Below are positions 1 through 64,000 of a stretch of DNA of 64,000 nucleotides, piece after piece. The notes beneath the pieces were generated by a model, which searched no databases, had not been told where the DNA came from, and worked only from the letters and a program-made list of their open reading frames with translations. Made by a program: the position numbers and the translations under genes. Source of the stretch: Daphnia pulex (taxonomy: Eukaryota; Arthropoda; Branchiopoda; Diplostraca; Daphniidae); NCBI RefSeq assembly GCF_021134715.1, contig NC_060025.1:2108001-2172000 (forward strand). The letters run 5' to 3'. Position 1 is the stretch's first letter, and each line of letters opens with the position of its first letter.

Positions 1-1782
1 TCCGCCCACCAAACCAGTCGTCAACTCTTCTGGCTGTTGTTGTTGCTGTTGTTGCTGCTGAGTCTCATCGTCTTCCTCCTCAGGACCTGAGGCATCGCCT
101 GTCAAACAACAAAACAAAACAAAAAAAAAAAGAGTTTCAATTAAATTGACAACATCACATCTACATTTCATCAATAGACACCAGACAGACAACACGCGCG
201 TCAATCACAAGTCGTGTTGATTGGGACGTGAGTGGGTGGGTTGCAAATCAAAGGGAGGAGGAGGCGGTGGGTGGGTGGGGTGGGGTGGTAGGGAGAGAAA
301 CTTATCGATCCAGCGACTGCGAGAGGATCGGGACGCGCGCAAGTCCTTCAACACGGAACGGAGCAGAAAATCGATGGCCCAACACACAGAAAAAAATAAA
401 AATAAAATGTCGAAGGAAATTCGTCTGACGATGGCCATTTTTTTGTTTGCTATCCATGTGGGAGTGAGGGGGTGGTGGTGGAAGAAGGAGGAGGGAGGCT
501 GTGTTGTATAATATTCGAATCCATCAAATGCTTCGCTCTCTTCACAGATTCCTCGGAAATGTCTTGAATTCAGATCGTGATATAACAAATAATAATAAAA
601 AAAACAACCCAAAAGAAAATATCGCGTGACCCGGAGCCCACCACTGTACTTCATTTCCCGTGTCTACTAATAATAATAATTTTAAGACTTTCTATGTCAC
701 TTTCACTAGACAGCTTTTTTAGTTGGTAATACCTGGAAATTTCTGGGGTATAAAAACAATGCGATATCTTTTTTCAATGTCTAGTCAGAGAATTGGACCG
801 CCAGTATTTATACCGATTGGCAGACTCTGGGTAAAAGAGTTCAAACTCGCCGAAACAAAACTGTTAATGGATTGTTTGTGAACCCGCTTTCATTGCTGCC
901 CCTTTTTTAACTTTAAGGAAGAAAAAAAGGAAGGAAGGAAAGAGAAAAATAAAATTGTATATCCCGTCACTGATAAGAGTAGAGAGATAGAAGAAAGAAA
1001 GAAAGATCCCATCCAACCTTCCTTCTCTCTCTCTCTCTCGTTTGGAGTCTTTTGCTATTTTAAGACGCTGGATGTTTTTGAAGCTCCAGTGTGTGTGCAA
1101 AGCTTGGAGAAAAACACCCAAAAAATCTGAAGGTATGGTGCCTGTTTCTTTCCTCCCCCCACCAACAGACTCTCCACGTCTTTTTCTATTAGATAGCGGA
1201 ATGGTCGGACCCGACGGACCTGTGCTCCACACCAGCAATTCTTCAGCAGCGTCAAGTGACTTTTGATCCATTTTTAGTTTTCTCTCTCTATCGCTCCCTA
1301 TATAAGAGATGATGTGCTGGTAAATGACGAGGACGGACGGAATCAAGTCAATCTGCAGACACAAGACACAGGCGCGCGCACAGCTCGGGAGACAATCAAG
1401 CACGACAACATCTTTTTTTCTCTCTTTGATTAACTCGACGGGCCAGCGCACGTCATCGAGTCTCTCTCGTTAAGGAGGGGGGCCCAACCGATGGAGCAGA
1501 GGGGAATGGAAATCCATCCGGTTGACATGAATCTATAGACACACACACACAACTGTACATATGAAGGGGAGAGGAAATAACAAGGGGGGGGCTGCAATAG
1601 AAGCAGCAGCTGGAAGAGCAGGAGCGAATCTAACGAAAAAATATGGCAGTTGCATGTGAAATGAAAATCTTTTCTAGAACTTTGACAAACAAATCAAATA
1701 ACAATTTTTCGAGAGAGAGATTCAACTTGCCTAGCGAGAGCCGCCTCCATTTGGTGCGCCTCGTACGGGTCTTGTTGCCCAT
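1..1782 (-). CDS. 5' end of an unidentified gene (first two coding exons, partial)
   Basis: Two exons can be joined. The first, 1731-1782, opens with an ATG at 1782 and encodes 17 residues beginning MGNKT, very rich in Arg and Lys. It ends at an AG|GCAAGT donor, the strong consensus for a GC-AG intron. The acceptor is TTTGACAG at 99-106, and the second exon, 98 down to 1, continues in the only phase that stays open. That exon carries an acidic stretch (EEEDDE), about ten Gln residues (the CAG/CAA tract at 34-60) and PEELTTGLVGG. The gene runs off the left edge, so its function is not visible. A basic N-terminus followed by a polar, acidic, Gln-rich stretch looks like a disordered leader. The start is chosen because the phases agree and no better upstream ATG is visible; upstream non-coding exons are possible. 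I do not recognise the family. Confidence 0.5.
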
Positions 1783-4700
1783 CGGTTGTGTAGGTTTAGA
1801 GGGGTGATCTCTTCTTGTCTTGGGGTGTGTATATCTTCTTCTTCTTCTTTCCTCCGGTTAGGTCTTTAAATCAATCAAGACTTTCTTTTTCTCTTTTTCT
1901 CTCAGCTCTCTCTCTCTCGGGTCTTTCGATTATTTTTTTTGTTTTATTCCTCCGCCTCTCTTCTTCTTCGCTGTGTGTCCGGAGGAGAGAATTAACTACA
2001 AGATGTAGTCGTGTGTTCTTTGGCCGCCGGTTAACAACCGAACAAGAACCACCAGAAAATGTGGTCAAATTTTCGTTTCGGTTTTCCAGCACAGTTGTCC
2101 TCTGCAATAATCAATTGAATAATTGTTTCGGTTCAAAAAGTTCAAATGTCAAATTTGTTTCGCCGGGGCACTGATACAAGTCTGTAAAAATGAACTTGAC
2201 ACTTTTTGAATAGAGACACATAGGCAGTGCACGAATGAATTCAAAAAACAAAACAAAAAAAACAACAACTGGATGTTATGTAAGAACCGAGAGGGGGGCT
2301 CCTCCTCCACTCAGTCTGTCTCTGTGTGTATGAGCGTGAGCGTGTGTGTACACGAACCAACTAAATAACAAGCCACACAGCTTTGCGACTTCACTAGTCC
2401 ATGTCGGACAGTCTTCTGAGCTCTGAGCCGACGGGCGAGCTCATAGTCATGGGACCCAACGAAACCCCTGGCACACACACACACAGGGAGTGAGGGGTGG
2501 GCCGAAAAAACCGTTCCAGAGCACACAAAAAGAGGAGCCCCCAGAAGCGAAAAAGAAGAAATAGTCAAAAAAAATAAAAAAAATAAAAAAGAAAAGAAAA
2601 AGAATAGGAAATAAAAGATTATTATATATACGCGTACAAGGTGGATGTGAAGGAGAGTGGGAGGTGGCTTCACGTGGTCAAGTCACGCCCACCGTGAACT
2701 TCAAAGGCGACACTAGACTCCTCCCTTCTATTTCGGCTGCAGCTCCCACTTCTTCTCTACTACTCCAAGTCATGTGATGGGGGGCTCTTTGACGTCATCA
2801 TCGATCTCCTCTTCTTCTTCTTCTGCTCGTGGACAACTCACAGTTCCTTCTTCCAGCCTCCTGGCAGTCTTATTTTCTGTCAATGTAGTGTATAGTGCAC
2901 CTTTTTTTGAACTGGGAAAAAGAAAAGAAAAAAAGGTTATTTTTCATTTTATATTTAAAAGAGAGGAAAAAATCCCAGCGGCCACGTGGTTAGTTACGTT
3001 TATCAGTCACGAGTTGGATGCGGCCAGAGTCTACAGGGATTTACAGGATTGCACCACGGCTGCCAAATACCCCGAAAAAAAGGATCGCCATATACTTTTT
3101 CTTTCTTTAGCACCAATTGAAACCAATCCTTTTCGAAATAATTGCATAATTTCTAAAAATGCACCCTAATGAGAAAGTTTCACTTTTGATCTCATCTCCA
3201 ATGGAAATCAAAAGAGGATCGACAATTAACCAAAATAAAAAAACAAAAGGATCTTACGTAAGTAGGAGCTGCTTACGTAAGTTCATTTAATTTTTCTCTC
3301 AGCTCCTACTGCGTTTCTATTTAGTCTAGGAATCAAAGAGGATCGACAGTTAACCCAAAAGGAGAGAAGAAAAAAAAGGACCTTACGTAAGCAGGAGCGG
3401 CTCCTACTGCGTTTCTATAGATCCTGGAAAGTCGATTCTAGCGTGCGCAACGGCGGACGAGGGTGGAGGACGACTCCAATGTAATCGAAAGTAACAAAAC
3501 AAGGAAAAAGGAAAAACAAAAATGACGTGGAACCCTATCGTCAGCACAGAGTACAGTATATAGTTGTGATCCTTAAAATGCTAGTTATTTTCCAACCGAA
3601 ACGGGCAACAACAACAACTCGTCTCTCTCTGGCTCGTGACTTCTTTTCATGTGTGTGTGCCAGTTTGCGTGATATCAGGCAAACTGGCAGCTCAGAAAAT
3701 TGAACGTGGACAGGAATCCCATTCCATTCCAGCCAGAGAGGTAGAGAGGGGGTTGGGAGGAGATTACGTCGCCATTCAGTTGATTTTGGTTGGTAACTAA
3801 AAAAAGAAAAAATTATGGCAGATTATTATGTTTTGTTTTCCCCCCTTTGCAAGATCAATCTCCAGCTGCTCTTATTTCGTCTGCTATAGTGAATTTGCGC
3901 ATCTTCCCAACTCCTGCGATCCATCACCGGGGGTTGGCGAAATCTTTGCTACTTTCGTCCCAATCATTTGTTTCTAGAAGAAATAATATTACACGTGAGA
4001 AACGTACCCCACAACCCCCCCAAAAAACTCATTCCCTTTCTATTTTTTAGCAATTTTTCGGGTTGTTGTTGACAGAATGTTGGGAAAAAATGTTCTCGAT
4101 TCTTCCAGAGAGATGGAAAACACTCGTGTTCCAGGAAAAAAAACTTGGCAGAGAGGCAATAAATATAGTCGGTGATGACGATATTATTAGAAAAAATTCT
4201 AAACAATGTGCAGTATGTTGCAGACGAAGAAGAGAAAAAGACGACCCCTAAGAGCGAGGTGAGCGTGACGAACGACGACACTCTGAAGTCTGAAACAAAA
4301 GTCCACACACGACCCGTCAGAGAGGAGAGTAGAATGAGAGAAAAGTCTTTAAGTTTCGCCGCAGACAAACGTCAAAAAAAACCTTACACCCGATGGGCAG
4401 ATGAGACCCATTTTCAAGGGGGCCGGGGCACTTGAGCAGAGAGTCTGAAAGGTGAATTCGACTCCTCAACAACATTTCCCTGAGCTGCTCCTCCTTGGGT
4501 GAGTTTCTTTTCCTGCTCTCAAGTGTCGGATTCGCCATCCGAGAATCCCGTTGGTCCTTCTCTCCCGCGCTGATGTGTCAGAAATCTCCATCACTCAATT
4601 TAAAAATGGAATAAATAATTCCGAAAAACGAAATACAAATAATTCAATAAGAGACGAGAGAGAGAAAGAAAAAGATTTTTCATTGGTGGCGAGACACGAG

Positions 4701-7700
4701 GAGTTCATTAGTCGAGAAGAAAGAAGAAGAATAAAGATCCGATTGCATCCCATCATGTGGAAGACATTGTGACTGTGCACCTCTCCATGCTGGATGGGTT
4801 AGCCCCTGACGGCTCATTTGGGAGCAGTACACCACCACACACACTGAAGGGGTCCCCCCCCCCCCATTATTATCGAGACCTTGTTGGAACCAGTGTTTTG
4901 CGGCTCCTGGCCAGGGCCTGGGCCGGGCCAGAAGCCAAAACGACACGGCATTTTCTAGAAAAGCAAAGAGCAATAAACGTAAATTGACTCGCAAAAGAGG
5001 GTTTCTGTTTTCAAAAAGGGACCGACGACCCCTCTGCTCTTTAGCCCCCAACGATGAGAGTCCCTACCGTCTCAAAAAATCTTTTTTGGGAAAATTGCGA
5101 TCCAAAATATGGAAGGTTTTCTAAGTAGGAAAAAGACAAAAAGAATTAAAAACTTGTCATACGCCCCCTTGTTCCCAATTCCACACAAACCTTGCAGAGC
5201 GATTCTTTTGCTGCTGCTGTGCCATTGCGGGCGCGCGAGAGGTGCCAAAAAAGTCAAATTCCCCCACGGTCACGACACGTGATTGCAACGCAGAGGATCT
5301 CTCTTTCTCCCGCGGGATACTGCAGGGAATTTTTTGTTATTTACTTCAGTACGGAAGAAATAACAAAAATCTCGGTGGAGATTATTTTTAAAAGTAGATC
5401 GACACTCATTACACACGCACAGAATTACGATTCTTTTTTCTTGGGTCCGAATCGAGGTTGTGGTGTGTACGACTTACATAACGGGTCGCCATGGCAACAG
5501 AGATACACACAACCTGCTCTCCACGCTGTAAAAAGAAAGAAATAAGGACTTAAAACCACTACGTATATATAATAACCATAATTTCAAATGAGGGGGGGAC
5601 ATGTCTATATAGATAGAAGAAGAAGAAAAAACCGGTCTAGTAGAGAAAAAGTCCCTTTTGGGCAAAAGATAAAAGACGAATGGGCTTTTTGGTCTATGAA
5701 CCAAAAAGGAGGAGGGTGGTGGTGGTACTGCTGGCCCCCACAGTCATATTTTTTCCCCAGAAAAATCTAAAGGGACTGTAGAGATTCATCAACACCACCC
5801 TCGACAGCCCAACACACAAAAATGGGAAGAGACTTGACGTGACCGTTGGGGTCCATCATATGATAACCTCCGATGGACGGCCACTGAAAAAAAAACACAC
5901 ACACATTTTTTTTTTTCTTTTTCGTTAAGAAAATAAAAAAGATTATAATATGCTACCGCCTCTCGGGATGTACATTTTTAGCTCTCGTTACATCACCAGT
6001 AGCCCCACGCAAATTCAAACTGATCGGATGGTCTAAACGCCGGGTGAGTGATGGATGGATGTGTGTGACTACTGCACTGGCATAAACTCAACAAGCCAGA
6101 ATAAACTTTTCCTTACAAATTATGTCGTGTCATTTCGGTTCTTTTCTTTATAATAAAAACCTTCAGGATGTAGCAGAAAGAAAAAGCTCCGGGGAAGGTG
6201 AAAAAATTGCGACATTTTGGTCGTAATAAAAATATTGCAATACCTGCCCTCGAGTAAAACGAAAAAGAAACAAGTAGACATTTTTCAAGACGTAATAATG
6301 CACGCACCCGTGTAAACTGTAAACAGCTGTTTTTTTCCCCTAGCAGAAGGATTTTTGTACAAACAAAAATAAAAAAGATGGCCTCCACTACCACACAACC
6401 TCCTCTTCTCCCAGTGTCGGGATGCCGCAACAATTTTCATAACTTGTTTTTCTTTTTTCACGTCTTAAAAAAAAAACATCTAATATATACAACAACAACA
6501 ACAATAACCTATTGCCGTATAAAGACACACACACACACACGGCCAGGATGACCTTCAACGATTTCGCCTTGGCTTTTTCCTGAACCATTTTTCGAGTGAA
6601 AATTTAAAGAAGAAAAACTGAAGCGACTGTCTGTCTGGAATTGAATCTAAAAAGCAAAATAACAAGCGGCAGCTAGAGAACAAAAAGGGAAAAAAATGAG
6701 AGGGGGCCATCGAGGCCATCTTGATTCTTTTTCCGTGGTGGGACGAGATGTTAGTTACGTCTACACACTTTTGTGCTTTTTCTTTTTTCGATCCCGCGTT
6801 CGAAATAAAAAAGAAGAAGCTGGAAATAGCGTGCACGCTGCCAAGTTGTCTGATGGGCTTTTCAAAAAGACAAGTTGGTAGTATTATTATTAAAGCCCAT
6901 CTCTCTTTACATTTCCTTGTGACCTTTTACTTAAAAATTTTAAAAATACCTGAACAAAAACGGTTGGTGGTGTCCCGAAATAAAAATGGCTACTTGCAAT
7001 TGCCGATCAGCTGATGGCCTTTGAAAAATACACTTTTGGCGAAAACCTTTTTGATCTCGAGAATATTTAGCAGCACAGACAAATAGTTGACAGTCTGAGC
7101 ATGTGAACATTTTGGTCGATACACACGACACATTTCGGTTGAGTAAAAGATAAAAATAATACCTCTAACACAGCTAGCTACCCCATCGAGCACGTGCTCA
7201 TCTCATACGCCCCAGAGAGAGAAACTCTTGTGTTGCACACCGGGGGGAAAAAACATTTTTTCGTGGCGGGGTGAAAGTCTGGCAAATCGAAACACAAAAA
7301 GTGAGACAACTCACCGTTAAGGTGGAATTAATTGATGATCCTGTTCACACGATTTCCTTGGCATCAAAGCAGGTGGTGGTGCCAGTTTCAACTTTTCAGG
7401 TTCAGGCGAATAAATCGAAACGAGATGTTAATGTAAATGTTCGTATGTGTCTTGACTATCGCCGGCGACCAGACGATCAGAAGGCCAATCATGGACTATA
7501 TCACATGGTCATGAAGTCAAAAAGCCGGGCGCCACAGTTACAGTTTTCGGCCGCCAGGCGTCCTCTTATCAACTCGCGCGCGCGTGTGTGTCTAGGGTAA
7601 AAGAAAGAAATTGAATTATCATTCATCCGATTATTTTTTTTTTAAATAAAAACACCATTGAACTAGTTTGCATTTCCCAATTAAATGAGCAGCATTTCTC

Positions 7701-10700
7701 CACGCTGTTTGAATAAAGTTCAACCGTCTGACACGATTTTAAAAAATTTTAAAACCCATCTAAATAATAAAACAAATGAGCGGTGTCACAACTGTCATCG
7801 GAGATGTCGGGCTTTGGGGGGAATAGAAAAGAAAAAAAAAAGTGCCTACGTGATATGGCAAACGTAAATGCTGAGAGTGGCCACCAGAGGCGTGTGTATT
7901 GCTCGTTATCACATTTTCAATGACGTCTCTACTCGCTACTCTACTATACGGTCGGATTGCACCGACGAGTCTCAATAGGAACTCCCCATGTGGGAGCCAT
8001 AAAAGCCATAGTACTATATCCCAAGTTAAATAAATGTTAAAAAGAAAAAAAAGAAAAAGAACCGATTGGTAGTACCAGGTATGGCAAACATGGTAAGAGT
8101 GTGCAGAGAACGAAAGAAAAGAATATGAACAACGATATTGTAAAAAGGATTTAGTGGACTTTTGCCTTTTTCAAAAAATAATCTCGTGAAAGAATAAACT
8201 GCAGGTTTTTCCCGCTACACACTCAAGTAAGGGTCGTGTTTAAATGCACTATCGTTCAAACATGGGGCGATGATGGTGCAACAATATCGTCCCAAGTGCC
8301 AAAGTTTACCCAAACAGTGTCGTCGTTTTGTGTGTTATTTTAAAAGCAACCACCGAAATAAATCTACAGGCACATCAGGTCGTTCTATAGCTGGGGTGAT
8401 ACTGATAATCCTTAATTCATTGGAGATTATTTTTCACGTGTTTTCCCAAATTTTCAATCTGTTTAAATATTCGAAAACCAAAATTCCATTCGTCTCAGTT
8501 GATTACCAATTTTTCGCTTCATCATCAAACTGAATTGGCTATCGTAATTTAAAAAAAAAAGAAAATGGATGGGATATGATGATAGACGAGCCGAGCTAAA
8601 CGAGGACTCTCAGCTGTTTCCTTTAACTGGAGGGGAATGGGTACGCATTGCCGGCGATGGTGCAATCGTGCCGAAAAATGTTTTCCCAAACTTTGCGTTC
8701 GTGCAGCCGCGCCGACCGGCCCCTCTCATAAAAGGGCCCACGGGGCTATCGGCAAATCGATTCACAACCACATCACAAAAATAAAACAGGAAAAGAAAAA
8801 AAACACATGATCAAAAATTCCAAACGGCAACGATGCAATCTATATTCAGATTTGTTTAGTAAATGAATTAAAGTTTCAACCAACGTCCACGAATCACGTA
8901 ATAATAATTACTTTTGATAATAATATATTTTATCATAACTTTTCATTCAATGGTGGAAAAAGAAAGGATCGAATGAGGAACAAGTCCATTTTTATATTGC
9001 GCGACGGTCAGTTTGAGTCTGTTGTAAATTTATTGAATTAAAAGAGTTGGATGTTTTGTTTTTATTCTTATTTCGTTTCTGCCTTTTGAAGAAATACGAG
9101 TATCATTTTATAAAATGTATGTGGGCATTCGAGTTCAAACCGGTTTATACATACACAGGCACAGTATAGTATATATATTCCTGTATATAGATGCGGCCGA
9201 GCTACGGGGCCTTAGAACGTGTCCGACTTGGCAACAACAAGCCTCCAGTGTTTTTCTCTCTCTGTCTCTGTTAGAGAGAAAGATGTTCTGAGAATAAGAA
9301 TAATTTAGAGTTTCAGTTTATTTAAGACAGAGGCCTTTTTATTTCATTTTTTTTAAAAAAGAAAAAAAACAAGTTACGACCAGATTCCTTTTTCTTTTTC
9401 TTCCAACCTGTCCAGTTCACGTATAGAGCACGGTAGTCTCTAACGCATATACTGGATGCTACGCAGGTAAAACATTCGGCGGATACCTGGAAATGAAAAA
9501 AAATAAAATAAAAAAATCTGTGCGTTGGGCATCGAATGTCAGATGAGAGAGCCAGCTCTCCGACCTTTTGTTTTCTTACCAATATAATTAGCTGCTGTAG
9601 AGAGTTGCCTCATCCTACGGCCAAAAACTCCAGTAGTGTGTATGCACGCGTATTAAATAAAAGATAATTACCACCATCATCAACTTCTCTTTTTTTTCTT
9701 TCGGGGGCTACCGATTTCGGTCGGGTCACAGATTGAAACGGCATATCAAAAAAGGAAGCCTTTGAGTTATACATTATTATAACGAAAAATAAAAATAAAA
9801 ATAAAATCTATTGAAGAAGATAATAAGGACGACTGTAGAAGACTAGAGGGGTTCCCATTCATCCGGTTATTCCAGTATCCAGTTATAATATTCCTGTATG
9901 TTATTATCACACACACAAAGTCGACTCTGTCTGTATAGGCTCTTCTAGGATATAATACGTAATGTTTTTTCAAACGCCGACGACAGGCTTTAAATCTCTA
10001 GACGAATTGGCTGCTGCTGCCGCCCTTGGGGCTGAACGACGCGTGGCTTCATTAAGCTGACGAACGGTTTTTTTTTATTTTTGTTTTATTTTTACTGAAA
10101 TTCTGTCTGAAGAAAAAGGATTACACACTCACTCGGCAGACAGTGCACTTTGTCTCATCTAACCGTGACCACTCCCCAAACTGTTTCGGCGCTCATTTTG
10201 ACTTGGTTCATCGTCTCAACTGTGTCGTGACAAACACAATTCAAAACCGAGCGGAGTTGGACAATGATTCGGACGAAACAAACTGCGATGATTATCTTTT
10301 CTCCAAGTCTAAGTTTGGTTATATTTTTGCTTTTTTTTTACAGATGGTTGAATTCGTTGGTGGCAGTTCAGTAGCGAATCGAGATGAAATACTGCGATCG
10401 CGCACTTGAGTTCAACATTAGAGCTGCAGCAGCAATCTGCATGTGAAATAGGACTGTTTTGAGTTTTTGTTTTATGAAGGTAGGAATGACCAAACAAGGT
10501 GACGGTTGATGGAGAAGAGATCCAGTTTCATTTCTCACGGAGCATTAATACCCGTCCGTGAAACTCGAGCGTGATTGATGGATTTTGGCGGCGGGTTGAA
10601 GCGGTTCCCATCGATTTGATCGCCATCTATCGCTCAACATTTGAACTTTTTCCACAAAACGGAACAGAAAATCGCGATAAAAGGGATTTTTTAAAAAAAG

Positions 10701-12282
10701 AAATGCTTCCCGTTTTCAATCGGATTTGACGTCACTGCTATGACAATTCCATTGAAAGGGGAGTACATAGAACATGTAGCGAAAAAGAATCAATACTTTA
10801 CTACGGATCGCATAGAGGTCGTCTATTGCGCAGGGAGAATTATACAGGCCCGGCATATTGGAATTGCTGATAAGAGGATTATATACGTAGTTGGTATTTC
10901 CCTTGTCCACATCAGTGCCTATGAGATTGGAAAATGTAATATTCATTCCGCTTCTTTCTTTTGTACAACATCACGTGTGAAATAATGACATGAAAAAAAT
11001 AAATCAAGAGACAAAATGCTGACGGAAGTAGGCTATAGCTATTTTTTTTTTCATTAGGTATAACACTAATTGCATGTTAATGACCGATGAGAAAGCACAA
11101 TCAACTGTTAAAGGCGGCTTATTAAAAAAAAAAATATTATCAGTTTTCTTCTTTTTCTTTTTTTAACGAAGAAATTTCCTGGAACTGTTTACCTTTCTGA
11201 CCCCGGATGTTACCATCGTTATATAAATCTTAGAAGAAAAAAAAGGCTGCCAGAGGCCATCCCCCCCGGTATAACTTTTGTATAACTTTTTACCCAGCAA
11301 AGAGTCGTGACACATTTATACTTTTTGGTGGGTTACCGTTTAACGTTACGATCGAAGTTCAACTAAATATTTGTAATAATAGTAAATACACAAAGTTCAA
11401 TATTATACGAACGTTACCCGACACAATCACAGACGCTCGCGGTTACATAACGTTAATGTACGAAGTGTCAAAGTGAGCAGAGTCTAACAAGTTAAATATA
11501 GTTCGGCCCTGGGTTATATAGAATTCGTACCGTAGTATAGAGGGACACAGGTCAGACAGTTAACAAATCGACATGTCGGTCCGTCTACCTAAACTAGGCC
11601 AACCCTGAAAACGAAAAAGAAATGAACTTTAGAAGAACAGAGGAGAAAAAATAAAACATGAATAATTTATTGTGGTGTCGAGTGATACATAAATATTTCA
11701 TGAATCAAGGTGGGGTCCGCGTCACTCAAGTGTCAAATGCCCGGTAAAAAAAAAACGCTAAGTAAAAACCGTTGTTTCGCACGGTAAGAGCGTAAGAGCA
11801 AAAAAATGAAAACCTTTCATTTCATTCTCGAGATTATTATACCGCTGTACACTTGACGACAAAAACTTAAATGTCTCGATATCGAACCGAACCGACTGGT
11901 TCGAATTTTTCCACTCGACGACCGCTGAATGTAATTCACGTCACGTGCTGCTGTATTCAGCCAAAAAAAAAAATACCCCAGCTCAGCTGCTGCTGTCCAA
12001 CTCTGAAATGTCTCCCCAATTACGCAACTATGCTGATCGCATTCTTTTATAGTGCAAGTAAAAAGAGAAAACTCGGAACGTAGTACAGTCAACGAACGAT
12101 TACTTAATGTGGAATTTTGTTCGCATTTGTACACGACAAGTCAAGACGGAGAACGGGGGCCTTAGCATTCTGAGATAACATATAGAACTTAATCTCTTTT
12201 GGATATTATACACCCATGTTTTGTTATGCGTAGTTGGGTCTGATTGCGAAACGCAGTGAAACCTACAGCATCATTTTGGGAA
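1783..12282. other. Long stretch without a convincing gene
   Basis: About 10.5 kb with only short ORFs of biased composition, none with a recognisable domain or compatible splice neighbours. It holds many microsatellites and purine/pyrimidine runs, for example CT repeats at 1023-1040, CA repeats near 2472 and 6525-6540, and AC-rich and poly-A tracts. It may be promoter or 5' non-coding territory of the minus-strand gene at 1-1782, but no TATA/initiator pair tied to that gene was found. The one structured element is the duplicated block at 3209-3420. Confidence 0.5.
3209..3420. promoter_or_regulatory. Duplicated block with three TTACGTAA palindromes
   Basis: A module of the form GAGGATCGACA-TTAACC, A-rich spacer, CTTACGTAAG, AGGAGC and then GCTCCTACTGCGTTTCTAT occurs twice in tandem, about 3209-3322 and 3347-3418. 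The octamer TTACGTAA lies at 3254-3261, 3273-3280 and 3383-3390. AGGAGC and GCTCCT also form inverted arms. TTACGTAA matches the known preferred site of PAR-domain and NFIL3-type bZIP factors (Vrille and Pdp1 in insects). A regulatory role for the minus-strand gene starting at 1782 is inference. Confidence 0.4.
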
Positions 12283-12290
12283 CTTATCAT

Positions 12291-13248
12291 CAGTGGCTCC
12301 TATCTTTTTTTTTTTACCCTAGAGTTAAAGATACTAAAAAAAAATTGCCCGAAAAAAAATTAAAGTTAAGTTATTCAGAAATACCGAAAAAAAATTCTAA
12401 GATACAAGATATTATCTGAAAAAAAAAGTAAAGATAAGTTATTTCCGAATTTTTATGGTGGGAAAAAGATAAGATAAATTAAGATAAGATAAAAGTTATT
12501 TTTTAGTCAAAAAAAAAGGAAAAGAACATTTGAGTTGATAAATTGTTGAATTTCTGCATTGTATTGCATGACAAGTCTTACTTTTAGTTTACACAACAAT
12601 GACAGCATCACGTAAACCAACTTTAAGCCCTGCGTTGCACTTGATAAGCATCAAGTTGACGAAGAGATCTGGTTTCATGGCTGCGCGTTTTGCTGTTAAA
12701 ATATCCGAAGCCACACTGAAAGCTCGTTCAACAGATCCTGATGATGCTGCAACGCTAACAACATCTCTGCCGATTTCACTTAGTATTGGAAAACGACAGT
12801 GATTAGATTTCCAATACTCGAGGGGCTTAGTGACGCAAAGGTCACCGTCGGGATCCATTAAATTTACTGGAACTTCCATAGCTACGATGGGTTCTTTTAA
12901 ATAAGTCCCCAACTCATCCAATACTTTGGCCGGGCGCTGAAAGCATTTCGCTGAAAGCATGGCTGAAAGTAGTCTGCTACGTCCTGAACTCCTGATGAGT
13001 CAGCTGTCAGGCCTTGGCCTTAAAAAAATTTCTAATTTTATCCCTAAAGTATCATTTTTTTACCGCTAGATGGGATCTCAAGTATCTTATCTTTTAGGGC
13101 CAAATAATACCATTATTTTCATACCCTAAAGTTAAAAATACTTTATTTTAACTGAATTTTACACAAGATAAAAGATACCAAAAAGATACCAAAAATATCT
13201 TATCTTAACTTATCTTAACTTACCTTTTACAAAAGATAGGAGCCACTG
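12291..13248. mobile_element. Non-autonomous hAT-family DNA transposon with intact ends
   Basis: A complete 958-bp element. Its ends are perfect 18-bp inverted repeats beginning CAGTGGCTCC (left 12291-12308, right 13231-13248). The octamer CTTATCAT flanks it directly on both sides (12283-12290 and 13249-13256), an exact 8-bp target duplication as hAT transposases make. CAGNG termini are typical of hAT. Both subterminal regions are packed with GATAAGATA/TATCTTATC repeats, candidate transposase binding sites. The only coding content is the C-terminal piece of a transposase on the minus strand at 12589-12960. The element therefore looks internally deleted and would depend on a full-length relative. 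Matching repeats and target duplication suggest a fairly recent insertion. Confidence 0.9.
12589..12960 (-). pseudogene. hAT transposase C-terminal fragment (dimerisation domain)
   Basis: A 123-residue open stretch matching the hAT C-terminal dimerisation region: PLEYWKSNHCRFPILSEIGR, then the hallmark (S)SGSVERAFSVAS, then R-x2-MKPD and a closing LIKCN. In hAT transposases this region holds the alpha-helices and the final catalytic Glu. The N-terminal BED zinc finger and the earlier catalytic Asp residues are missing, and the frame is closed upstream by a TGA near 13000. The ATG at 12960 lies inside a short local duplication (GCTGAAAGCAT-like) and is probably not a real start. It is a relic carried by the surrounding element and cannot be an active enzyme alone. 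Confidence 0.85.
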
Positions 13249-13256
13249 CTTATCAT

Positions 13257-14317
13257 CGAGTTGAAATCGATATTTTGGCACAACTTCTGTGTGTTTTTGG
13301 TTTTTGGTTGGACTGGACGAACCTGAAACAAAATCACATTTCGGGATCAGTCTAAATGAAATAGAGTAGCCTACTTTCTCGCTAAATACCGACAAGGTTA
13401 TAAGCTTTTTTATTTCGACAAAAGATATTAGGATAGCCCAAGAATTGCTACAAGGTCCACCGAAAGAAAAGACAGTGACTTGTCGAATTTTAAGTGATGC
13501 AATGCACGTATTATATTCGTTTCCAGACGGTCGTGTGCAGCACGAATACTTTTTTGTCTTGTCTTCCAAAATAACTGGACCAATTTTACACACTTTTCTG
13601 TGACGAATTCACGCCCTGCATACGACTGGGCGACCTCTAAAAAAAAAGAAGAAAATGCGACAACCCCCACCAAAAAAAGTTGTTCTATAGGCAGGTTCCG
13701 CAACTTCACAGGGACCAAATTCCACGCTCCTTCACTTTCTACGCGCCTTGCATCGAGATCTGGCGAGCTCGCGTCAAAAATGTATTCAAGTTACGTTTGA
13801 AAATAAGAATAAAAGATTTGAAAGATAGAACTTGTTTTCGAACTTGGAAAAAAGTGAAAGAAGACGTCCCCAAATAAAACCGGCTGTGATCATCTATTGC
13901 CTCGGCAAAATACACCCTAGCCAACGCCCAACTCTAAATTTATCTTTCCATACGTCTACTACTGGGTCCGATATGTCATCGGGGACTCTTTTAAAGTTTG
14001 ATGAATCGATTAACGCAACAAAAAATACAATCATTTTTTTTTCTCGCTTTTACACATATATTTTTATCTAAATGTGAAAATGGATAGGTGTATCAATATA
14101 TAGCGTGAGCGTGATTATATAAATTACAGTAAAAATGTGAGTTGTTTGTAAATGCAAGCGCATGTGTCACATGTTATGTAACACACCATTGCGGCTATAT
14201 AAATGCCTGAACAAGGTTTGTATACAATAATAGGATTAACAATGCGAACACGCTAGAAATTTTCCTACGATGAATTGTTTGTTTTTTAAACGACCGTTGG
14301 GCAATCATTTATATAGT
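13257..14317. other. Intergenic, no gene seen
   Basis: Short ORFs on both strands overlap one another, lack domains and have composition like the background. It is the 3' side of the minus-strand gene that stops at 14318. Confidence 0.4.
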
Positions 14318-15363
14318 TTACTGCGGTTTGTAGAACCATTGGCGATAAGCCAGGGGAGTGACCACTGTTTTAGCGGTGGCCAAGGGTTCGCTTCTGGAAT
14401 AAGTGGCAGAAGTTCTGGGCGTTTCAACTACAGCCGGATCGCTGTTCTCCGACCTGGCGTATCCGAGATTGTATCCAGGTGCACGGACCCAACCGGATTT
14501 TCTCACAGTGACAACTGGGGCAGACGAGGTCTTTTCGAAAACGATGGGCGAGTACTTTGTCGTCGTTTCTACTACAACCGCTACGACTGGTTTAACGTAT
14601 TTCGACTCGGTTTTGGGTGTTTCAACCGTTTCAACGACTGCGGGAGCGGAGATTTCAGTCTTGACGACATTGTATGTTACCGCGGGTTTTGGGGCTTCAG
14701 TGGTGACTGCTGGCTTGTAGACCGGCCCTGGAATCTGGATGTAATTCGATTTGATGTAGGCCGCTGCTGTCGGAACGTAAGTGGGCTTGACGTAGGCCTC
14801 GGTTGTGCTGTAAACGACGGGGACGGAGTCCAGCACTTTAACTGTTGTGACTTCTTCATCAGCTTGATGATTGGTGCTGCTTTCCTCCTCTTCTTTTTCT
14901 TCTTCTTCGTTTTCTTCGGATGAAGACTCGTTAGAACCTCCTTCTTCTTTCTCTTCTTCTTTGCCCTGTGAATTTGACATTTTAATACCAAACGAAATGA
15001 AATGGGTTGAATGTTACTTACTTCGGTCTCGGATTCTTCTTCTCCTTCAGTTTCAACCTTGGCTTCAGCTTCAGCATCAACATCAGCTTCAGCTTCAGGG
15101 ACGTCAGTGACAGCTACATCGACATCGGTTTTATCTTTGGCAAGATATTTTCCGGCAGCCACTTCTGATACGGCTGCTGCTGATGCGGCAGCTACGGCGA
15201 AGGCCAAAACGACAGCGAAAAGCCAAATCTATAAAAGTAATATAAATTGAACTTTTGTTAAATTTGAAATGATTTACCAAACAAAGTGAACAGAGAGAAA
15301 GATGGTGTATCCAAATATTTGAAATCAGGCAACGACTTGATAGTCACTATTATATACCTTCAT
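14318..15363 (-). CDS. Secreted acidic, Y/V/P-rich structural-type protein with one RAPGYNLGYA module
   Basis: Three coding exons, 15358-15363 (just Met-Lys), 15022-15228 and 14318-14965, all phase 0 with GT-AG borders, encode about 286 residues. The first 20 or so residues form a signal peptide (MKIWLFAVVLAFAVAAASAA). An acidic region follows, then a Glu/Ser-rich stretch and a tail rich in Val, Tyr, Pro and Thr. Near the C-terminus is GWVRAPGYNLGYARSE, the module repeated in the gene at 18582-22348, so the two are paralogues. A two-codon Met-Lys first exon is common in arthropod cuticle protein genes, and a cuticular or matrix role is inferred from that and from composition. No Rebers-Riddiford chitin-binding motif is seen. 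The start is supported by a TATA box and initiator just upstream. Confidence 0.8.
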
Positions 15364-15386
15364 GGTTGAGCAGTAGTGGAAACGAG

Positions 15387-15425
15387 ACTGAAGGATAGTT
15401 GAAGAACACCTGGGCCCTTTTTATA
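15387..15425 (-). promoter_or_regulatory. Core promoter (TATA box and initiator) of the 15.3 kb gene
   Basis: On the minus strand TATAAAAA lies at 15425-15418 and the initiator TCAGT at 15391-15387. The putative +1 adenine at 15389 is about 36 bp from the first base of the TATA box. The ATG at 15363 follows after a 5' leader of about 25 bases. The same layout stands upstream of the paralogue at 22348. Confidence 0.7.
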
Positions 15426-16570
15426 CTTGCTCTCGTTTGACATGTCAACCGTATCACGGTCACTGCAAGAGGTATACACCATGAAATGGCTAAAAAATTC
15501 AGGATAAAAGAAAGCGACGAATCGACTTTGAGCATTTTGATAATCTTGCATAAGGGTCCTTTCAACACCAATATATGTACAATAAGTCCATGATCCACTT
15601 TCATCTCTGGAGTAGGGGAGTCAACCTATACTGTGTAGTGCCTGGGAACTTTTGTGACGTGTTCCTTTTTTTTTTCTTTTCTTCTATAGCGTGACAAACA
15701 AATGTGCGGCATTAGAGTCATTTTGACGATGTCTAAACGAGTTTGAATTAATGAAAGTACTTAGGTGACGGTATAGACATTTCAAGCGATTCTCGCTATC
15801 AGAAGCTATCAACAGCTATGTATTGGTTAATCACGTCACGGCATTTATACCTCGTATATGTTTAATTTTTGAAAAAATTATTATTATTCCCATTACAGAC
15901 CATAGAGACTCAATCTGTTGAATCACGTTGAACCGGCTTTCACTTTTTGTGATCGACATTTATGCAAGCAACTTCTTTTCCCAGTGGCTATTCAACTTTC
16001 TTTCTCTGAATTCTGCAGCGATTTATCAAATGTTATAGAAGTTTTTTGTGATCTATTTGGAATCGAACAACAGGGAAGCAAATTAAAACAAAAATGGCAA
16101 GATCGAAATAAGGCTTCGGAATTATCTACTCTTCGCTTTGAAGGCTATTAACGAACAGGTTCATGCAAAACTAAATATAAAATAATCAGAAAATAATTCT
16201 AATGACCTTTAACGCTACAGTTTTTTTTTTTTTTTTTGCAAAGTAGCTTATCAGTTGAATAGGTCAACGTTAGTCTGGACATTGTTGCAGCTCGAAGGCC
16301 GCTCATTTATAGAAATTCATGGTATGTATAGAAAGTTAAGCTTTGGAGGATTGGAGTTATTACTTCAAAGGAGTTTTGGTGCCTATCCGTTTAAAAAGAC
16401 TTGGCGGTTTAAGATCGCAGTTGTATAGAGTAATAGAACGAAGCTGTGCCGACGTTGCGTCAGGTCCCTCTTGGTTTGGACATACCATTTTTTATATGCA
16501 CTTTGCGTGTAGTTTTTAATATTAAAATATTTCCGAGTTTGATTGTTTACCCACAGACAAAGTTGTGAGG
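15426..16570. other. Intergenic, no gene seen
   Basis: No supported gene. A 77-codon ORF on the plus strand at 15918-16151 has no recognisable motif, promoter or splice partner. A run of T residues lies near 16222-16240. Confidence 0.4.
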
Positions 16571-16598
16571 TATAAAACCGGGGCTGTTCTGCATCAGT
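16571..16598 (+). promoter_or_regulatory. TATA box plus initiator for a very short ORF
   Basis: TATAAAA at 16571-16577 and TCAGT at 16594-16598, with the putative +1 adenine at 16596, 25 bp downstream of the first TATA base. An ATG follows at 16609. Elements and spacing resemble the other core promoters in this window but on the opposite strand. Confidence 0.5.
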
Positions 16599-16608
16599 CG
16601 CTCTACAA

Positions 16609-16734
16609 ATGAGATATTTAATGTTATTATTACTGGGCTACATTATACTACTATTAGTGGGTTATATTATTACAAAAACGGCAAGAGAAAAAAAAAGTTC
16701 CAGTCATCTGCAAAGCTCAGGAATAACCGTATAG
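16609..16734 (+). CDS. Possible small membrane or secreted peptide, 41 codons
   Basis: The ORF starts 13 bases after the putative transcription start and encodes about 41 residues. Residues 1-22 are strongly hydrophobic (MRYLMLLLLGYIILLLVGYI, then I and T), enough for a signal anchor or signal peptide. A short basic, Ser-rich tail (KTAREKKSSSHLQ) follows, then TAG at 16732-16734. It may be a micropeptide or only the first exon of a larger gene, although no clear donor is seen. Support comes from the promoter layout and the hydrophobic N-terminus; no family is recognised. Its 3' end abuts the left arm of the 16.7/27.1 kb inverted repeat, which may have truncated it. Confidence 0.3.
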   Translation: MRYLMLLLLGYIILLLVGYIITKTAREKKSSSHLQSSGITV

Positions 16735-17945
16735 TCCAAAAACTCAGCAAATAGTCTAAAAGGAAGAACAGAGATTACATTGTTCCTACCTTTAATCCTG
16801 GGGAAAACAGCCAGACATCCATCCACAAGTGCTTCATCCATCAGCTGAAAAGTTGAAGACACCATGCGGCCAGGGCGTCCTCGTGAAAACACCCACACTC
16901 ACATGGGTGTACACGTCAAGATGATATTTTTAGATGGGGGGAAGAAGAGATCTCCTCAACTCGAACGACATCATCGGAAAGTTTCTCCAATCTAGGGGGA
17001 TGCTGTGTATCTAAATGAAAAATGGGTTACAAAAAACGCAAAAAATATTTACAGGAACAGCAAATATAAGGAAAAGTTAAAAAATAAGAGACAGTGCATG
17101 GGTAAACCGTAATTGTGATGCAAGTGTAATAATGATGCAAGGCATACATTATTAAATTTTCTAGCAGGTCACAGGAATAAAAGCGATGATAGCCTACTGA
17201 GATTGCTGCTGATCACAGGTTAATACCAGCACAAGCAAAATTTGCAGAACTTGTGGTTACGATGTGACTCAGACCTCAAATCTGTCTAAAGGAAAACGGT
17301 TACTTTATATGGTGCAAAAAAAGTGCTTGCATCATGTCTTGATTGACAAGAGGCTTACATGATAAATGCCAACCAGAACCTAATATTTGACACATTTTGA
17401 AAGTAGACCTACCTCTTCTATTTAAGCTCCCATAATTTGAATTCTTAGTTTTATTTACCTGCTTAACAGCATGCTGATGGAGTGTATAATGAGATTCTAT
17501 AATAAGACGCGATCAGAGTAAAAGAGTTCACACGAGGTCCACATTTTAATAATCTAATTTATTCTGCTATTTTTCGTACAGCCACGATCGTTTAACGTGA
17601 TCGTTCCGTTTTCTTTGAAAGATTCGAAATGAACAACGAAGAACGAACACAACGAAAACACTTAAAGCAGACGAAACTAATCATCTATTTATTAGCATAC
17701 TTAAAATCTTATGATATCGATAGAAATCAAACCCTGCCCTAAATCCAAATCGATAAAAATTGTTTTCTCATCCGCGCTCAAATTCCGTTAAACGAATCGG
17801 GATTATTTTAGTAGTTCGTCTCAACAAGTTACACTGAGCCCCCACCATGGTCAAGATAAATGTAAAAATTTGCACGAAATTCAAATAATTACCGAAACCG
17901 CCACAATTAGATATAAGACCTTCCAAGGCCCTCTTGGGAGCCAAA
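16700..17945 (-). repeat. Left arm of a divergent inverted repeat (pseudogene-like)
   Basis: Read on the minus strand, this stretch aligns with the plus strand at about 25795-27060 in the same order. Shared blocks include TTGTTGAGACGAACTA, a GGATTTAGG...TATCGATATC region, GCTGTACGAAAAATAGCA (GCTGCACG in the right arm), a GCAAATTTTGCTTGTGCTGG block, TTGGAGAAACTTTCCGAT and a final exon-like block containing GTGAGTGTGGGTGT. That last block is bounded by an acceptor-like CATTTAG and a donor-like AAAG|GTAGGA in both arms. Stops break every frame here. The arms look like diverged copies of part of an unidentified gene. Confidence 0.65.
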
Positions 17946-18581
17946 AGGGAATTATCTTGCCCTGAAGTGGCCTGAACAATTGCTGGTATACGAGACTACC
18001 GTTACAAAAGTACCAGTACCATTCAAAGCCCTGGCTATTCCAATCATGAAAAGCGCGCAACGGCGCAAGCCAAATTAAATGAAATCAAACATTGAAACAA
18101 AAGTTTGCAAAGCTCAAAAAGTTTTAAAATTCGCTGACACAATCACTCCATCTATCAGACAAAGTAAGAAAGGTGTTGGACCCTATGGATTCACAATGGC
18201 AAGTATAATAGCCTAGCACGCAGAAAAGTTTCGCTTTGTGCGATATATTTCGCCAGATGGTCAGAATATAGAAATGAATAAAAGACACATGTGTGTTTTT
18301 CACAAAAATGATTTAAACTATTTATTTTTAAAATTATATTTTCAGAAGAATATACGAAATAAGCATGGCTTTTGACAAGCATCACAATAAGTGTAGCTAT
18401 TTAACTACCATAAAACCCTATACATGATTAAAGTCACAGTAAAAACCAAAACGTCCACATCACTGCACACAAGATTGGTGAATAAATCTGAATCAAACCA
18501 TAAATACATTTCTGAGCGACTTCATTAAGTTGATGTCGGCCAATAAGCAAATTTTAGATTTTAAAAATTCTGAAATATATT
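17946..18581. other. Intergenic, no gene seen
   Basis: The 3' flank of the large repeat-protein gene. AT-rich, with only short ORFs lacking motifs. Confidence 0.4.
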
Positions 18582-21500
18582 TTAATTTGTACTGGTTTCC
18601 GTCTTAGCGTAACCCAAATTATACCCAACAGCACGAACAGAACCGTATTTCTTACCAGGGCGTTTCACTTCTACCGGTGCGTAAGATGACACATAAGCTG
18701 GTGCAACAGGTGCTGGTGCAACGTAGACTGGATACTTGGGTAACTCAACAGGTTTGTATGAAGCAACTGGAGCCGAGACATATTGGTTATTCGGTGCAGC
18801 ATAATATCTTGGTTGAGCATAAGAAGAGGCCACGTAAGTTGGAGCTGCTGCTTTAGGTGCACTATAAACTGGGGCAGAGACTTTAGGGGTGGAATAGACT
18901 CGTTGAGGTTCGACTGTTCTGTACGACTGAACCTGAACATATTTGGGCTGTTCAACAGTTCTGTAAGTGGTTTTTATTTCAACCGTAGCTGGTTCGCTGG
19001 TTTCGGTCTTAGCATATCCCAAGATGTATCCTGGTGCTCGAACTGATCCGTATTTTTTTCCTGGTGTTTTAACTTCATAGGTTGAAGGGGCGCCATAAGC
19101 AGGGGCGACATAGGCTGGGGCTTTGTAGACTGGAGCAGCAGTGGTTGGTGCAACGTAAACGGGGGCTGCAGTTGTGGGAGCAACATAAACGGGTGCAGCG
19201 GTGGTTAGTTTAACGTAAACTGGTGCAGCAGTAGTTGGTGCAACGTAGACTGGGTATTTGGGTTCGGGTGCTACGTATTTGGGTTCAGGGGCTACGTACT
19301 TAGGTTGTTCAACTTCTACAGTTTTGTAGGTTGTCTTTACTTCAACTGTTCCTGCTTCGCTGGTTTCGGTCTTTGCATAACCCAAGTTGTATCCTGGAGC
19401 TCGAACAGATCCGTATTTCTTTCCAGGGGTTTTAACCTCATAAGTTGAAGGAGCGACGTAGGTAGGAGCGACATAGGCTGGGGCTTTGTAGACTGGAGCA
19501 GCGGTCTTGGGTGCAACGTAGACTGGAGCAGCGGTGGTTGGTGCCACGTAAACGGGGGCTGCAGTTGTGGGAGCAACATAAACGGGTGCAGCGGTGGTTG
19601 GTTTAACGTAGACTGGTGCAGCAGTAGTTGGTGCAACGTAGACTGGGTATTTGGGTTCGGGTGCTACGTATTTGGGTTCAGGGGCTACGTACTTAGGTTG
19701 TTCAACTTCTACAGTTTTGTAGGTTGTCTTTACTTCAACTGTGCCTGCTTCGCTGGTTTCGGTCTTTGCATAACCCAAGTTGTATCCTGGAGCTCGAACA
19801 GATCCGTATTTCTTTCCTGGGGTTTTGACTTCATAAGTTGAAGGAGCGACGTAGGTAGGAGCGACATAGGCTGGGGCTTTGTAGACTGGAGCAGCGGTCT
19901 TGGGTGCAACGTAGACTGGAGCAGCGGTGGTTGGTGCCACGTAAATGGGGGCTGCAGTTGTGGGAGCAACATAAACGGGTGCAGCGGTGGTTGGTTTAAC
20001 GTAGACTGGTGCAGCAGTAGTTGGTGCAACGTAGACTGGGTATTTGGGTTCGGGTGCTACGTATTTGGGTTCAGGGGCTACGTACTTAGGTTGTTCAACT
20101 TCTACAGTTTTGTAGGTTGTCTTTACTTCAACTGTTCCTGCTTCGCTGGTTTCGGTCTTTGCATAACCCAAGTTGTATCCTGGAGCTCGAACAGATCCGT
20201 ATTTCTTTCCAGGGGTTTTAACTTCATAAGTTGAAGGAGCGACGTAGGTAGGAGCGACATAGGCTGGGGCTTTGTAGACTGGGGCAGCGGTCTTGGGTGC
20301 AACGTAGACTGGAGCAGCGGTGGTTGGTGCCACGTAAACGGGGGCTGCAGTTGTGGGAGCAACATAAACGGGTGCAGCGGTGGTTGGTTTAACGTAGACT
20401 GGTGCAGCAGTAGTTGGTGCAACGTAGACTGGGTATTTGGGTTCGGGTGCTACGTATTTGGGTTCAGGGGCTACGTACTTAGGTTGTTCAACTTCTACAG
20501 TTTTGTAGGTTGTCTTTACTTCAACTGTTCCTGCTTCGCTGGTTTCGGTCTTTGCATAACCCAAGTTGTATCCTGGAGCTCGAACAGATCCGTATTTCTT
20601 TCCAGGGGTTTTAACTTCATAAGTTGAAGGAGCGACGTAGGTAGGAGCGACATAGGCTGGGGCTTTGTAGACTGGAGCAGCGGTCTTGGGTGCAACGTAG
20701 ACTGGAGCAGCGGTGGTTGGTGCCACGTAAACGGGGGCTGCAGTTGTGGGAGCAACATAAACGGGTGCAGCGGTGGTTGGTTTAACGTAGACTGGTGCAG
20801 CAGTAGTTGGTGCAACGTAGACTGGGTATTTGGGTTCGGGTGCTACGTATTTGGGTTCAGGGGCTACGTACTTAGGTTGTTCAACTTCTACAGTTTTGTA
20901 GGTTGTCTTTACTTCAACTGTACCTGCTTCGCTGGTTTCGGTCTTTGCATAACCCAAGTTGTATCCTGGAGCTCGAACTGACCCATATTTCTTTCCTGGT
21001 GTTTTAACTTCAATGGTTGAAGGGGCTACATAAACGGGAGCAACGTAGGTAGGAGCGACGTAGGCAGGAGCTTTGTAGACGGGAGCAGCGGTCTTGGGTG
21101 CAACGTAGACTGGGGCAGCGGTGGTTGGTGCAACGTAGACTGGTGCAGCGGTCTTAGGTGCAACGTAGACTGGAGCAGCGGTGGTTGGTGCAACGTAAAC
21201 GGGGGCTGCAGTTGTGGGAGAAACATAAACGGGAGAAGCGGTGGTTGGTGCAACGTAGACTGGAGCAGCGGTCTTGGGTGCAACGTAGACTGGAGCAGCG
21301 GTCTTGGGTGCAACGTAGACTGGAGCAGCAGTCGGTGCAACGTAAACAGGAGCGACGTATTTGGGTTCGGGGGCTACGTATTTTGGTCGCTCAGCCTCAA
21401 CAGTTTTGTAGGTTGTCTTCACTTCAACTGTTGCTGGTTCGCTGGTTTCGGTCTTAGCATAACCTAAGTTGTATCCTGGAGCTCTAACTGACCCGTATTT

Positions 21501-22348
21501 CTTTCCTGGTGTTTTAACTTCAATGGTTGAAGGGGCTACATAAACGGGAGCAACGTAGGTAGGAGCGACGTAGGCAGGAGCTTTGTAGACGGGAGCAGCG
21601 GTCTTGGGTGCAACGTAGACTGGAGCAGCAGTGGTTGGTGCAACATAGACTGGTGCAGCGGTCTTGGGTGCAACGTAGACTGGAGCAGCGGTCTTGGGTG
21701 CAACGTAGACTGGAGCAGCGGTCTTGGGTGCAACGTAAACAGGAGCTGCTGTTGTAGGAGCAACGTAAACGGGTGCAGCGGTGGTTGGTCTAACGTAAAC
21801 AGGTGCTGCTGTTGTAGGTGCTGGAGCTGGAAGGTAAATGTAAATTGGTTTGCAGGAAGGAATTTCAGTGTCAGTTGTTGTTTTTGCAACGAGTTCTTCG
21901 GAAGATTCTTGTGAATTGGATATCTTTTCTACTTCCTTGTCGAATATTTCCTGTAAATGAAGGTGAATGTTAAAAAACCCAGAACAAAATATTGAAAATT
22001 TTTGTTTAATTTTTTCTACCTTTTCGTTTTTGTAGTCGTCGTCATCATCCTTGTTCGCGGAATTTATCTAGTTTTTCAATGACAAATGAATAACATTATT
22101 TTGTAACTTGATTAAGAAATAATGTCACTCACTGATTCAGTAGTTTCGTTATTTCCATCATCATCTTCTTGGGACACATACACAGTGGCAGCAGGATCAG
22201 CAACAGCTTCAGCGGCAACTTGAGCGACATTAGCAGCAGCTAATGCGCAAGCAAAAAGAGCGACGACGAAGCAAACCTAAATGATAATCCAATAGCGATC
22301 AAGTTGAATTTTGTCTTCACCACGAAATCTGCAATTTAGTACCTTCAT
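18582..22348 (-). CDS. Large secreted repeat protein of (T/K)TAAPVYVAP units and RAPGYNLGYA modules
   Basis: Four coding exons, 22343-22348 (Met-Lys), 22133-22276, 22020-22067 and 18582-21950, all phase 0 with GT-AG borders, encode about 1,188 residues. A signal peptide (MKVCFVVALFACALAAA) is followed by an acidic region (QEDDDGNN, KDDDDDYKNEK). The 1,122-residue last exon is almost wholly repeats: ten-residue units (YVAPTTAAPV or YVAPKTAAPV) inside larger modules. Each module opens with KTPGKKYGSVRAPGYNLGYA and continues through VEVKTTYKTVEVEQPKYVAP. The RAPGYNLGYA motif occurs about eight times, the last as RAVGYNLGYA at the C-terminus. High Tyr, Val, Ala and Pro with no catalytic domain suggest an extracellular structural protein (cuticle, egg case or adhesive); which one is inference. 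The paralogue at 14318-15363 has the same exon plan and a single module. Confidence 0.85.
19321..20892. repeat. Four near-identical 393-bp tandem repeats inside the repeat-protein gene
   Basis: The anchor GTTTTGTAGGTTGTCTT recurs at 19321, 19714, 20107, 20500 and 20893, exactly 393 bp apart, giving 131-residue modules. Copies differ at only a few bases, for example a C-to-T change near 19945 that turns Val into Ile. Longer and more diverged modules lie at 20893-21500 and 21500-21830, and a degenerate one at 18590-19320. The period is a multiple of three, so copy-number changes keep the frame. The near-identity suggests recent unequal exchange or gene conversion. Confidence 0.9.
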
Positions 22349-22389
22349 GGTTCTTTAAGAGAATGTGACTGAACAACAGTTGACGAACA

Positions 22390-22427
22390 ACTGACACTGC
22401 ACTATTGACCAGCCGATCGTTTTTATA
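22390..22427 (-). promoter_or_regulatory. Core promoter of the repeat-protein gene
   Basis: Minus-strand TATAAAAA at 22427-22420 and initiator TCAGT at 22394-22390, with the putative +1 at 22392, about 35 bp apart. The start ATG at 22348 follows after a leader of about 44 bases. Confidence 0.7.
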
Positions 22428-25400
22428 CCCAACTCTATCAGTTGTGTCAACCCTATAACGACTGGATCAAAATGCGTGGCTGCTGTACAAAGAGAAAAGG
22501 TTAGAACTTGAACGAGCGAGACGCAAGAGAAAGTGAACGGATTCGGTACATGCTGTATATAAGATTATCTTGCATGTTGTATACTTTCATGTTTGAGACA
22601 TTGACAAAGTTCACGATCCACTTTCTTAAATGTGAAATAGGTGAGCCAAACCTACATGGGAGTTGCTTTACGTGCCACTCGTTGCTTATTTTTCATTTTT
22701 ATATTAGGATGCATAAAAGTGGCGCTATTACAGCACTGCTATTCAAAACAAGTTTTAGCAGGTGAATGTTCCATACGGATACTGGGCAGGGATTCTTTCT
22801 CCCTATAGCTAAAAGTGAGCGTCTGATAGGCCTACTACTGCATGGTGATCTCGCGATCGGTGTTGCAGTTATCTGTACTTGTATGCAAATGTATACCACA
22901 AGATTGTGGCTACACCGCAAACCCGCTTTTGAATTTAAACAAACTGCGCTAAGTGGTAAACTGGTTTTTTAATTTGGCTTCGGCATGACGCCTGTTTTGC
23001 CGTATGCAACAGCACTATACTACCCATTCTATAAAATCCCATGAGTCGGCATTGTGTATGGTAATTCTTTTTTATGCCCATCATGTGCCGTCAGCCTCAC
23101 GCCTTTATTTTTGTTACAAGGCTCATTCGTTCAGTAGGTCATGCAGCAGGAAAACCCTTTTCTTTCACAGTCTGGATGCAAATTATGTATGTACAAATAG
23201 TGGCATGAATCACTATCTAAACAGCTTTCCGCTTCCTCCAGTTATAAATCGATGTCTCGGAATTCAGTTGGGCTCTATCTGTGCATAAAAGCTTTAAAAG
23301 GTAACGTATTTAGTATATACTTAATTTTTATCTTATATTTCGCAAAATTGTTTGTTGAATAACAAGTACTAGTTTCTAGATAGCTTAATATAGGGGGAAA
23401 ATTGAATAACTTTATATCTAGACTACATTTGCAAAGTTGTTAAGCTAGAATCAGCTGCAGTTCAGCAGGAATTTTTGCTAAATTATAAATTGTGGCACAC
23501 AATAAAACAGTGACAGCTGTCAAATTTACCAAATTTTTCAGTGGGAAAAGCTTTTTCTAGAACCAGTTTTTTTTTTCTCTTTAGTTTACGTATTACAGGT
23601 GGGTGGGTCCCATTTTCCGTCAGACCTAACACACAATTTATCCGACACATTTTTTATGCTGACTAAGCGATTTTTAGTAGACACCATACAACTACACTAA
23701 GCAATTTTAATTTCAAAAGGAGGCCTACTTAAATTTATTGACTCAAACGGATATGTAAGCCTAATAATCATTACATTATATTAATGATTACATAGTTGAG
23801 TGATTTAACAGGTCCGGTATTACGTTTGCTCTACCTTAGAGTTATATCTGCTGTAATTATATAGGTGCCATCAGAAGGCTAGACTCATCTATCATCCTCA
23901 TTCGAATCTTCTTGCCACCACATACTTTCTATTTCTCGCTGGTGGTTATTATCTTGTCTCAAAACACAACACGCATAAAAAAGAACATTTATTTAAATGT
24001 TATTTGCCATATTTTTTAATACCTTGAAAATGAATGATAAAAGAGTTCAAGAAGTCAAGAACCGTCATCTGAAATAGCCTATATTTTGTTTCTTAATTTT
24101 ATTCCCGAATAAACAGCGCAAGGAAACTCAAGGCAAACAAGGCGTTCTAGTTGCTGTACTTATTATACATATAGTATAGGCGATATTGACGGAAATATTT
24201 TTATTCCGGGCGTCCTTCAGCATATGAAAGTTGTTTTGTTTTTTTAGTACGGATATACAAATTTAAACAAATAAAAAATAAACCCAATTATCGAACTGTT
24301 TTGGAACAGTTTGTACTTTTTGTTTCTGGGAGTCCTCTCATATAGTCTTTATGCAAATTGGGAGAACGGAGAACGCATTGGCTGCTTTGGGCGTTGCTGG
24401 GCAATACTATAATTGTATAGACTATACCGACAACGTCTCGTCGTTTGACCGTTCGTTTTCTCTTTCTAAAAATCCTTTTATAGCGGGTTCTTTCGAATAC
24501 ATTAGATGAATAGGTCAGCGTCAGCACCGTCTGACGCTTGAAGGTCATTTAATAGAGCTAGATCGTCACGTAAATGTTAGAAAGTCAAATAAAAAAAGTA
24601 GAAAGTAGTATATTGCTTGGTGCAGAGCAGCGGCAGCGTGTTTGGAATCTGTCCCAGCGCAGCAGCGTCAACTTGTTGTGCATGTTCTCTCATGTAGTTG
24701 TTGATGAATTGGCCATTCCCATCCGAAAATTCACCGCCCATTGCACGTATGTATATAAAAATGACAACAGAACTCGCTAAGAGCGCAATAATAATTTGAA
24801 GCTCGAAACGGATCTGCCAGCGGGATGAACGTGAGCTCAAGAATTCTCTCTCGACCCAATGGACCCTCTTGCAACCAATTCTCCGAAGGCCTTGGAATCC
24901 CTTGCACGGAGCCTCCGGTGCATCACAATAGATTCATTGTGATTCACGCGGTAGATTATTCGCCGCAACAAAAGGAATGATGAAAGAATCTTCAAAAATT
25001 GGAACTCGCCTGGGTCATTTCGTTTTTTATATCATTTCGCCTCTCTCAAACTGCTGGCGACCGAATCTCTCTCGGCAGCTGTTTCGTATGGTTACGAAAA
25101 GAAAGAAACGAAACAAAAAAGGTCGAAATAAATTTCGGTTTTTGGTTGGCGAGAAGGAACAAACTTTTAAACAAAAAAAAAAACAATATGATGAATTATA
25201 CATTCTTGATTAGGTTACAAAAAAATAATTTAATTTGCCGGTACGTCTAGATTTGAGACTCATTCCATCAATCAAGTTTGGAATATCAATGGAATTTGAT
25301 GTCATTACTTTTTTTTACATGTAACGAACGCCCTTCGATGTTCAAATGCCGAAGTTGGTGAAGGTAAGATCTTACCTGATTTTATTTCTATCGGATTACG

Positions 25401-25794
25401 AAACGTATAGACGAAAGCAGTTGACATCAATGCGGGATAAAAATTTATTTGACCATCAGCTACGATTCGCTATGCATCGCGAAAAATCTGCAATCGGGTT
25501 GCACGGGGCAATTTCAAAAGACTGCTGCTGGATGTAGCTATAGAAAACGGAATTATAAAATCAGCGCTGGATTTGACTTTCACAGATTTATCAGGACAAA
25601 ATGCAGAGGTGTTTTGGCCGATGGCTATAAGACAATGCTCTTAAGCTTTGCCCATCTCCACTTCGCAGCCTGCGCTATGCTTTTATTAGCAATCCATGTC
25701 TAGCTGCTCCCTAGTGTCGTTTCGCTAAGGCCAATCGAATTAGAAAGCGATTGACATTGATTATATGTGTACAAGATTTCGATTGGCAACTTAG
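22428..25794. other. Intergenic stretch without a convincing gene
   Basis: AT-rich with scattered short ORFs. The only one worth noting is 24577-24840 on the minus strand, listed separately. No splice-compatible coding exons were recognised. Confidence 0.4.
24577..24840 (-). CDS. Possible short single-pass membrane protein or first exon
   Basis: An 87-codon ORF starts MSSRSSRWQIRFELQ and runs into one strongly hydrophobic stretch (residues 16-31, IIIALLASSVVIFIYI). Polar residues then follow (RAMGGEFSDGNGQFINNYMR). A short basic N-terminus, one membrane segment and a polar stem resemble a type II membrane protein or the first coding exon of one. The last 15 residues (CTKQYTTFYFFYLTF) look like read-through of non-coding DNA. 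No TATA box or downstream exon was found, so it may be chance. Confidence 0.2.
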   Translation of the reverse strand: MSSRSSRWQIRFELQIIIALLASSVVIFIYIRAMGGEFSDGNGQFINNYMREHAQQVDAAALGQIPNTLPLLCTKQYTTFYFFYLTF

Positions 25795-27060
25795 GACTAA
25801 GGCCATCATTCCCTCTTGGAGGGTCTTATTGTGGTGGTTTTGATCTTTAAGTAATTATCTGCGGCTTTCGTACAAATTTTTATCTGGACTGTGGTAGCTC
25901 AGAGTAACTTGTTGAGACGAACTATTAGGTACTAAAATAATACCGAATACCGTCAGCGGTTGTCGAGCAAAGGTGAGAAAACCGCTTTGATCGTTTTTGA
26001 GCGGTTTGGATTTAGGCGGGAGGGGGTCGATTTTTAATATATCGATATCTTAATCAGGGCTAATTAGAAGATTATTTTCGTCTGCATTCGTCTGTTTTTC
26101 TAAAATCAGAGCTAAAATTACTAATTTCGAAGAAATAGAGACCTAGTTGTTGTTTAAGATTTTAAAGACAACGGAATGATCACTTTTTTTGGAAACGTAA
26201 ATGGCTGCACGAAAAATAGCACAGCAGATAAAATGACAAAAGTCGTGTCAACTCTGGTCGCGTCATCTCTTTATGGAATCGCCAAATACAACTCATGCTG
26301 TTTTTAAAAGTGTTTAGCCTACAGGTAAATAAAACTAAGATTTACAGTTACAATGATAATGAAACCTTAAATAGAAGAGTTAAACCTGTTACAGATTTGT
26401 CAAATGCTATAGTTCCTGGTTAGCATTTATCATGTTGTATAAGCTCCCTGCCGATGCATGGCAGTTTCTTTGCACTCTGTAACCTTTTCCTTTGTGCAGA
26501 TGTGAAGCCAGAGCCAGCCTTATCATAGCCACAAGATATGCAAATTTTGCTTGTGCTGGTATTGGCGTGTCATCAGCAGCAATCTCATCACTTGGGTAAT
26601 GCTTTTCGTTACTTATACTCCTGTCTCCCTTATAGGCCTGCTAGAACCTTTTAATGATGCATGACTTGTACAAATGCAGTGTATTATATGTAAACCTTAA
26701 ATTATCCAGATTATTAACCATTAGGGTTTACCCACTGTCTCATTTTCCCACTTTTCCTTATACTTGTGGTGTCTGTAAATATTTTTTGTAACGGTCCATT
26801 TTCATTTTTTATTCAGATAAACAGCTCATCCCTCTTGATTGGAGAAACTTTCCGATATCAGTGGAATTACGGATCTCTTCTTCCCCTTTCTTCAAGTGTC
26901 CTCGTGTACGCCCATGTGAGTGTGGGTGTATTCACGAGGACGCCTTTTTTTCCTATCCCGCCTGGTGGATTCAACTCTTCAGAGGACGGATGGATCACTT
27001 GTGGATGCCTGGCCGTATTTCCCAGGCTGTAAAGGTAGGACAAATTCATCTCTATTCTTC
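25795..27060 (+). repeat. Right arm of the divergent inverted repeat (pseudogene-like)
   Basis: Plus-strand counterpart of the 16700-17945 arm. Its last block, about 26817-27034, has an acceptor-like TTTTTTATTCAG before it and a donor-like AAAG|GTAGGA after it. One frame stays open for most of the block (GVFTRTPFFPIPPGGF, then a Cys-Gly-Cys) before a stop. Other blocks are shared in the same order as in the left arm. The gene of origin is not recognised. A third, weaker relative lies at 39231-39478. Confidence 0.6.
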
Positions 27061-29052
27061 CTTTCTGACTATGTGGTGGCATTGATTATAAATCGTGACA
27101 GAGTACGGAGTACGATTACTCTTGAGCTAGGCTTGTTGACTGGAATTGTTTTCTCTCTCCGTTTTTGTTGACTCAGTTAGGGTCGAGGTTAGGGTTCATT
27201 AAATTAATTATTTGTAGAACAACTGCAGATCAGTCCCGGTTTTGGACTTCACAACTTTGTCTCAAATTCGAAAATATTTAATCTTAAACATTTCAAGCAA
27301 AGTGTAGCTAGAAAATGAGCGAGAGGGACCTTCCTCGTTTGCATCATGACATTGTCTTTCATCAGAGTATGTAGCCTAATTACGGGAGATGAGTTCTCAG
27401 ACTTAACGGCGACTGGTATATTCATTGAACCCCATTCAACGTATGCTCGGCCAACAGAATCCCTTCTGTCCATGGAAAGGGATTCAACGGAAACTTTTGA
27501 CCGAGTTCAAAACCTCGATTGACAGCTCTACTACGGCTAGGTTTCACCAAATGCCATGAAAGGGTAGTCTGAGAGAGTTTGGCTGTTAGACACAAGACAA
27601 AGACTAGCGCAGCACGTATACAGCCGGGTCAGACAGTCTACACCAACGCAATAGCAATCGTTGGCATGCAATCACGTTTCAACGAGCGTTGCAGCATTGA
27701 ATATCAAGGCTTGCAACGCCATGAAATCTACAGGATAGGCCTTGATTTTGAAAAAGAAATTTGACACAAACGGGAAATTTAATTTCAATCGGAAAATGCC
27801 TTGATCCGCTCACGCCCATTTTATTCTGTGTTACTCATCTGGAAAACCATACATCTAATCGAAAAACCGAGTTCCCTTTCACACAGCAACTGGTTCCAGC
27901 AAAAATAACGTTTTTATCCAGATTCAAGCCGCTTTACTATATATAGATAGAAGGGGAAAGTGGTCGTTGAACCAGTCACACCACAGTCACCAAATACCGC
28001 GAAAATGAGAAGAATTCCAGGACCGTAGGCAGGTGATAGTTTGAAAGGAAAAGTTTTTTTTTTTTTTTTTTATTTTTTATTTGTAAGGGAAACCGTCAAC
28101 TACATCGTACGTAACATGTGACCAGTTTTGATTCCTGGCTTATCTAGAAATGAAAAGACCTAGGAAAGTAAAGGTATAGTCGACATTTTCTAAAAAATGT
28201 ATTCCTTTTCTAGTACGGAAGTCTAAACGCAGCGTGAAAAAAAAGTAAAAGTCAACTGAATAACAATTTACATCCGAGTCACGTCGTTGAAAGCTGGAAA
28301 ATTGATCTGCTGAAAACGGCCGCTGGCTTAATCTTACACTATGTTCATATTTCATCGAGTATGTGTTAATTGTGATTCACATTTCCGAAGGGGGTAACCT
28401 TGTCCTATTGCTCTGTTAGACGTGTTGCATCATTTACAGCTTTTATTGTCTCAATCCATATAACTCTGCCCACTTTTTTCCCCCCATCCGTTGTGGTGAA
28501 AGACGGATGATAAGAAAAAAATAGGAGCAGTAAAACTCTCTAGTCTCTCGTCTAGATTTTTTTTAAAAAAAGGTGCTTATACCTTATCGGGCAACTCATT
28601 TCTAATATTCAAATGCTGTCTTATCGATCGACAGGCTTCGAAGGGGGAAAAAAGATTTTATGGTGAATGTATATAAGACAGGCAGTTCATTGCTTCATCC
28701 CGGTCATCATCGTTCGCCGAAAAAGAAAGTCTTTTTTTTTAAACAAAAAGAAAGTGTTGTCGTTGCGAGTGGAGATAATGTGTATAGCCAACGGTTAAAC
28801 ATCTTTTGAATTTAATTTATGAATGAGACTCGTTTCGACATCCGCTCCAAATATTTTTGAAATTATACAGTCTTGGTACCGAAATGAATGTTTTCTCGCA
28901 ATCAAGATGCTGAAATGCTTTTAATGACTAAATCTGCGCTCCTTTTTTATTTTAAATTTTAAATATCCCCATTGGCTATAAGTGTATTTCATTGATAATA
29001 ACAAAGCCCGCGTGAATTTGAAATCAGGTGATCAAAATATTTTTTTCCAAAT
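27061..29052. other. Intergenic, no gene seen
   Basis: Two plus-strand TATA-like sites (TATATATAG near 27937 and TATATAAG near 28669) have no ORF behind them; the first is followed only by a seven-codon reading frame at 28004. A poly-T tract lies at 28053-28070. The minus-strand cathepsin ending at 29053 begins the next gene cluster. Confidence 0.4.
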
Positions 29053-30632
29053 TTATCCCACAACGTTGGTTGTCGTAGCGTAAGATTCGATAAGGCACAG
29101 ATTTTTACCTCGCTGGAAGAGAGCGTATCCTCTGGCGCCCCAACCGGTGCCCCACGAATTTCGAATGACCTGGTGATATGCAAATTCAAGAATGTTCACT
29201 TTCCCATCGACTCGGTCAATCAATCAAAGCCAATTATCTGCTGTACTATAGTATAAATGGAATGCGCAATTTTGTTGTTTTTATTTTACCCAATAATCGA
29301 CGCCGTTTAAAGTGCCGTACCCAACGACGGTGATGGCGTGATAACTGATAATGCCAGATTGACAATTGGGCTCCACGTAGACGCCAGACCTGTCGAGTCG
29401 ATGTATAAACAAAAGATTGAGGTCAACCAAGATTGTTGAATGCTGGTTAGACTAGAAAAGTCTGCGCATATCGATAAATCAACGAGGTTATTAGCGCGAA
29501 AAAAAAGTGGGATAACGAATGTAAATCGGAATGATTGTTGGACAAGTCTTACCTGTAGTTTTTGAAGGACCTGACGACCGCGATTCCTACTGAAAGAAGC
29601 TGATTGTTGGCTAGAAGCATCATCATGGTTTTAGTGTCGTTGCGAGGGACATCCATCACGGGATTGGTCAGCGACACAATGGCCTTCTTCATGCTGGCTT
29701 CTTTGTAGCGACAAGTGCCTTTGACTCCTGCGTAAGGATAAGTTGCCGAGGCCGATTGACCGACAGCTTTGGCCAGGTACCTCCAAGCGTTGTCCATGTA
29801 GCCACCTCCGCAACCCTTGTTAGATTTGTCGCAATCCACCATTTGCTGCTCACTGTCGAATTAAATGAGCAAAATATGACGAACATGTATTGAGGCGCGG
29901 GAAATTCAAAATTCCTTACCTGAGAGCTACCTTGGTGCCGTTAACGATGCATTTGCCAAATTCGACTACCGAAGTGGCCGAGAAAGCCCAGCAGCTTCCA
30001 CAACCTCCCTGGGACTTGACCGGCTGCATGCACTTGTGGGTGCGGTAGTCAATCTGTGCAACAACAACAACAAAAATAATTAGACAGATATTGAGTATAT
30101 TTATGGTAATAAATTTACCGAAGTGGGTAGTTGGCGTGTAATAGGAAATAGTAAATCCAAGTTGCCATTTCTGGAGCTGGACTCACTCGGCAGAATGGCT
30201 CCCGTGAACTGTATCATTTCTTCGTCATCCTGTTGAGTGAAATGTATAATTTGTTACATGTATTCTATTGGATTCGGCAGCCTTATTCTGTGTATATACC
30301 ATAGCGGAGAACTTGTTGTGTTCCATTCGGTACGTGGCGTCTTTGTTGGAGTTGTGCTCTTCGATCATGGCGTTAGTTACGGCAAAGTTGGATTTGCGCT
30401 TTCCATATTCAGCTTTTGTTTGTATGCCTAGCGGGAATTCGACCTTATGAATGCATATAACGAACGCGGTAATATTATTATAGATATAGCTGCTGGTATT
30501 TTACATGTGAACAAGCTCATTATTATTTACCAGATATTTCTCCCAAGCTTCTTCCAAGTCTGCACTTCCGAATTGAATTGCAGTCGAGGAGACTACCAGT
30601 AGTACAGCTACGAAAAATCCAGAAGATTCCAT
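29053..30632 (-). CDS. Cathepsin L-like cysteine protease, copy A
   Basis: Seven coding exons (30531-30632, 30300-30443, 30119-30229, 29920-30053, 29553-29852, 29290-29389, 29053-29169) give 335 residues, with all phases consistent. A signal peptide (MESSGFFVAVLLVVSSTAIQ) leads an I29 inhibitory propeptide with an ERFNIN-like series (EYGKRKSNFAVTNAMIEEHN). The papain domain begins at IDYRTHKCMQPVKSQGGCGS and contains the catalytic Cys in GSCWAFSA. Conserved GCGGG follows, then the catalytic His in YHAITVVGYG and the Asn in IRNSWG. It is a family C1 endopeptidase activated by propeptide removal, probably lysosomal or secreted into the gut; the site is inference. A 5' UTR intron ends just before the ATG (TAG|AATGG), as in copies B, D and E. 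All triad residues are present, so it is probably active. Confidence 0.9.
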
Positions 30633-30777
30633 TCTACTTGTAAAACAAAAGTGATAATTACGTCGACAATACTACCTACTATTTGAATTACAGCTTTAGA
30701 AAAATAGAGCAGTTATACTTACGAACATACGGTAATGAAGTATGGAAATGATGTGATGTAGAACGCAAGACAATTCC

Positions 30778-30785
30778 AATTTATA
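30778..30785 (-). promoter_or_regulatory. TATA box of cathepsin copy A
   Basis: Minus-strand TATAAATT about 150 bp upstream of the ATG. Between them lies a 5' UTR exon ending at a GTAAGTAT donor near 30720 and a UTR intron whose acceptor directly precedes the AATGG start. Confidence 0.5.
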
Positions 30786-31319
30786 CGCAATAAGTTACCA
30801 ATTAAATCCATAGCTGCAATCACTGTTGGGACAGCTGAATGTATTAGCATTCTCTATGCGGATGGGTTGAACGATGTTTGTTTGATTAGCGCCAACAAAA
30901 GACACCTGGGTAAAATCAATATCGCGCAGGTCCGGCTTAAACTACGTCAATCACTGCACCTGCTGATGCACCTGTGCTGTTCGTTTATTCTGGAATTCTT
31001 GTATTTGTTCTGTAAATATTCTACAGATATTCTATTGAATACTTGATCAGAATCATTTACACTATGCCATTTCACTTGATAGAAATCCGTGCCAATCTTA
31101 AGAATTAAGGCGAGTAGTTCATACATGGTTGGGCACGCGGCGACTCTCTATAGCAAATCCAATTAATCAGCGTTCGATCTTGGCTTGTTAGCATTTTCGG
31201 TTGCATAACCTAATTCTTTATGGAGTTCCCTTTGGAATATGTAATTCTGTATATGCCCCATTAGGTATAGATCACTTTTCCATAGAAAGTCAGTTCCATT
31301 TCCATTCGACCATACCATT

Positions 31320-32620
31320 AGCAGACGAAATGTCTCTTTCAATTCTGCGCAAGTCAATGCCTCGAAGGGGAAAAGAACGATCCGGTGATCTCCGGCCATC
31401 TGGGTGTGTATCCATCTCCATATGAATTACGGATAACCATGACGCAATCGTTATTCTTATGAATACAAATATTATAACTTGGCTTCAGCTGTGCTTCAAC
31501 TGTCCGTTTAGCCTCAATTATTTAGCCACTAATTATAGTTCCAGCATTGCGAGAAACTTTTGAGAGTGGCGCATAGCCAACAGCAGTGACGGCGTGAAAA
31601 CCGTGCACAATAACGCAACGAGATAACACGCCGGATATGTCGAAAAACAACCCGAGTGTCTAATTATTTGGCTCATTTCCAACCCACAAGTTCACGCCAA
31701 AACTCGTAGACAAAGGTTTTGACAACTCCGACGCTTGCAACAAGCCGTTTGTTGGCTGTACAGCAACTTCATCATTGTATTTGCGTCTCTAGGGCCCACT
31801 AATGTATAACGAGGCGACTATTGGCGTAAAGTTTAGCCCACTTGACTTTGGCCGTCTACTGAACTCTTGGCCAGCATTCCGCTTTTTCCTTCCCGGTGGT
31901 CCCACAGCTGCTGGATAAATACCAAATCTATTGTCTACTTTTAATAGTCTCGCCAAATTAGTCTTTTAACCAAGTTAAAAAATTGATGGCAAAATATGCA
32001 GATTTAATTTTTAACGTTATCTAATGAGAGTCATTGCGAAATACGTTTGCCCAGTCTCCAGTGAAAGCGAATCAGCTCCCACAGCTGCAATCCTGTTTTT
32101 TTTTGTTTTACCGTTTGTGATGCGTGAATGATTTCGTTAGTCAACCTGATTAGTCCTTCACGCTCGATGGCATAATATTTAAAAAAAAACACGTTCGAGT
32201 ATATTATACAATTTGGATTATTCACCATCCAGGGAAAATTCCGAACGGTTAGCATTATAGTCTCATTTACATGGGTGCGAATAATTTGACGAATGGAATG
32301 TTCGTCCTTGGCATTCAGATTCGACAATTTCGCCTTGCCATAAATAATAAGAGCAAGGGCGGCATTTCAAATTTGTTTTGTTCTTTTAACTCTTCATCAT
32401 ATTCTGTCAATGAAATAGCTGAGTGGAATCACCGCGAATGTAAATGGTACGGAAACTTATAGTTTGAGCCCCCCTGTATGTTATTATACTTGTTGTTCCA
32501 TTTAGTATACTTGATGACGCCTTCGTTAGAGTTTGTGAATTCTGACAAAGTTGATTATATACTGTACGCCTTCCATATTCAGGTTTCGTTTGTATGCCCA
32601 GTGGGAACTTGACCTTATGA
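31320..32620 (-). pseudogene. Cathepsin L-like pseudogene
   Basis: Pieces follow the order of the neighbouring intact genes but are broken. A last-exon remnant lies near 31330-31440, a His-loop exon remnant near 31565-31650 (resembling the AVAAVGYG exon of copy B) and a damaged middle exon near 31690-31930. A propeptide exon near 32500-32620 is still readable as KVKFPLGIQTKPEYGRR. The frames contain stops and indels, and the exon with the active Cys is not recognisable. Confidence 0.65.
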
Positions 32621-33975
32621 AGCAAACGGACGCATTCATCAACAAAGTTTCTCATTAACTGAATTCAAAATTATTGCAAGAAATTTAAATGAACTTATTC
32701 CGGATTATACCATGTTCACCCAAACCTTTGAGGCTAAATTGTTGTTTAGCGACTGCGCTATAGCAATTAAGTTGAAAGTTTATTTTTGATATCTTTTCGT
32801 GCTGTCTAACGCGTCGAATGAATAACCATAGAGACATTCTTTTTGAATGAAAACAATTCAATGAAAAACATTACGTCGAATTTCCACCATACAAAAAAAA
32901 TTAGGAATGTCAAATTCGTTCATTAACGAGCACTTAAGCACAGCGAGAAATGTTTTTCTCATTTGACACAATTTTTTTTTCTTTAATTTTGTCTCATTAT
33001 CGTTTACAGTTTCATAACGCCAACGGCGGTACTGGTATTTATATTTTTTGAAAAAGGCCGAGAACCATTCAAGGGCGTGGACGGCAACAGCGCCCCGGTA
33101 TATATGTCGCAAGAGCTCGCGTGAATACATCGCCACCGCCATTTTCAAATTAGATGTCACGTCAACCTCTTGCTGGATAAAAGAACCGAGGTCGGCACGT
33201 ATGTATACAGCCTATTAGAAAACCGCTAGTCCGTGAAGACTAGAATCTGTATATTTGTCCCTATACATCCAGCAAAGGCTATATAGACTTGTCAGACTGT
33301 CCTTGCATTGTTTAAGGCATATACTCGACGGGTGCATTAGGTTCTGCGTGTTTGGTTTTTTCTTTTTGGCTTAGCGCCAGTTGGGTTGCTCGTCTAGCCT
33401 TAGCTTATTGGCACGGGTATGGCCTTCGCTGTCGCACACTCGACCCACTCGACCGTAACTTATTCCTTCTGTTTAATGTGTTAGCTCTATATACCACACA
33501 TGACAAAAGAGACAGATAGATAAGAAGTATTGATAGGTATTCGTCTGGCTGGCATCCATCCAAATTCATTTCAAGATTGATCAAATGTGTTTTTAAATAG
33601 TCCATATTTACGTCAACTTGTAAAAAAAAATAACTGAGAGGAGAAAAAGTAACACAAAAACATTTCGCTCCGATTTTCGGTACTCGTGGCAAGGCCAGCG
33701 ACACATTTTCTCTTTTTACTGGCACCGTCAGATAGTTTCTATATTATTATTGTAGAAACGAGTTCGTGTTAGAATAGCGAGCCCGTGCTATTCGGTTAAT
33801 ATCAGCTGTTATTGCATTATGAACCAAATTATAAATGGCGATCCCGGGCGATCCGTCCTTTATTTCAAGGTATTATACTACATTCAAAAAGTAATTTATT
33901 TAGATTAATGCATTCAATTTCTTTTTTTATTGCAGTAAAAGATAATTCATTAAAGAACAAATATCTGCCAGAATT
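32621..33975. other. Intergenic, no gene seen
   Basis: Only short overlapping ORFs without motifs. It separates the cathepsin pseudogene from cathepsin copy B. Confidence 0.4.
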
Positions 33976-35429
33976 TTAGGCGACGTTGACAGTGGCCAAG
34001 TCTCTTTCGACACCGCACAAGTTGATGCCACGCTGGAAGAGGATGTATCCGGCGTCACCAAACCCAGGCCCCCAAGAATTACGAATAATCTACACAAGTA
34101 TACAATATAGTAGATATGATGTCGATTATTATTCACAAAATCATATTTTTTTAAGAGCTGCTGAAATCCAAAAGAAATGAATTATTACCCAATAATCCGT
34201 GCCGTCATCAGAGGTGCCGTAGCCCACGGCAGCGATGGCGTGAAGACCTTCATTGCCTTCGCAGGGAGTGGTGTACACGCCGGATCTAGTCGAAACAGCC
34301 CCCGAAAATAATGATTCAGCAATTTGTTTGGAATTTATTAATCTTTTCAACACCAACGGTACCTGTAGCTCATGAATTTGTCGGTAACTCCGATGCAAAC
34401 GGCGACGACCTTCCTCCTGGCCAGCAACCTCATTACGCCATTTTCGTCTCCTTGTTGCAGAACGATGATGGGATTGGTGGCAGCTAGTTGAGCTCCTTTC
34501 CTCCTATTCTTGCAGGTGGGTCCTCTCACTTTCGTTTCACCCGACACGTAAGGGTAGTAAGCGGAGTAAGCCTGGCCGCCGGCCGTGATGAGGGAGTTCC
34601 AATACTCGTGATAGGATCCACCTCCGCATTCCCTATCGGGAAAGTCGCAATCGACGATTTGCTGCTCACTGTTCACGGGAAAAGAAATTAGCTAAATCAA
34701 TTGGAAAATTATCTTGTCCAAGTTATATATACCTGAGATTGACCGGCCTTCCTGATTTCATACACTGGGCAAATTCAACGGCCGCGGTGGCTGCGAAGGC
34801 GGAACAGCTTCCACACGCACCTTGATTTTTAACGGGTTGCATGCATCGGTGATCACGGTAGTCAACCTGACAAACGTAACGTCATTTACTCCCGCTGATT
34901 GATTAATATTGAGCAGCACATCAAACTTACGGAGCTGGGCAGATATCGGAGAGTGAGATCATCGTCTTCCTCGACCAGTCCAGTTTCAAATCCCAATTCT
35001 TGGTAAAGAGATTTGGTCGAAGCGAGAGTGTTGTTTAGTAAGTACTTTTTACGTTCCTCGACGTCCTATGAATTTGCATTGCAAATTTACATATGACCAA
35101 AATGACAAATGAGAAATTCTAATACCAAAACAGAGAATTCGTTGTGTCCCATTTGATAGGTGGATTTAGGATCGGCGTTGTGTTCTTCGATGATGCTGTG
35201 GATCCTCTCGAAATTGGATTTGGACTTTCCATACTCAGCTTTGGTTTTGATTCCCAACGGGTACTCTTGCTTTAAAATTACATACAACATTGTATTGAAT
35301 GGCATTCTTTTACATCAGGCTATAAATTTTTACCAGATATTGTTGCCAAGCGTCTTCCACGTCGGCACGGGTCTGAATAACCCCACAGACAACTACCAGC
35401 AAGGCGACAAGGAAGATAAATTTCGACAT
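33976..35429 (-). CDS. Cathepsin L-like cysteine protease, copy B, with altered active-site motif
   Basis: Seven coding exons (35334-35429, 35126-35269, 34931-35065, 34733-34866, 34363-34668, 34189-34285, 33976-34089) give 341 residues. A signal peptide (MSKFIFLVALLVVVCGVIQ) is followed by the I29 propeptide (EYGKSKSNFERIHSIIEEHN) and the papain domain from VDYRDHRCMQPVKNQGACGS. The catalytic Cys is kept, but the usual GSCWAFSA reads GSCSAFAA, so the almost invariant Trp after the Cys is Ser. The His (GLHAIAAVGYG) and Asn (IRNSWG) remain. The middle exon is longer than in copies C-E and has a basic insert (TCKNRRKG, LLARRKVV). Loss of the Trp may change activity or specificity; reading frame and splice sites are otherwise sound. 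Confidence 0.88.
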
Positions 35430-35430
35430 T

Positions 35431-35551
35431 CTACATAAATTTAACAAATCACCGATAAACCTATTATATTTTACAGTATGCGAAAAGGGACTTACCTCCA
35501 GACCGAGAAGAGCAGAATAGGCAGATGAGTCCGATACCGGCGATTTTTATA
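35431..35551 (-). promoter_or_regulatory. TATA box and 5' UTR intron of cathepsin copy B
   Basis: Minus-strand TATAAAAA at 35551-35544. The UTR exon ends at 35496 (GGAG|GTAAG), and the UTR intron 35431-35495 ends one base before the ATG. Copies A, D and E show the same arrangement. Confidence 0.6.
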
Positions 35552-36779
35552 GGTCCGATTATTGATTCAATGCAAACAGGTGTCCATCTGTCACCAATTT
35601 CCGATTTGGTGTACGTGGCTTTATATATATGGCATTCACGAAATCCTTTATTTTACACCTACGTAGCCTACCTTATTTTACACGCTATGCAGACCGCATC
35701 TGTCAGCAGCTACAAATAATGATCCCGCGATTAATATTGATACAGCCCTTATCAATGTCCTTCCAAAATAGTCAGCTGTTTCGCCATAGCGCACTTCAAA
35801 TAACTTTCCGAATTAGTCCAATGACTTATCAGAGGTTAAGCTTGATCATCAATTTAATTCTAATTAAAATTTTGAAAAGACTGTGTATAAACAGCGAAGC
35901 CAATTTAAACAAAAAGCCGAAGGACATGGGCGTTGCGTTCTCAGTGACCCGTGAAGGAGAGAAAACGAAGGTCCATTCCAGGATTCTTTACAATTGGACG
36001 AATGACAATAAATATGTAAGACTCTCGACAACGCCAAAAAATGAAAAACAACTTTGCAACTGAAAACGAGAAAAAACAATCGCGCTGATTTTTGATTGAT
36101 TAATTATTGCAGCTCTGTACATGGCACGAATGAGTTATGATAATGTGAAATGCCGAGTGCATATTATATCTTTCGAAATCAAACACATTTGAAAGTTTAT
36201 TCAGCGTCTAGTGATTTGACAATACTTTCTATAAGAAGTCTTGAATGACAGTTTGGATTACGTGCCATAAAACAAGGCCATATCGTCACCCCTGTTACTT
36301 TTCCGATAGAGGGTAGCATATAGCTTTACAGTTATCAAACAACCTGTTCTCCGGTACAAAGTAAGAAAAAACGAACCTGTACTGTATCAATTTTTTTTTT
36401 TTCTAAATCAACATTTCACAAACTGACTGGCGATTGCGCTCTGATGTCGTATTTTCTATGATTTCCCATTGCGCGTCTGTGTTAATAAATACTGAAAAAT
36501 GATTTTTTGTTTTTTCAGCCGAGCTGCAATCAGTTTTTCCTGGCCGTGGGCGACAGTTAATATCCGGTTGTAACTGTGTATATAGAACTGGTTTTCTTCT
36601 GGGCGTGGCCTTTTTTTAGTCTGTTATTTTACCCTTTAACGGCGCATCATTTAAAATGTGAAGGTTTAAGTTAATGCCTCTTTCCAACATAATGTTATCT
36701 GAAAGTATCAAATTTTTTTTTAAATATTTCTAAATTGAATTTCGCAAATTTTTGAATAAATCGATAAACATTAAAAACT

Positions 36780-37270
36780 ATTTTGTGTGTCATTGCCGAA
36801 AGGCAGTAAAGGCGTGAAGACCTTCGGTCGCCTTTGCGGGGATTGTTGAACGCACTCGACCTATTTTGTTAGCGATGATTGGCAAATATTCAAAAAAGAT
36901 TTCACGCACGTTGCACATTGACTCAATCCCGAATCGGTCGCTAACTCCAACACACAATCTGCACTAGTCACTTCCAAGGCCGTCGAATCAAACCATTTTC
37001 GTCTCTTTTCTTCGAGAGCAGAGAGAGAGATAAGAGTTTTGTTGAAGAGTTTCGCTCTCTTGTTTTGTTCAAACAAGTGCTGGGTCCTTCACTTTTCGGC
37101 TGGTTTTCCCAGATCACGTAACCGGTAAGTATAGCATAGGTGGTGGCTGGGCCAATCGATACCTACGTTCCAATATTAATGGTAAAAGTCGTCGCCCCAT
37201 TTTCTATCATGAAAATCGCAGTCTGTTGCGCAATTGAATGTTCACGAAAATTTTAATCAGCACTGGGTGG
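36780..37270 (-). pseudogene. Cathepsin L-like pseudogene, 3' half only
   Basis: The stretch aligns with exons 6 and 5 of copy B: a GGCGTGAAGACCTTCGGT-like His-loop piece near 36810, then a GTCGCTAACTCC...TTTTCGTCTC piece near 36945-37010, then a GCGGAGG/TGCGATTTTCATGATAG-like region near 37190-37240. Indels and stops break it, and no propeptide or active-Cys exon is visible. Confidence 0.6.
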
Positions 37271-38110
37271 TAATTTCGGGGTATCGATAGTAGATCTAGG
37301 CTGTTCAACAAACACATTTTATACGTTTTTCAATTTGAGGGAATATTGAGTAGAGTTTCTATCAAAATGGAGAGGCGATTGTATCCCGTCGTGCATGCAT
37401 ACACTTCATTGTTCTAGTAACGGAGTCAAAGCCGTTTGTTTGAGTCGAGCTAGAGATCTTTAACAGATGACGTTGTTGCTACGGAAGCCGATTAAAATCG
37501 TCATCTCAGGGTTCACTGATTAATTAAGACATCGAAGAGGATGAACTTCTATGTCAAATGTTTATGGCCGACCTCTAAATGCTGGACTGGAGTAGCAGAT
37601 CTGTGATCTAAGCATCTGGTAACACTGACAGCTGTCACTTGAAGACGGTGTCCAATAACTGTCCATCGACTTGACGTTATTAATCTTCTGTTTTAGCTGG
37701 AATAGAAGGGCGATCCTGCGTCTGACCCTTGTATCGTTTCTCATCTCTTTGAAGATTTGGAGAACAGGTGGAAAATCTCTTGCAAAAGGTATGCGGGTCT
37801 AATCGTATCGATGGGAGTTTTGCAGGTGGCAATGGCAGCCATGCAGATTTTTACTTGACATGTGAAACGAATTATAAAATAATAAATAGTTCTCAATTGC
37901 TTGATAAAAATAAAAATTATTCCAACAAGAATTTTTAAAAAAGAAAAAAAAAATTATTTTTATTGTTATTCATTTAATCATATTTGGCAAACATTTTATT
38001 AGTTGGCGGGAAAATTCATAAATTGGCAACATTGGTTCTTCCCAGTTCTTTTCTTCTTCAGTCTTCTTCAGTCAGGAAAGTTCGCTGATTCATTTTTCTC
38101 TGCTTCGGCC

Positions 38111-38660
38111 ATGCCTCGTCTACTCAAAAGTCAAAACTCAGCGTTTCGTCTAGGCTTCCAATTCATTATGGTGTTTCCGTAAGTTAAAGTAATTGCAATG
38201 TTAGATACTACTAATCAGCAGCAAATATTCCGTTTACGTAAAGTTGTTTTCGTTTCTTATTGATTGTCCAAAATTAGTGGCCCCGTCCCCTTAGTACACG
38301 TGCTCGTGGCCTACTCCCGTGCCATTCATGTGGTAAAGCAGCCAAGTCAAGGAAATGCTGAAACCATCCCAGAACTCCAACGTAACATCTGCACCAGAAG
38401 TGAGGTATGGACTGTTTCATTTGCACTGCACATGCACCATGTTTTGTACGAGTCTTATGAGAACAGTTTCCTCTGTGTAGCATTATCAGGGCAATTGTTA
38501 CATTGATCACTTATTACAACAGCTCAAGCTATTGGCAACATCAACCCCTATTTCTGAACTACTGAACCTGGGCTGCCCAAAAGAGCAGAAATACCCACCT
38601 CCAGTTTACATGTGGATCAACACTGACCACAGCTCTTCATCTGGCAACAGTCGAACAAAG
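38111..38660 (+). pseudogene. Exon-like fragments of an unidentified gene
   Basis: Three segments splice in compatible phases: 38111-38178 (ATG start, MPRLLKSQNSAFRLGFQF, ending TTTCC|GTAAGT), 38278-38404 (AATTAG acceptor, GPVPLVHVLVAYSRAIHVVK, ending GAG|GTATGG) and 38523 onward (TTACAACAG acceptor, LKLLATSTPISELLNLGCPK). The last continues as QKYPPPVYMWINTDHSSSSG until a stop about 38660. I do not recognise the family. The lack of a clear last donor and a degraded copy at 43060-43470 suggest a duplicated gene fragment; it could also be a short expressed gene of about 110 residues. Confidence 0.4.
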
Positions 38661-39230
38661 TTAGTGTAAAAAAAAACCACTAGCCAGTGAGAAGAATGTC
38701 GACATTAACAAAGAAAATTGCTGAATCATTGACAACTAGCCCAGTTTTTGCCTAGATGTTCCAGAGTTCGAGAAAACTGGAGATTCTTTTTTACTGCCTG
38801 CTCACTTGGAAACCAAGTCCAAATAAATTTACTAATCTTCAAGCACATGAGACACTGAGTAAGACTTATGAAACTCTAAAAATGTACATATTTTAATGCA
38901 ATTTTCCCACTTCATCTGCATTTTTTTTCTACTTCCAGGTTCTTTTGGGACTGGTAATGCAAATAACACTCCTCCCATAAGAGCCGCTGTCGAATTTGTG
39001 TGTTTCGCGTGTCAACTCTTCGAATTCTATTTTCTTAATGGAGAGGTTATTACTACCGAGCGACGAGAAATATTTCTTCCGGACGGAAATTTCCACCGTT
39101 AATCAATTAGGCAAGCAAGGTACCTACTCAGGTGTAAACGGATCGATCCTTAATGAAAGTCAGTCTTATTATAAAACATAATCTTTATTTTTCATTCATT
39201 AATTTGTCATACTACTTAAGTTTTGTTACC

Positions 39231-39478
39231 TTAGTTTTGTGTGATCCTGCCATCTGCATGGGAGGATATTTTTCGACAAACCAGCAGACATGTGGAGCGG
39301 AATTCCGGCACTGCATCCTCCTCTTCTCCACTTCTTCCCTTTTCACTTTCCCTCCGTCCTTGTATGTGAATTTATTCACAAGGGCGATTATTCCTTCTAC
39401 TCCTTTCACTTGTGGTACTTATGGATGCAATAATACCAATACTGTTACGGAATCTACGAGGATTTAGCCGTCGACTGA
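39231..39478 (+). repeat. Third relative of the inverted-repeat exon block
   Basis: The plus-strand segment runs from an acceptor-like TTACCTTAG to a donor-like TGAAG|GTAACA. It resembles the last block of the 16.7 and 27.0 kb arms, for example TTATTCACAAGGGCGA against GTATTCACGAGGACG, then ACTTGTGG and TGGATGC. One frame reads FTRAIIPSTPFTCGTYGCNN, similar to FTRTPFFPIPPGGF...CGC in the right arm. Alignment is by eye and weak in places. Confidence 0.35.
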
Positions 39479-40405
39479 AGGTAACAGCTCAAATTTTAGT
39501 TAAAATCCTTAGGTGGATGAAGCATTGACTGCGGGGTGGGTTTTGTTTTCCGGTTTTTCTTCTTTTGGCGCTCTTCTAACATTTTGCTTCATCAACTGAC
39601 GTAACGTTACTTACTCTCTGCTTAGCATTACTATAATCTTCCATTTCCATCCAGGCATGTCAAACGCTTTTCAGTTGGAAAGATTGAGGCTTTCACTTGA
39701 CATTTCCTATTCCAGTGGCTATTTGCGAATTAATCCTTAAATTGCTTTTTCCTCCAGTACAAGTCTTTTCACAATTCAAGATAACAATAATTAGTAATAG
39801 ATAATGCTGTGTGTGCGTTCATTTTCGATGTGTGTCGCTTGCTTGTTCACGCATTTTTTGGACCATTCGCTGATGCCAAAGTCTTTAGCCATTTCAGTGA
39901 GTTGTTTTCCCATGGGCGATCTGGGGTTGATTTTAGTGAGAACTTGAGACGTCATCCACTCTACAGAAGTAGACATGGTACTGGAACATTCAACTTTAAA
40001 TCTGCACAAATTTATCTCATCTTAGATTTTGTACCAGTTTTAATCAAAACATGTAACTTTTTTCAGTAAATTATCATAGTCTATCGCTCAATACGGGCAT
40101 ACATGTTTTTGAATCCTTGTAATTACTACTTTTTAATATCTGTTTCGTTATTTTTACTCCAAGTGTTATTGTAGCTTAAGTTGATGGAATCTCGGACGCA
40201 AATAAAACCTAGTGGAACGGAAGGGGGTGCGCGTTGAACTTACGAAAAGTTGAAGTTGAATTGCTTGACAGCTAGACATTTTTATCGTTTCACTACTTGT
40301 GTAATTGACAGATAAGTTTTCACTCTCGCATGTTTTCCTTGCCATGTCATGAGCAGTTTTACGAACTCGGAGTGACACTTAACTTTTCTTTTTGTTCACC
40401 TTTAG

Positions 40406-40500
40406 GATGCCATTCTTCTGTCAATGATTCAGCTGTCATGTGGAAAGAAAGGAGCATTTTTGGTCCCACCACTTCTAGACGAGCTGCAATCTATGAAAAG
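40406..40500 (+). other. Candidate orphan coding exon
   Basis: A 95-base segment between a strong acceptor (TTCACCTTTAG) and donor (AAAAG|GTAAGA) is open in a frame reading DAILLSMIQLSCGKKGAFLV, then PPLLDELQSMK. Composition and splice sites look like real coding sequence, but no neighbouring exon was linked with certainty. It may belong with the 38.1-38.7 kb fragments. Confidence 0.3.
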
Positions 40501-40973
40501 GTAAGACAGTTTTTATAAATTCAATTCCATCGTCGCATAAGAAAGTGAATAAAGTATTCTTTTCACTCATTAACTCAAGATGGGTTGCGTAAGTTTCAAA
40601 TGTAATTTTATATTGGCAAATTCTTTTTATTCGTTCCCTGTTTATCCAAATCCTGCTGCCACTTGTTATGTAAACGCTGTCTGAAATGCGGGCGCACATT
40701 TTTAAAATTTTCTTTCGTGGTATTTGAGAAATAGATTCGTTTGCTTCGGTAAAAAATCCAGTCGAGCGTAGATTTCTCGGTCGTACCAGTTAAGTCAGTT
40801 ACCCAGTTGGCGTTGTCCGTCACGTTAGAATAAAAAATCGGATGGGCTTCCAAAGCGCAAATTTGTTTTGTTGTCTGAAGAGGCGCCGCTTGTTGTTTTG
40901 TCACAGACACGGCATGTCTCGACGGTATGCTTTCAAAACAAAATAGAGAACTTTTTCCCGCTGTGTCTTTTTA

Positions 40974-41046
40974 GAGTTGTGTCCCGTAATCTTGGCGTGC
41001 GTTTCTTCAAAGATGGACTTGCGAATTATTATTTCGGCATTTGGTT
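40974..41046 (-). pseudogene. Cathepsin propeptide-exon scrap
   Basis: Near-identical to part of exon 2 of cathepsin copy C (about 45278-45350, the region encoding ETHAKITEHNS), then diverging. It is followed directly by a block duplicated at 45773-45933. No other cathepsin exon is nearby. Confidence 0.7.
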
Positions 41047-41208
41047 TGTAGCCAGATATCAAACAAGCGAAAGCTGCTTACCTAACAGTTGGACCCGGCA
41101 AATAGTCAAATCTGCTGTCTGGGCCTGTTTTACATGGGTTTAACTATAATTATGGACCACGGTGCAGTTTAGTCCTTCAACTCGCAGCTCTCATGTATTC
41201 ACAACCAT
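41047..41208. repeat. Intergenic block duplicated at 45773-45933
   Basis: About 160 bp, from TGTAGCCAGATATCAAACAA to TATTCACAACCAT, is nearly identical to 45773-45933. In both places it sits just before the 3' side of a MATH-BTB gene, which marks the edge of a segmental duplication unit. Confidence 0.75.
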
Positions 41209-41464
41209 CCAAAACCGTCCAACCAACGTATTCGCGTAACATGTATATATTCAATTGTAAGTCTCTAAAAAGTGTTCAAACAATCCGAAACAATCAATAA
41301 TCGATTCAATATCTTTGTAATGTATTCCTGATTGGAAAATTCACATGATGAAACAAAACATAAAAAATTACAGCTTCTTGATTTCAACGTAAGAAAGAAA
41401 TTAAATATATGCTTTTACGTTCTTGCCTCGAGAACAGATAACCAGCATTCTTTTCGAAAGATAT

Positions 41465-42562
41465 TTAAACAGTAGACTTGAAAAGCTCCTTCAGCATCTT
41501 GAAACACTGCTCCGGATGACTTTGTTCTGCCTTTTCCCATTCGTCCGTCGCCATCACTTCGCCTGAGAAACGACGAAAAAATTCGACCGCATACTTCTTC
41601 AAATTAAACGCTGGATGGTTTTCATCGGTGATTACAAGTAATTCCAGACAATTTTTTGCCGACATTCGATGAATAAATTGAGTCTCACATTCTATTTTTA
41701 ACTGTTCCAACAGATATTTATCAGCGGCTGCAAGTATTCCAGCAGACATCTTCCCCATCGTTGATTCCGACAGACGGCCAGTGTAGATGAAGCGGAGGAT
41801 TTCGTTGAACACGTCTGGCTCGACGTCTTCAACTTCGATTTGGTTCGTCAAATTTTCTTTAGTTGGATGTTCAAACATAGCGGCAAAAACTGTGCTTCTT
41901 GTTGCCAAAATGTTCTTGTGAGCTTTAAATTTTCGTCCACGGACATTCACGGTGATGTCAGAAAACTTCATGTTTTCGTAGAGTTCTTCTAGGTGAGCAA
42001 CTAGTTGATCGCTGTTGTTGAATGGCTTCTTATGAAAATTTGCTTCTGTAGACGACTTGCCTGACAACACAAACCTGGTTGGAATTAAATTTTCAATCTC
42101 ACAGTAGATGATAAGTTGTCCATTTACGAAACAATTAGATTCCACTAGAGATGTTTTCTCTATCTGAAAAACACAATAAGGTAAACTTGTCTGCTTTGGC
42201 AAATAGTGTTGTTGCGGGAAAATCTTTTCACGGTTTTTATTCGAAATTGCAATCTTCACTCTGACAGGACTACCTGTTTCTTTTTGAGAAGGTATATCCA
42301 GATCGATTTTTATGTCGGGGTCCATATCAGAGAAGTGCAGAATCCATTTCGGATCACCGGTTTTTTCAGGAGAAAACTCAGATGAACGATACTCTCCCCA
42401 GTCTTTAAAAGATTCTACAAAAGCTAGTCGTTTGATGGTCCACTCAAAATCTAATGTAGTAATTTGGTTCTTCGTTTGGCACCAAGTTGATACCATGTAT
42501 GGTGGTGGCAACGTTTCCATGTGTGTTTCTACATTCGCTTTTTTTACTTGATGGTCACTCAT
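41465..42562 (-). CDS. MATH-BTB (SPOP-like) protein 1
   Basis: A single open exon of 365 residues. The start is set at MSDHQVKK (42562) because the paralogues begin MSDQ; the frame is open 17 codons further up but lacks that conservation. A MATH domain covers about residues 30-155 (DFEWTIKRLAF, SPVRVKIAISNKNREKIF, FVNGQLIIYCEIE). A BTB domain runs about 197-300 (NMKFSDITVNVRGRKFKAHK, AAMFEHPTKENL, EDVEPDVFNEILRFIYTG, AAADKYLLEQLK), followed by a short BACK/3-box-like tail. In SPOP the MATH domain binds substrate and BTB plus 3-box bind Cullin-3, so a ubiquitin-ligase adaptor role is inferred. SPOP's nuclear signal tail is absent. The lack of introns, unlike the neighbouring cathepsins, suggests an ancestral retrocopy. 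The upstream palindrome is poorly kept here. Confidence 0.9.
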   Translation of the reverse strand: MSDHQVKKANVETHMETLPPPYMVSTWCQTKNQITTLDFEWTIKRLAFVESFKDWGEYRSSEFSPEKTGDPKWILHFSDMDPDIKIDLDIPSQKETGSPVRVKIAISNKNREKIFPQQHYLPKQTSLPYCVFQIEKTSLVESNCFVNGQLIIYCEIENLIPTRFVLSGKSSTEANFHKKPFNNSDQLVAHLEELYENMKFSDITVNVRGRKFKAHKNILATRSTVFAAMFEHPTKENLTNQIEVEDVEPDVFNEILRFIYTGRLSESTMGKMSAGILAAADKYLLEQLKIECETQFIHRMSAKNCLELLVITDENHPAFNLKKYAVEFFRRFSGEVMATDEWEKAEQSHPEQCFKMLKELFKSTV

Positions 42563-42653
42563 TTTAACTCGGAAACTAATGAGAGCTGTAGCAAATTCAG
42601 GTGCGATAACCACTAAAGAGCCGAGGATCCTTTCGTAACGGCGTACAAAAACG

Positions 42654-42658
42654 ACTGA
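42654..42658 (-). promoter_or_regulatory. Initiator of MATH-BTB gene 1
   Basis: Minus-strand TCAGT within TATCAGTCGTTTTTGT, conserved as TCAGTCGTT-like upstream of the other MATH-BTB genes. Only a half site of the array's palindrome (TTGTCGAAGG, plus-strand reading) is seen near 42720. No TATA box. Confidence 0.4.
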
Positions 42659-43059
42659 TAGACTGAGTGACTAATAACAGGCCAAGTGGGCAACCAATGA
42701 ACCAAAGGACGACGCGGAATTGTCGAAGGGGTGCGTCCACATAAAATACGTCAAGCGATTTTAGCGCTTTTTTTACCCCCTCCCTCGTTTGGTCGTAGCA
42801 TGTAACAAAAAGCTAAACCCCCTTCCTTACAATACGTCACTAAATGCTTAACCCCCCCCCTTTTTTTTTAGAAGAAATAATGTGTCTAAGCTTGTTTTTT
42901 TCTCCCCCATGTCACGCTCCCAAGGCCGAAAATTAAATTTTGTTCTTTCCTAGAGAAAACTTAAAGCGTTTCCCAAAACCCCGGATCATAATCACCTATC
43001 CCTCTTTCTACTCCTTTCACTTGTGATGCTTTATATTGAATGCATCCACGCCGAACATT

Positions 43060-43470
43060 TTATCAGTCAGCGTGGCAATTCATAAATTGGGAACATTGGT
43101 CCACAATTAGAATTGTTTGTTAGACCTGTTTGTTAGTTACAGGTCTCACGTAAATTCGGCGGCCGTTCGCCGTTCGGCTACTGGGCATGTCGGCCACAGG
43201 TTTCCAGCTGAGCATGGTATTTTCCTGAAGTTTGATTAATTGCAATGTTATATCATTAGATTGTTGTAAGCAATAATTATTACAAAAACGTTCGTCTACG
43301 TTTTTCGATTGCCCAAATTGTCAGTTTGTGCTATTCACTGGTGCCCCGTCCTCTTACACGTGGTCATTGCCCACTGCCTTGCCATGCAGGGTAGAAAGAA
43401 AGCAGCCAAGCCAAAGAAATGTTGTTTTCGATTTAGAGCTCTTAATTCTTTTTCTGCTTATGTTTTTTTT
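43060..43470 (+). pseudogene. Degraded copy of the 38.0-38.4 kb fragment
   Basis: Shares with 38005-38360 an upstream block (ATTCATAAATTGG.AACATTGGT), an ATG exon (43187, ending GGTATTTTCC but with the donor GT changed to TG) and the next exon-like block. In that block TGGTGCCCCGTCCTCTTAC parallels TGGCCCCGTCCCCTTAG, and the frame carrying KQPSQ.N is preserved. The intervening frame is shifted and the first donor is lost. Confidence 0.5.
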
Positions 43471-44145
43471 TTTTGGTAATGTTACTCTCTTCCTAGCATT
43501 ACTAAGATCTTCCGCATGCCATCATTGGATTCATTGATTTATTTTTCTGAGAAGTCTTGAAGTCTTCTTTGGAAAAAGCTAGCGACTAATTTATTAATTG
43601 CTCTGTTAGTAGCCGAAGAATTTGAGATAGTATAAGAGTCAGTATAACATTTTTTCCCATAGATGTATCGTAAACAACCATTAATATCAATGAAAAATGA
43701 TTTTCATAGAAAATTGGGGAAGAGTGCTCAATTAAGATTACAAACTAAAAACAGGAATCAGGGGGATGGCAACTAAAAACAAATGTCTCCTTTGGCTCCA
43801 TTTTTCATTTTTGTAAGGAAGAAGCAAAATTTACATTGAAGAAATCTTCCGCAGAACTAACTAACCTTGTTCGTTACACTAACTAATGCGTGTTCATTAT
43901 GTATAGTAAGAAATCCGAAGAAATCACGAGATACCTGAAACACTACTTATTTAGATATTCTTGGTTATATCTGTATTCTTGGTCGACACTTTTAAATTGA
44001 TCTGAACAAGAGATTTTTCAAGCTTACTATCAACGGAAAGACTCAGTGTGCGGTGCAGATATTCTCCCATAATTGTATTGCACCTTAACATTAATGAGGA
44101 AACAAGAGAATTTATGGGATTGGATATAGAGTAAAGGAAATCTGA

Positions 44146-45524
44146 TTAAATTATGTTAGCAGTGCGAACGCATCTTTCAATCATGCACAAATCGACACCT
44201 CGTCGGACAAGAACGTAGCCGGCAGCTCCCCACTTATTACCCCACGAATTACGTACGACCTTATTTTAATTAAGTCGAAAAATGTAGTTGTTACGAATGA
44301 CAGGTAATCTTTGCTTTCGTATTTACCCAATAATTAACGCCATTCTGAGTGCCATATCCGACGATGTTCATAGCGTGAGCCCTTCTGGGAACGCAATTGT
44401 TGTCGTTAAAAACTCCACTTCTGCATGTCGCAAGCAATAAATTATTTTAAATGTCATTTTTTCTAAATATTTTCTTTTGATCATTTACTTGTAGTTCATG
44501 AAACTATCGGGCAGTTGCATATAAATGGAAAGGATTCGTTTTCCCGACAAGATGCTCATCATGGCCTTTGTATCTCCTGCTGGAACCCATTGTACAGGAT
44601 TTGAAGAGGAAATTTGAGCTCCAATCGTCATATTCCGTGTGCTAAACTTGCAATCTCCAGCCTTAGCTATGTAAGGGTAGGATTTTTCGTCAGTTTGGCC
44701 GCAGTTGGAAGCCAAGTATTGCCAAGCCTCGTGTTCCCATCCGCCAGAGCAGCCGTTAGCCCGGCTGCAGTCTATTATCTGCTGCTCGCTGATAAGCAGT
44801 AAAAAGGTATTTTAATAATTCATAATCATTTTAAACCATTCATAAGTTTGTGTTACCTGAAGTCGAGACTCTTTCCTCCTTGTTTTTTACATTTGCCAAA
44901 TTCGACGACTGCAGTGGCGGAATGAGCCCAGCAACTACCACATCTACCTTGGTTCCTTACCGGCGGCATGCACGAATCAGTACGGTAGTCAACCTGAATA
45001 AAATTTTCTAATTCAATTTAACGAACTTGAATTTCCTGTCTACAGTAGTACAACTGACTTACTCTGCTCAGTTGTCGCTCAGACGAGATACCAGGCAAAT
45101 TGGAAGGTGGGACCGGTTCAAGTGCTCCGAAAAAAGATTGCTGTTCGTCTTCAGTCTTTCAAATGAACAAGGAAAGCAGACTTCATGATTCACCTTACGG
45201 AAAGATTCAAAGTGTAAGTAATTACCATAACTGAGAAGGCATTGTGGTCCATTTTGTAAGTGGCGTTTGTTTTAGAGTTGTGCTCCGTAATCTTGGCGTG
45301 CGTTTCTTCAAAGATGGATTTGCGTATTCCTAATTCGGCTTTCGTTTGAACTCCTAACGGGAATTCGTCCTTTGGAGTGAAAGTATTTGTGGAATTAGTT
45401 TATTGTACTAAACATTTAAAAGTACCTGATATTTCTTCCAAGCAGCTTCCACATCGTCGGAAGCTTGGATATTAATTGCCCCACAAATAAGGACTAAGGT
45501 GAGAACGCAAAAACTTTTTGCCAT
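44146..45524 (-). CDS. Cathepsin L-like cysteine protease, copy C
   Basis: Seven coding exons (45426-45524, 45226-45369, 45063-45155, 44857-44993, 44489-44788, 44327-44420, 44146-44259) give 326 residues. A signal peptide (MAKSFCVLTLVLICGAINIQ) leads the I29 propeptide (ELGIRKSIFEETHAKITEHN). The papain domain starts at [20 protein letters not shown]. The active Cys lies in GSCWAHSA, where the usual Phe is His, shared with copy D. CSGGW replaces the usual CGGG. The His (RRAHAMNIVGYG) and Asn (VRNSWG) are present. Unlike copies A, B, D and E it has no obvious TATA box or UTR intron acceptor before the ATG, so its promoter may have been replaced at a duplication border. Coding capacity is intact. 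Confidence 0.88.
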
Positions 45525-45772
45525 TTTTATTTCGGTAAATAGAATTGAGCTAACCAACAATCAAGAAATAATCGGTAAACAAAAAATTTCTGTACACGAT
45601 TTCCAAAAATATTTAAAATAAGGTGTACAAAAAGGAGTGTAGAGCTTGATGGGTGCGAACCCGTCGGGAGTTAATTTTGGACTCGCTAACAGGATACGAT
45701 GGTGATTAGCATACACGTATCGATAGCTTTACGTACTGCGAAATCCTTGAAAAGTATTATTTGATGTGGAAT

Positions 45773-45933
45773 TGTAGCCAGATATCAAACAAGCGAAAGC
45801 TGCGTACCTAACAGATGGACTCGGCAAATAGTCACGGTCTGTTGGCTGGATCTGTCTATATGGGTTTAACTATATTGTTGACAAAGGTTCAGTCCAGCCC
45901 TTCAACTCGCAGCTTTCCTGTATTCACAACCAT
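45773..45933. repeat. Intergenic block duplicated from 41047-41208
   Basis: Nearly identical to the block at 41047-41208. It separates cathepsin copy C from the broken MATH-BTB gene at 45965. Confidence 0.75.
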
Positions 45934-45964
45934 AAAAAACTCGATCACAATTTTCTGCCGACGT

Positions 45965-46863
45965 TTAATGGGAAAATTGAGTCTCGCATTCCATTTTTAA
46001 CTGTTCCAACAGATATTTATCGGCGGCTGCAAGTATTCCGGCGGACATCTTCCCCATCGTTGACTCCGACAGACGACCAGTGTAGATGAAGCGAAGGATT
46101 TCGTTAAACACGGCCGGCTCGACGACTTCAACTTCGACTTGGTTAGTTAAATTTTCTTTCGTTGGGTGCTCAAACATCGCGAAAAAAATGTACTTCTTGT
46201 GGCTAAAATGCTCTTGTGGGCTTGAAACTGACGTCCACGGATGTTAAAAGTAAAGTCTGAAAATTTCATAGTTTCAAAGAGTTCTTCCAGTTCGGCAACT
46301 AGTTGATCGCTATTGTTGAACGGTTTCTCATGGAAATCGGCCTCTGAAGACAACTTGCCTGATTGCAGGTCTTTTTGGAATGAAAGTTTCGATCTCTCGG
46401 TATATTGTAAGCTTCCCATTCATTAAACACCTAGAATTCGCAAAAAAAATTACTCGATTTGAAAAACACAGTGTGGTAAACGTGTATGCTGTGGTAAACA
46501 GTTTTGTTGCGGGTAAATTATTTCGCGTTTTTTATTTGAAATGGCAATCTATCGGACGGGATTACCTAATGGATTGTTGGGATAAAGCATTTCCAGGTTG
46601 ACCTTGATATTGGATCCCTCGTCCAACAATCGCAGAATCCATTTTGAACCAGTGAGTTTTTTCGTGAAAAAATTCAGATGAACGATAGCTTCCCCAGTTT
46701 TCAAACGGTTTTAGGAACTCAAATTGGTTAATGGTCCACTCAAATTTTAACTGCTCAACTTCGCCGCAACTTCGTTCTGCGTTTGGCACAAAAGTATGCT
46801 ACTTGGTGGTGGCAGAATTTCAAACTGCGTTTCCACAGCTTCTTTATTTTGTTCGTCGCTCAT
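45965..46863 (-). pseudogene. MATH-BTB pseudogene 2
   Basis: Starts like its relatives (MSDEQNKEA at 46863), but frameshifts break it near 46790-46740, in the second half of the MATH domain (about 46560-46420) and in the BTB domain near 46180-46150. The reading ends at ECETQFSH and a stop at 45965, so the C-terminal BACK-like tail is gone. Its upstream region still has an initiator (TCAGT, 46991-46987) and a degenerate palindrome (TCGTTGAATAGCGA, 47037-47050). Confidence 0.85.
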
Positions 46864-46986
46864 TTTTAACACTGAAAAACAAATGAGATTATTCCGGATT
46901 ATTCAGAAATTTTATGTAATTCAGCTTTGATTGACACTTGATACAAACTCCTCATGAAAACCCTTTCTTAACAAAGAACAAAAACG

Positions 46987-47050
46987 ACTGAGATGGCTTG
47001 CCGTTGCCACTAAGACGAACGGAAGACAAAGTGGAGTCGTTGAATAGCGA
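46987..47050 (-). promoter_or_regulatory. Relic promoter of MATH-BTB pseudogene 2
   Basis: Initiator TCAGTCGTTTT at 46991 downward and a diverged copy of the array palindrome at 47037-47050, about 48-61 bp upstream of the initiator adenine, the spacing seen at intact genes. Confidence 0.45.
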
Positions 47051-47598
47051 GAAGAATCGTCGTTGATATTTTTTTATTATTATTCATGTATTTTTTTATT
47101 TCTATTTTTTGTTGTTGTTGTCAGGTGACGCTTTTTGTTATCAAGACCCCCAACGACTGCAATTTACAAAATATAACCAGTGAAATTCAATAATACTTGG
47201 ATGTCAGCAACCCAGCAACAAAAGTGAGTTTGAATTTAAACCACAACTTTTTAGTTCTTAGAGAAATCTTTGTCTTTCTTTGCATGAACAACATAAATTG
47301 ATTGTTACGTATATACAAAATAACGCATGGATTTATTTATATTGAATTTCCTCTGGAAATAATTATTTGATAACCAATTTTTGTCTTTTCTGGTTAACTA
47401 ACGATTTGAATATTTTTCAAAGCATTCTGTGGGGGGGGGGGGGTGTTGTTTTATATGCGAAATGAAGTAGACAAAATGTTGCCGAACACTGATCTCAATG
47501 CAATACAATTGTATTATCTTTAACCGGAAAAACACTAAACCCATAAAATCTAAACTACGGTCGTAGACAAGATGACAGATTTTTTTAAATATTGTTCC

Positions 47599-49048
47599 TT
47601 AAACAATGTTGGTAGTGCGAGAATAGTCTTCAATCATGCACAAGTCAACGCCTCTGCGAACGAGAATGTATCCGGCAGCTCCCCATCCACTTCCCCATGA
47701 ATTACGGACGACCTTGATTTAATTAATTTTGCAATGATAAGAATTACATTAAATTAATAAAATTGTGTTTAGGAAGTAGGAGTTGATTGAACTATTTACC
47801 CAATAATCGACACCATTCAAAGTTCCATAACCAACAACATTCATAGCGTGAGCATTATTTTCTACACAACTGGCGTCATTAAAAACTCCACTCCTATATC
47901 AAAACACCGATGATAATCATTTTAACACTTATCTGAAAATTAAACTTATCGCAGATTTTACTTGTAATTAAAGAAGCTTGAAGGCAGCTGCATGTAAATG
48001 GAAAGGATCCTTCCGCTGGCCAGAACAGTCTTCATACCAGAAATGGTGCCAACCCATTCCACAGGAGAAGAGGAAGAAACTTGAGCTCCAATCGCCACGA
48101 CCGAAGTATTTAAATGGCATGTTCCAACAACAGCTGTGTAAGGGTAGGAACTTTCGGTCATTTGTCCGCCGTTAGATGCCAAATATTGCCAAGCTTCGTG
48201 TTCCCATCCACCCGAGCAGCCGTTATCCCGGCTGCAGTCCACTAATTGCTGTTCACTATTTAGCGAATGCTCATTAATCCTGTTGCATCGTCGAGATTGA
48301 AACCATTTCGTTTACCTCAGATCACGAGCAGATCCGCCGTACTTCTTACATTTGCCAAATTCAACCACTGCAGTGGCGGAATGAGCCCAGCAACTACCAC
48401 ATCCACCTTGGTTCCTTACCGGTGGCATGCAGGAATTAGTACGGTAATCAACCTATAGCAACATGTTTTAAAATTTGTAATATTTTGCCAATACTTTCAC
48501 CGTGTTCTGTGCCTAACTTACAGTAGTGGGCAGTACTCGGCTAGAAACCCCGCGAACCTCATTAGGACGGACAGGTTTGAAAGCACCCATGTAACTTTGT
48601 TTCTCTTCATCGGTCTTATTAAATGAACACGAAACCAAATATCGTTTAAATATTCCGGTCGACATTTCAGGCAAATGACTGAATCATGCCAAGAAAGAAA
48701 CAACTGGAATATTCTGTTACCAAAACTGAGAAGGAGTTGTGAGCCAATTGGTAAGTGACGTCCTTTTTAGAGTTGTGCTTCTTAATCCTGGCGTGCGTTT
48801 CGTTGAAAATGGATTTGCGCAGTCCATATTCGGCTTTAGTTTGAACTCCCAACGGGTGATTAGCCTTATTTATTTGGATTGAAAGGAACAATTTTGAAAA
48901 ATTATTCAACAGTCAAATCAATAACTGAATTGTAGTGTTCAGATTTTACCAGATATTCCTGCCAAGCGACTTCTAAATCATCGGAGGCCTGGAGTCCGGC
49001 AGCCAGTGTCATCATCACAATTACGACGGCGAAGGTAAATTTACCCAT
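47599..49048 (-). CDS. Cathepsin L-like cysteine protease, copy D
   Basis: Seven coding exons (48950-49048, 48721-48864, 48522-48614, 48316-48452, 47962-48255, 47800-47893, 47599-47712) give 324 residues. Signal peptide [21 protein letters not shown]29 propeptide ([20 protein letters not shown]), and a papain domain from [20 protein letters not shown]. The active Cys is in GSCWAHSA (Phe to His, as in copy C). The rest reads [16 protein letters not shown], the His loop [12 protein letters not shown] and the Asn [10 protein letters not shown]. The start MGK is preferred over an ATG three codons up because a 5' UTR intron acceptor (AAAAG|AATGGG) falls between them. It is closest to copy E, and both descend from the unit that also carries a MATH-BTB gene. 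Predicted active. Confidence 0.9.
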
Positions 49049-49049
49049 T

Positions 49050-49215
49050 CTTTTCATACATCCAAATAAATACAGTTTTATATCGATTCCTATTCTATAA
49101 AAGTTTTAGCTAGCTACAACTTACCTCAGGAAACCAATTTTCTCGTAGAGTCGAATGTGTGGCTGAATCACAGAGAGAAGGATGAAAAATGATCATGAAA
49201 TCTCGGACTTTTATA
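49050..49215 (-). promoter_or_regulatory. TATA box and UTR intron of cathepsin copy D
   Basis: Minus-strand TATAAAAG at 49215-49208, a UTR exon ending at 49125 (CTGAG|GTAAG), and a UTR intron 49050-49124 ending one base before the ATG. Confidence 0.6.
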
Positions 49216-49479
49216 CGGTTCTTATTATTGACTTTGTTCCTTAATGCACATCTGATCAATATTAGTAATGGGGCCTGGGCGAAGCGTCATTGTCGTTACT
49301 TTTTTATTGTGAAAATAGGTTAAATGCGTCAGGCTTTCAGAACGGATCCAAGTGTTACACCATCTGCGGCCCACACGTTACTGTTTAAATAAATTTAATA
49401 TTGGGTTGAGAAACTCATTTGCTCTGCCTTCATCCTATAGGGAGTAAAACAGGAACGTGAACAAATCATACGTATATAG

Positions 49480-49757
49480 TAAGCTTTTGGTCGCTTGGCC
49501 GCCGTTAGATTACAAATATTTCCAAGCTTCGTGTTTCCATCCGCCTGAGCAGCCGTTGACTCGGCAAGTAGCTGCAGTCCACCAATTGCCGTTGACTGCA
49601 GTCTACCAATTGTTGTTCACTATTTACCAATCAAGAGCGCATTTAATTTTTTGTAATTTTTCCCTAGATTGAACGTAATTTCATCTTCCTCAGATCGCGA
49701 GCAGTTCCGCCGGCCTTCTTGCATTTGCAAATTTAACCACTGCGGACTGCGGTGGCA
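49480..49757 (-). pseudogene. Cathepsin fragment (parts of exons 4 and 5)
   Basis: Closely matches cathepsin copy E around 51357-51580: the start of exon 5 with an internal duplication (the CTGCAGTCCACCAATTG motif twice), the intron and the 3' part of exon 4. It ends abruptly at about 49757, fused to MATH-BTB coding sequence. Confidence 0.8.
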
Positions 49758-50437
49758 TACAAGCTCCTTTAGTATCTGATAAACTGTTCCGAATCATCTT
49801 GTTCGGTCATTTTCCAATCGTCTGTCGCCATCACTTCGCTGGAGAAACTATGGAAGAATTCGACCGCATAGTTCCTCAAATGAAACGCTGGATGCCATTC
49901 ATGGGTGATAAAAAGCAATTCCAAACAATTTTCTGCCGACATTCGATGAATTTAAATGAGTCTCACATTCCGATTTTAACTGTTCCGACAGATATTTATC
50001 CGCAAATATTCCAGCGGACATTTTCCCCATCACGTTGACTCCGACACTTTTCCCGTGTAAAGGAAACGGAGGATTTCATTAAACTCGGCTCCACGTCTTC
50101 AATTTCGACTTGGTGAGTTAAATTTTCTTTTGTTAGGGGCCGAAACATTGCGGCAAAATATTTACTCGTGGCTAAGATGCTTTTGTGGGCTTTAAATTGA
50201 CATCCACGGACGTTAATACTGACGTCGGAAGATTTCATAGTTTCAAAGATTTTTTCCAGTTCGCCAATTAGTTGATCACTGTTGCTGATTGGTTTCTCAT
50301 GGAAATCGTCCTCTGAAGACAACTTGCCTGATAGATAGTATATTATAGGTTTCTTTGGAATGAAAGTTTCGATCGCACAGTAAATGGTAAGCTTCCGTTC
50401 ATTAAACGTACCCAGAATTCATCAACAACATTTTCTG
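49758..50437 (-). pseudogene. MATH-BTB pseudogene 3 (truncated, fused both sides to cathepsin sequence)
   Basis: Covers the end of the MATH domain, the BTB domain and the tail. An open piece of 108 codons (49996-50322) reads QLIGELEKIFETMKSSDVSI and FKAHKSILATSKYFAAMF, with frameshifts around it. Most of the MATH domain is missing. On the high-coordinate side it abuts, at 50438, the start of a cathepsin exon 6 with part of intron 5 (ACTCCACTCCTGCG, GATGATAATCATTTTGACGC), as in copy D near 47885-47935. The locus is a mosaic of the two families. Confidence 0.8.
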
Positions 50438-50815
50438 GACTCCACTCCTGCGTAGCACCGATGATAATCATTTTGACGCTTATTTGAATTTTAGTTTTTC
50501 TTTAAGAAACCTTTTTTTGCTGCCACTCAACTAGATAACCTTTCTCTTGTGATGAACAGGCTAATGACTGCTTTAATTCTAATGCAGAATTAGATTGAAT
50601 TAACTCTGATCCCTTAATTTATTAGTTTCTTTTAACTTGTTATTTTAATATTATTCAGAGCATTTATGGGGCGTCTATTTAAATGGAAAGTAATGCTGAA
50701 GAAAAATTGCCAAATCGATGCCAAATAATTTTATTACCATAAACCGAAAAATCAAAACCCATAACAATTAAACCACGTATGTATACGTGATGACTGATTT
50801 TTTAAATATTATTCC

Positions 50816-52233
50816 TTAAACAATATTGGTAGTGCGAGAATAGTATTCAATCATGCACAAGTCAACACCTCTGCGAACGAGAACGTATCCGGCAGCTCCC
50901 CATCCACTACCCCACGAATTACGGACGACCTTGATTTAATTCATTTCACAGTTATTAGAATTGGACTACATTTATAGAATTGTGTTCAGGAAGTAGGAGT
51001 TGATTGAACTATTTACCCAATAATCGACACCACTCAAAGCGCCATAACCAACGACGTTCATGGCGTGAGCATTATTTGCCACGCAGTTGGTGTCATAGAA
51101 AACTCCACTCCTGCAAAATATCAGTGATGATTAATCATTTCCCCCACTAATCAAATGCACCGTGTTTACTTGTAGTTGAAGAAGGTTGAGGGGAGCTGCA
51201 TGTAAATGGAAAGGATCCTTCCGCTGGCCAGAACAGTCTTCATTTTATCAACGGTGCCAACCCATTCCACATAAGCTGAAGAAGAAACTTTAGCACCGAT
51301 CGACATGGTCGAAGTACTGAAACGGCATGTTCCATTTTTAGCTGTGTAAGCGTAGGAGCTTTCGGTCGCTTGACCACCGTTAGCTGACAAATATTTCCAA
51401 GCTTCGTGTTCCCATCCACCTGAGCAGCCGTTAACTCGGCTGCAGTCCACCAATTGCTGTTCACTGTTAACCAATCAAGAGCGCATTTAATTTTTGTAAC
51501 TTTTCACTAGATTGAACGTCATTTCATCTACCTCAGATCGCGAGCAGTTCCGCCGGCCTTTTTGCACTTGCCAAATTCAACCACTGCGGTGGCAGAGAAT
51601 GTCCAGCAACTTCCACATCCGCCTTGGTTTCTTACCTTTGGCAAGCACGCATCAGTACGGTAATCAATCTAAAACAACATGTTTTTACATTTAAGTAGCA
51701 ATTTGTCGATAGTTTTGTTCCGTGTCTAACTTACGGAAGTGGGCAGTTGTCGGCTAGAAATTTGGCGAAGCAAAGTAGGACGTTCGGGCTTCATACCACC
51801 CAAACGAGCTTGTTTCTCATCTTCGGTCTTAAAGTAATTGCAACGAAATGGAAAGTTTTGAGTTCACCGCAGGGGACAATTAACTGAATGACAGAGAGAA
51901 AAAGAAGATAATTACCATAGTTGAGAACTCATTGTGTTCCATTTTGAAAGGAGCAGCTGCATTAGAGTTGTGCTTGGCAATCCTGGCATGCGTTTCGCCA
52001 AAGAGGAATTTGCGGTGTCCGTATTCGGCCTTAGTTTGAACTCCCATCGGGAATCTAGACTAAATGATCGATTGAAAACAAAATAATATTGAATATCACA
52101 TCACAAAATTGAGTAAAAATAACGTTTTGAATTTTACCAGGTAATCTTGCCAAGCGACTTCCAAATCCTCGGATGCGTGGAGTCCTGCAGCCAATGCCAT
52201 CATAATCACGACGACGAAGGTAAATTTACCCAT
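50816..52233 (-). CDS. Cathepsin L-like cysteine protease, copy E
   Basis: Seven coding exons (52138-52233, 51916-52059, 51735-51827, 51532-51668, 51170-51463, 51017-51110, 50816-50929) give 323 residues. Signal peptide [21 protein letters not shown]29 propeptide ([20 protein letters not shown]), and a papain domain from [20 protein letters not shown]. The active-site motif is GSCWTFSA, with Thr for the usual Ala but the ordinary Phe, unlike copies C and D. His [12 protein letters not shown] and Asn [10 protein letters not shown] are conserved. Exon sizes match copy D except for a one-codon shorter exon 1. The preceding 49.5-50.5 kb mosaic contains scraps of a near copy of this gene. Predicted active. 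Confidence 0.9.
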
Positions 52234-52234
52234 T

Positions 52235-52434
52235 CTTTTAAAACAGCAAAATGACAGTCATTTATGGCAAATGAATGTTTACATAGACACATATATATAC
52301 ATTCCATTTCTATTCTCTAAAAATGTTAGTTAACTTTAACTTACCTCAGAAACCAATTTTGTTGCGGAGTCGACTGTGTGGTTGAAACGCAGAGAGAAGG
52401 ATGAAAAATGCGTCCGAAACCCTTCTCTTTTATA
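52235..52434 (-). promoter_or_regulatory. TATA box and UTR intron of cathepsin copy E
   Basis: Minus-strand TATAAAAG at 52434-52427, a UTR exon ending at 52345 (CTGAG|GTAAG), and a UTR intron 52235-52344 ending one base before the ATG. Confidence 0.6.
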
Positions 52435-52671
52435 CAGTTCTGATTATTGACTATTCCTAATGCACATCTGATCGATAAAAATTGATGGCTGTACGAAGCA
52501 ATATTTTCGATTCTCTTTTCATCATCAAGGTAGAGGAAAACGTCCTGTTTTGTAGATCGAATCCAACCGCCACACCATCTGTGGCCCAGACGTTACTGTT
52601 TGAACGAACTTCGTAGTGGGTGTGGAAACTAATTGCTATTGGTTTTGTCCTGTAGGTATATCCTGCGAAGT

Positions 52672-52815
52672 GCAGGAACGTGAACAGCAACGGCTTTCTG
52701 CGACACAGGTTGGACAGAATTAGCCTATCGTGCATTACATACAGTGCATGCGGGAACGTAAACAGCAGCTATCTGCGGACACAGGTGGGCGTGAATTGGC
52801 CTGTCATGCATCATC
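52672..52815. repeat. Two diverged tandem copies of about 75 bp
   Basis: Motifs GGAACGT.AACAGCA, TGCG.ACACAGGT, GAATT.GCCTATCGTGCAT and GAATTGGCCTGTCATGCAT recur at a spacing of about 75 bp in the upstream flank of cathepsin copy E. No coding role seen. Confidence 0.45.
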
Positions 52816-52949
52816 CCCAAAGACACTTTTTTTTACTAACAATTACGATACTTTTTCCCTGGAACTAAATCTGCTTTAATGTTTTTCGATTATGGGCTTA
52901 TGGCGCATTGTCTAATTATCACCTTATTTAGTTTAATTATTGTTTTCCC

Positions 52950-53155
52950 CTTTCACTTTGGTTTCTTGACTTTTCTTCCCGGTAGCAAGCACGAATTAAT
53001 ATGGTAGTCAACCTTTAGCAACTTGTTTTTTATATTTAGCAATAATTTGCCAATATTTTCATCTTGTTTCGTGCCTATTAACTTACAGCACTGGGCAATG
53101 CTCAGCTAGCAACTGCGCGCCACCCATTACGACACATTAGAAAGACGTCGAGCAA
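52950..53155 (-). pseudogene. Cathepsin fragment (start of exon 4, intron 3, exon 3)
   Basis: Similar to copies D and E at the exon 4 start (GGTAGTCAACCT acceptor region), the intron and exon 3 (ACTGGGCAATGCTCAGCTAG-like). No catalytic exon remains. It is followed by the 3' flank of a truncated MATH-BTB copy. Confidence 0.65.
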
Positions 53156-53260
53156 ACATCACAGGAATAACGATCTATGTCCTTTTTATTCAAACGTTAT
53201 AATAGAAATTTAAAATTCTAAGTGATAAAATTGTCTTTCCCCATCTAGAAGACCAGATAA

Positions 53261-53563
53261 TCAACATTCAAAATTTATTTTAACAAGAGATTTGACAAGT
53301 TCCTTTAGGATAGTGAGACATAGCTCTGGATGACCTTGTTCGGCCTTTTCCCATTCGTCCGTCGCCATCACTTCGCCTGAGAAATTACGGAAGAATTCGA
53401 CCGCATACTTCTTCAAATAAAAAGCTGGATGATGTTCATGGGTATTTAAAGTAATTCCAAGACAATTTTCTGCCGACATTCGATGAATTAATTGAGTCTC
53501 ACATTCCGATTTCAACTGTTCCAACAGATATTTATCCGCAACCGCAAGAATTCCGATGCACAT
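53261..53563 (-). pseudogene. MATH-BTB pseudogene 4 (C-terminal third only)
   Basis: Encodes the end of the BTB domain and the tail (GILAVADKYLLEQLKSECET, YAVEFFRNFSGEVMATDEWE, LTILKELVKSLV). The MATH domain and most of the BTB domain are absent, with a break near 53557. The usual stop after KSLV is mutated, so the frame runs five codons further (KINFEC). Confidence 0.85.
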
Positions 53564-54034
53564 AATATCAATCCCATCAACATGTTCATATAGCAGCTCC
53601 GACCGATATCGGGAGATCCGATGGTCATTGGGAAATAGTTAAAAAGTAAAAAAATTCTGTTTCACAAATGCGTTTAGTAGCTCACCAATAATCCGGGCTT
53701 TAAGCGTCTCTTTTTGGGGTAAATAAGCTACGTATATGGTTCGGTCCTACAGCAATCTTACGGCGTAGGCTAAAATATTACACACCTTATAATGTCGTTG
53801 AAGTTGAACCCATCAGGAAGACGTTCAGTCAACAACAATTTTAGATCAAAATTAAGGTCCCTTGCACTCGCAGCTTTTCAGACTCGTCAACATCTTTGTA
53901 TTTCTGAATGGAGGGAAATCACCTGATACAATCAAACACGGCAAAATCATTTCCTTATTTAAACATAATGAAAATTAAACATTCCAAGTAATGATTCCTT
54001 TTTTTTTGACAAATAATCAAGTTTCCAAATTTAT

Positions 54035-55120
54035 CTATACAAGGGATTTGACAAGGTCCATCAACATACTGTTAAACTGTTCGAGATCTTCTTGTTCGGC
54101 CTTTTTCCAATCGTCCATCGCCATCACTTCGCCTGCAAATTGACGGAAGAATTCGACCGCATATTTCCTCAAATGAAACGCTGGGTGGTGTTCATCGGTG
54201 ATCAAAAGCAATCCCAGGCAATTTTCTGCCGACATTCGATTGGTCAATTGAGTTTCACATTCCATTTTTAATTGTTCCAACAGATATTTATCGGCAACCG
54301 CAAGTATTCCGGCGGGCATCTTCCCCATCGACGACTCCGACACTTTCCCAGTGTAGATGAAGCGGAGAATTTCGTGAAACACGGCCGGCTCGACGTCTTC
54401 AACTTCGATTCGGTTCGTCAAATTTTCTTTAGTTGGATGTTCGAACATCGCGTCAAAATATTTACTTCTTGCGACCAAAATGCTCTTGTGGGCTTTAAAT
54501 TGACGTCCACGGACGTTAAAGATGATGTCAGAAAATTTCGTAGTTTCAAAGAGTTCTTCCAGTTCGGCAACTACTAGTCGATCGCTGTTGCTGAATAGTT
54601 TCTCATCCAAATCGGCCTCTATAGCCAACTTCTTTGATAGTTTTTCAGGAATTATTTGAATTAAACTTTCGATCACACAGTTGATAGTAAGATTCCCATT
54701 AACAAAACACTCGGATTCCATCAACGTTTTTTTCTTCAGCTGAAATACGCAATATGGGAGATTTGTAAATTGATGTAAACCGTGTTTTTGCTGGAAAATC
54801 TTTTCTCGTTTTTTATTGGAAATCGCAATCGTCACACGGACGGGATTACGTAATGGGTTGTTAGGAAAGGAACTTTGCAGATTGATCATCAGATTGGATC
54901 CCTGGTCAAAAAAGAATAGAGTCCATTTTGATTCTGGGGTTTTTTCGTGGGAAAAATAAGCTGAAGAATAACTTGAACCCCAGTTTTCAAAAGATTTGAG
55001 AATCGCAAACTGTTGAAAGGTCCACTCAAATTTAAGTTGAACAAGTTCGGTCTGCGTTTGGCACCAAACTATGCTTCCTGCTGATGGCGGAGCTGCTTTA
55101 TTTAATTTCTGGTCGCTCAT
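54035..55120 (-). CDS. MATH-BTB (SPOP-like) protein 5
   Basis: A single exon of 361 residues starting MSDQKLNKAAPPSAGSIVWC. The MATH domain spans about residues 25-155 (LKFEWTFQQFAILKSFENWG, NPVRVTIAISNKKREKIF, FVNGNLTINCVIES). The BTB domain begins near 190 (TKFSDIIFNVRGRQFKAHKS, DAMFEHPTKENL, EDVEPAVFHEILRFIYTGKV, AVADKYLLEQLKMECETQL), followed by a BACK-like tail ending LVKSLV. Probable Cullin-3 substrate adaptor by analogy with SPOP. It is intact with its own initiator and palindrome upstream. Some MATH loops differ from the paralogues (for example QGSNLMINLQSSFPNN), so substrates may differ. Confidence 0.9.
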   Translation of the reverse strand: MSDQKLNKAAPPSAGSIVWCQTQTELVQLKFEWTFQQFAILKSFENWGSSYSSAYFSHEKTPESKWTLFFFDQGSNLMINLQSSFPNNPLRNPVRVTIAISNKKREKIFQQKHGLHQFTNLPYCVFQLKKKTLMESECFVNGNLTINCVIESLIQIIPEKLSKKLAIEADLDEKLFSNSDRLVVAELEELFETTKFSDIIFNVRGRQFKAHKSILVARSKYFDAMFEHPTKENLTNRIEVEDVEPAVFHEILRFIYTGKVSESSMGKMPAGILAVADKYLLEQLKMECETQLTNRMSAENCLGLLLITDEHHPAFHLRKYAVEFFRQFAGEVMAMDDWKKAEQEDLEQFNSMLMDLVKSLV

Positions 55121-55181
55121 TTTAATTTAGGAACAAATAAAATCTAATAGAACACTGATCATCAGTAAGATCGCAAGAACG

Positions 55182-55251
55182 ACTGAACAGACACACAATC
55201 GCTCCCAAAGACGAAGCCAAATCGTCGAACGTGTTAATCGTTGAATTACGA
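55182..55251 (-). promoter_or_regulatory. Promoter of MATH-BTB gene 5 (initiator plus array palindromes)
   Basis: Initiator TCAGTCGTTC on the minus strand at 55186 downward, with the putative +1 at 55184. Upstream lie a partial palindrome TCGTCGAACGTG (55222-55233) and a second copy TCGTTGAATTACGA (55238-55251). No TATA box. Confidence 0.5.
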
Positions 55252-55439
55252 GAAGTAATCGTCGTAGTTTGGTCAAATTTTACAAGAATCCTCAAACAAA
55301 AATCTTGATTTCTTGAGGTAAACATTTCATGCAGCAAAAATTTTAAAAGATTTGGATAGCATGATTAAATTAAATTAAATTGTTTTCTTTCTAGCGATTA
55401 ATCTGAATATTTTTTATAGCAATCATCGGGGAGACTTTT

Positions 55440-55535
55440 ACACGCGATAATAATGTTACCGGGAAATTGCATAACACTTGTATGCGTGGAGATTGGCAGC
55501 CAACTATCACAATCACGGCAACGAAGGTAAATTTA
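55440..55535 (-). pseudogene. Cathepsin remnant: 3' flank joined to signal-peptide exon
   Basis: Sequence like the 3' flank of the intact cathepsins runs straight into a piece of the signal-peptide exon (GTAAATTTACCTTCGTTGCC on the minus strand). The whole catalytic body is deleted. The same junction type recurs at 61800-61915. Confidence 0.65.
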
Positions 55536-56339
55536 CATATTTTGTTTTTCTCGTTTATCCATTATTATTTAGTATGTCCTGTTTGTATCATTCCCATCAA
55601 TTTTGTTTGCTCCACAAGTATTTTAAATTTTAGGGGAAGTATAAAACTATTCGTGTTTTCCGTGTTACTCTCCCATTGATGAAATCGACATCTGCCAAAG
55701 TTCCCCAGCTGCGTTTATGTATGCCGACCGGATGGCATTGATCGCAAAGTGAAAGATCAGCCATTGGTTATAAATGTCTTATAATTGCCATTGGGGAAAA
55801 GTTAAACGTTCTGTTCCTCAAATGCAGTTAGTATAGCTCATTACTAATTCTTTCTGGGAAGTTGTGTCTAGAAGAAATTGGGGACTACTTAATTAATTAC
55901 TCTGTTTGTAGTCAGAAAATGGGATCGATAGACATATTTAGCCTGACTAGCGCTTTTGTTACATCCTTAATTATCCAAACCAAAACTCTACTAAAAACTT
56001 GCAAACTAAAAACTAAACTTTCTCAATTTTTTTTCCCCCTTAGTTGACAATTATCTTGGAATAAAATTACGTAACCCCATCCTTTCAAAGAAAAAGGCCG
56101 GGAAAGGTAAAGACAACGCCCCCAAAGTTTTTCCAAACTTGGTTAAGATATTTGCGTTTTGCTCCACCAGCCTCCGACAAACCATTTCTTAAATAATCCC
56201 TTTTATACTTCATTAAGTTAATGGAATAACATTATCCAAAATTATTCCACCCCAACAGGATTTCATTACTGTTACTTCACACACCCTGCGTTACTTGTAT
56301 GTTACTTAATAAAAATGCTGCCTGTATATGCTTTATAAC

Positions 56340-56680
56340 AGGTTTCACGTTGAGCAGATACTTACATTTACCCGCAGCCTTTACCAAATTCAACCACCGC
56401 AGGCACCACAGGTGCAGAGATATTCCAGCAGCTTCCACACCCGCTTCCATTCCTTACCAGTAGTGAGCACGAATAAGTAAGGAAGACAATCGTATATAGC
56501 AGCATGTTTTTATTTTTAGCAATAATTTGTCAGGAATATTTTCATCTTGTTCTGTGCCCATTAACTTACAGAACTGAGCTATGCTCGGCTACTAACAGTG
56601 CACACTACCCAATAAGAAGACATTCAGGCAACAAAGCACCCGCATCGATGTTTAGTCTTAAAAAAATTTGAATTCAACCC
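56340..56680 (-). pseudogene. Cathepsin fragment (exons 4 and 3)
   Basis: An exon 4 remnant spans about 56365-56490 and shows the minus-strand string TGTGGAAGCTGCTGGAATAT, which retains a GSCW-like reading. It has insertions such as AGGCACCACAGGTGC and a damaged acceptor. The intron and an exon 3 remnant follow (56570-56665). The signal-peptide, propeptide and His/Asn exons are absent. Confidence 0.7.
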
Positions 56681-56917
56681 AATTTTATTAAGATGTAACA
56701 AAATGAAATGAAGTTTTGAATGACATTTTTAGAGTTGGGCTTCCTTTTACTCGCAGCATTTCAAACTCATCAAAATCTTTGTATTTCTGAATGGAGGAAA
56801 TCACACGATACAATTAGACACGGGTAAAGTATATCTTCATTTGATACTGAAATCAAACATTCCAATTCCAAGTAATGATTCCTTTTTTTGAACAAATAAT
56901 CAACATTTCAAATTTAT

Positions 56918-58078
56918 CTAAACAAGAGATTTGACAAGATCTTGCAGCACACTGAAACATTTTTCAGGATTATCTTTTTTGGCCTTTTCCCAATCCCTCG
57001 TCGCCATCACTTCGCTGGAGAAATTGCGGAAGAATTCGACCGCATACTGTCTCAAATGAAACGCTGGATGATGTTCATGGGTGTTCAAAAGTAATTCCAG
57101 ACAATTTTCTACCGACATTCGATGAATGATATGAGTCTCACACTCAATTTTCAATTGATCCAATAGATATTTATCCGCAACCGCAAATATTTCAAAGGGC
57201 ATGTTCTCCATCGTCGACTCCGACACTTTTCCAGTGTAGATGAAGCGGAGGATTTCATTGAACACGTCCGGCTCAACATCTTCAACTTCGACTTGGTTCG
57301 TCAAATTTTCTTGAGTTGGGTGCTCAAACATCGCAGTGAAAAATTTACTTCTTGAGGCCAAAATGCTTTTGTGGGCTTTAAATTGGCGTCCACGGACGTT
57401 GAAGGCGATGTCGGAAAATTTCAAATCTCCAAAGAGTCCTGTTAGTTGGGCAACTAGTTGGTCGCTGTTGCCGAATGGTTTCTCATCCAAATTAGCCACT
57501 GTAGACGACTTGCCCGACAGTACAGGATTTTTCAATACGAAACTTTCAATCTCACAGTAGATGGTGAGTTTCCCATTGACGAAGCACCGGGACTCTACTA
57601 AACTTTTTTTTGCGATTTGAAAAACACAGCAAGGCAATTTTGTATATTGCGGTAAACATTGTTGTTGCGGGAAAATCTGTTCGCGTTTTCTATTCGAAAT
57701 GGCAATCTTCACTCGGACGGGATTTGCTAATTGATTGGGATAAGGCATTTCCAGGCTGATCTTGATATTGGCTCCCTCGTCAGACAATCGCAGAGTCCAC
57801 TTCGACTCAGGGGTTTTTTCGTGAAAAAATTGAGACGAATAATAATCTCCCCATTTTTCAAAAGTTTTTAGGAACGCTAATTGGTGAATGGTCCACTCAA
57901 ACTTTAATTGAACAACTTCGTTTTGCGTTTGGCACCAAGCTATGCTACCTGGTGTTGGCAGAATTTCTTTATTTGCCTGTAAAATGAAATCACCTTGTTT
58001 TGCCGAAAGCGTTTGGCACCGAACTACTCTTCTATTTGGTGGTGGAATAATTTCTTTAGTTGCTTGTTGGGCGCTCAT
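56918..58078 (-). CDS. MATH-BTB (SPOP-like) protein 6 with duplicated N-terminal leader
   Basis: A single exon of 386 residues, about 21-25 longer than its paralogues. The N-terminal leader is present twice: MSAQQATKEIIPPPNRRVVR then CQT, and again QANKEILPTPGSIAWCQT, offset by 28 codons. This is an 84-bp tandem duplication with some divergence. The MATH domain then runs about 55-180 (LKFEWTIHQLAFLKTFEKWG, NPVRVKIAISNRKREQIF) and the BTB domain from about 216 (LKFSDIAFNVRGRQFKAHKS, TAMFEHPTQENL, EDVEPDVFNEILRFIYTG), followed by the BACK-like tail. Intact, with a strong upstream palindrome pair. Probable Cullin-3 adaptor by analogy with SPOP. Confidence 0.9.
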   Translation of the reverse strand: MSAQQATKEIIPPPNRRVVRCQTLSAKQGDFILQANKEILPTPGSIAWCQTQNEVVQLKFEWTIHQLAFLKTFEKWGDYYSSQFFHEKTPESKWTLRLSDEGANIKISLEMPYPNQLANPVRVKIAISNRKREQIFPQQQCLPQYTKLPCCVFQIAKKSLVESRCFVNGKLTIYCEIESFVLKNPVLSGKSSTVANLDEKPFGNSDQLVAQLTGLFGDLKFSDIAFNVRGRQFKAHKSILASRSKFFTAMFEHPTQENLTNQVEVEDVEPDVFNEILRFIYTGKVSESTMENMPFEIFAVADKYLLDQLKIECETHIIHRMSVENCLELLLNTHEHHPAFHLRQYAVEFFRNFSSEVMATRDWEKAKKDNPEKCFSVLQDLVKSLV

Positions 58079-58139
58079 TTTAACTTGGAAACAAATTAAA
58101 TCTAATAGTAAGACTGCTCAGTAAGAGTGGACAAGAATG

Positions 58140-58219
58140 ACTGAGATCAGGCAGAGCAGCCAGCCACCAAAGACAAAGTAGAAATCGTCGAACGACGAGA
58201 GGTTATCGTTGAACAACGA
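58140..58219 (-). promoter_or_regulatory. Promoter of MATH-BTB gene 6
   Basis: Initiator TCAGT on the minus strand at 58144-58140. Upstream are the perfect palindromic core TCGTCGAACGACGA (58185-58198) and a variant TCGTTGAACAACGA (58206-58219), itself a perfect dyad with TCGTTG and CAACGA arms. A third half, AATCGACG, follows near 58226. Confidence 0.6.
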
Positions 58220-58888
58220 GAGTTAATCGACGTATACGTTCTCTTGACGACTATAGTTTCCTTGAAAATACTACCCCACCTCTCATAATTTCAAGATAAA
58301 CGTGTCAGGTAAGAAAAAAAAAATAGCAGTAGGCCTACGTTTGATATAGGCCTAAATTTCGTTTTCGTAATTCTTACAAAACACAATTATATTTTGGTTT
58401 TTGCCTAGAGAAAGCATAACAGCTTAACGTGTTTCCCGGCACTCCGGACATCACTTTAGACCTTTTGAAGTACAGGCCAAATGCCAATTGCCTTTGAGAA
58501 ATTCGAACGTGTAAAAGTTAAAAATTCTGATTCTCAAGTGCAGTCAGTTGCTTCTCATTAATTCTTTCTTTTAATTTGTTGTATAATTATTATTCTGTTT
58601 AATAGTCGAAAAATGTGATTGATAGTCATATTTTCAGCCTGGCTAGCGTGATCCTTATAGCTAATCCATCGAAACATTTAAATTGAATTCATTCCAGCTG
58701 GATTGAAACACATCATAGTGCCTTGCGGATCCATCGAGGGATCGAGGAGCAGTTCCGAGCAGTTCGAGGAGCTAGCACATTAGATCGAGGAAAGTTCCGT
58801 CCGACTTTAACATTTACCAAATGTATGTTGAAACTGAAAAGCGATAACTCAACATAAATTTACGTCAAAATAACTGTAAACATTTTAC

Positions 58889-59185
58889 TAGATATGCCTG
58901 CCAAACGGATTCAAAATCTTCGGCTGCGTGGGGAGTCTTGCAGCGAGTGCCATCATCACAATCACGGCGACGAAGGTAAATTTACCCATTCTGTACCTGC
59001 ATTACTGCATTAGTATCCCATGTATTAATGGCAAATGAAGGTTGACATTTATTTCTATAATATTTTGTGTTAACTTGAACATACCTGTAGAAAGCTAAGT
59101 TGTTCTTGTAGGGTTGGCTGAGAGGTTGAATCGCAAAGAGAAGGCCAAATTTCCATCCGAAACCTCCGCCTTTTTCTTATACAGT
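58889..59185 (-). pseudogene. Cathepsin remnant: promoter, 5' UTR and frameshifted exon 1
   Basis: Exon 1 starts MGKFTFVAVIVMMALAA as in copies D and E. One extra C then shifts the frame (RLPTQPKILN) to a stop. A UTR intron and a TATA-like TATAAG (about 59177-59182) are still recognisable. No further cathepsin exon follows before the next MATH-BTB 5' region. Confidence 0.8.
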
Positions 59186-60166
59186 TCTCATTATTGACTC
59201 TGCTGTTCATGCACCCTGATTGATAGACAATTAGGGACTTAGTAAAAAGCATTATACCTGTCCCATCATCAAGATAGCGTTAACCTTCTTATCCAGGCTA
59301 ACTTATGCATTCGTTATGACTACGTTATTTTTGGTGGAGATCCGAATGAATTTTTTTGCTTGAATTTTCGCCATCTAACTAAGGATCTTTGAATCTAGAA
59401 ATTTTGCTGTAAACATTTGTTGGAATAGCGCTGACGGAGTGACGGGAAATTGATAGAAAAAGTTGATCTCTTTAACATCGAGTTTTATTGCCGTAAACTG
59501 ACAAAGCTAAACCCATGGCACCATATAGTATCTTTCAAATAGGAACAGTGGGACAATAGGAAACGTACATCTATGCGTGTGGACGTTCAGTCAGGACGTA
59601 AGGTGGATGGGCTTCAAGATGGGCTTCCAGCGTCACTTTTTGTTTTGGTGATGAGCTACGTACGTAAATGATTCCCATAATAATATTAAGGAGTAATATA
59701 TTAAAAACCTAATAATGTCGTTGAACCTACAGATTAACTAAAAGCTAATAAAAACTAAAAAGCTAAGGACCCATTACCCATTAGATAGACGTTTAAATAA
59801 CATAGGCATAGCACCCAAATAACAATATTTAGTCTTAACAAGATTCAAACGAAACCAAATTTTATTCAGATATTCTGTGATCAAATGATTAGAGCACGCC
59901 GAAGAAGAGACGTTTTTCGATCGAAATTACCGAAACTGAAAAATCATAAAGGCTCGTTTTGGAAGAAATTCCTATTTTTAGTTGGGCTTCTTTGCATTCA
60001 CAGGTCTTCAAACTCGTCAACATTTTTGTATTTCTGAATGAAAGAATCACATGAAGCAATAAAACACGTGGCTAAATTGCATTTCCATTTGAACGTAAAC
60101 ATGAAAATCAAACATTCTATGACCATATTTTTTCCATCGAACAGATAATAAACATTCAAAATTTAT
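59186..60166. other. Intergenic remnants of the duplication unit
   Basis: Contains a block like the cathepsin 3' flank (GTAAACTGACAAAGCTAAACCCA near 59494, matched near 62262) and other low-copy blocks shared with 62240-62640. No gene seen. Confidence 0.5.
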
Positions 60167-61261
60167 CTAAACAAGAGACTTGACAAGCAACTTCAGGATA
60201 GTGAGACATAGCTCCGGATGACTTTTTTCTGTCTTTTCCCATTCGTCCGTCGCCATCACTTCGCCTGAGAAACGACGGAAGAATTCGACCGCGTACTTCT
60301 TCAAATGAAACGCTGGGTGGTGTTCATCGGTGATCAAAAGTAATTCTAGACAATTCTCTGCCGACATCCGATGAATTAATTGAGTTTCACATTCCATTTT
60401 TAACTGTTCCAACAGATATTTATCGGCGGCTGCAAGTATTCCAGCGGACATCTTCCTCATCGTTGACTCCGACAGACGACCGGTGTAGATGTAGCGGAGG
60501 ATTTCACCAAACACGGCTGGATCAACGTCTTTAATTTCGACTTGGTGAGTTAAATTTTCTTTTGTCGGGTGCTCAAACATAGCGGCAAAAACTGTGCTTC
60601 TTGTGGCCAAAATGTTTTTGTGGGCTTGAAATCGACGTCCACGGACATTCACGGTGATGTCAGAAAACTTCATGTTGTCGTAGAGTTCTTCTAGTTGAGC
60701 AACCAGTTGATCGCTGTTGCTGAAAGATTTCTCAGGGATATATGCTGCCTCTGTAGACGGCTTGCCTGATAGAATTACAGGTACCTGTGCAATGAAACTT
60801 TCGATCTCACAGTCGATGGTGAGTTTCCCATTGACGAAGCACTCGGATTCCACCAATACTTTTTTCTCGATCTGATAAACACAAAAAGGCAATTGAGTAT
60901 AGCGAGGTAAACTGTGGTGTTGCGAAAAAATCTTTTCGCGTTTTGTACTTAAAAGCGCAATCGTCACTCGGACAGGAGTTTCCAATGGGGTATTAGTGTT
61001 GTTGAAATAGGGCCTATTCAGGTTGACTTTCACATGGTTGCCCTGGCCGAACAACCGCAGAATCCACCTTGAACGAGTGGTGTTTTCGTGATGAAATTCA
61101 GATGAATCATAATAATCTCCCCATTTTTCAAAAGAATTTAGAAAAGCAAAATGTTGAAAGGTCCACTCAAACTTTAATTGAATCACTTGGTTCTGCGTTT
61201 GGCAACAAATCATGCTACCCGGTGGGGGCAGAGCTTCTTTATTTGCTTGTTGGTCGCTCAT
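60167..61261 (-). CDS. MATH-BTB (SPOP-like) protein 7
   Basis: A single exon of 364 residues, start set at MSDQQANKEALPPPGSMICC (61261) by comparison with paralogues; the frame is open 16 codons further up, across the putative initiator side. The MATH domain (LKFEWTFQHFAFLNSFEKWG, TPVRVTIALLSTKREKIF) has an insertion-rich loop (RPYFNNTNTPLE). The BTB domain (NMKFSDITVNVRGRRFQAHK, AAMFEHPTKENL, DVDPAVFGEILRYIYTGRLS) is almost identical to that of protein 1, including RSTVFAAMF and GRLSEST, while the MATH domains differ widely. Probable Cullin-3 adaptor by analogy with SPOP. Confidence 0.9.
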   Translation of the reverse strand: MSDQQANKEALPPPGSMICCQTQNQVIQLKFEWTFQHFAFLNSFEKWGDYYDSSEFHHENTTRSRWILRLFGQGNHVKVNLNRPYFNNTNTPLETPVRVTIALLSTKREKIFSQHHSLPRYTQLPFCVYQIEKKVLVESECFVNGKLTIDCEIESFIAQVPVILSGKPSTEAAYIPEKSFSNSDQLVAQLEELYDNMKFSDITVNVRGRRFQAHKNILATRSTVFAAMFEHPTKENLTHQVEIKDVDPAVFGEILRYIYTGRLSESTMRKMSAGILAAADKYLLEQLKMECETQLIHRMSAENCLELLLITDEHHPAFHLKKYAVEFFRRFSGEVMATDEWEKTEKSHPELCLTILKLLVKSLV

Positions 61262-61314
61262 TTCAACTAGGAAACAAATGAAATCTGACTGATCGGTAAG
61301 AGTGGACAAAAACG

Positions 61315-61360
61315 ACTGAGGTATTCCACCAAAGACGAAATAGAAATCGTCGAACGACGA
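61315..61360 (-). promoter_or_regulatory. Promoter of MATH-BTB gene 7
   Basis: Initiator TCAGT at 61319-61315 on the minus strand (putative +1 at 61317) and the perfect palindromic core TCGTCGAACGACGA at 61347-61360, about 30-43 bp upstream. Confidence 0.6.
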
Positions 61361-61799
61361 GAGTTAGGTAGTTTTCTCGGAAATACTTAGAAAAAGTATA
61401 AGTTGTGTTTTTGTGGGTTTAATTCATGACTAAATACAATTATATTTTGCCCTTTTTTCTAGAGAAAGCTTTACGCGTTTCTCAGAACTTCGGATGTCAC
61501 CTTGACCGTGTGAAATACAGGCCAATCGCCTTTTGAGAAAATTCAACGTGTAAAAGTTACAAATTGTGTTCATCAAATGCAGTTAGTATCTCATTATCAA
61601 TTCTTTCTGGGAATTTAAATTTGAAAAAAAGCTGGCGACTGATTTGCATTCTGTATTAATTATTACCCTGTCGATTATCCTGATCGTTACAGCCATTATT
61701 ATTCGTCGAACAATATCACCCCCATGATTTGATCCATTTTCCAACAGGATTGAAACACAGAGAATCAATAATTTAATTGATTTAATTATATATATATTT

Positions 61800-61915
61800 G
61801 AATGGCAATCTTTTTCTACACGCGAAAATAACTGTTGGTGGAAAATTGGATTCGTGAAGTTCGGCAGCCGACGCCATCGTCACAATCACGGCGGCGAAGG
61901 TAAATTTACATATTC
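61800..61915 (-). pseudogene. Cathepsin remnant: 3' flank joined to signal-peptide exon (second case)
   Basis: As at 55440-55535, cathepsin 3' flank sequence leads directly into a signal-peptide exon piece (minus-strand GTAAATTTACCTTCGCCGCC, reading KFTFAAVIVTMASAAE). The start codon is changed to ATATGT. Confidence 0.65.
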
Positions 61916-62761
61916 CGCCTTTTCCGCTGATTAATATTTAACGAGTAATTTCCTGTCTTTGTATCTCATCAATCCCATCAATTTTTTTTATTCTGCAAAT
62001 ATTTAAAACGCCAGCCGAAGTCTAAAAAATTTTACGTTTTCCGTGTTACTCTCCCGTTGATGTATAATCGACATCGGCCAAAGTCTCACCAGACGCAACT
62101 AGTATTATTCCGACCGGATGGCATTTATCACAAAGTTAAAGATTACAAAAATTGGTTATCGAGAAATAGTAAAAATTTTTGTTCCCTAAATGCTGTTTAG
62201 TAGATCACCATTAATTCTTTGTGGGAAGTTGTATGCGGGAGAAGTTAAAATATTGCTGTAAACTGACAAAGCTAAGCCCAAGGCACCGTAGTATCGTGCA
62301 AATAGGGAATAGAGGGAAAATAGGAAACGTTAAATCTGTGCGTGCTGACGTTTGACACAAAGGGAAGGTAGGCAGGCTTTAAGCTTAACTCTTATGGGGG
62401 AAATAAGCTACGTTAAAAAACTAAACTAGTAACCCATTAGAAAAATCTTCTTTCAACAAAGCACCCAAATAACGATGTTGTTTAGTCTTTAAAAAATTCG
62501 AATGAAAGTAATTATTATTGGGATATTCCGTGACCAAATGATTAAATTACGTCGAGGAAGAGACAATTTTAAAAATCGAAATTAGGCTTCCTTGACTCGC
62601 AGCTTTTCAAATTCGTCAACATCTTTGTATTTCTGAAGGAAGGGAAATCACATGATACAATCAAACACGGCTAAGTTATTTTATGATTCAAACATTATAA
62701 TGAAAATTAATCATTTCAAGTAATGATTATTTTTTACAAATAATCAACTTTCCAAATTGAT
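61916..62761. other. Intergenic remnants of the duplication unit
   Basis: Blocks similar to 55560-55870 (CCGTGTTACTCTCCC, GACCGGATGGCATT) and to 59494-59580. No gene seen. Confidence 0.5.
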
Positions 62762-63790
62762 CTAAACAAGCGATTTGACAAGCTCCTTCAGGATAGTGAG
62801 ACACAGCTCCGGATGACCTTGCTCGGCCTTTTCCCATTCGTCCGTCGCCATCACTTCGCCTGAAAATTGACGGAAGAATTCGACCGCGTACTTCCTCAAA
62901 TAAAACGCCGGATGGTGTTCATGAGTGTTCAAAAGTAATTCCAGACAATTTTCTGCCGACATTCGATGAATTATTTGAGTCTCACATTCCGATTTTAACT
63001 GTTCCAACAGATATTTATCCGCAACCGCAAGTATTCCGGCGGGCATGTTCTCCATCTTTGACTCCGACACTTTCCCAGTGTAGATGTAGCGGAGGATTTC
63101 TTGAAACACGTCCGGCTCGACGTCTTCAATTTCGACTTGGTTCGTCAAATTTTCTTTTGTCGGGTGCTCAAACATCGCGCCAAAATATTGACTTCTCGTG
63201 GCCAAAATGCTCTTGTGGGCCTTAAATTGAAGTCCACGGACGTTAATAGTAAAGTCGGAGAATTTCATCGTTTCATAGAGTTCTTCTAGATGAGCAATTC
63301 GTTGATCGCTGTTGTTGAATGGTTTATTATGAAGATTTGCAACTGTAGACGACTTGCTTAAAAGTGCAAGATTTTTTAAAATGGAATACTCCATCTCAAA
63401 GTAGAATGTGAGTTTCCCATTGACGAAACACTCAGATTCCACCAACATTTGGTTGGCGATGTCAAAAACACCTAAAGGCGCATATGCATGCCGACTTAGA
63501 GTGTGTTGTTGTGGCAAAAATTTTTCGCGTTTTTTATCCAAAATACCAATGTTCACTCGGACGTTATCTAATTGTTTGTTGGGATAAGACATTTCCAGGT
63601 TGACCTTCAAATTGGATCCGTCGTTAATCAATCGCAGAAACCATTTTGTACTGGGGTCTTTTTCGTGAAAAAATTGAGACGAAGAATAACCTCCTTTTCC
63701 TTTTTCAAACTGGGGAATGGGCCACTCGTACTTTAATTGAATAGCTACGGTCTGCGTTTGACACCGCAACATGCTTCTTGGTGGTGGCAT
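62762..63790 (-). CDS. MATH-BTB (SPOP-like) protein 8, altered N-terminus
   Basis: A single open exon of 342 residues. The first in-frame ATG gives MPPPRSMLRCQTQTVAIQLK; the usual MSDQ.NKE leader is missing, replaced upstream by unrelated sequence with no matching start. The MATH domain (LKYEWPIPQFEKGKGGYSSS) lacks several residues after the first strand (no FLKSFE.WG) and is otherwise complete (VRVNIGILDKKREKFL). The BTB domain (MKFSDFTINVRGLQFKAHKS, GAMFEHPTKENL, EDVEPDVFQEILRYIYTG) and tail are intact. Two palindromes lie upstream, but the initiator is altered. It may be a functional gene with a shorter leader or one beginning to decay. Confidence 0.8.
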   Translation of the reverse strand: MPPPRSMLRCQTQTVAIQLKYEWPIPQFEKGKGGYSSSQFFHEKDPSTKWFLRLINDGSNLKVNLEMSYPNKQLDNVRVNIGILDKKREKFLPQQHTLSRHAYAPLGVFDIANQMLVESECFVNGKLTFYFEMEYSILKNLALLSKSSTVANLHNKPFNNSDQRIAHLEELYETMKFSDFTINVRGLQFKAHKSILATRSQYFGAMFEHPTKENLTNQVEIEDVEPDVFQEILRYIYTGKVSESKMENMPAGILAVADKYLLEQLKSECETQIIHRMSAENCLELLLNTHEHHPAFYLRKYAVEFFRQFSGEVMATDEWEKAEQGHPELCLTILKELVKSLV

Positions 63791-63898
63791 AATTTCGTCA
63801 ACGAAATCTGTTAGTATAATAAAAACTGATCAGTAAGAGCGAACAAAAACGACTACGAGACCAGGCAGAGCAGCCAGCCACCAAAGACGAAATAGCAA

Positions 63899-63933
63899 TC
63901 GTCGAACGACGTGAGTTGATCGTCGAACGACGA
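63899..63933 (-). promoter_or_regulatory. Two array palindromes upstream of MATH-BTB gene 8
   Basis: TCGTCGAACGACGT at 63899-63912 and the perfect TCGTCGAACGACGA at 63920-63933, with a third half site ATCGTCG near 63940. The initiator usually found downstream reads GTAGTCGTT instead of TCAGTCGTT (about 63846-63854). Confidence 0.55.
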
Positions 63934-64000
63934 AAATTAATCGTCGTAAAAGTTTTCGAAAAGAAAAGAATCATCATTCTACACCGCACAAACTATCGCA

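Follow-up and report, generated by a model that had tools for sequence, protein, structure and literature searches.

The window analysed here is a stretch of 64,000 nucleotides on Daphnia pulex chromosome C9. Between positions 40,951 and 63,790 it holds eight SPOP-like MATH-BTB copies, five open and three broken, together with three intact seven-exon cathepsin genes and seven cathepsin fragments, all on the minus strand. This bears out the interleaved array of MATH-BTB and cathepsin L genes that an earlier note on this DNA had described. Its remark that cathepsins to the left occur alone holds as well, no BTB match lying near those at 29.06-30.57 and 33.98-35.37 kb; short cathepsin fragment matches lie between these two, at 31.56-32.61 kb. 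No match of either family at E 0.05 is found at 64-84 kb, and the interval between BTB4 and BTB5 is without a cathepsin. The array is a composite tandem array, a kind already known; no prior description of it appears in Daphnia titles or abstract starts among the matches listed from the CC-licensed literature. The features, in window coordinates, are as follows.

29059..30566, minus: BTB-free left cathepsin, putative gene
33982..35368, minus: BTB-free left cathepsin, putative gene
40951..41053, minus: cathepsin relic, exon 2 (tblastn E 2e-4; 86% to the second locus, 89% over 80 bp to cathepsin A)
41054..41464, minus: spacer J1, from the BTB1 3' end to the cathepsin relic (81% over 320 bp to the second locus)
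41465..42562, minus: BTB1, open single-exon SPOP-like gene
44149..45524, minus: intact seven-exon cathepsin A; together with its flanks it matches the second locus at 88% over 1973 bp
45525..45946, minus: spacer J2, from the BTB2 remnant to cathepsin A (87% over 475 bp to the second locus; stretch compared, 45480-45946)
45947..46888, minus: BTB2, broken (in-frame stops; DNA match reaching 46888)
47602..49057, minus: cathepsin B, intact, 7 exons
49484..49745, minus: cathepsin fragment, exons 4-5, separated from the BTB3 remnant by about 14 bp (81% identical to cathepsin C over 265 bp)
49759..50418, minus: BTB3, broken
50819..52233, minus: cathepsin C, intact, 7 exons (PF00112 and PF08246)
52972..53132, minus: cathepsin fragment, exons 3-4 (77% over 162 bp to cathepsin B)
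53250..53563, minus: BTB4, 3' remnant, broken (91% to the BTB8 3' end)
54035..55120, minus: BTB5, open
55482..55545, minus: relic of the 5' end of cathepsin exon 1, upstream of BTB5
56380..56617, minus: cathepsin fragment, exons 3-4, downstream of BTB6
56918..58078, minus: BTB6, open
58777..59225, minus: cathepsin promoter side and exon 1 relic (75% over 397 bp to a second-locus cathepsin), with a weak exon 4 match at 58777-58822
60167..61261, minus: BTB7, open
61855..61915, minus: relic of the 5' end of cathepsin exon 1, upstream of BTB7
62762..63790, minus: BTB8, open

Coding capacity and constraint

Scripted GT-AG seven-exon models of cathepsins A and C are open throughout. Cathepsin B is open only with the second-listed GT donor of intron 3, an alternative judged by eye; the first-listed GC donor leads to a stop in the reading frame. 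Cathepsin C matches Peptidase_C1 (PF00112, E 2e-57) and the I29 propeptide (PF08246, E 4.5e-7), and A and B give PF00112 matches on their exons. All three carry the Cys (CGSCW), His (HAMN) and Asn (RNSWG) motifs, which we take to be catalytic. A hydrophobic N-terminus, read by eye, is a candidate signal peptide. The products are presumably secreted papain-type proteases, as is usual for the family. An intron between the last two exons is common to the array cathepsins and their BTB-free neighbours; the other cathepsins read are without it, save for one ambiguous exception. Surviving cathepsins show dN/dS of about 0.27-0.43, values that are approximate, the exon bounds being taken from tblastn and including a few bases past the splice sites.

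The BTB half of the MATH-BTB label stands on Pfam evidence, with BTB/POZ (PF00651) matched at E 9e-25 to 2e-27 in all five open window copies. The MATH half is without a Pfam match: PF00917 and PF22486 gave no row in any of the five at E up to 10, in a scan whose HMMER filters discard most matches above 0.1, and genome scans with these two families found 1 and 7 places, none within the array. The label comes instead from a full-length profile alignment to SPOP (residues 17-355, E 3e-56); the N-terminal half alone has its best match at SPOP 17-76 (E 7e-7). The C-terminal region, putatively BACK-type, also aligns with SPOP; a PF24570 match falls below the cut-off in three of the five. Fold prediction for the BTB5 protein from five window sequences was unusable (mean pLDDT 34, pTM 0.21). 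The products are presumably Cul3 adaptors in which the recognition half has diverged.

Among the 21 pairs of open BTBs, dS is 0.25-0.66 and dN/dS 0.34-0.50. In 19 pairs dN/dS of the MATH half exceeds that of the BTB half, and in every pair it lies below 1 in both halves. Constraint acts on the surviving copies. Long identical runs occur in 3 of the 21 pairs (p <=0.001, 2000 permutations, by a test that takes no account of rate differences along the gene), and BTB segments are probably exchanged by gene conversion.

Joint copying and the second locus

The two families were copied together, as the earlier note had proposed: DNA between BTB and cathepsin genes is common to several units, and a colinear second locus exists. 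The flanks shared between units, which that note had set as a check, are present in J1, J2 and their second-locus counterparts, the 41054-41215 part of J1 matching J2 at 84% over 163 bp (E 1e-44). The second mixed locus lies at C9:3192353-3203078, 1.03 Mb off on the same chromosome, and is colinear with the array at roughly 70-93% identity. It runs from an exon-2 relic through an open BTB and then two broken cathepsins with a broken BTB between them to a second open BTB and an exon-1 relic. One block, 3198926-3200921 against window 50311-52279 (75% over 2049 bp), spans BTB coding sequence, spacer and a whole cathepsin; further blocks match at 84% (1375 bp), 88% (1973 bp) and 89% (601 bp). Outside these two loci, the matches listed (93 for cathepsin and 112 for BTB, the latter being those scored out of 232 candidates) include no BTB-cathepsin pair less than 53 kb apart.

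In a shuffle control 15 BTB flanks were compared with four cathepsins, with 40 shuffles each against the best of the four only; 8 of the 15 beat every shuffle, 6 did not, and one (dn_Bp3) was dropped since region and query overlap. No above-shuffle cathepsin match was found upstream of BTB1, BTB8 and second-locus BTB 1, or downstream of BTB5, BTB7 and BTB8; thus, the right-hand BTB run may include BTB-only duplications.

The segment at 37854-39558, which recurs within the second locus, was considered as a transposable element and rejected. A genome search returned only the second locus and eight short partial matches, and with so few matches the segment looks segmentally co-copied rather than a common repeat.

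In a BTB tree of 26 rows, from which the near twins L018 and L022, the broken L028 and the short L035 were left out, the seven open array and second-locus proteins form a 100/100 clade together with one C3 copy, nested on a long branch. A broken C2 copy, absent from the tree, resembles the array BTBs and some of their 3' flank. Neither the C2 nor the C3 relative has a convincing cathepsin match within 1.5 kb. Of the non-array BTB relatives fetched (C2, C3, C8, C9, C10), 21 of 23 are single open frames; introns are present, by contrast, in the canonical SPOP gene (C5:4.38 Mb). A single scan of viral contigs turned up no BTB relatives. The cathepsin tree samples 18 of many places, five of its rows coming from the C10 cluster; all five cathepsins from the array and the second locus fall in a clade supported at 100/100, which joins the two left BTB-free cathepsins at 91/95, not starred.

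Origin of the array

Very probably, an intronless SPOP-like gene joined a local cathepsin cluster and the composite was then amplified. An adaptor gene already intronless, with its own short 5' flank, would have inserted into a cathepsin L-type cluster on C9; the composite, cathepsin and BTB on the same strand, would have been amplified in tandem through unequal exchange between repeats; a multi-gene block would have been copied 1.03 Mb along C9; gene conversion would probably have kept swapping BTB segments; and copies would have decayed by zone, with cathepsins kept between 44 and 53 kb, and BTBs at 41-42 kb and from 54 to 64 kb. The insertion, the unequal exchange and the direction of copying between the loci are steps that we infer. 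Entry into a pre-existing cluster, the natural reading and one already offered in the earlier note, is suggested by the grouping of array cathepsins with BTB-free neighbours and by their common last intron. The accompanying proposal of arrival as a retrocopy does not follow from the data. With 21 of the 23 fetched relatives intronless and canonical SPOP intron-bearing, intron loss is older than the array locus. Copies BTB5-8 and second-locus BTB 3 have 5' flanks in common, which together with the dispersed intronless relatives points to copying at the DNA level. Among the seven open BTBs, four are preceded by a 15-mer that occurs 5 times genome-wide. The dispersed copy L028, read by eye, has no poly-A tract.

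A refinement compatible with insertion into the cluster is that the BTB entered a single cathepsin gene, between its exons 1 and 3, and that the gene so split was amplified. Such a reading falls somewhat short of an even chance. Exon-1 relics upstream of BTB5, BTB7 and second-locus BTB 3 all lose their cathepsin likeness at the same point, and exon 3-4 relics lie downstream of the BTB4 remnant, BTB6 and second-locus BTB 3; however, both sides are present only at second-locus BTB 3 and BTB6, and at BTB6 the weak upstream exon 4 match fits two separate decayed cathepsins. An extension of this idea, that the BTB interrupted a cathepsin gene and that a captured protease promoter now drives some array BTBs as gut-expressed, fast-diverging ubiquitin adaptors, is unlikely. 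Of the seven open BTBs, four have an exon-1 relic some 350-800 bp upstream, which is compatible with such a promoter, but the 5' flank next to the ATG, common to copies, speaks for a BTB promoter of its own.

Separate expansion of the families, with BTB retrocopies inserted repeatedly and independently between existing cathepsins, is improbable. Every open BTB copy is single-exon and relatives are dispersed, four sites examined having no convincing cathepsin match within 1.5 kb. Nevertheless, independent insertions would not account for inter-gene DNA common to several units or for a colinear multi-gene block elsewhere, and common 5' flanks and the 15-mer are not expected on mRNA-derived copies.

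Still less probable is that selection holds proteases and adaptors together, e.g. through shared expression. Both families retain open copies with dN/dS well below 1, yet BTB1 and cathepsin A form the only adjacent pair with both members intact, survival is otherwise zoned, and the C2 and C3 relatives stand without a convincing cathepsin neighbour within 1.5 kb.

At 44-53.6 kb three cathepsins are intact, beside two fragments, and all three BTBs are broken; at 54-64 kb all four BTBs are open and all four cathepsin units are relics. Survival is thus zoned, and the earlier suggestion that later selection favoured the MATH-BTB member is weakly supported. A Fisher test of survival, in which copies are not independent, gives p 0.34 for the window and 0.04 when the two loci are taken together; a seven-exon gene is a larger target for breakage, and the dN/dS of the surviving cathepsins indicates constraint on them as well.

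Least probable of all is an assembly artefact, with haplotypes placed end to end or repeats misjoined, since most aligned inter-copy pieces are only about 66-91% identical, with dS values too high for alleles, and no N occurs in the 144 kb read.

Comparison with known systems

That two unrelated families expanded jointly can be explained by linkage alone, with no need for a shared function, and in this array the junctions, a second copy and the traces of decay are still legible. The array is therefore a tractable case for asking how many counted gene-family 'expansions' are hitchhikers. D. pulex cysteine proteases are expanded, with best matches to cathepsin L, and the available portion of that report mentions no adaptor genes among them (PMC9926121). 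In the large cathepsin cluster at C10:3.07-3.16 Mb no BTB occurs among the matches listed.

The array BTBs resemble human SPOP (PDB 8dws and others) in a profile match over residues 17-355 and differ from it in a MATH half that escapes Pfam. Rat Rtdpoz and mouse Tdpoz are, as the available part of their description has it, intronless MATH-BTB retrogenes held mostly in one local cluster, with full-length and truncated members (PMC2724483). Like the array, they are intronless SPOP-like genes multiplied locally in both states. The rat Rtdpoz cluster spans 2.5 Mb and has transcripts with exonised transposable elements, and no cathepsin partner is mentioned for it in the same portion of the source, whereas the Daphnia unit is composite (PMC2724483). 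Nematode MATH-BTB genes, in the excerpt of a paper citing earlier work, expanded by birth and death, with faster evolution in the half that binds substrate than in the half that binds Cullin (PMC4334554). As far as that excerpt goes, expansion and a faster recognition half are common to both systems; in the array, dN/dS stays below 1 in both halves in 21 of 21 pairs and gives no sign of positive selection. The array also adds a crustacean SPOP-derived adaptor family in which the recognition half changes faster than the BTB half.

Composition of the array

Within the 133.2 Mb genome searched (13 contigs, the window being C9:2108001-2172000), the stretch at 40.95-63.79 kb of the window holds eight BTB copies of a single exon each, five of them open and three broken. 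The cathepsins beside them number three intact genes of seven exons and seven fragments. Every one of these copies lies on the minus strand. The counts of the earlier note, with its at least six fragmentary cathepsins, are thus borne out. Cathepsin sequence occurs in the left flank and in six of the seven inter-BTB intervals; only that between BTB4 and BTB5 (numbered in window order) has none. No match to either family was found at 64-84 kb (tblastn, E 0.05). Between the two left cathepsins (29.06-30.57 and 33.98-35.37 kb), short matches to cathepsin exon 6 (E 0.03) and exon 2 (E 1e-4) at window 31555-32607 are probably a further decayed copy. Other features of the window are listed here, together with an inverted pair (16486-17911 and 25824-27317) that shares ~66% identity across 1.1 kb and 0.3 kb.

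Other features of the window
12589-12999, minus strand: hAT transposase C-terminal dimerisation region (E 8.5e-15)
14318-15013: smaller open frame with a RAPGYNLGYA motif, similar to the next
18582-22067, minus strand: 1161-aa open frame with PVYVAPTTAAP-type repeats, holding a 393-bp tandem unit in 5.3 copies

Pfam detects a clear BTB domain in all five open window copies. No Pfam row for a MATH domain was obtained for the open array copies at E up to 10, and two Pfam MATH families scanned across the genome gave no match within the array, yet a profile built from the five open BTBs aligns with human SPOP residues 17-355 (E 3e-56), and the N-terminal half taken alone matches SPOP 17-76 (E 7e-7). 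These alignments suggest that the array BTBs are SPOP-like adaptors whose MATH half has diverged strongly. Among the intact cathepsins, A (44149-45524), B (47602-49057) and C (50819-52233), GT-AG introns give open frames in each, in B if intron 3 uses the second-listed donor; all three carry the Cys, His and Asn motifs, and C matches Peptidase_C1 (E 2e-57) and I29 (E 4.5e-7).

Joint copying at two loci

The DNA between BTB and cathepsin is homologous across units, spacers J1 (41054-41464) and J2 (45525-45946) being 84% identical over 163 bp (82% over 200 bp in a separate comparison). A second mixed locus lies 1.03 Mb from the array:

C9:3192353-3203078: in order, exon-2 relic, open BTB, broken cathepsin, broken BTB, broken cathepsin, open BTB, exon-1 relic

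The left half of this locus aligns piecewise to window 40.95-45.95 kb at 70-93% identity, the main blocks being 1375 bp at 84% and 1973 bp at 88%. The right half aligns to 50.3-55.6 kb, with pieces that are 75-89% identical; one of these runs continuously through BTB coding, spacer and cathepsin. A 407-bp spacer is 93% identical between the loci. Judged from these homologous spacers and the colinear second locus, the two unrelated families were copied together, as had been claimed. The copies are too divergent to be alleles, with dS of 0.25-0.66 among open BTBs.

Among the matches listed, with 112 of 232 BTB candidates scored, the nearest cathepsin-BTB pair outside both loci is separated by 53 kb (C9:1.163 and 1.216 Mb), and the big C10 cathepsin cluster includes no BTB. 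Within 1.5 kb of four dispersed BTB loci (L016, L017, L018 and L028, of 23 fetched) there is no convincing cathepsin match, the best being ten residues at E 0.05.

A 100/100 clade in the BTB tree (26 proteins) unites one C3 copy with the seven open proteins of the array and second locus. The array label requires two changes, since this tested copy, one of the pair at C3:2748811/2754471, nests inside the array clade. Equal scores and frame lengths within that pair and a C10 pair (354254/367469) suggest recent duplications. Many BTB open frames at C7:7.8-8.8 Mb, ~30% identical to the array proteins, form a larger separate expansion. The five array and second-locus genes in the cathepsin tree (18 cathepsins) form a 100/100 clade, joined to the two left cathepsins at 91/95 (unstarred). 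In array and left cathepsins an intron separates an exon ending DYWV from one starting RNSWG or similar; these segments are contiguous in the other cathepsins read, apart from L004 (ambiguous). Exon 4 is whole in array, left and C7 cathepsins and split in the C10 and C9:1.163-Mb genes.

Origin of the BTB member

The canonical SPOP gene (C5:4.38 Mb), identified by eye against the SPOP sequence, is interrupted by introns, and 21 of the 23 non-array BTB relatives fetched are single open frames. Gene structure thus assigns the loss of introns, presumably through a retroposition step, to an ancestor of the dispersed relatives rather than to the array locus, and does not bear out the proposal that the BTB arrived here as a retrocopy. 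The 5' flanks are common to BTB5-8 and the last open BTB of the second locus (second-locus BTB 3). The 15-mer CGTCGTTCGACGATT, possibly a promoter element, lies upstream of BTB6 (58183), BTB7 (61345), BTB8 (63897) and second-locus BTB 3 (C9:3202780); its fifth and last occurrence in 133 Mb is at C7:8441081. These shared flanks, with a rare 15-mer preceding four of seven open copies, point to amplification of the BTBs by DNA-level copying. L028 (C2:8681481-8682356), a broken BTB ~70-80% identical to array BTBs, including ~165 bp past the stop codon, seems to have been exported from the array family; inspection by eye showed no poly-A tract there.

A cathepsin exon-1 relic lies ~350-600 bp upstream of BTB5, BTB7 and second-locus BTB 3, its cathepsin likeness ending at the identical point in all three, and exon 3-4 relics lie downstream of the BTB4 remnant, BTB6 and second-locus BTB 3. 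A BTB inserted once, into one cathepsin gene, would leave these relics on either side, but two decayed neighbouring cathepsins would leave an equal pattern and are favoured by a weak exon-4 match upstream of BTB6. We regard a single split gene as somewhat the less probable start. Cathepsin matches above shuffles are absent from 6 of 14 valid BTB flanks.

Later history and comparison with known arrays

Long identical runs between BTB copies exceed permutation in 3 of 21 pairs (p <=0.001), all inter-locus, and suggest gene conversion, under a test that assumes even rates along the gene. As claimed for the right of the array, no BTB is broken at 54-64 kb (4/4 open), and each of the four cathepsin units there survives as a relic. 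The further claim, that selection later favoured the BTB member, is weakly supported and not established: the reverse is seen at 44-53.6 kb (three cathepsins intact, two fragments, 3/3 BTBs broken). Counted over both loci, 7/11 BTBs and 3/15 cathepsin units remain intact (Fisher p 0.04), against 5/8 and 3/10 within the window (p 0.34), both tests treating related copies as independent and both confounded by the seven-exon cathepsin gene having more ways of breaking. Low dN/dS in open BTBs (0.34-0.50; MATH half higher in 19/21 pairs, never above 1) and in the three intact cathepsins (about 0.27-0.43) indicates that both families are constrained where they survive.

The array is a real, well-preserved composite tandem array of ordinary mechanism, and informs on hitchhiking duplication. 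Expansion of D. pulex cathepsin L-like genes is already published (PMC9926121), and the main text of a paper on Daphnia gene-family evolution has no words starting BTB or cathepsin (PMC12102780). Among the matches listed in openly licensed Daphnia literature, no account of a mixed BTB-cathepsin array was found. Of known systems, those that come nearest to the array are the Tdpoz retrogene clusters of rodents (PMC2724483) and the fast-evolving MATH-BTB family of nematodes (PMC4334554).
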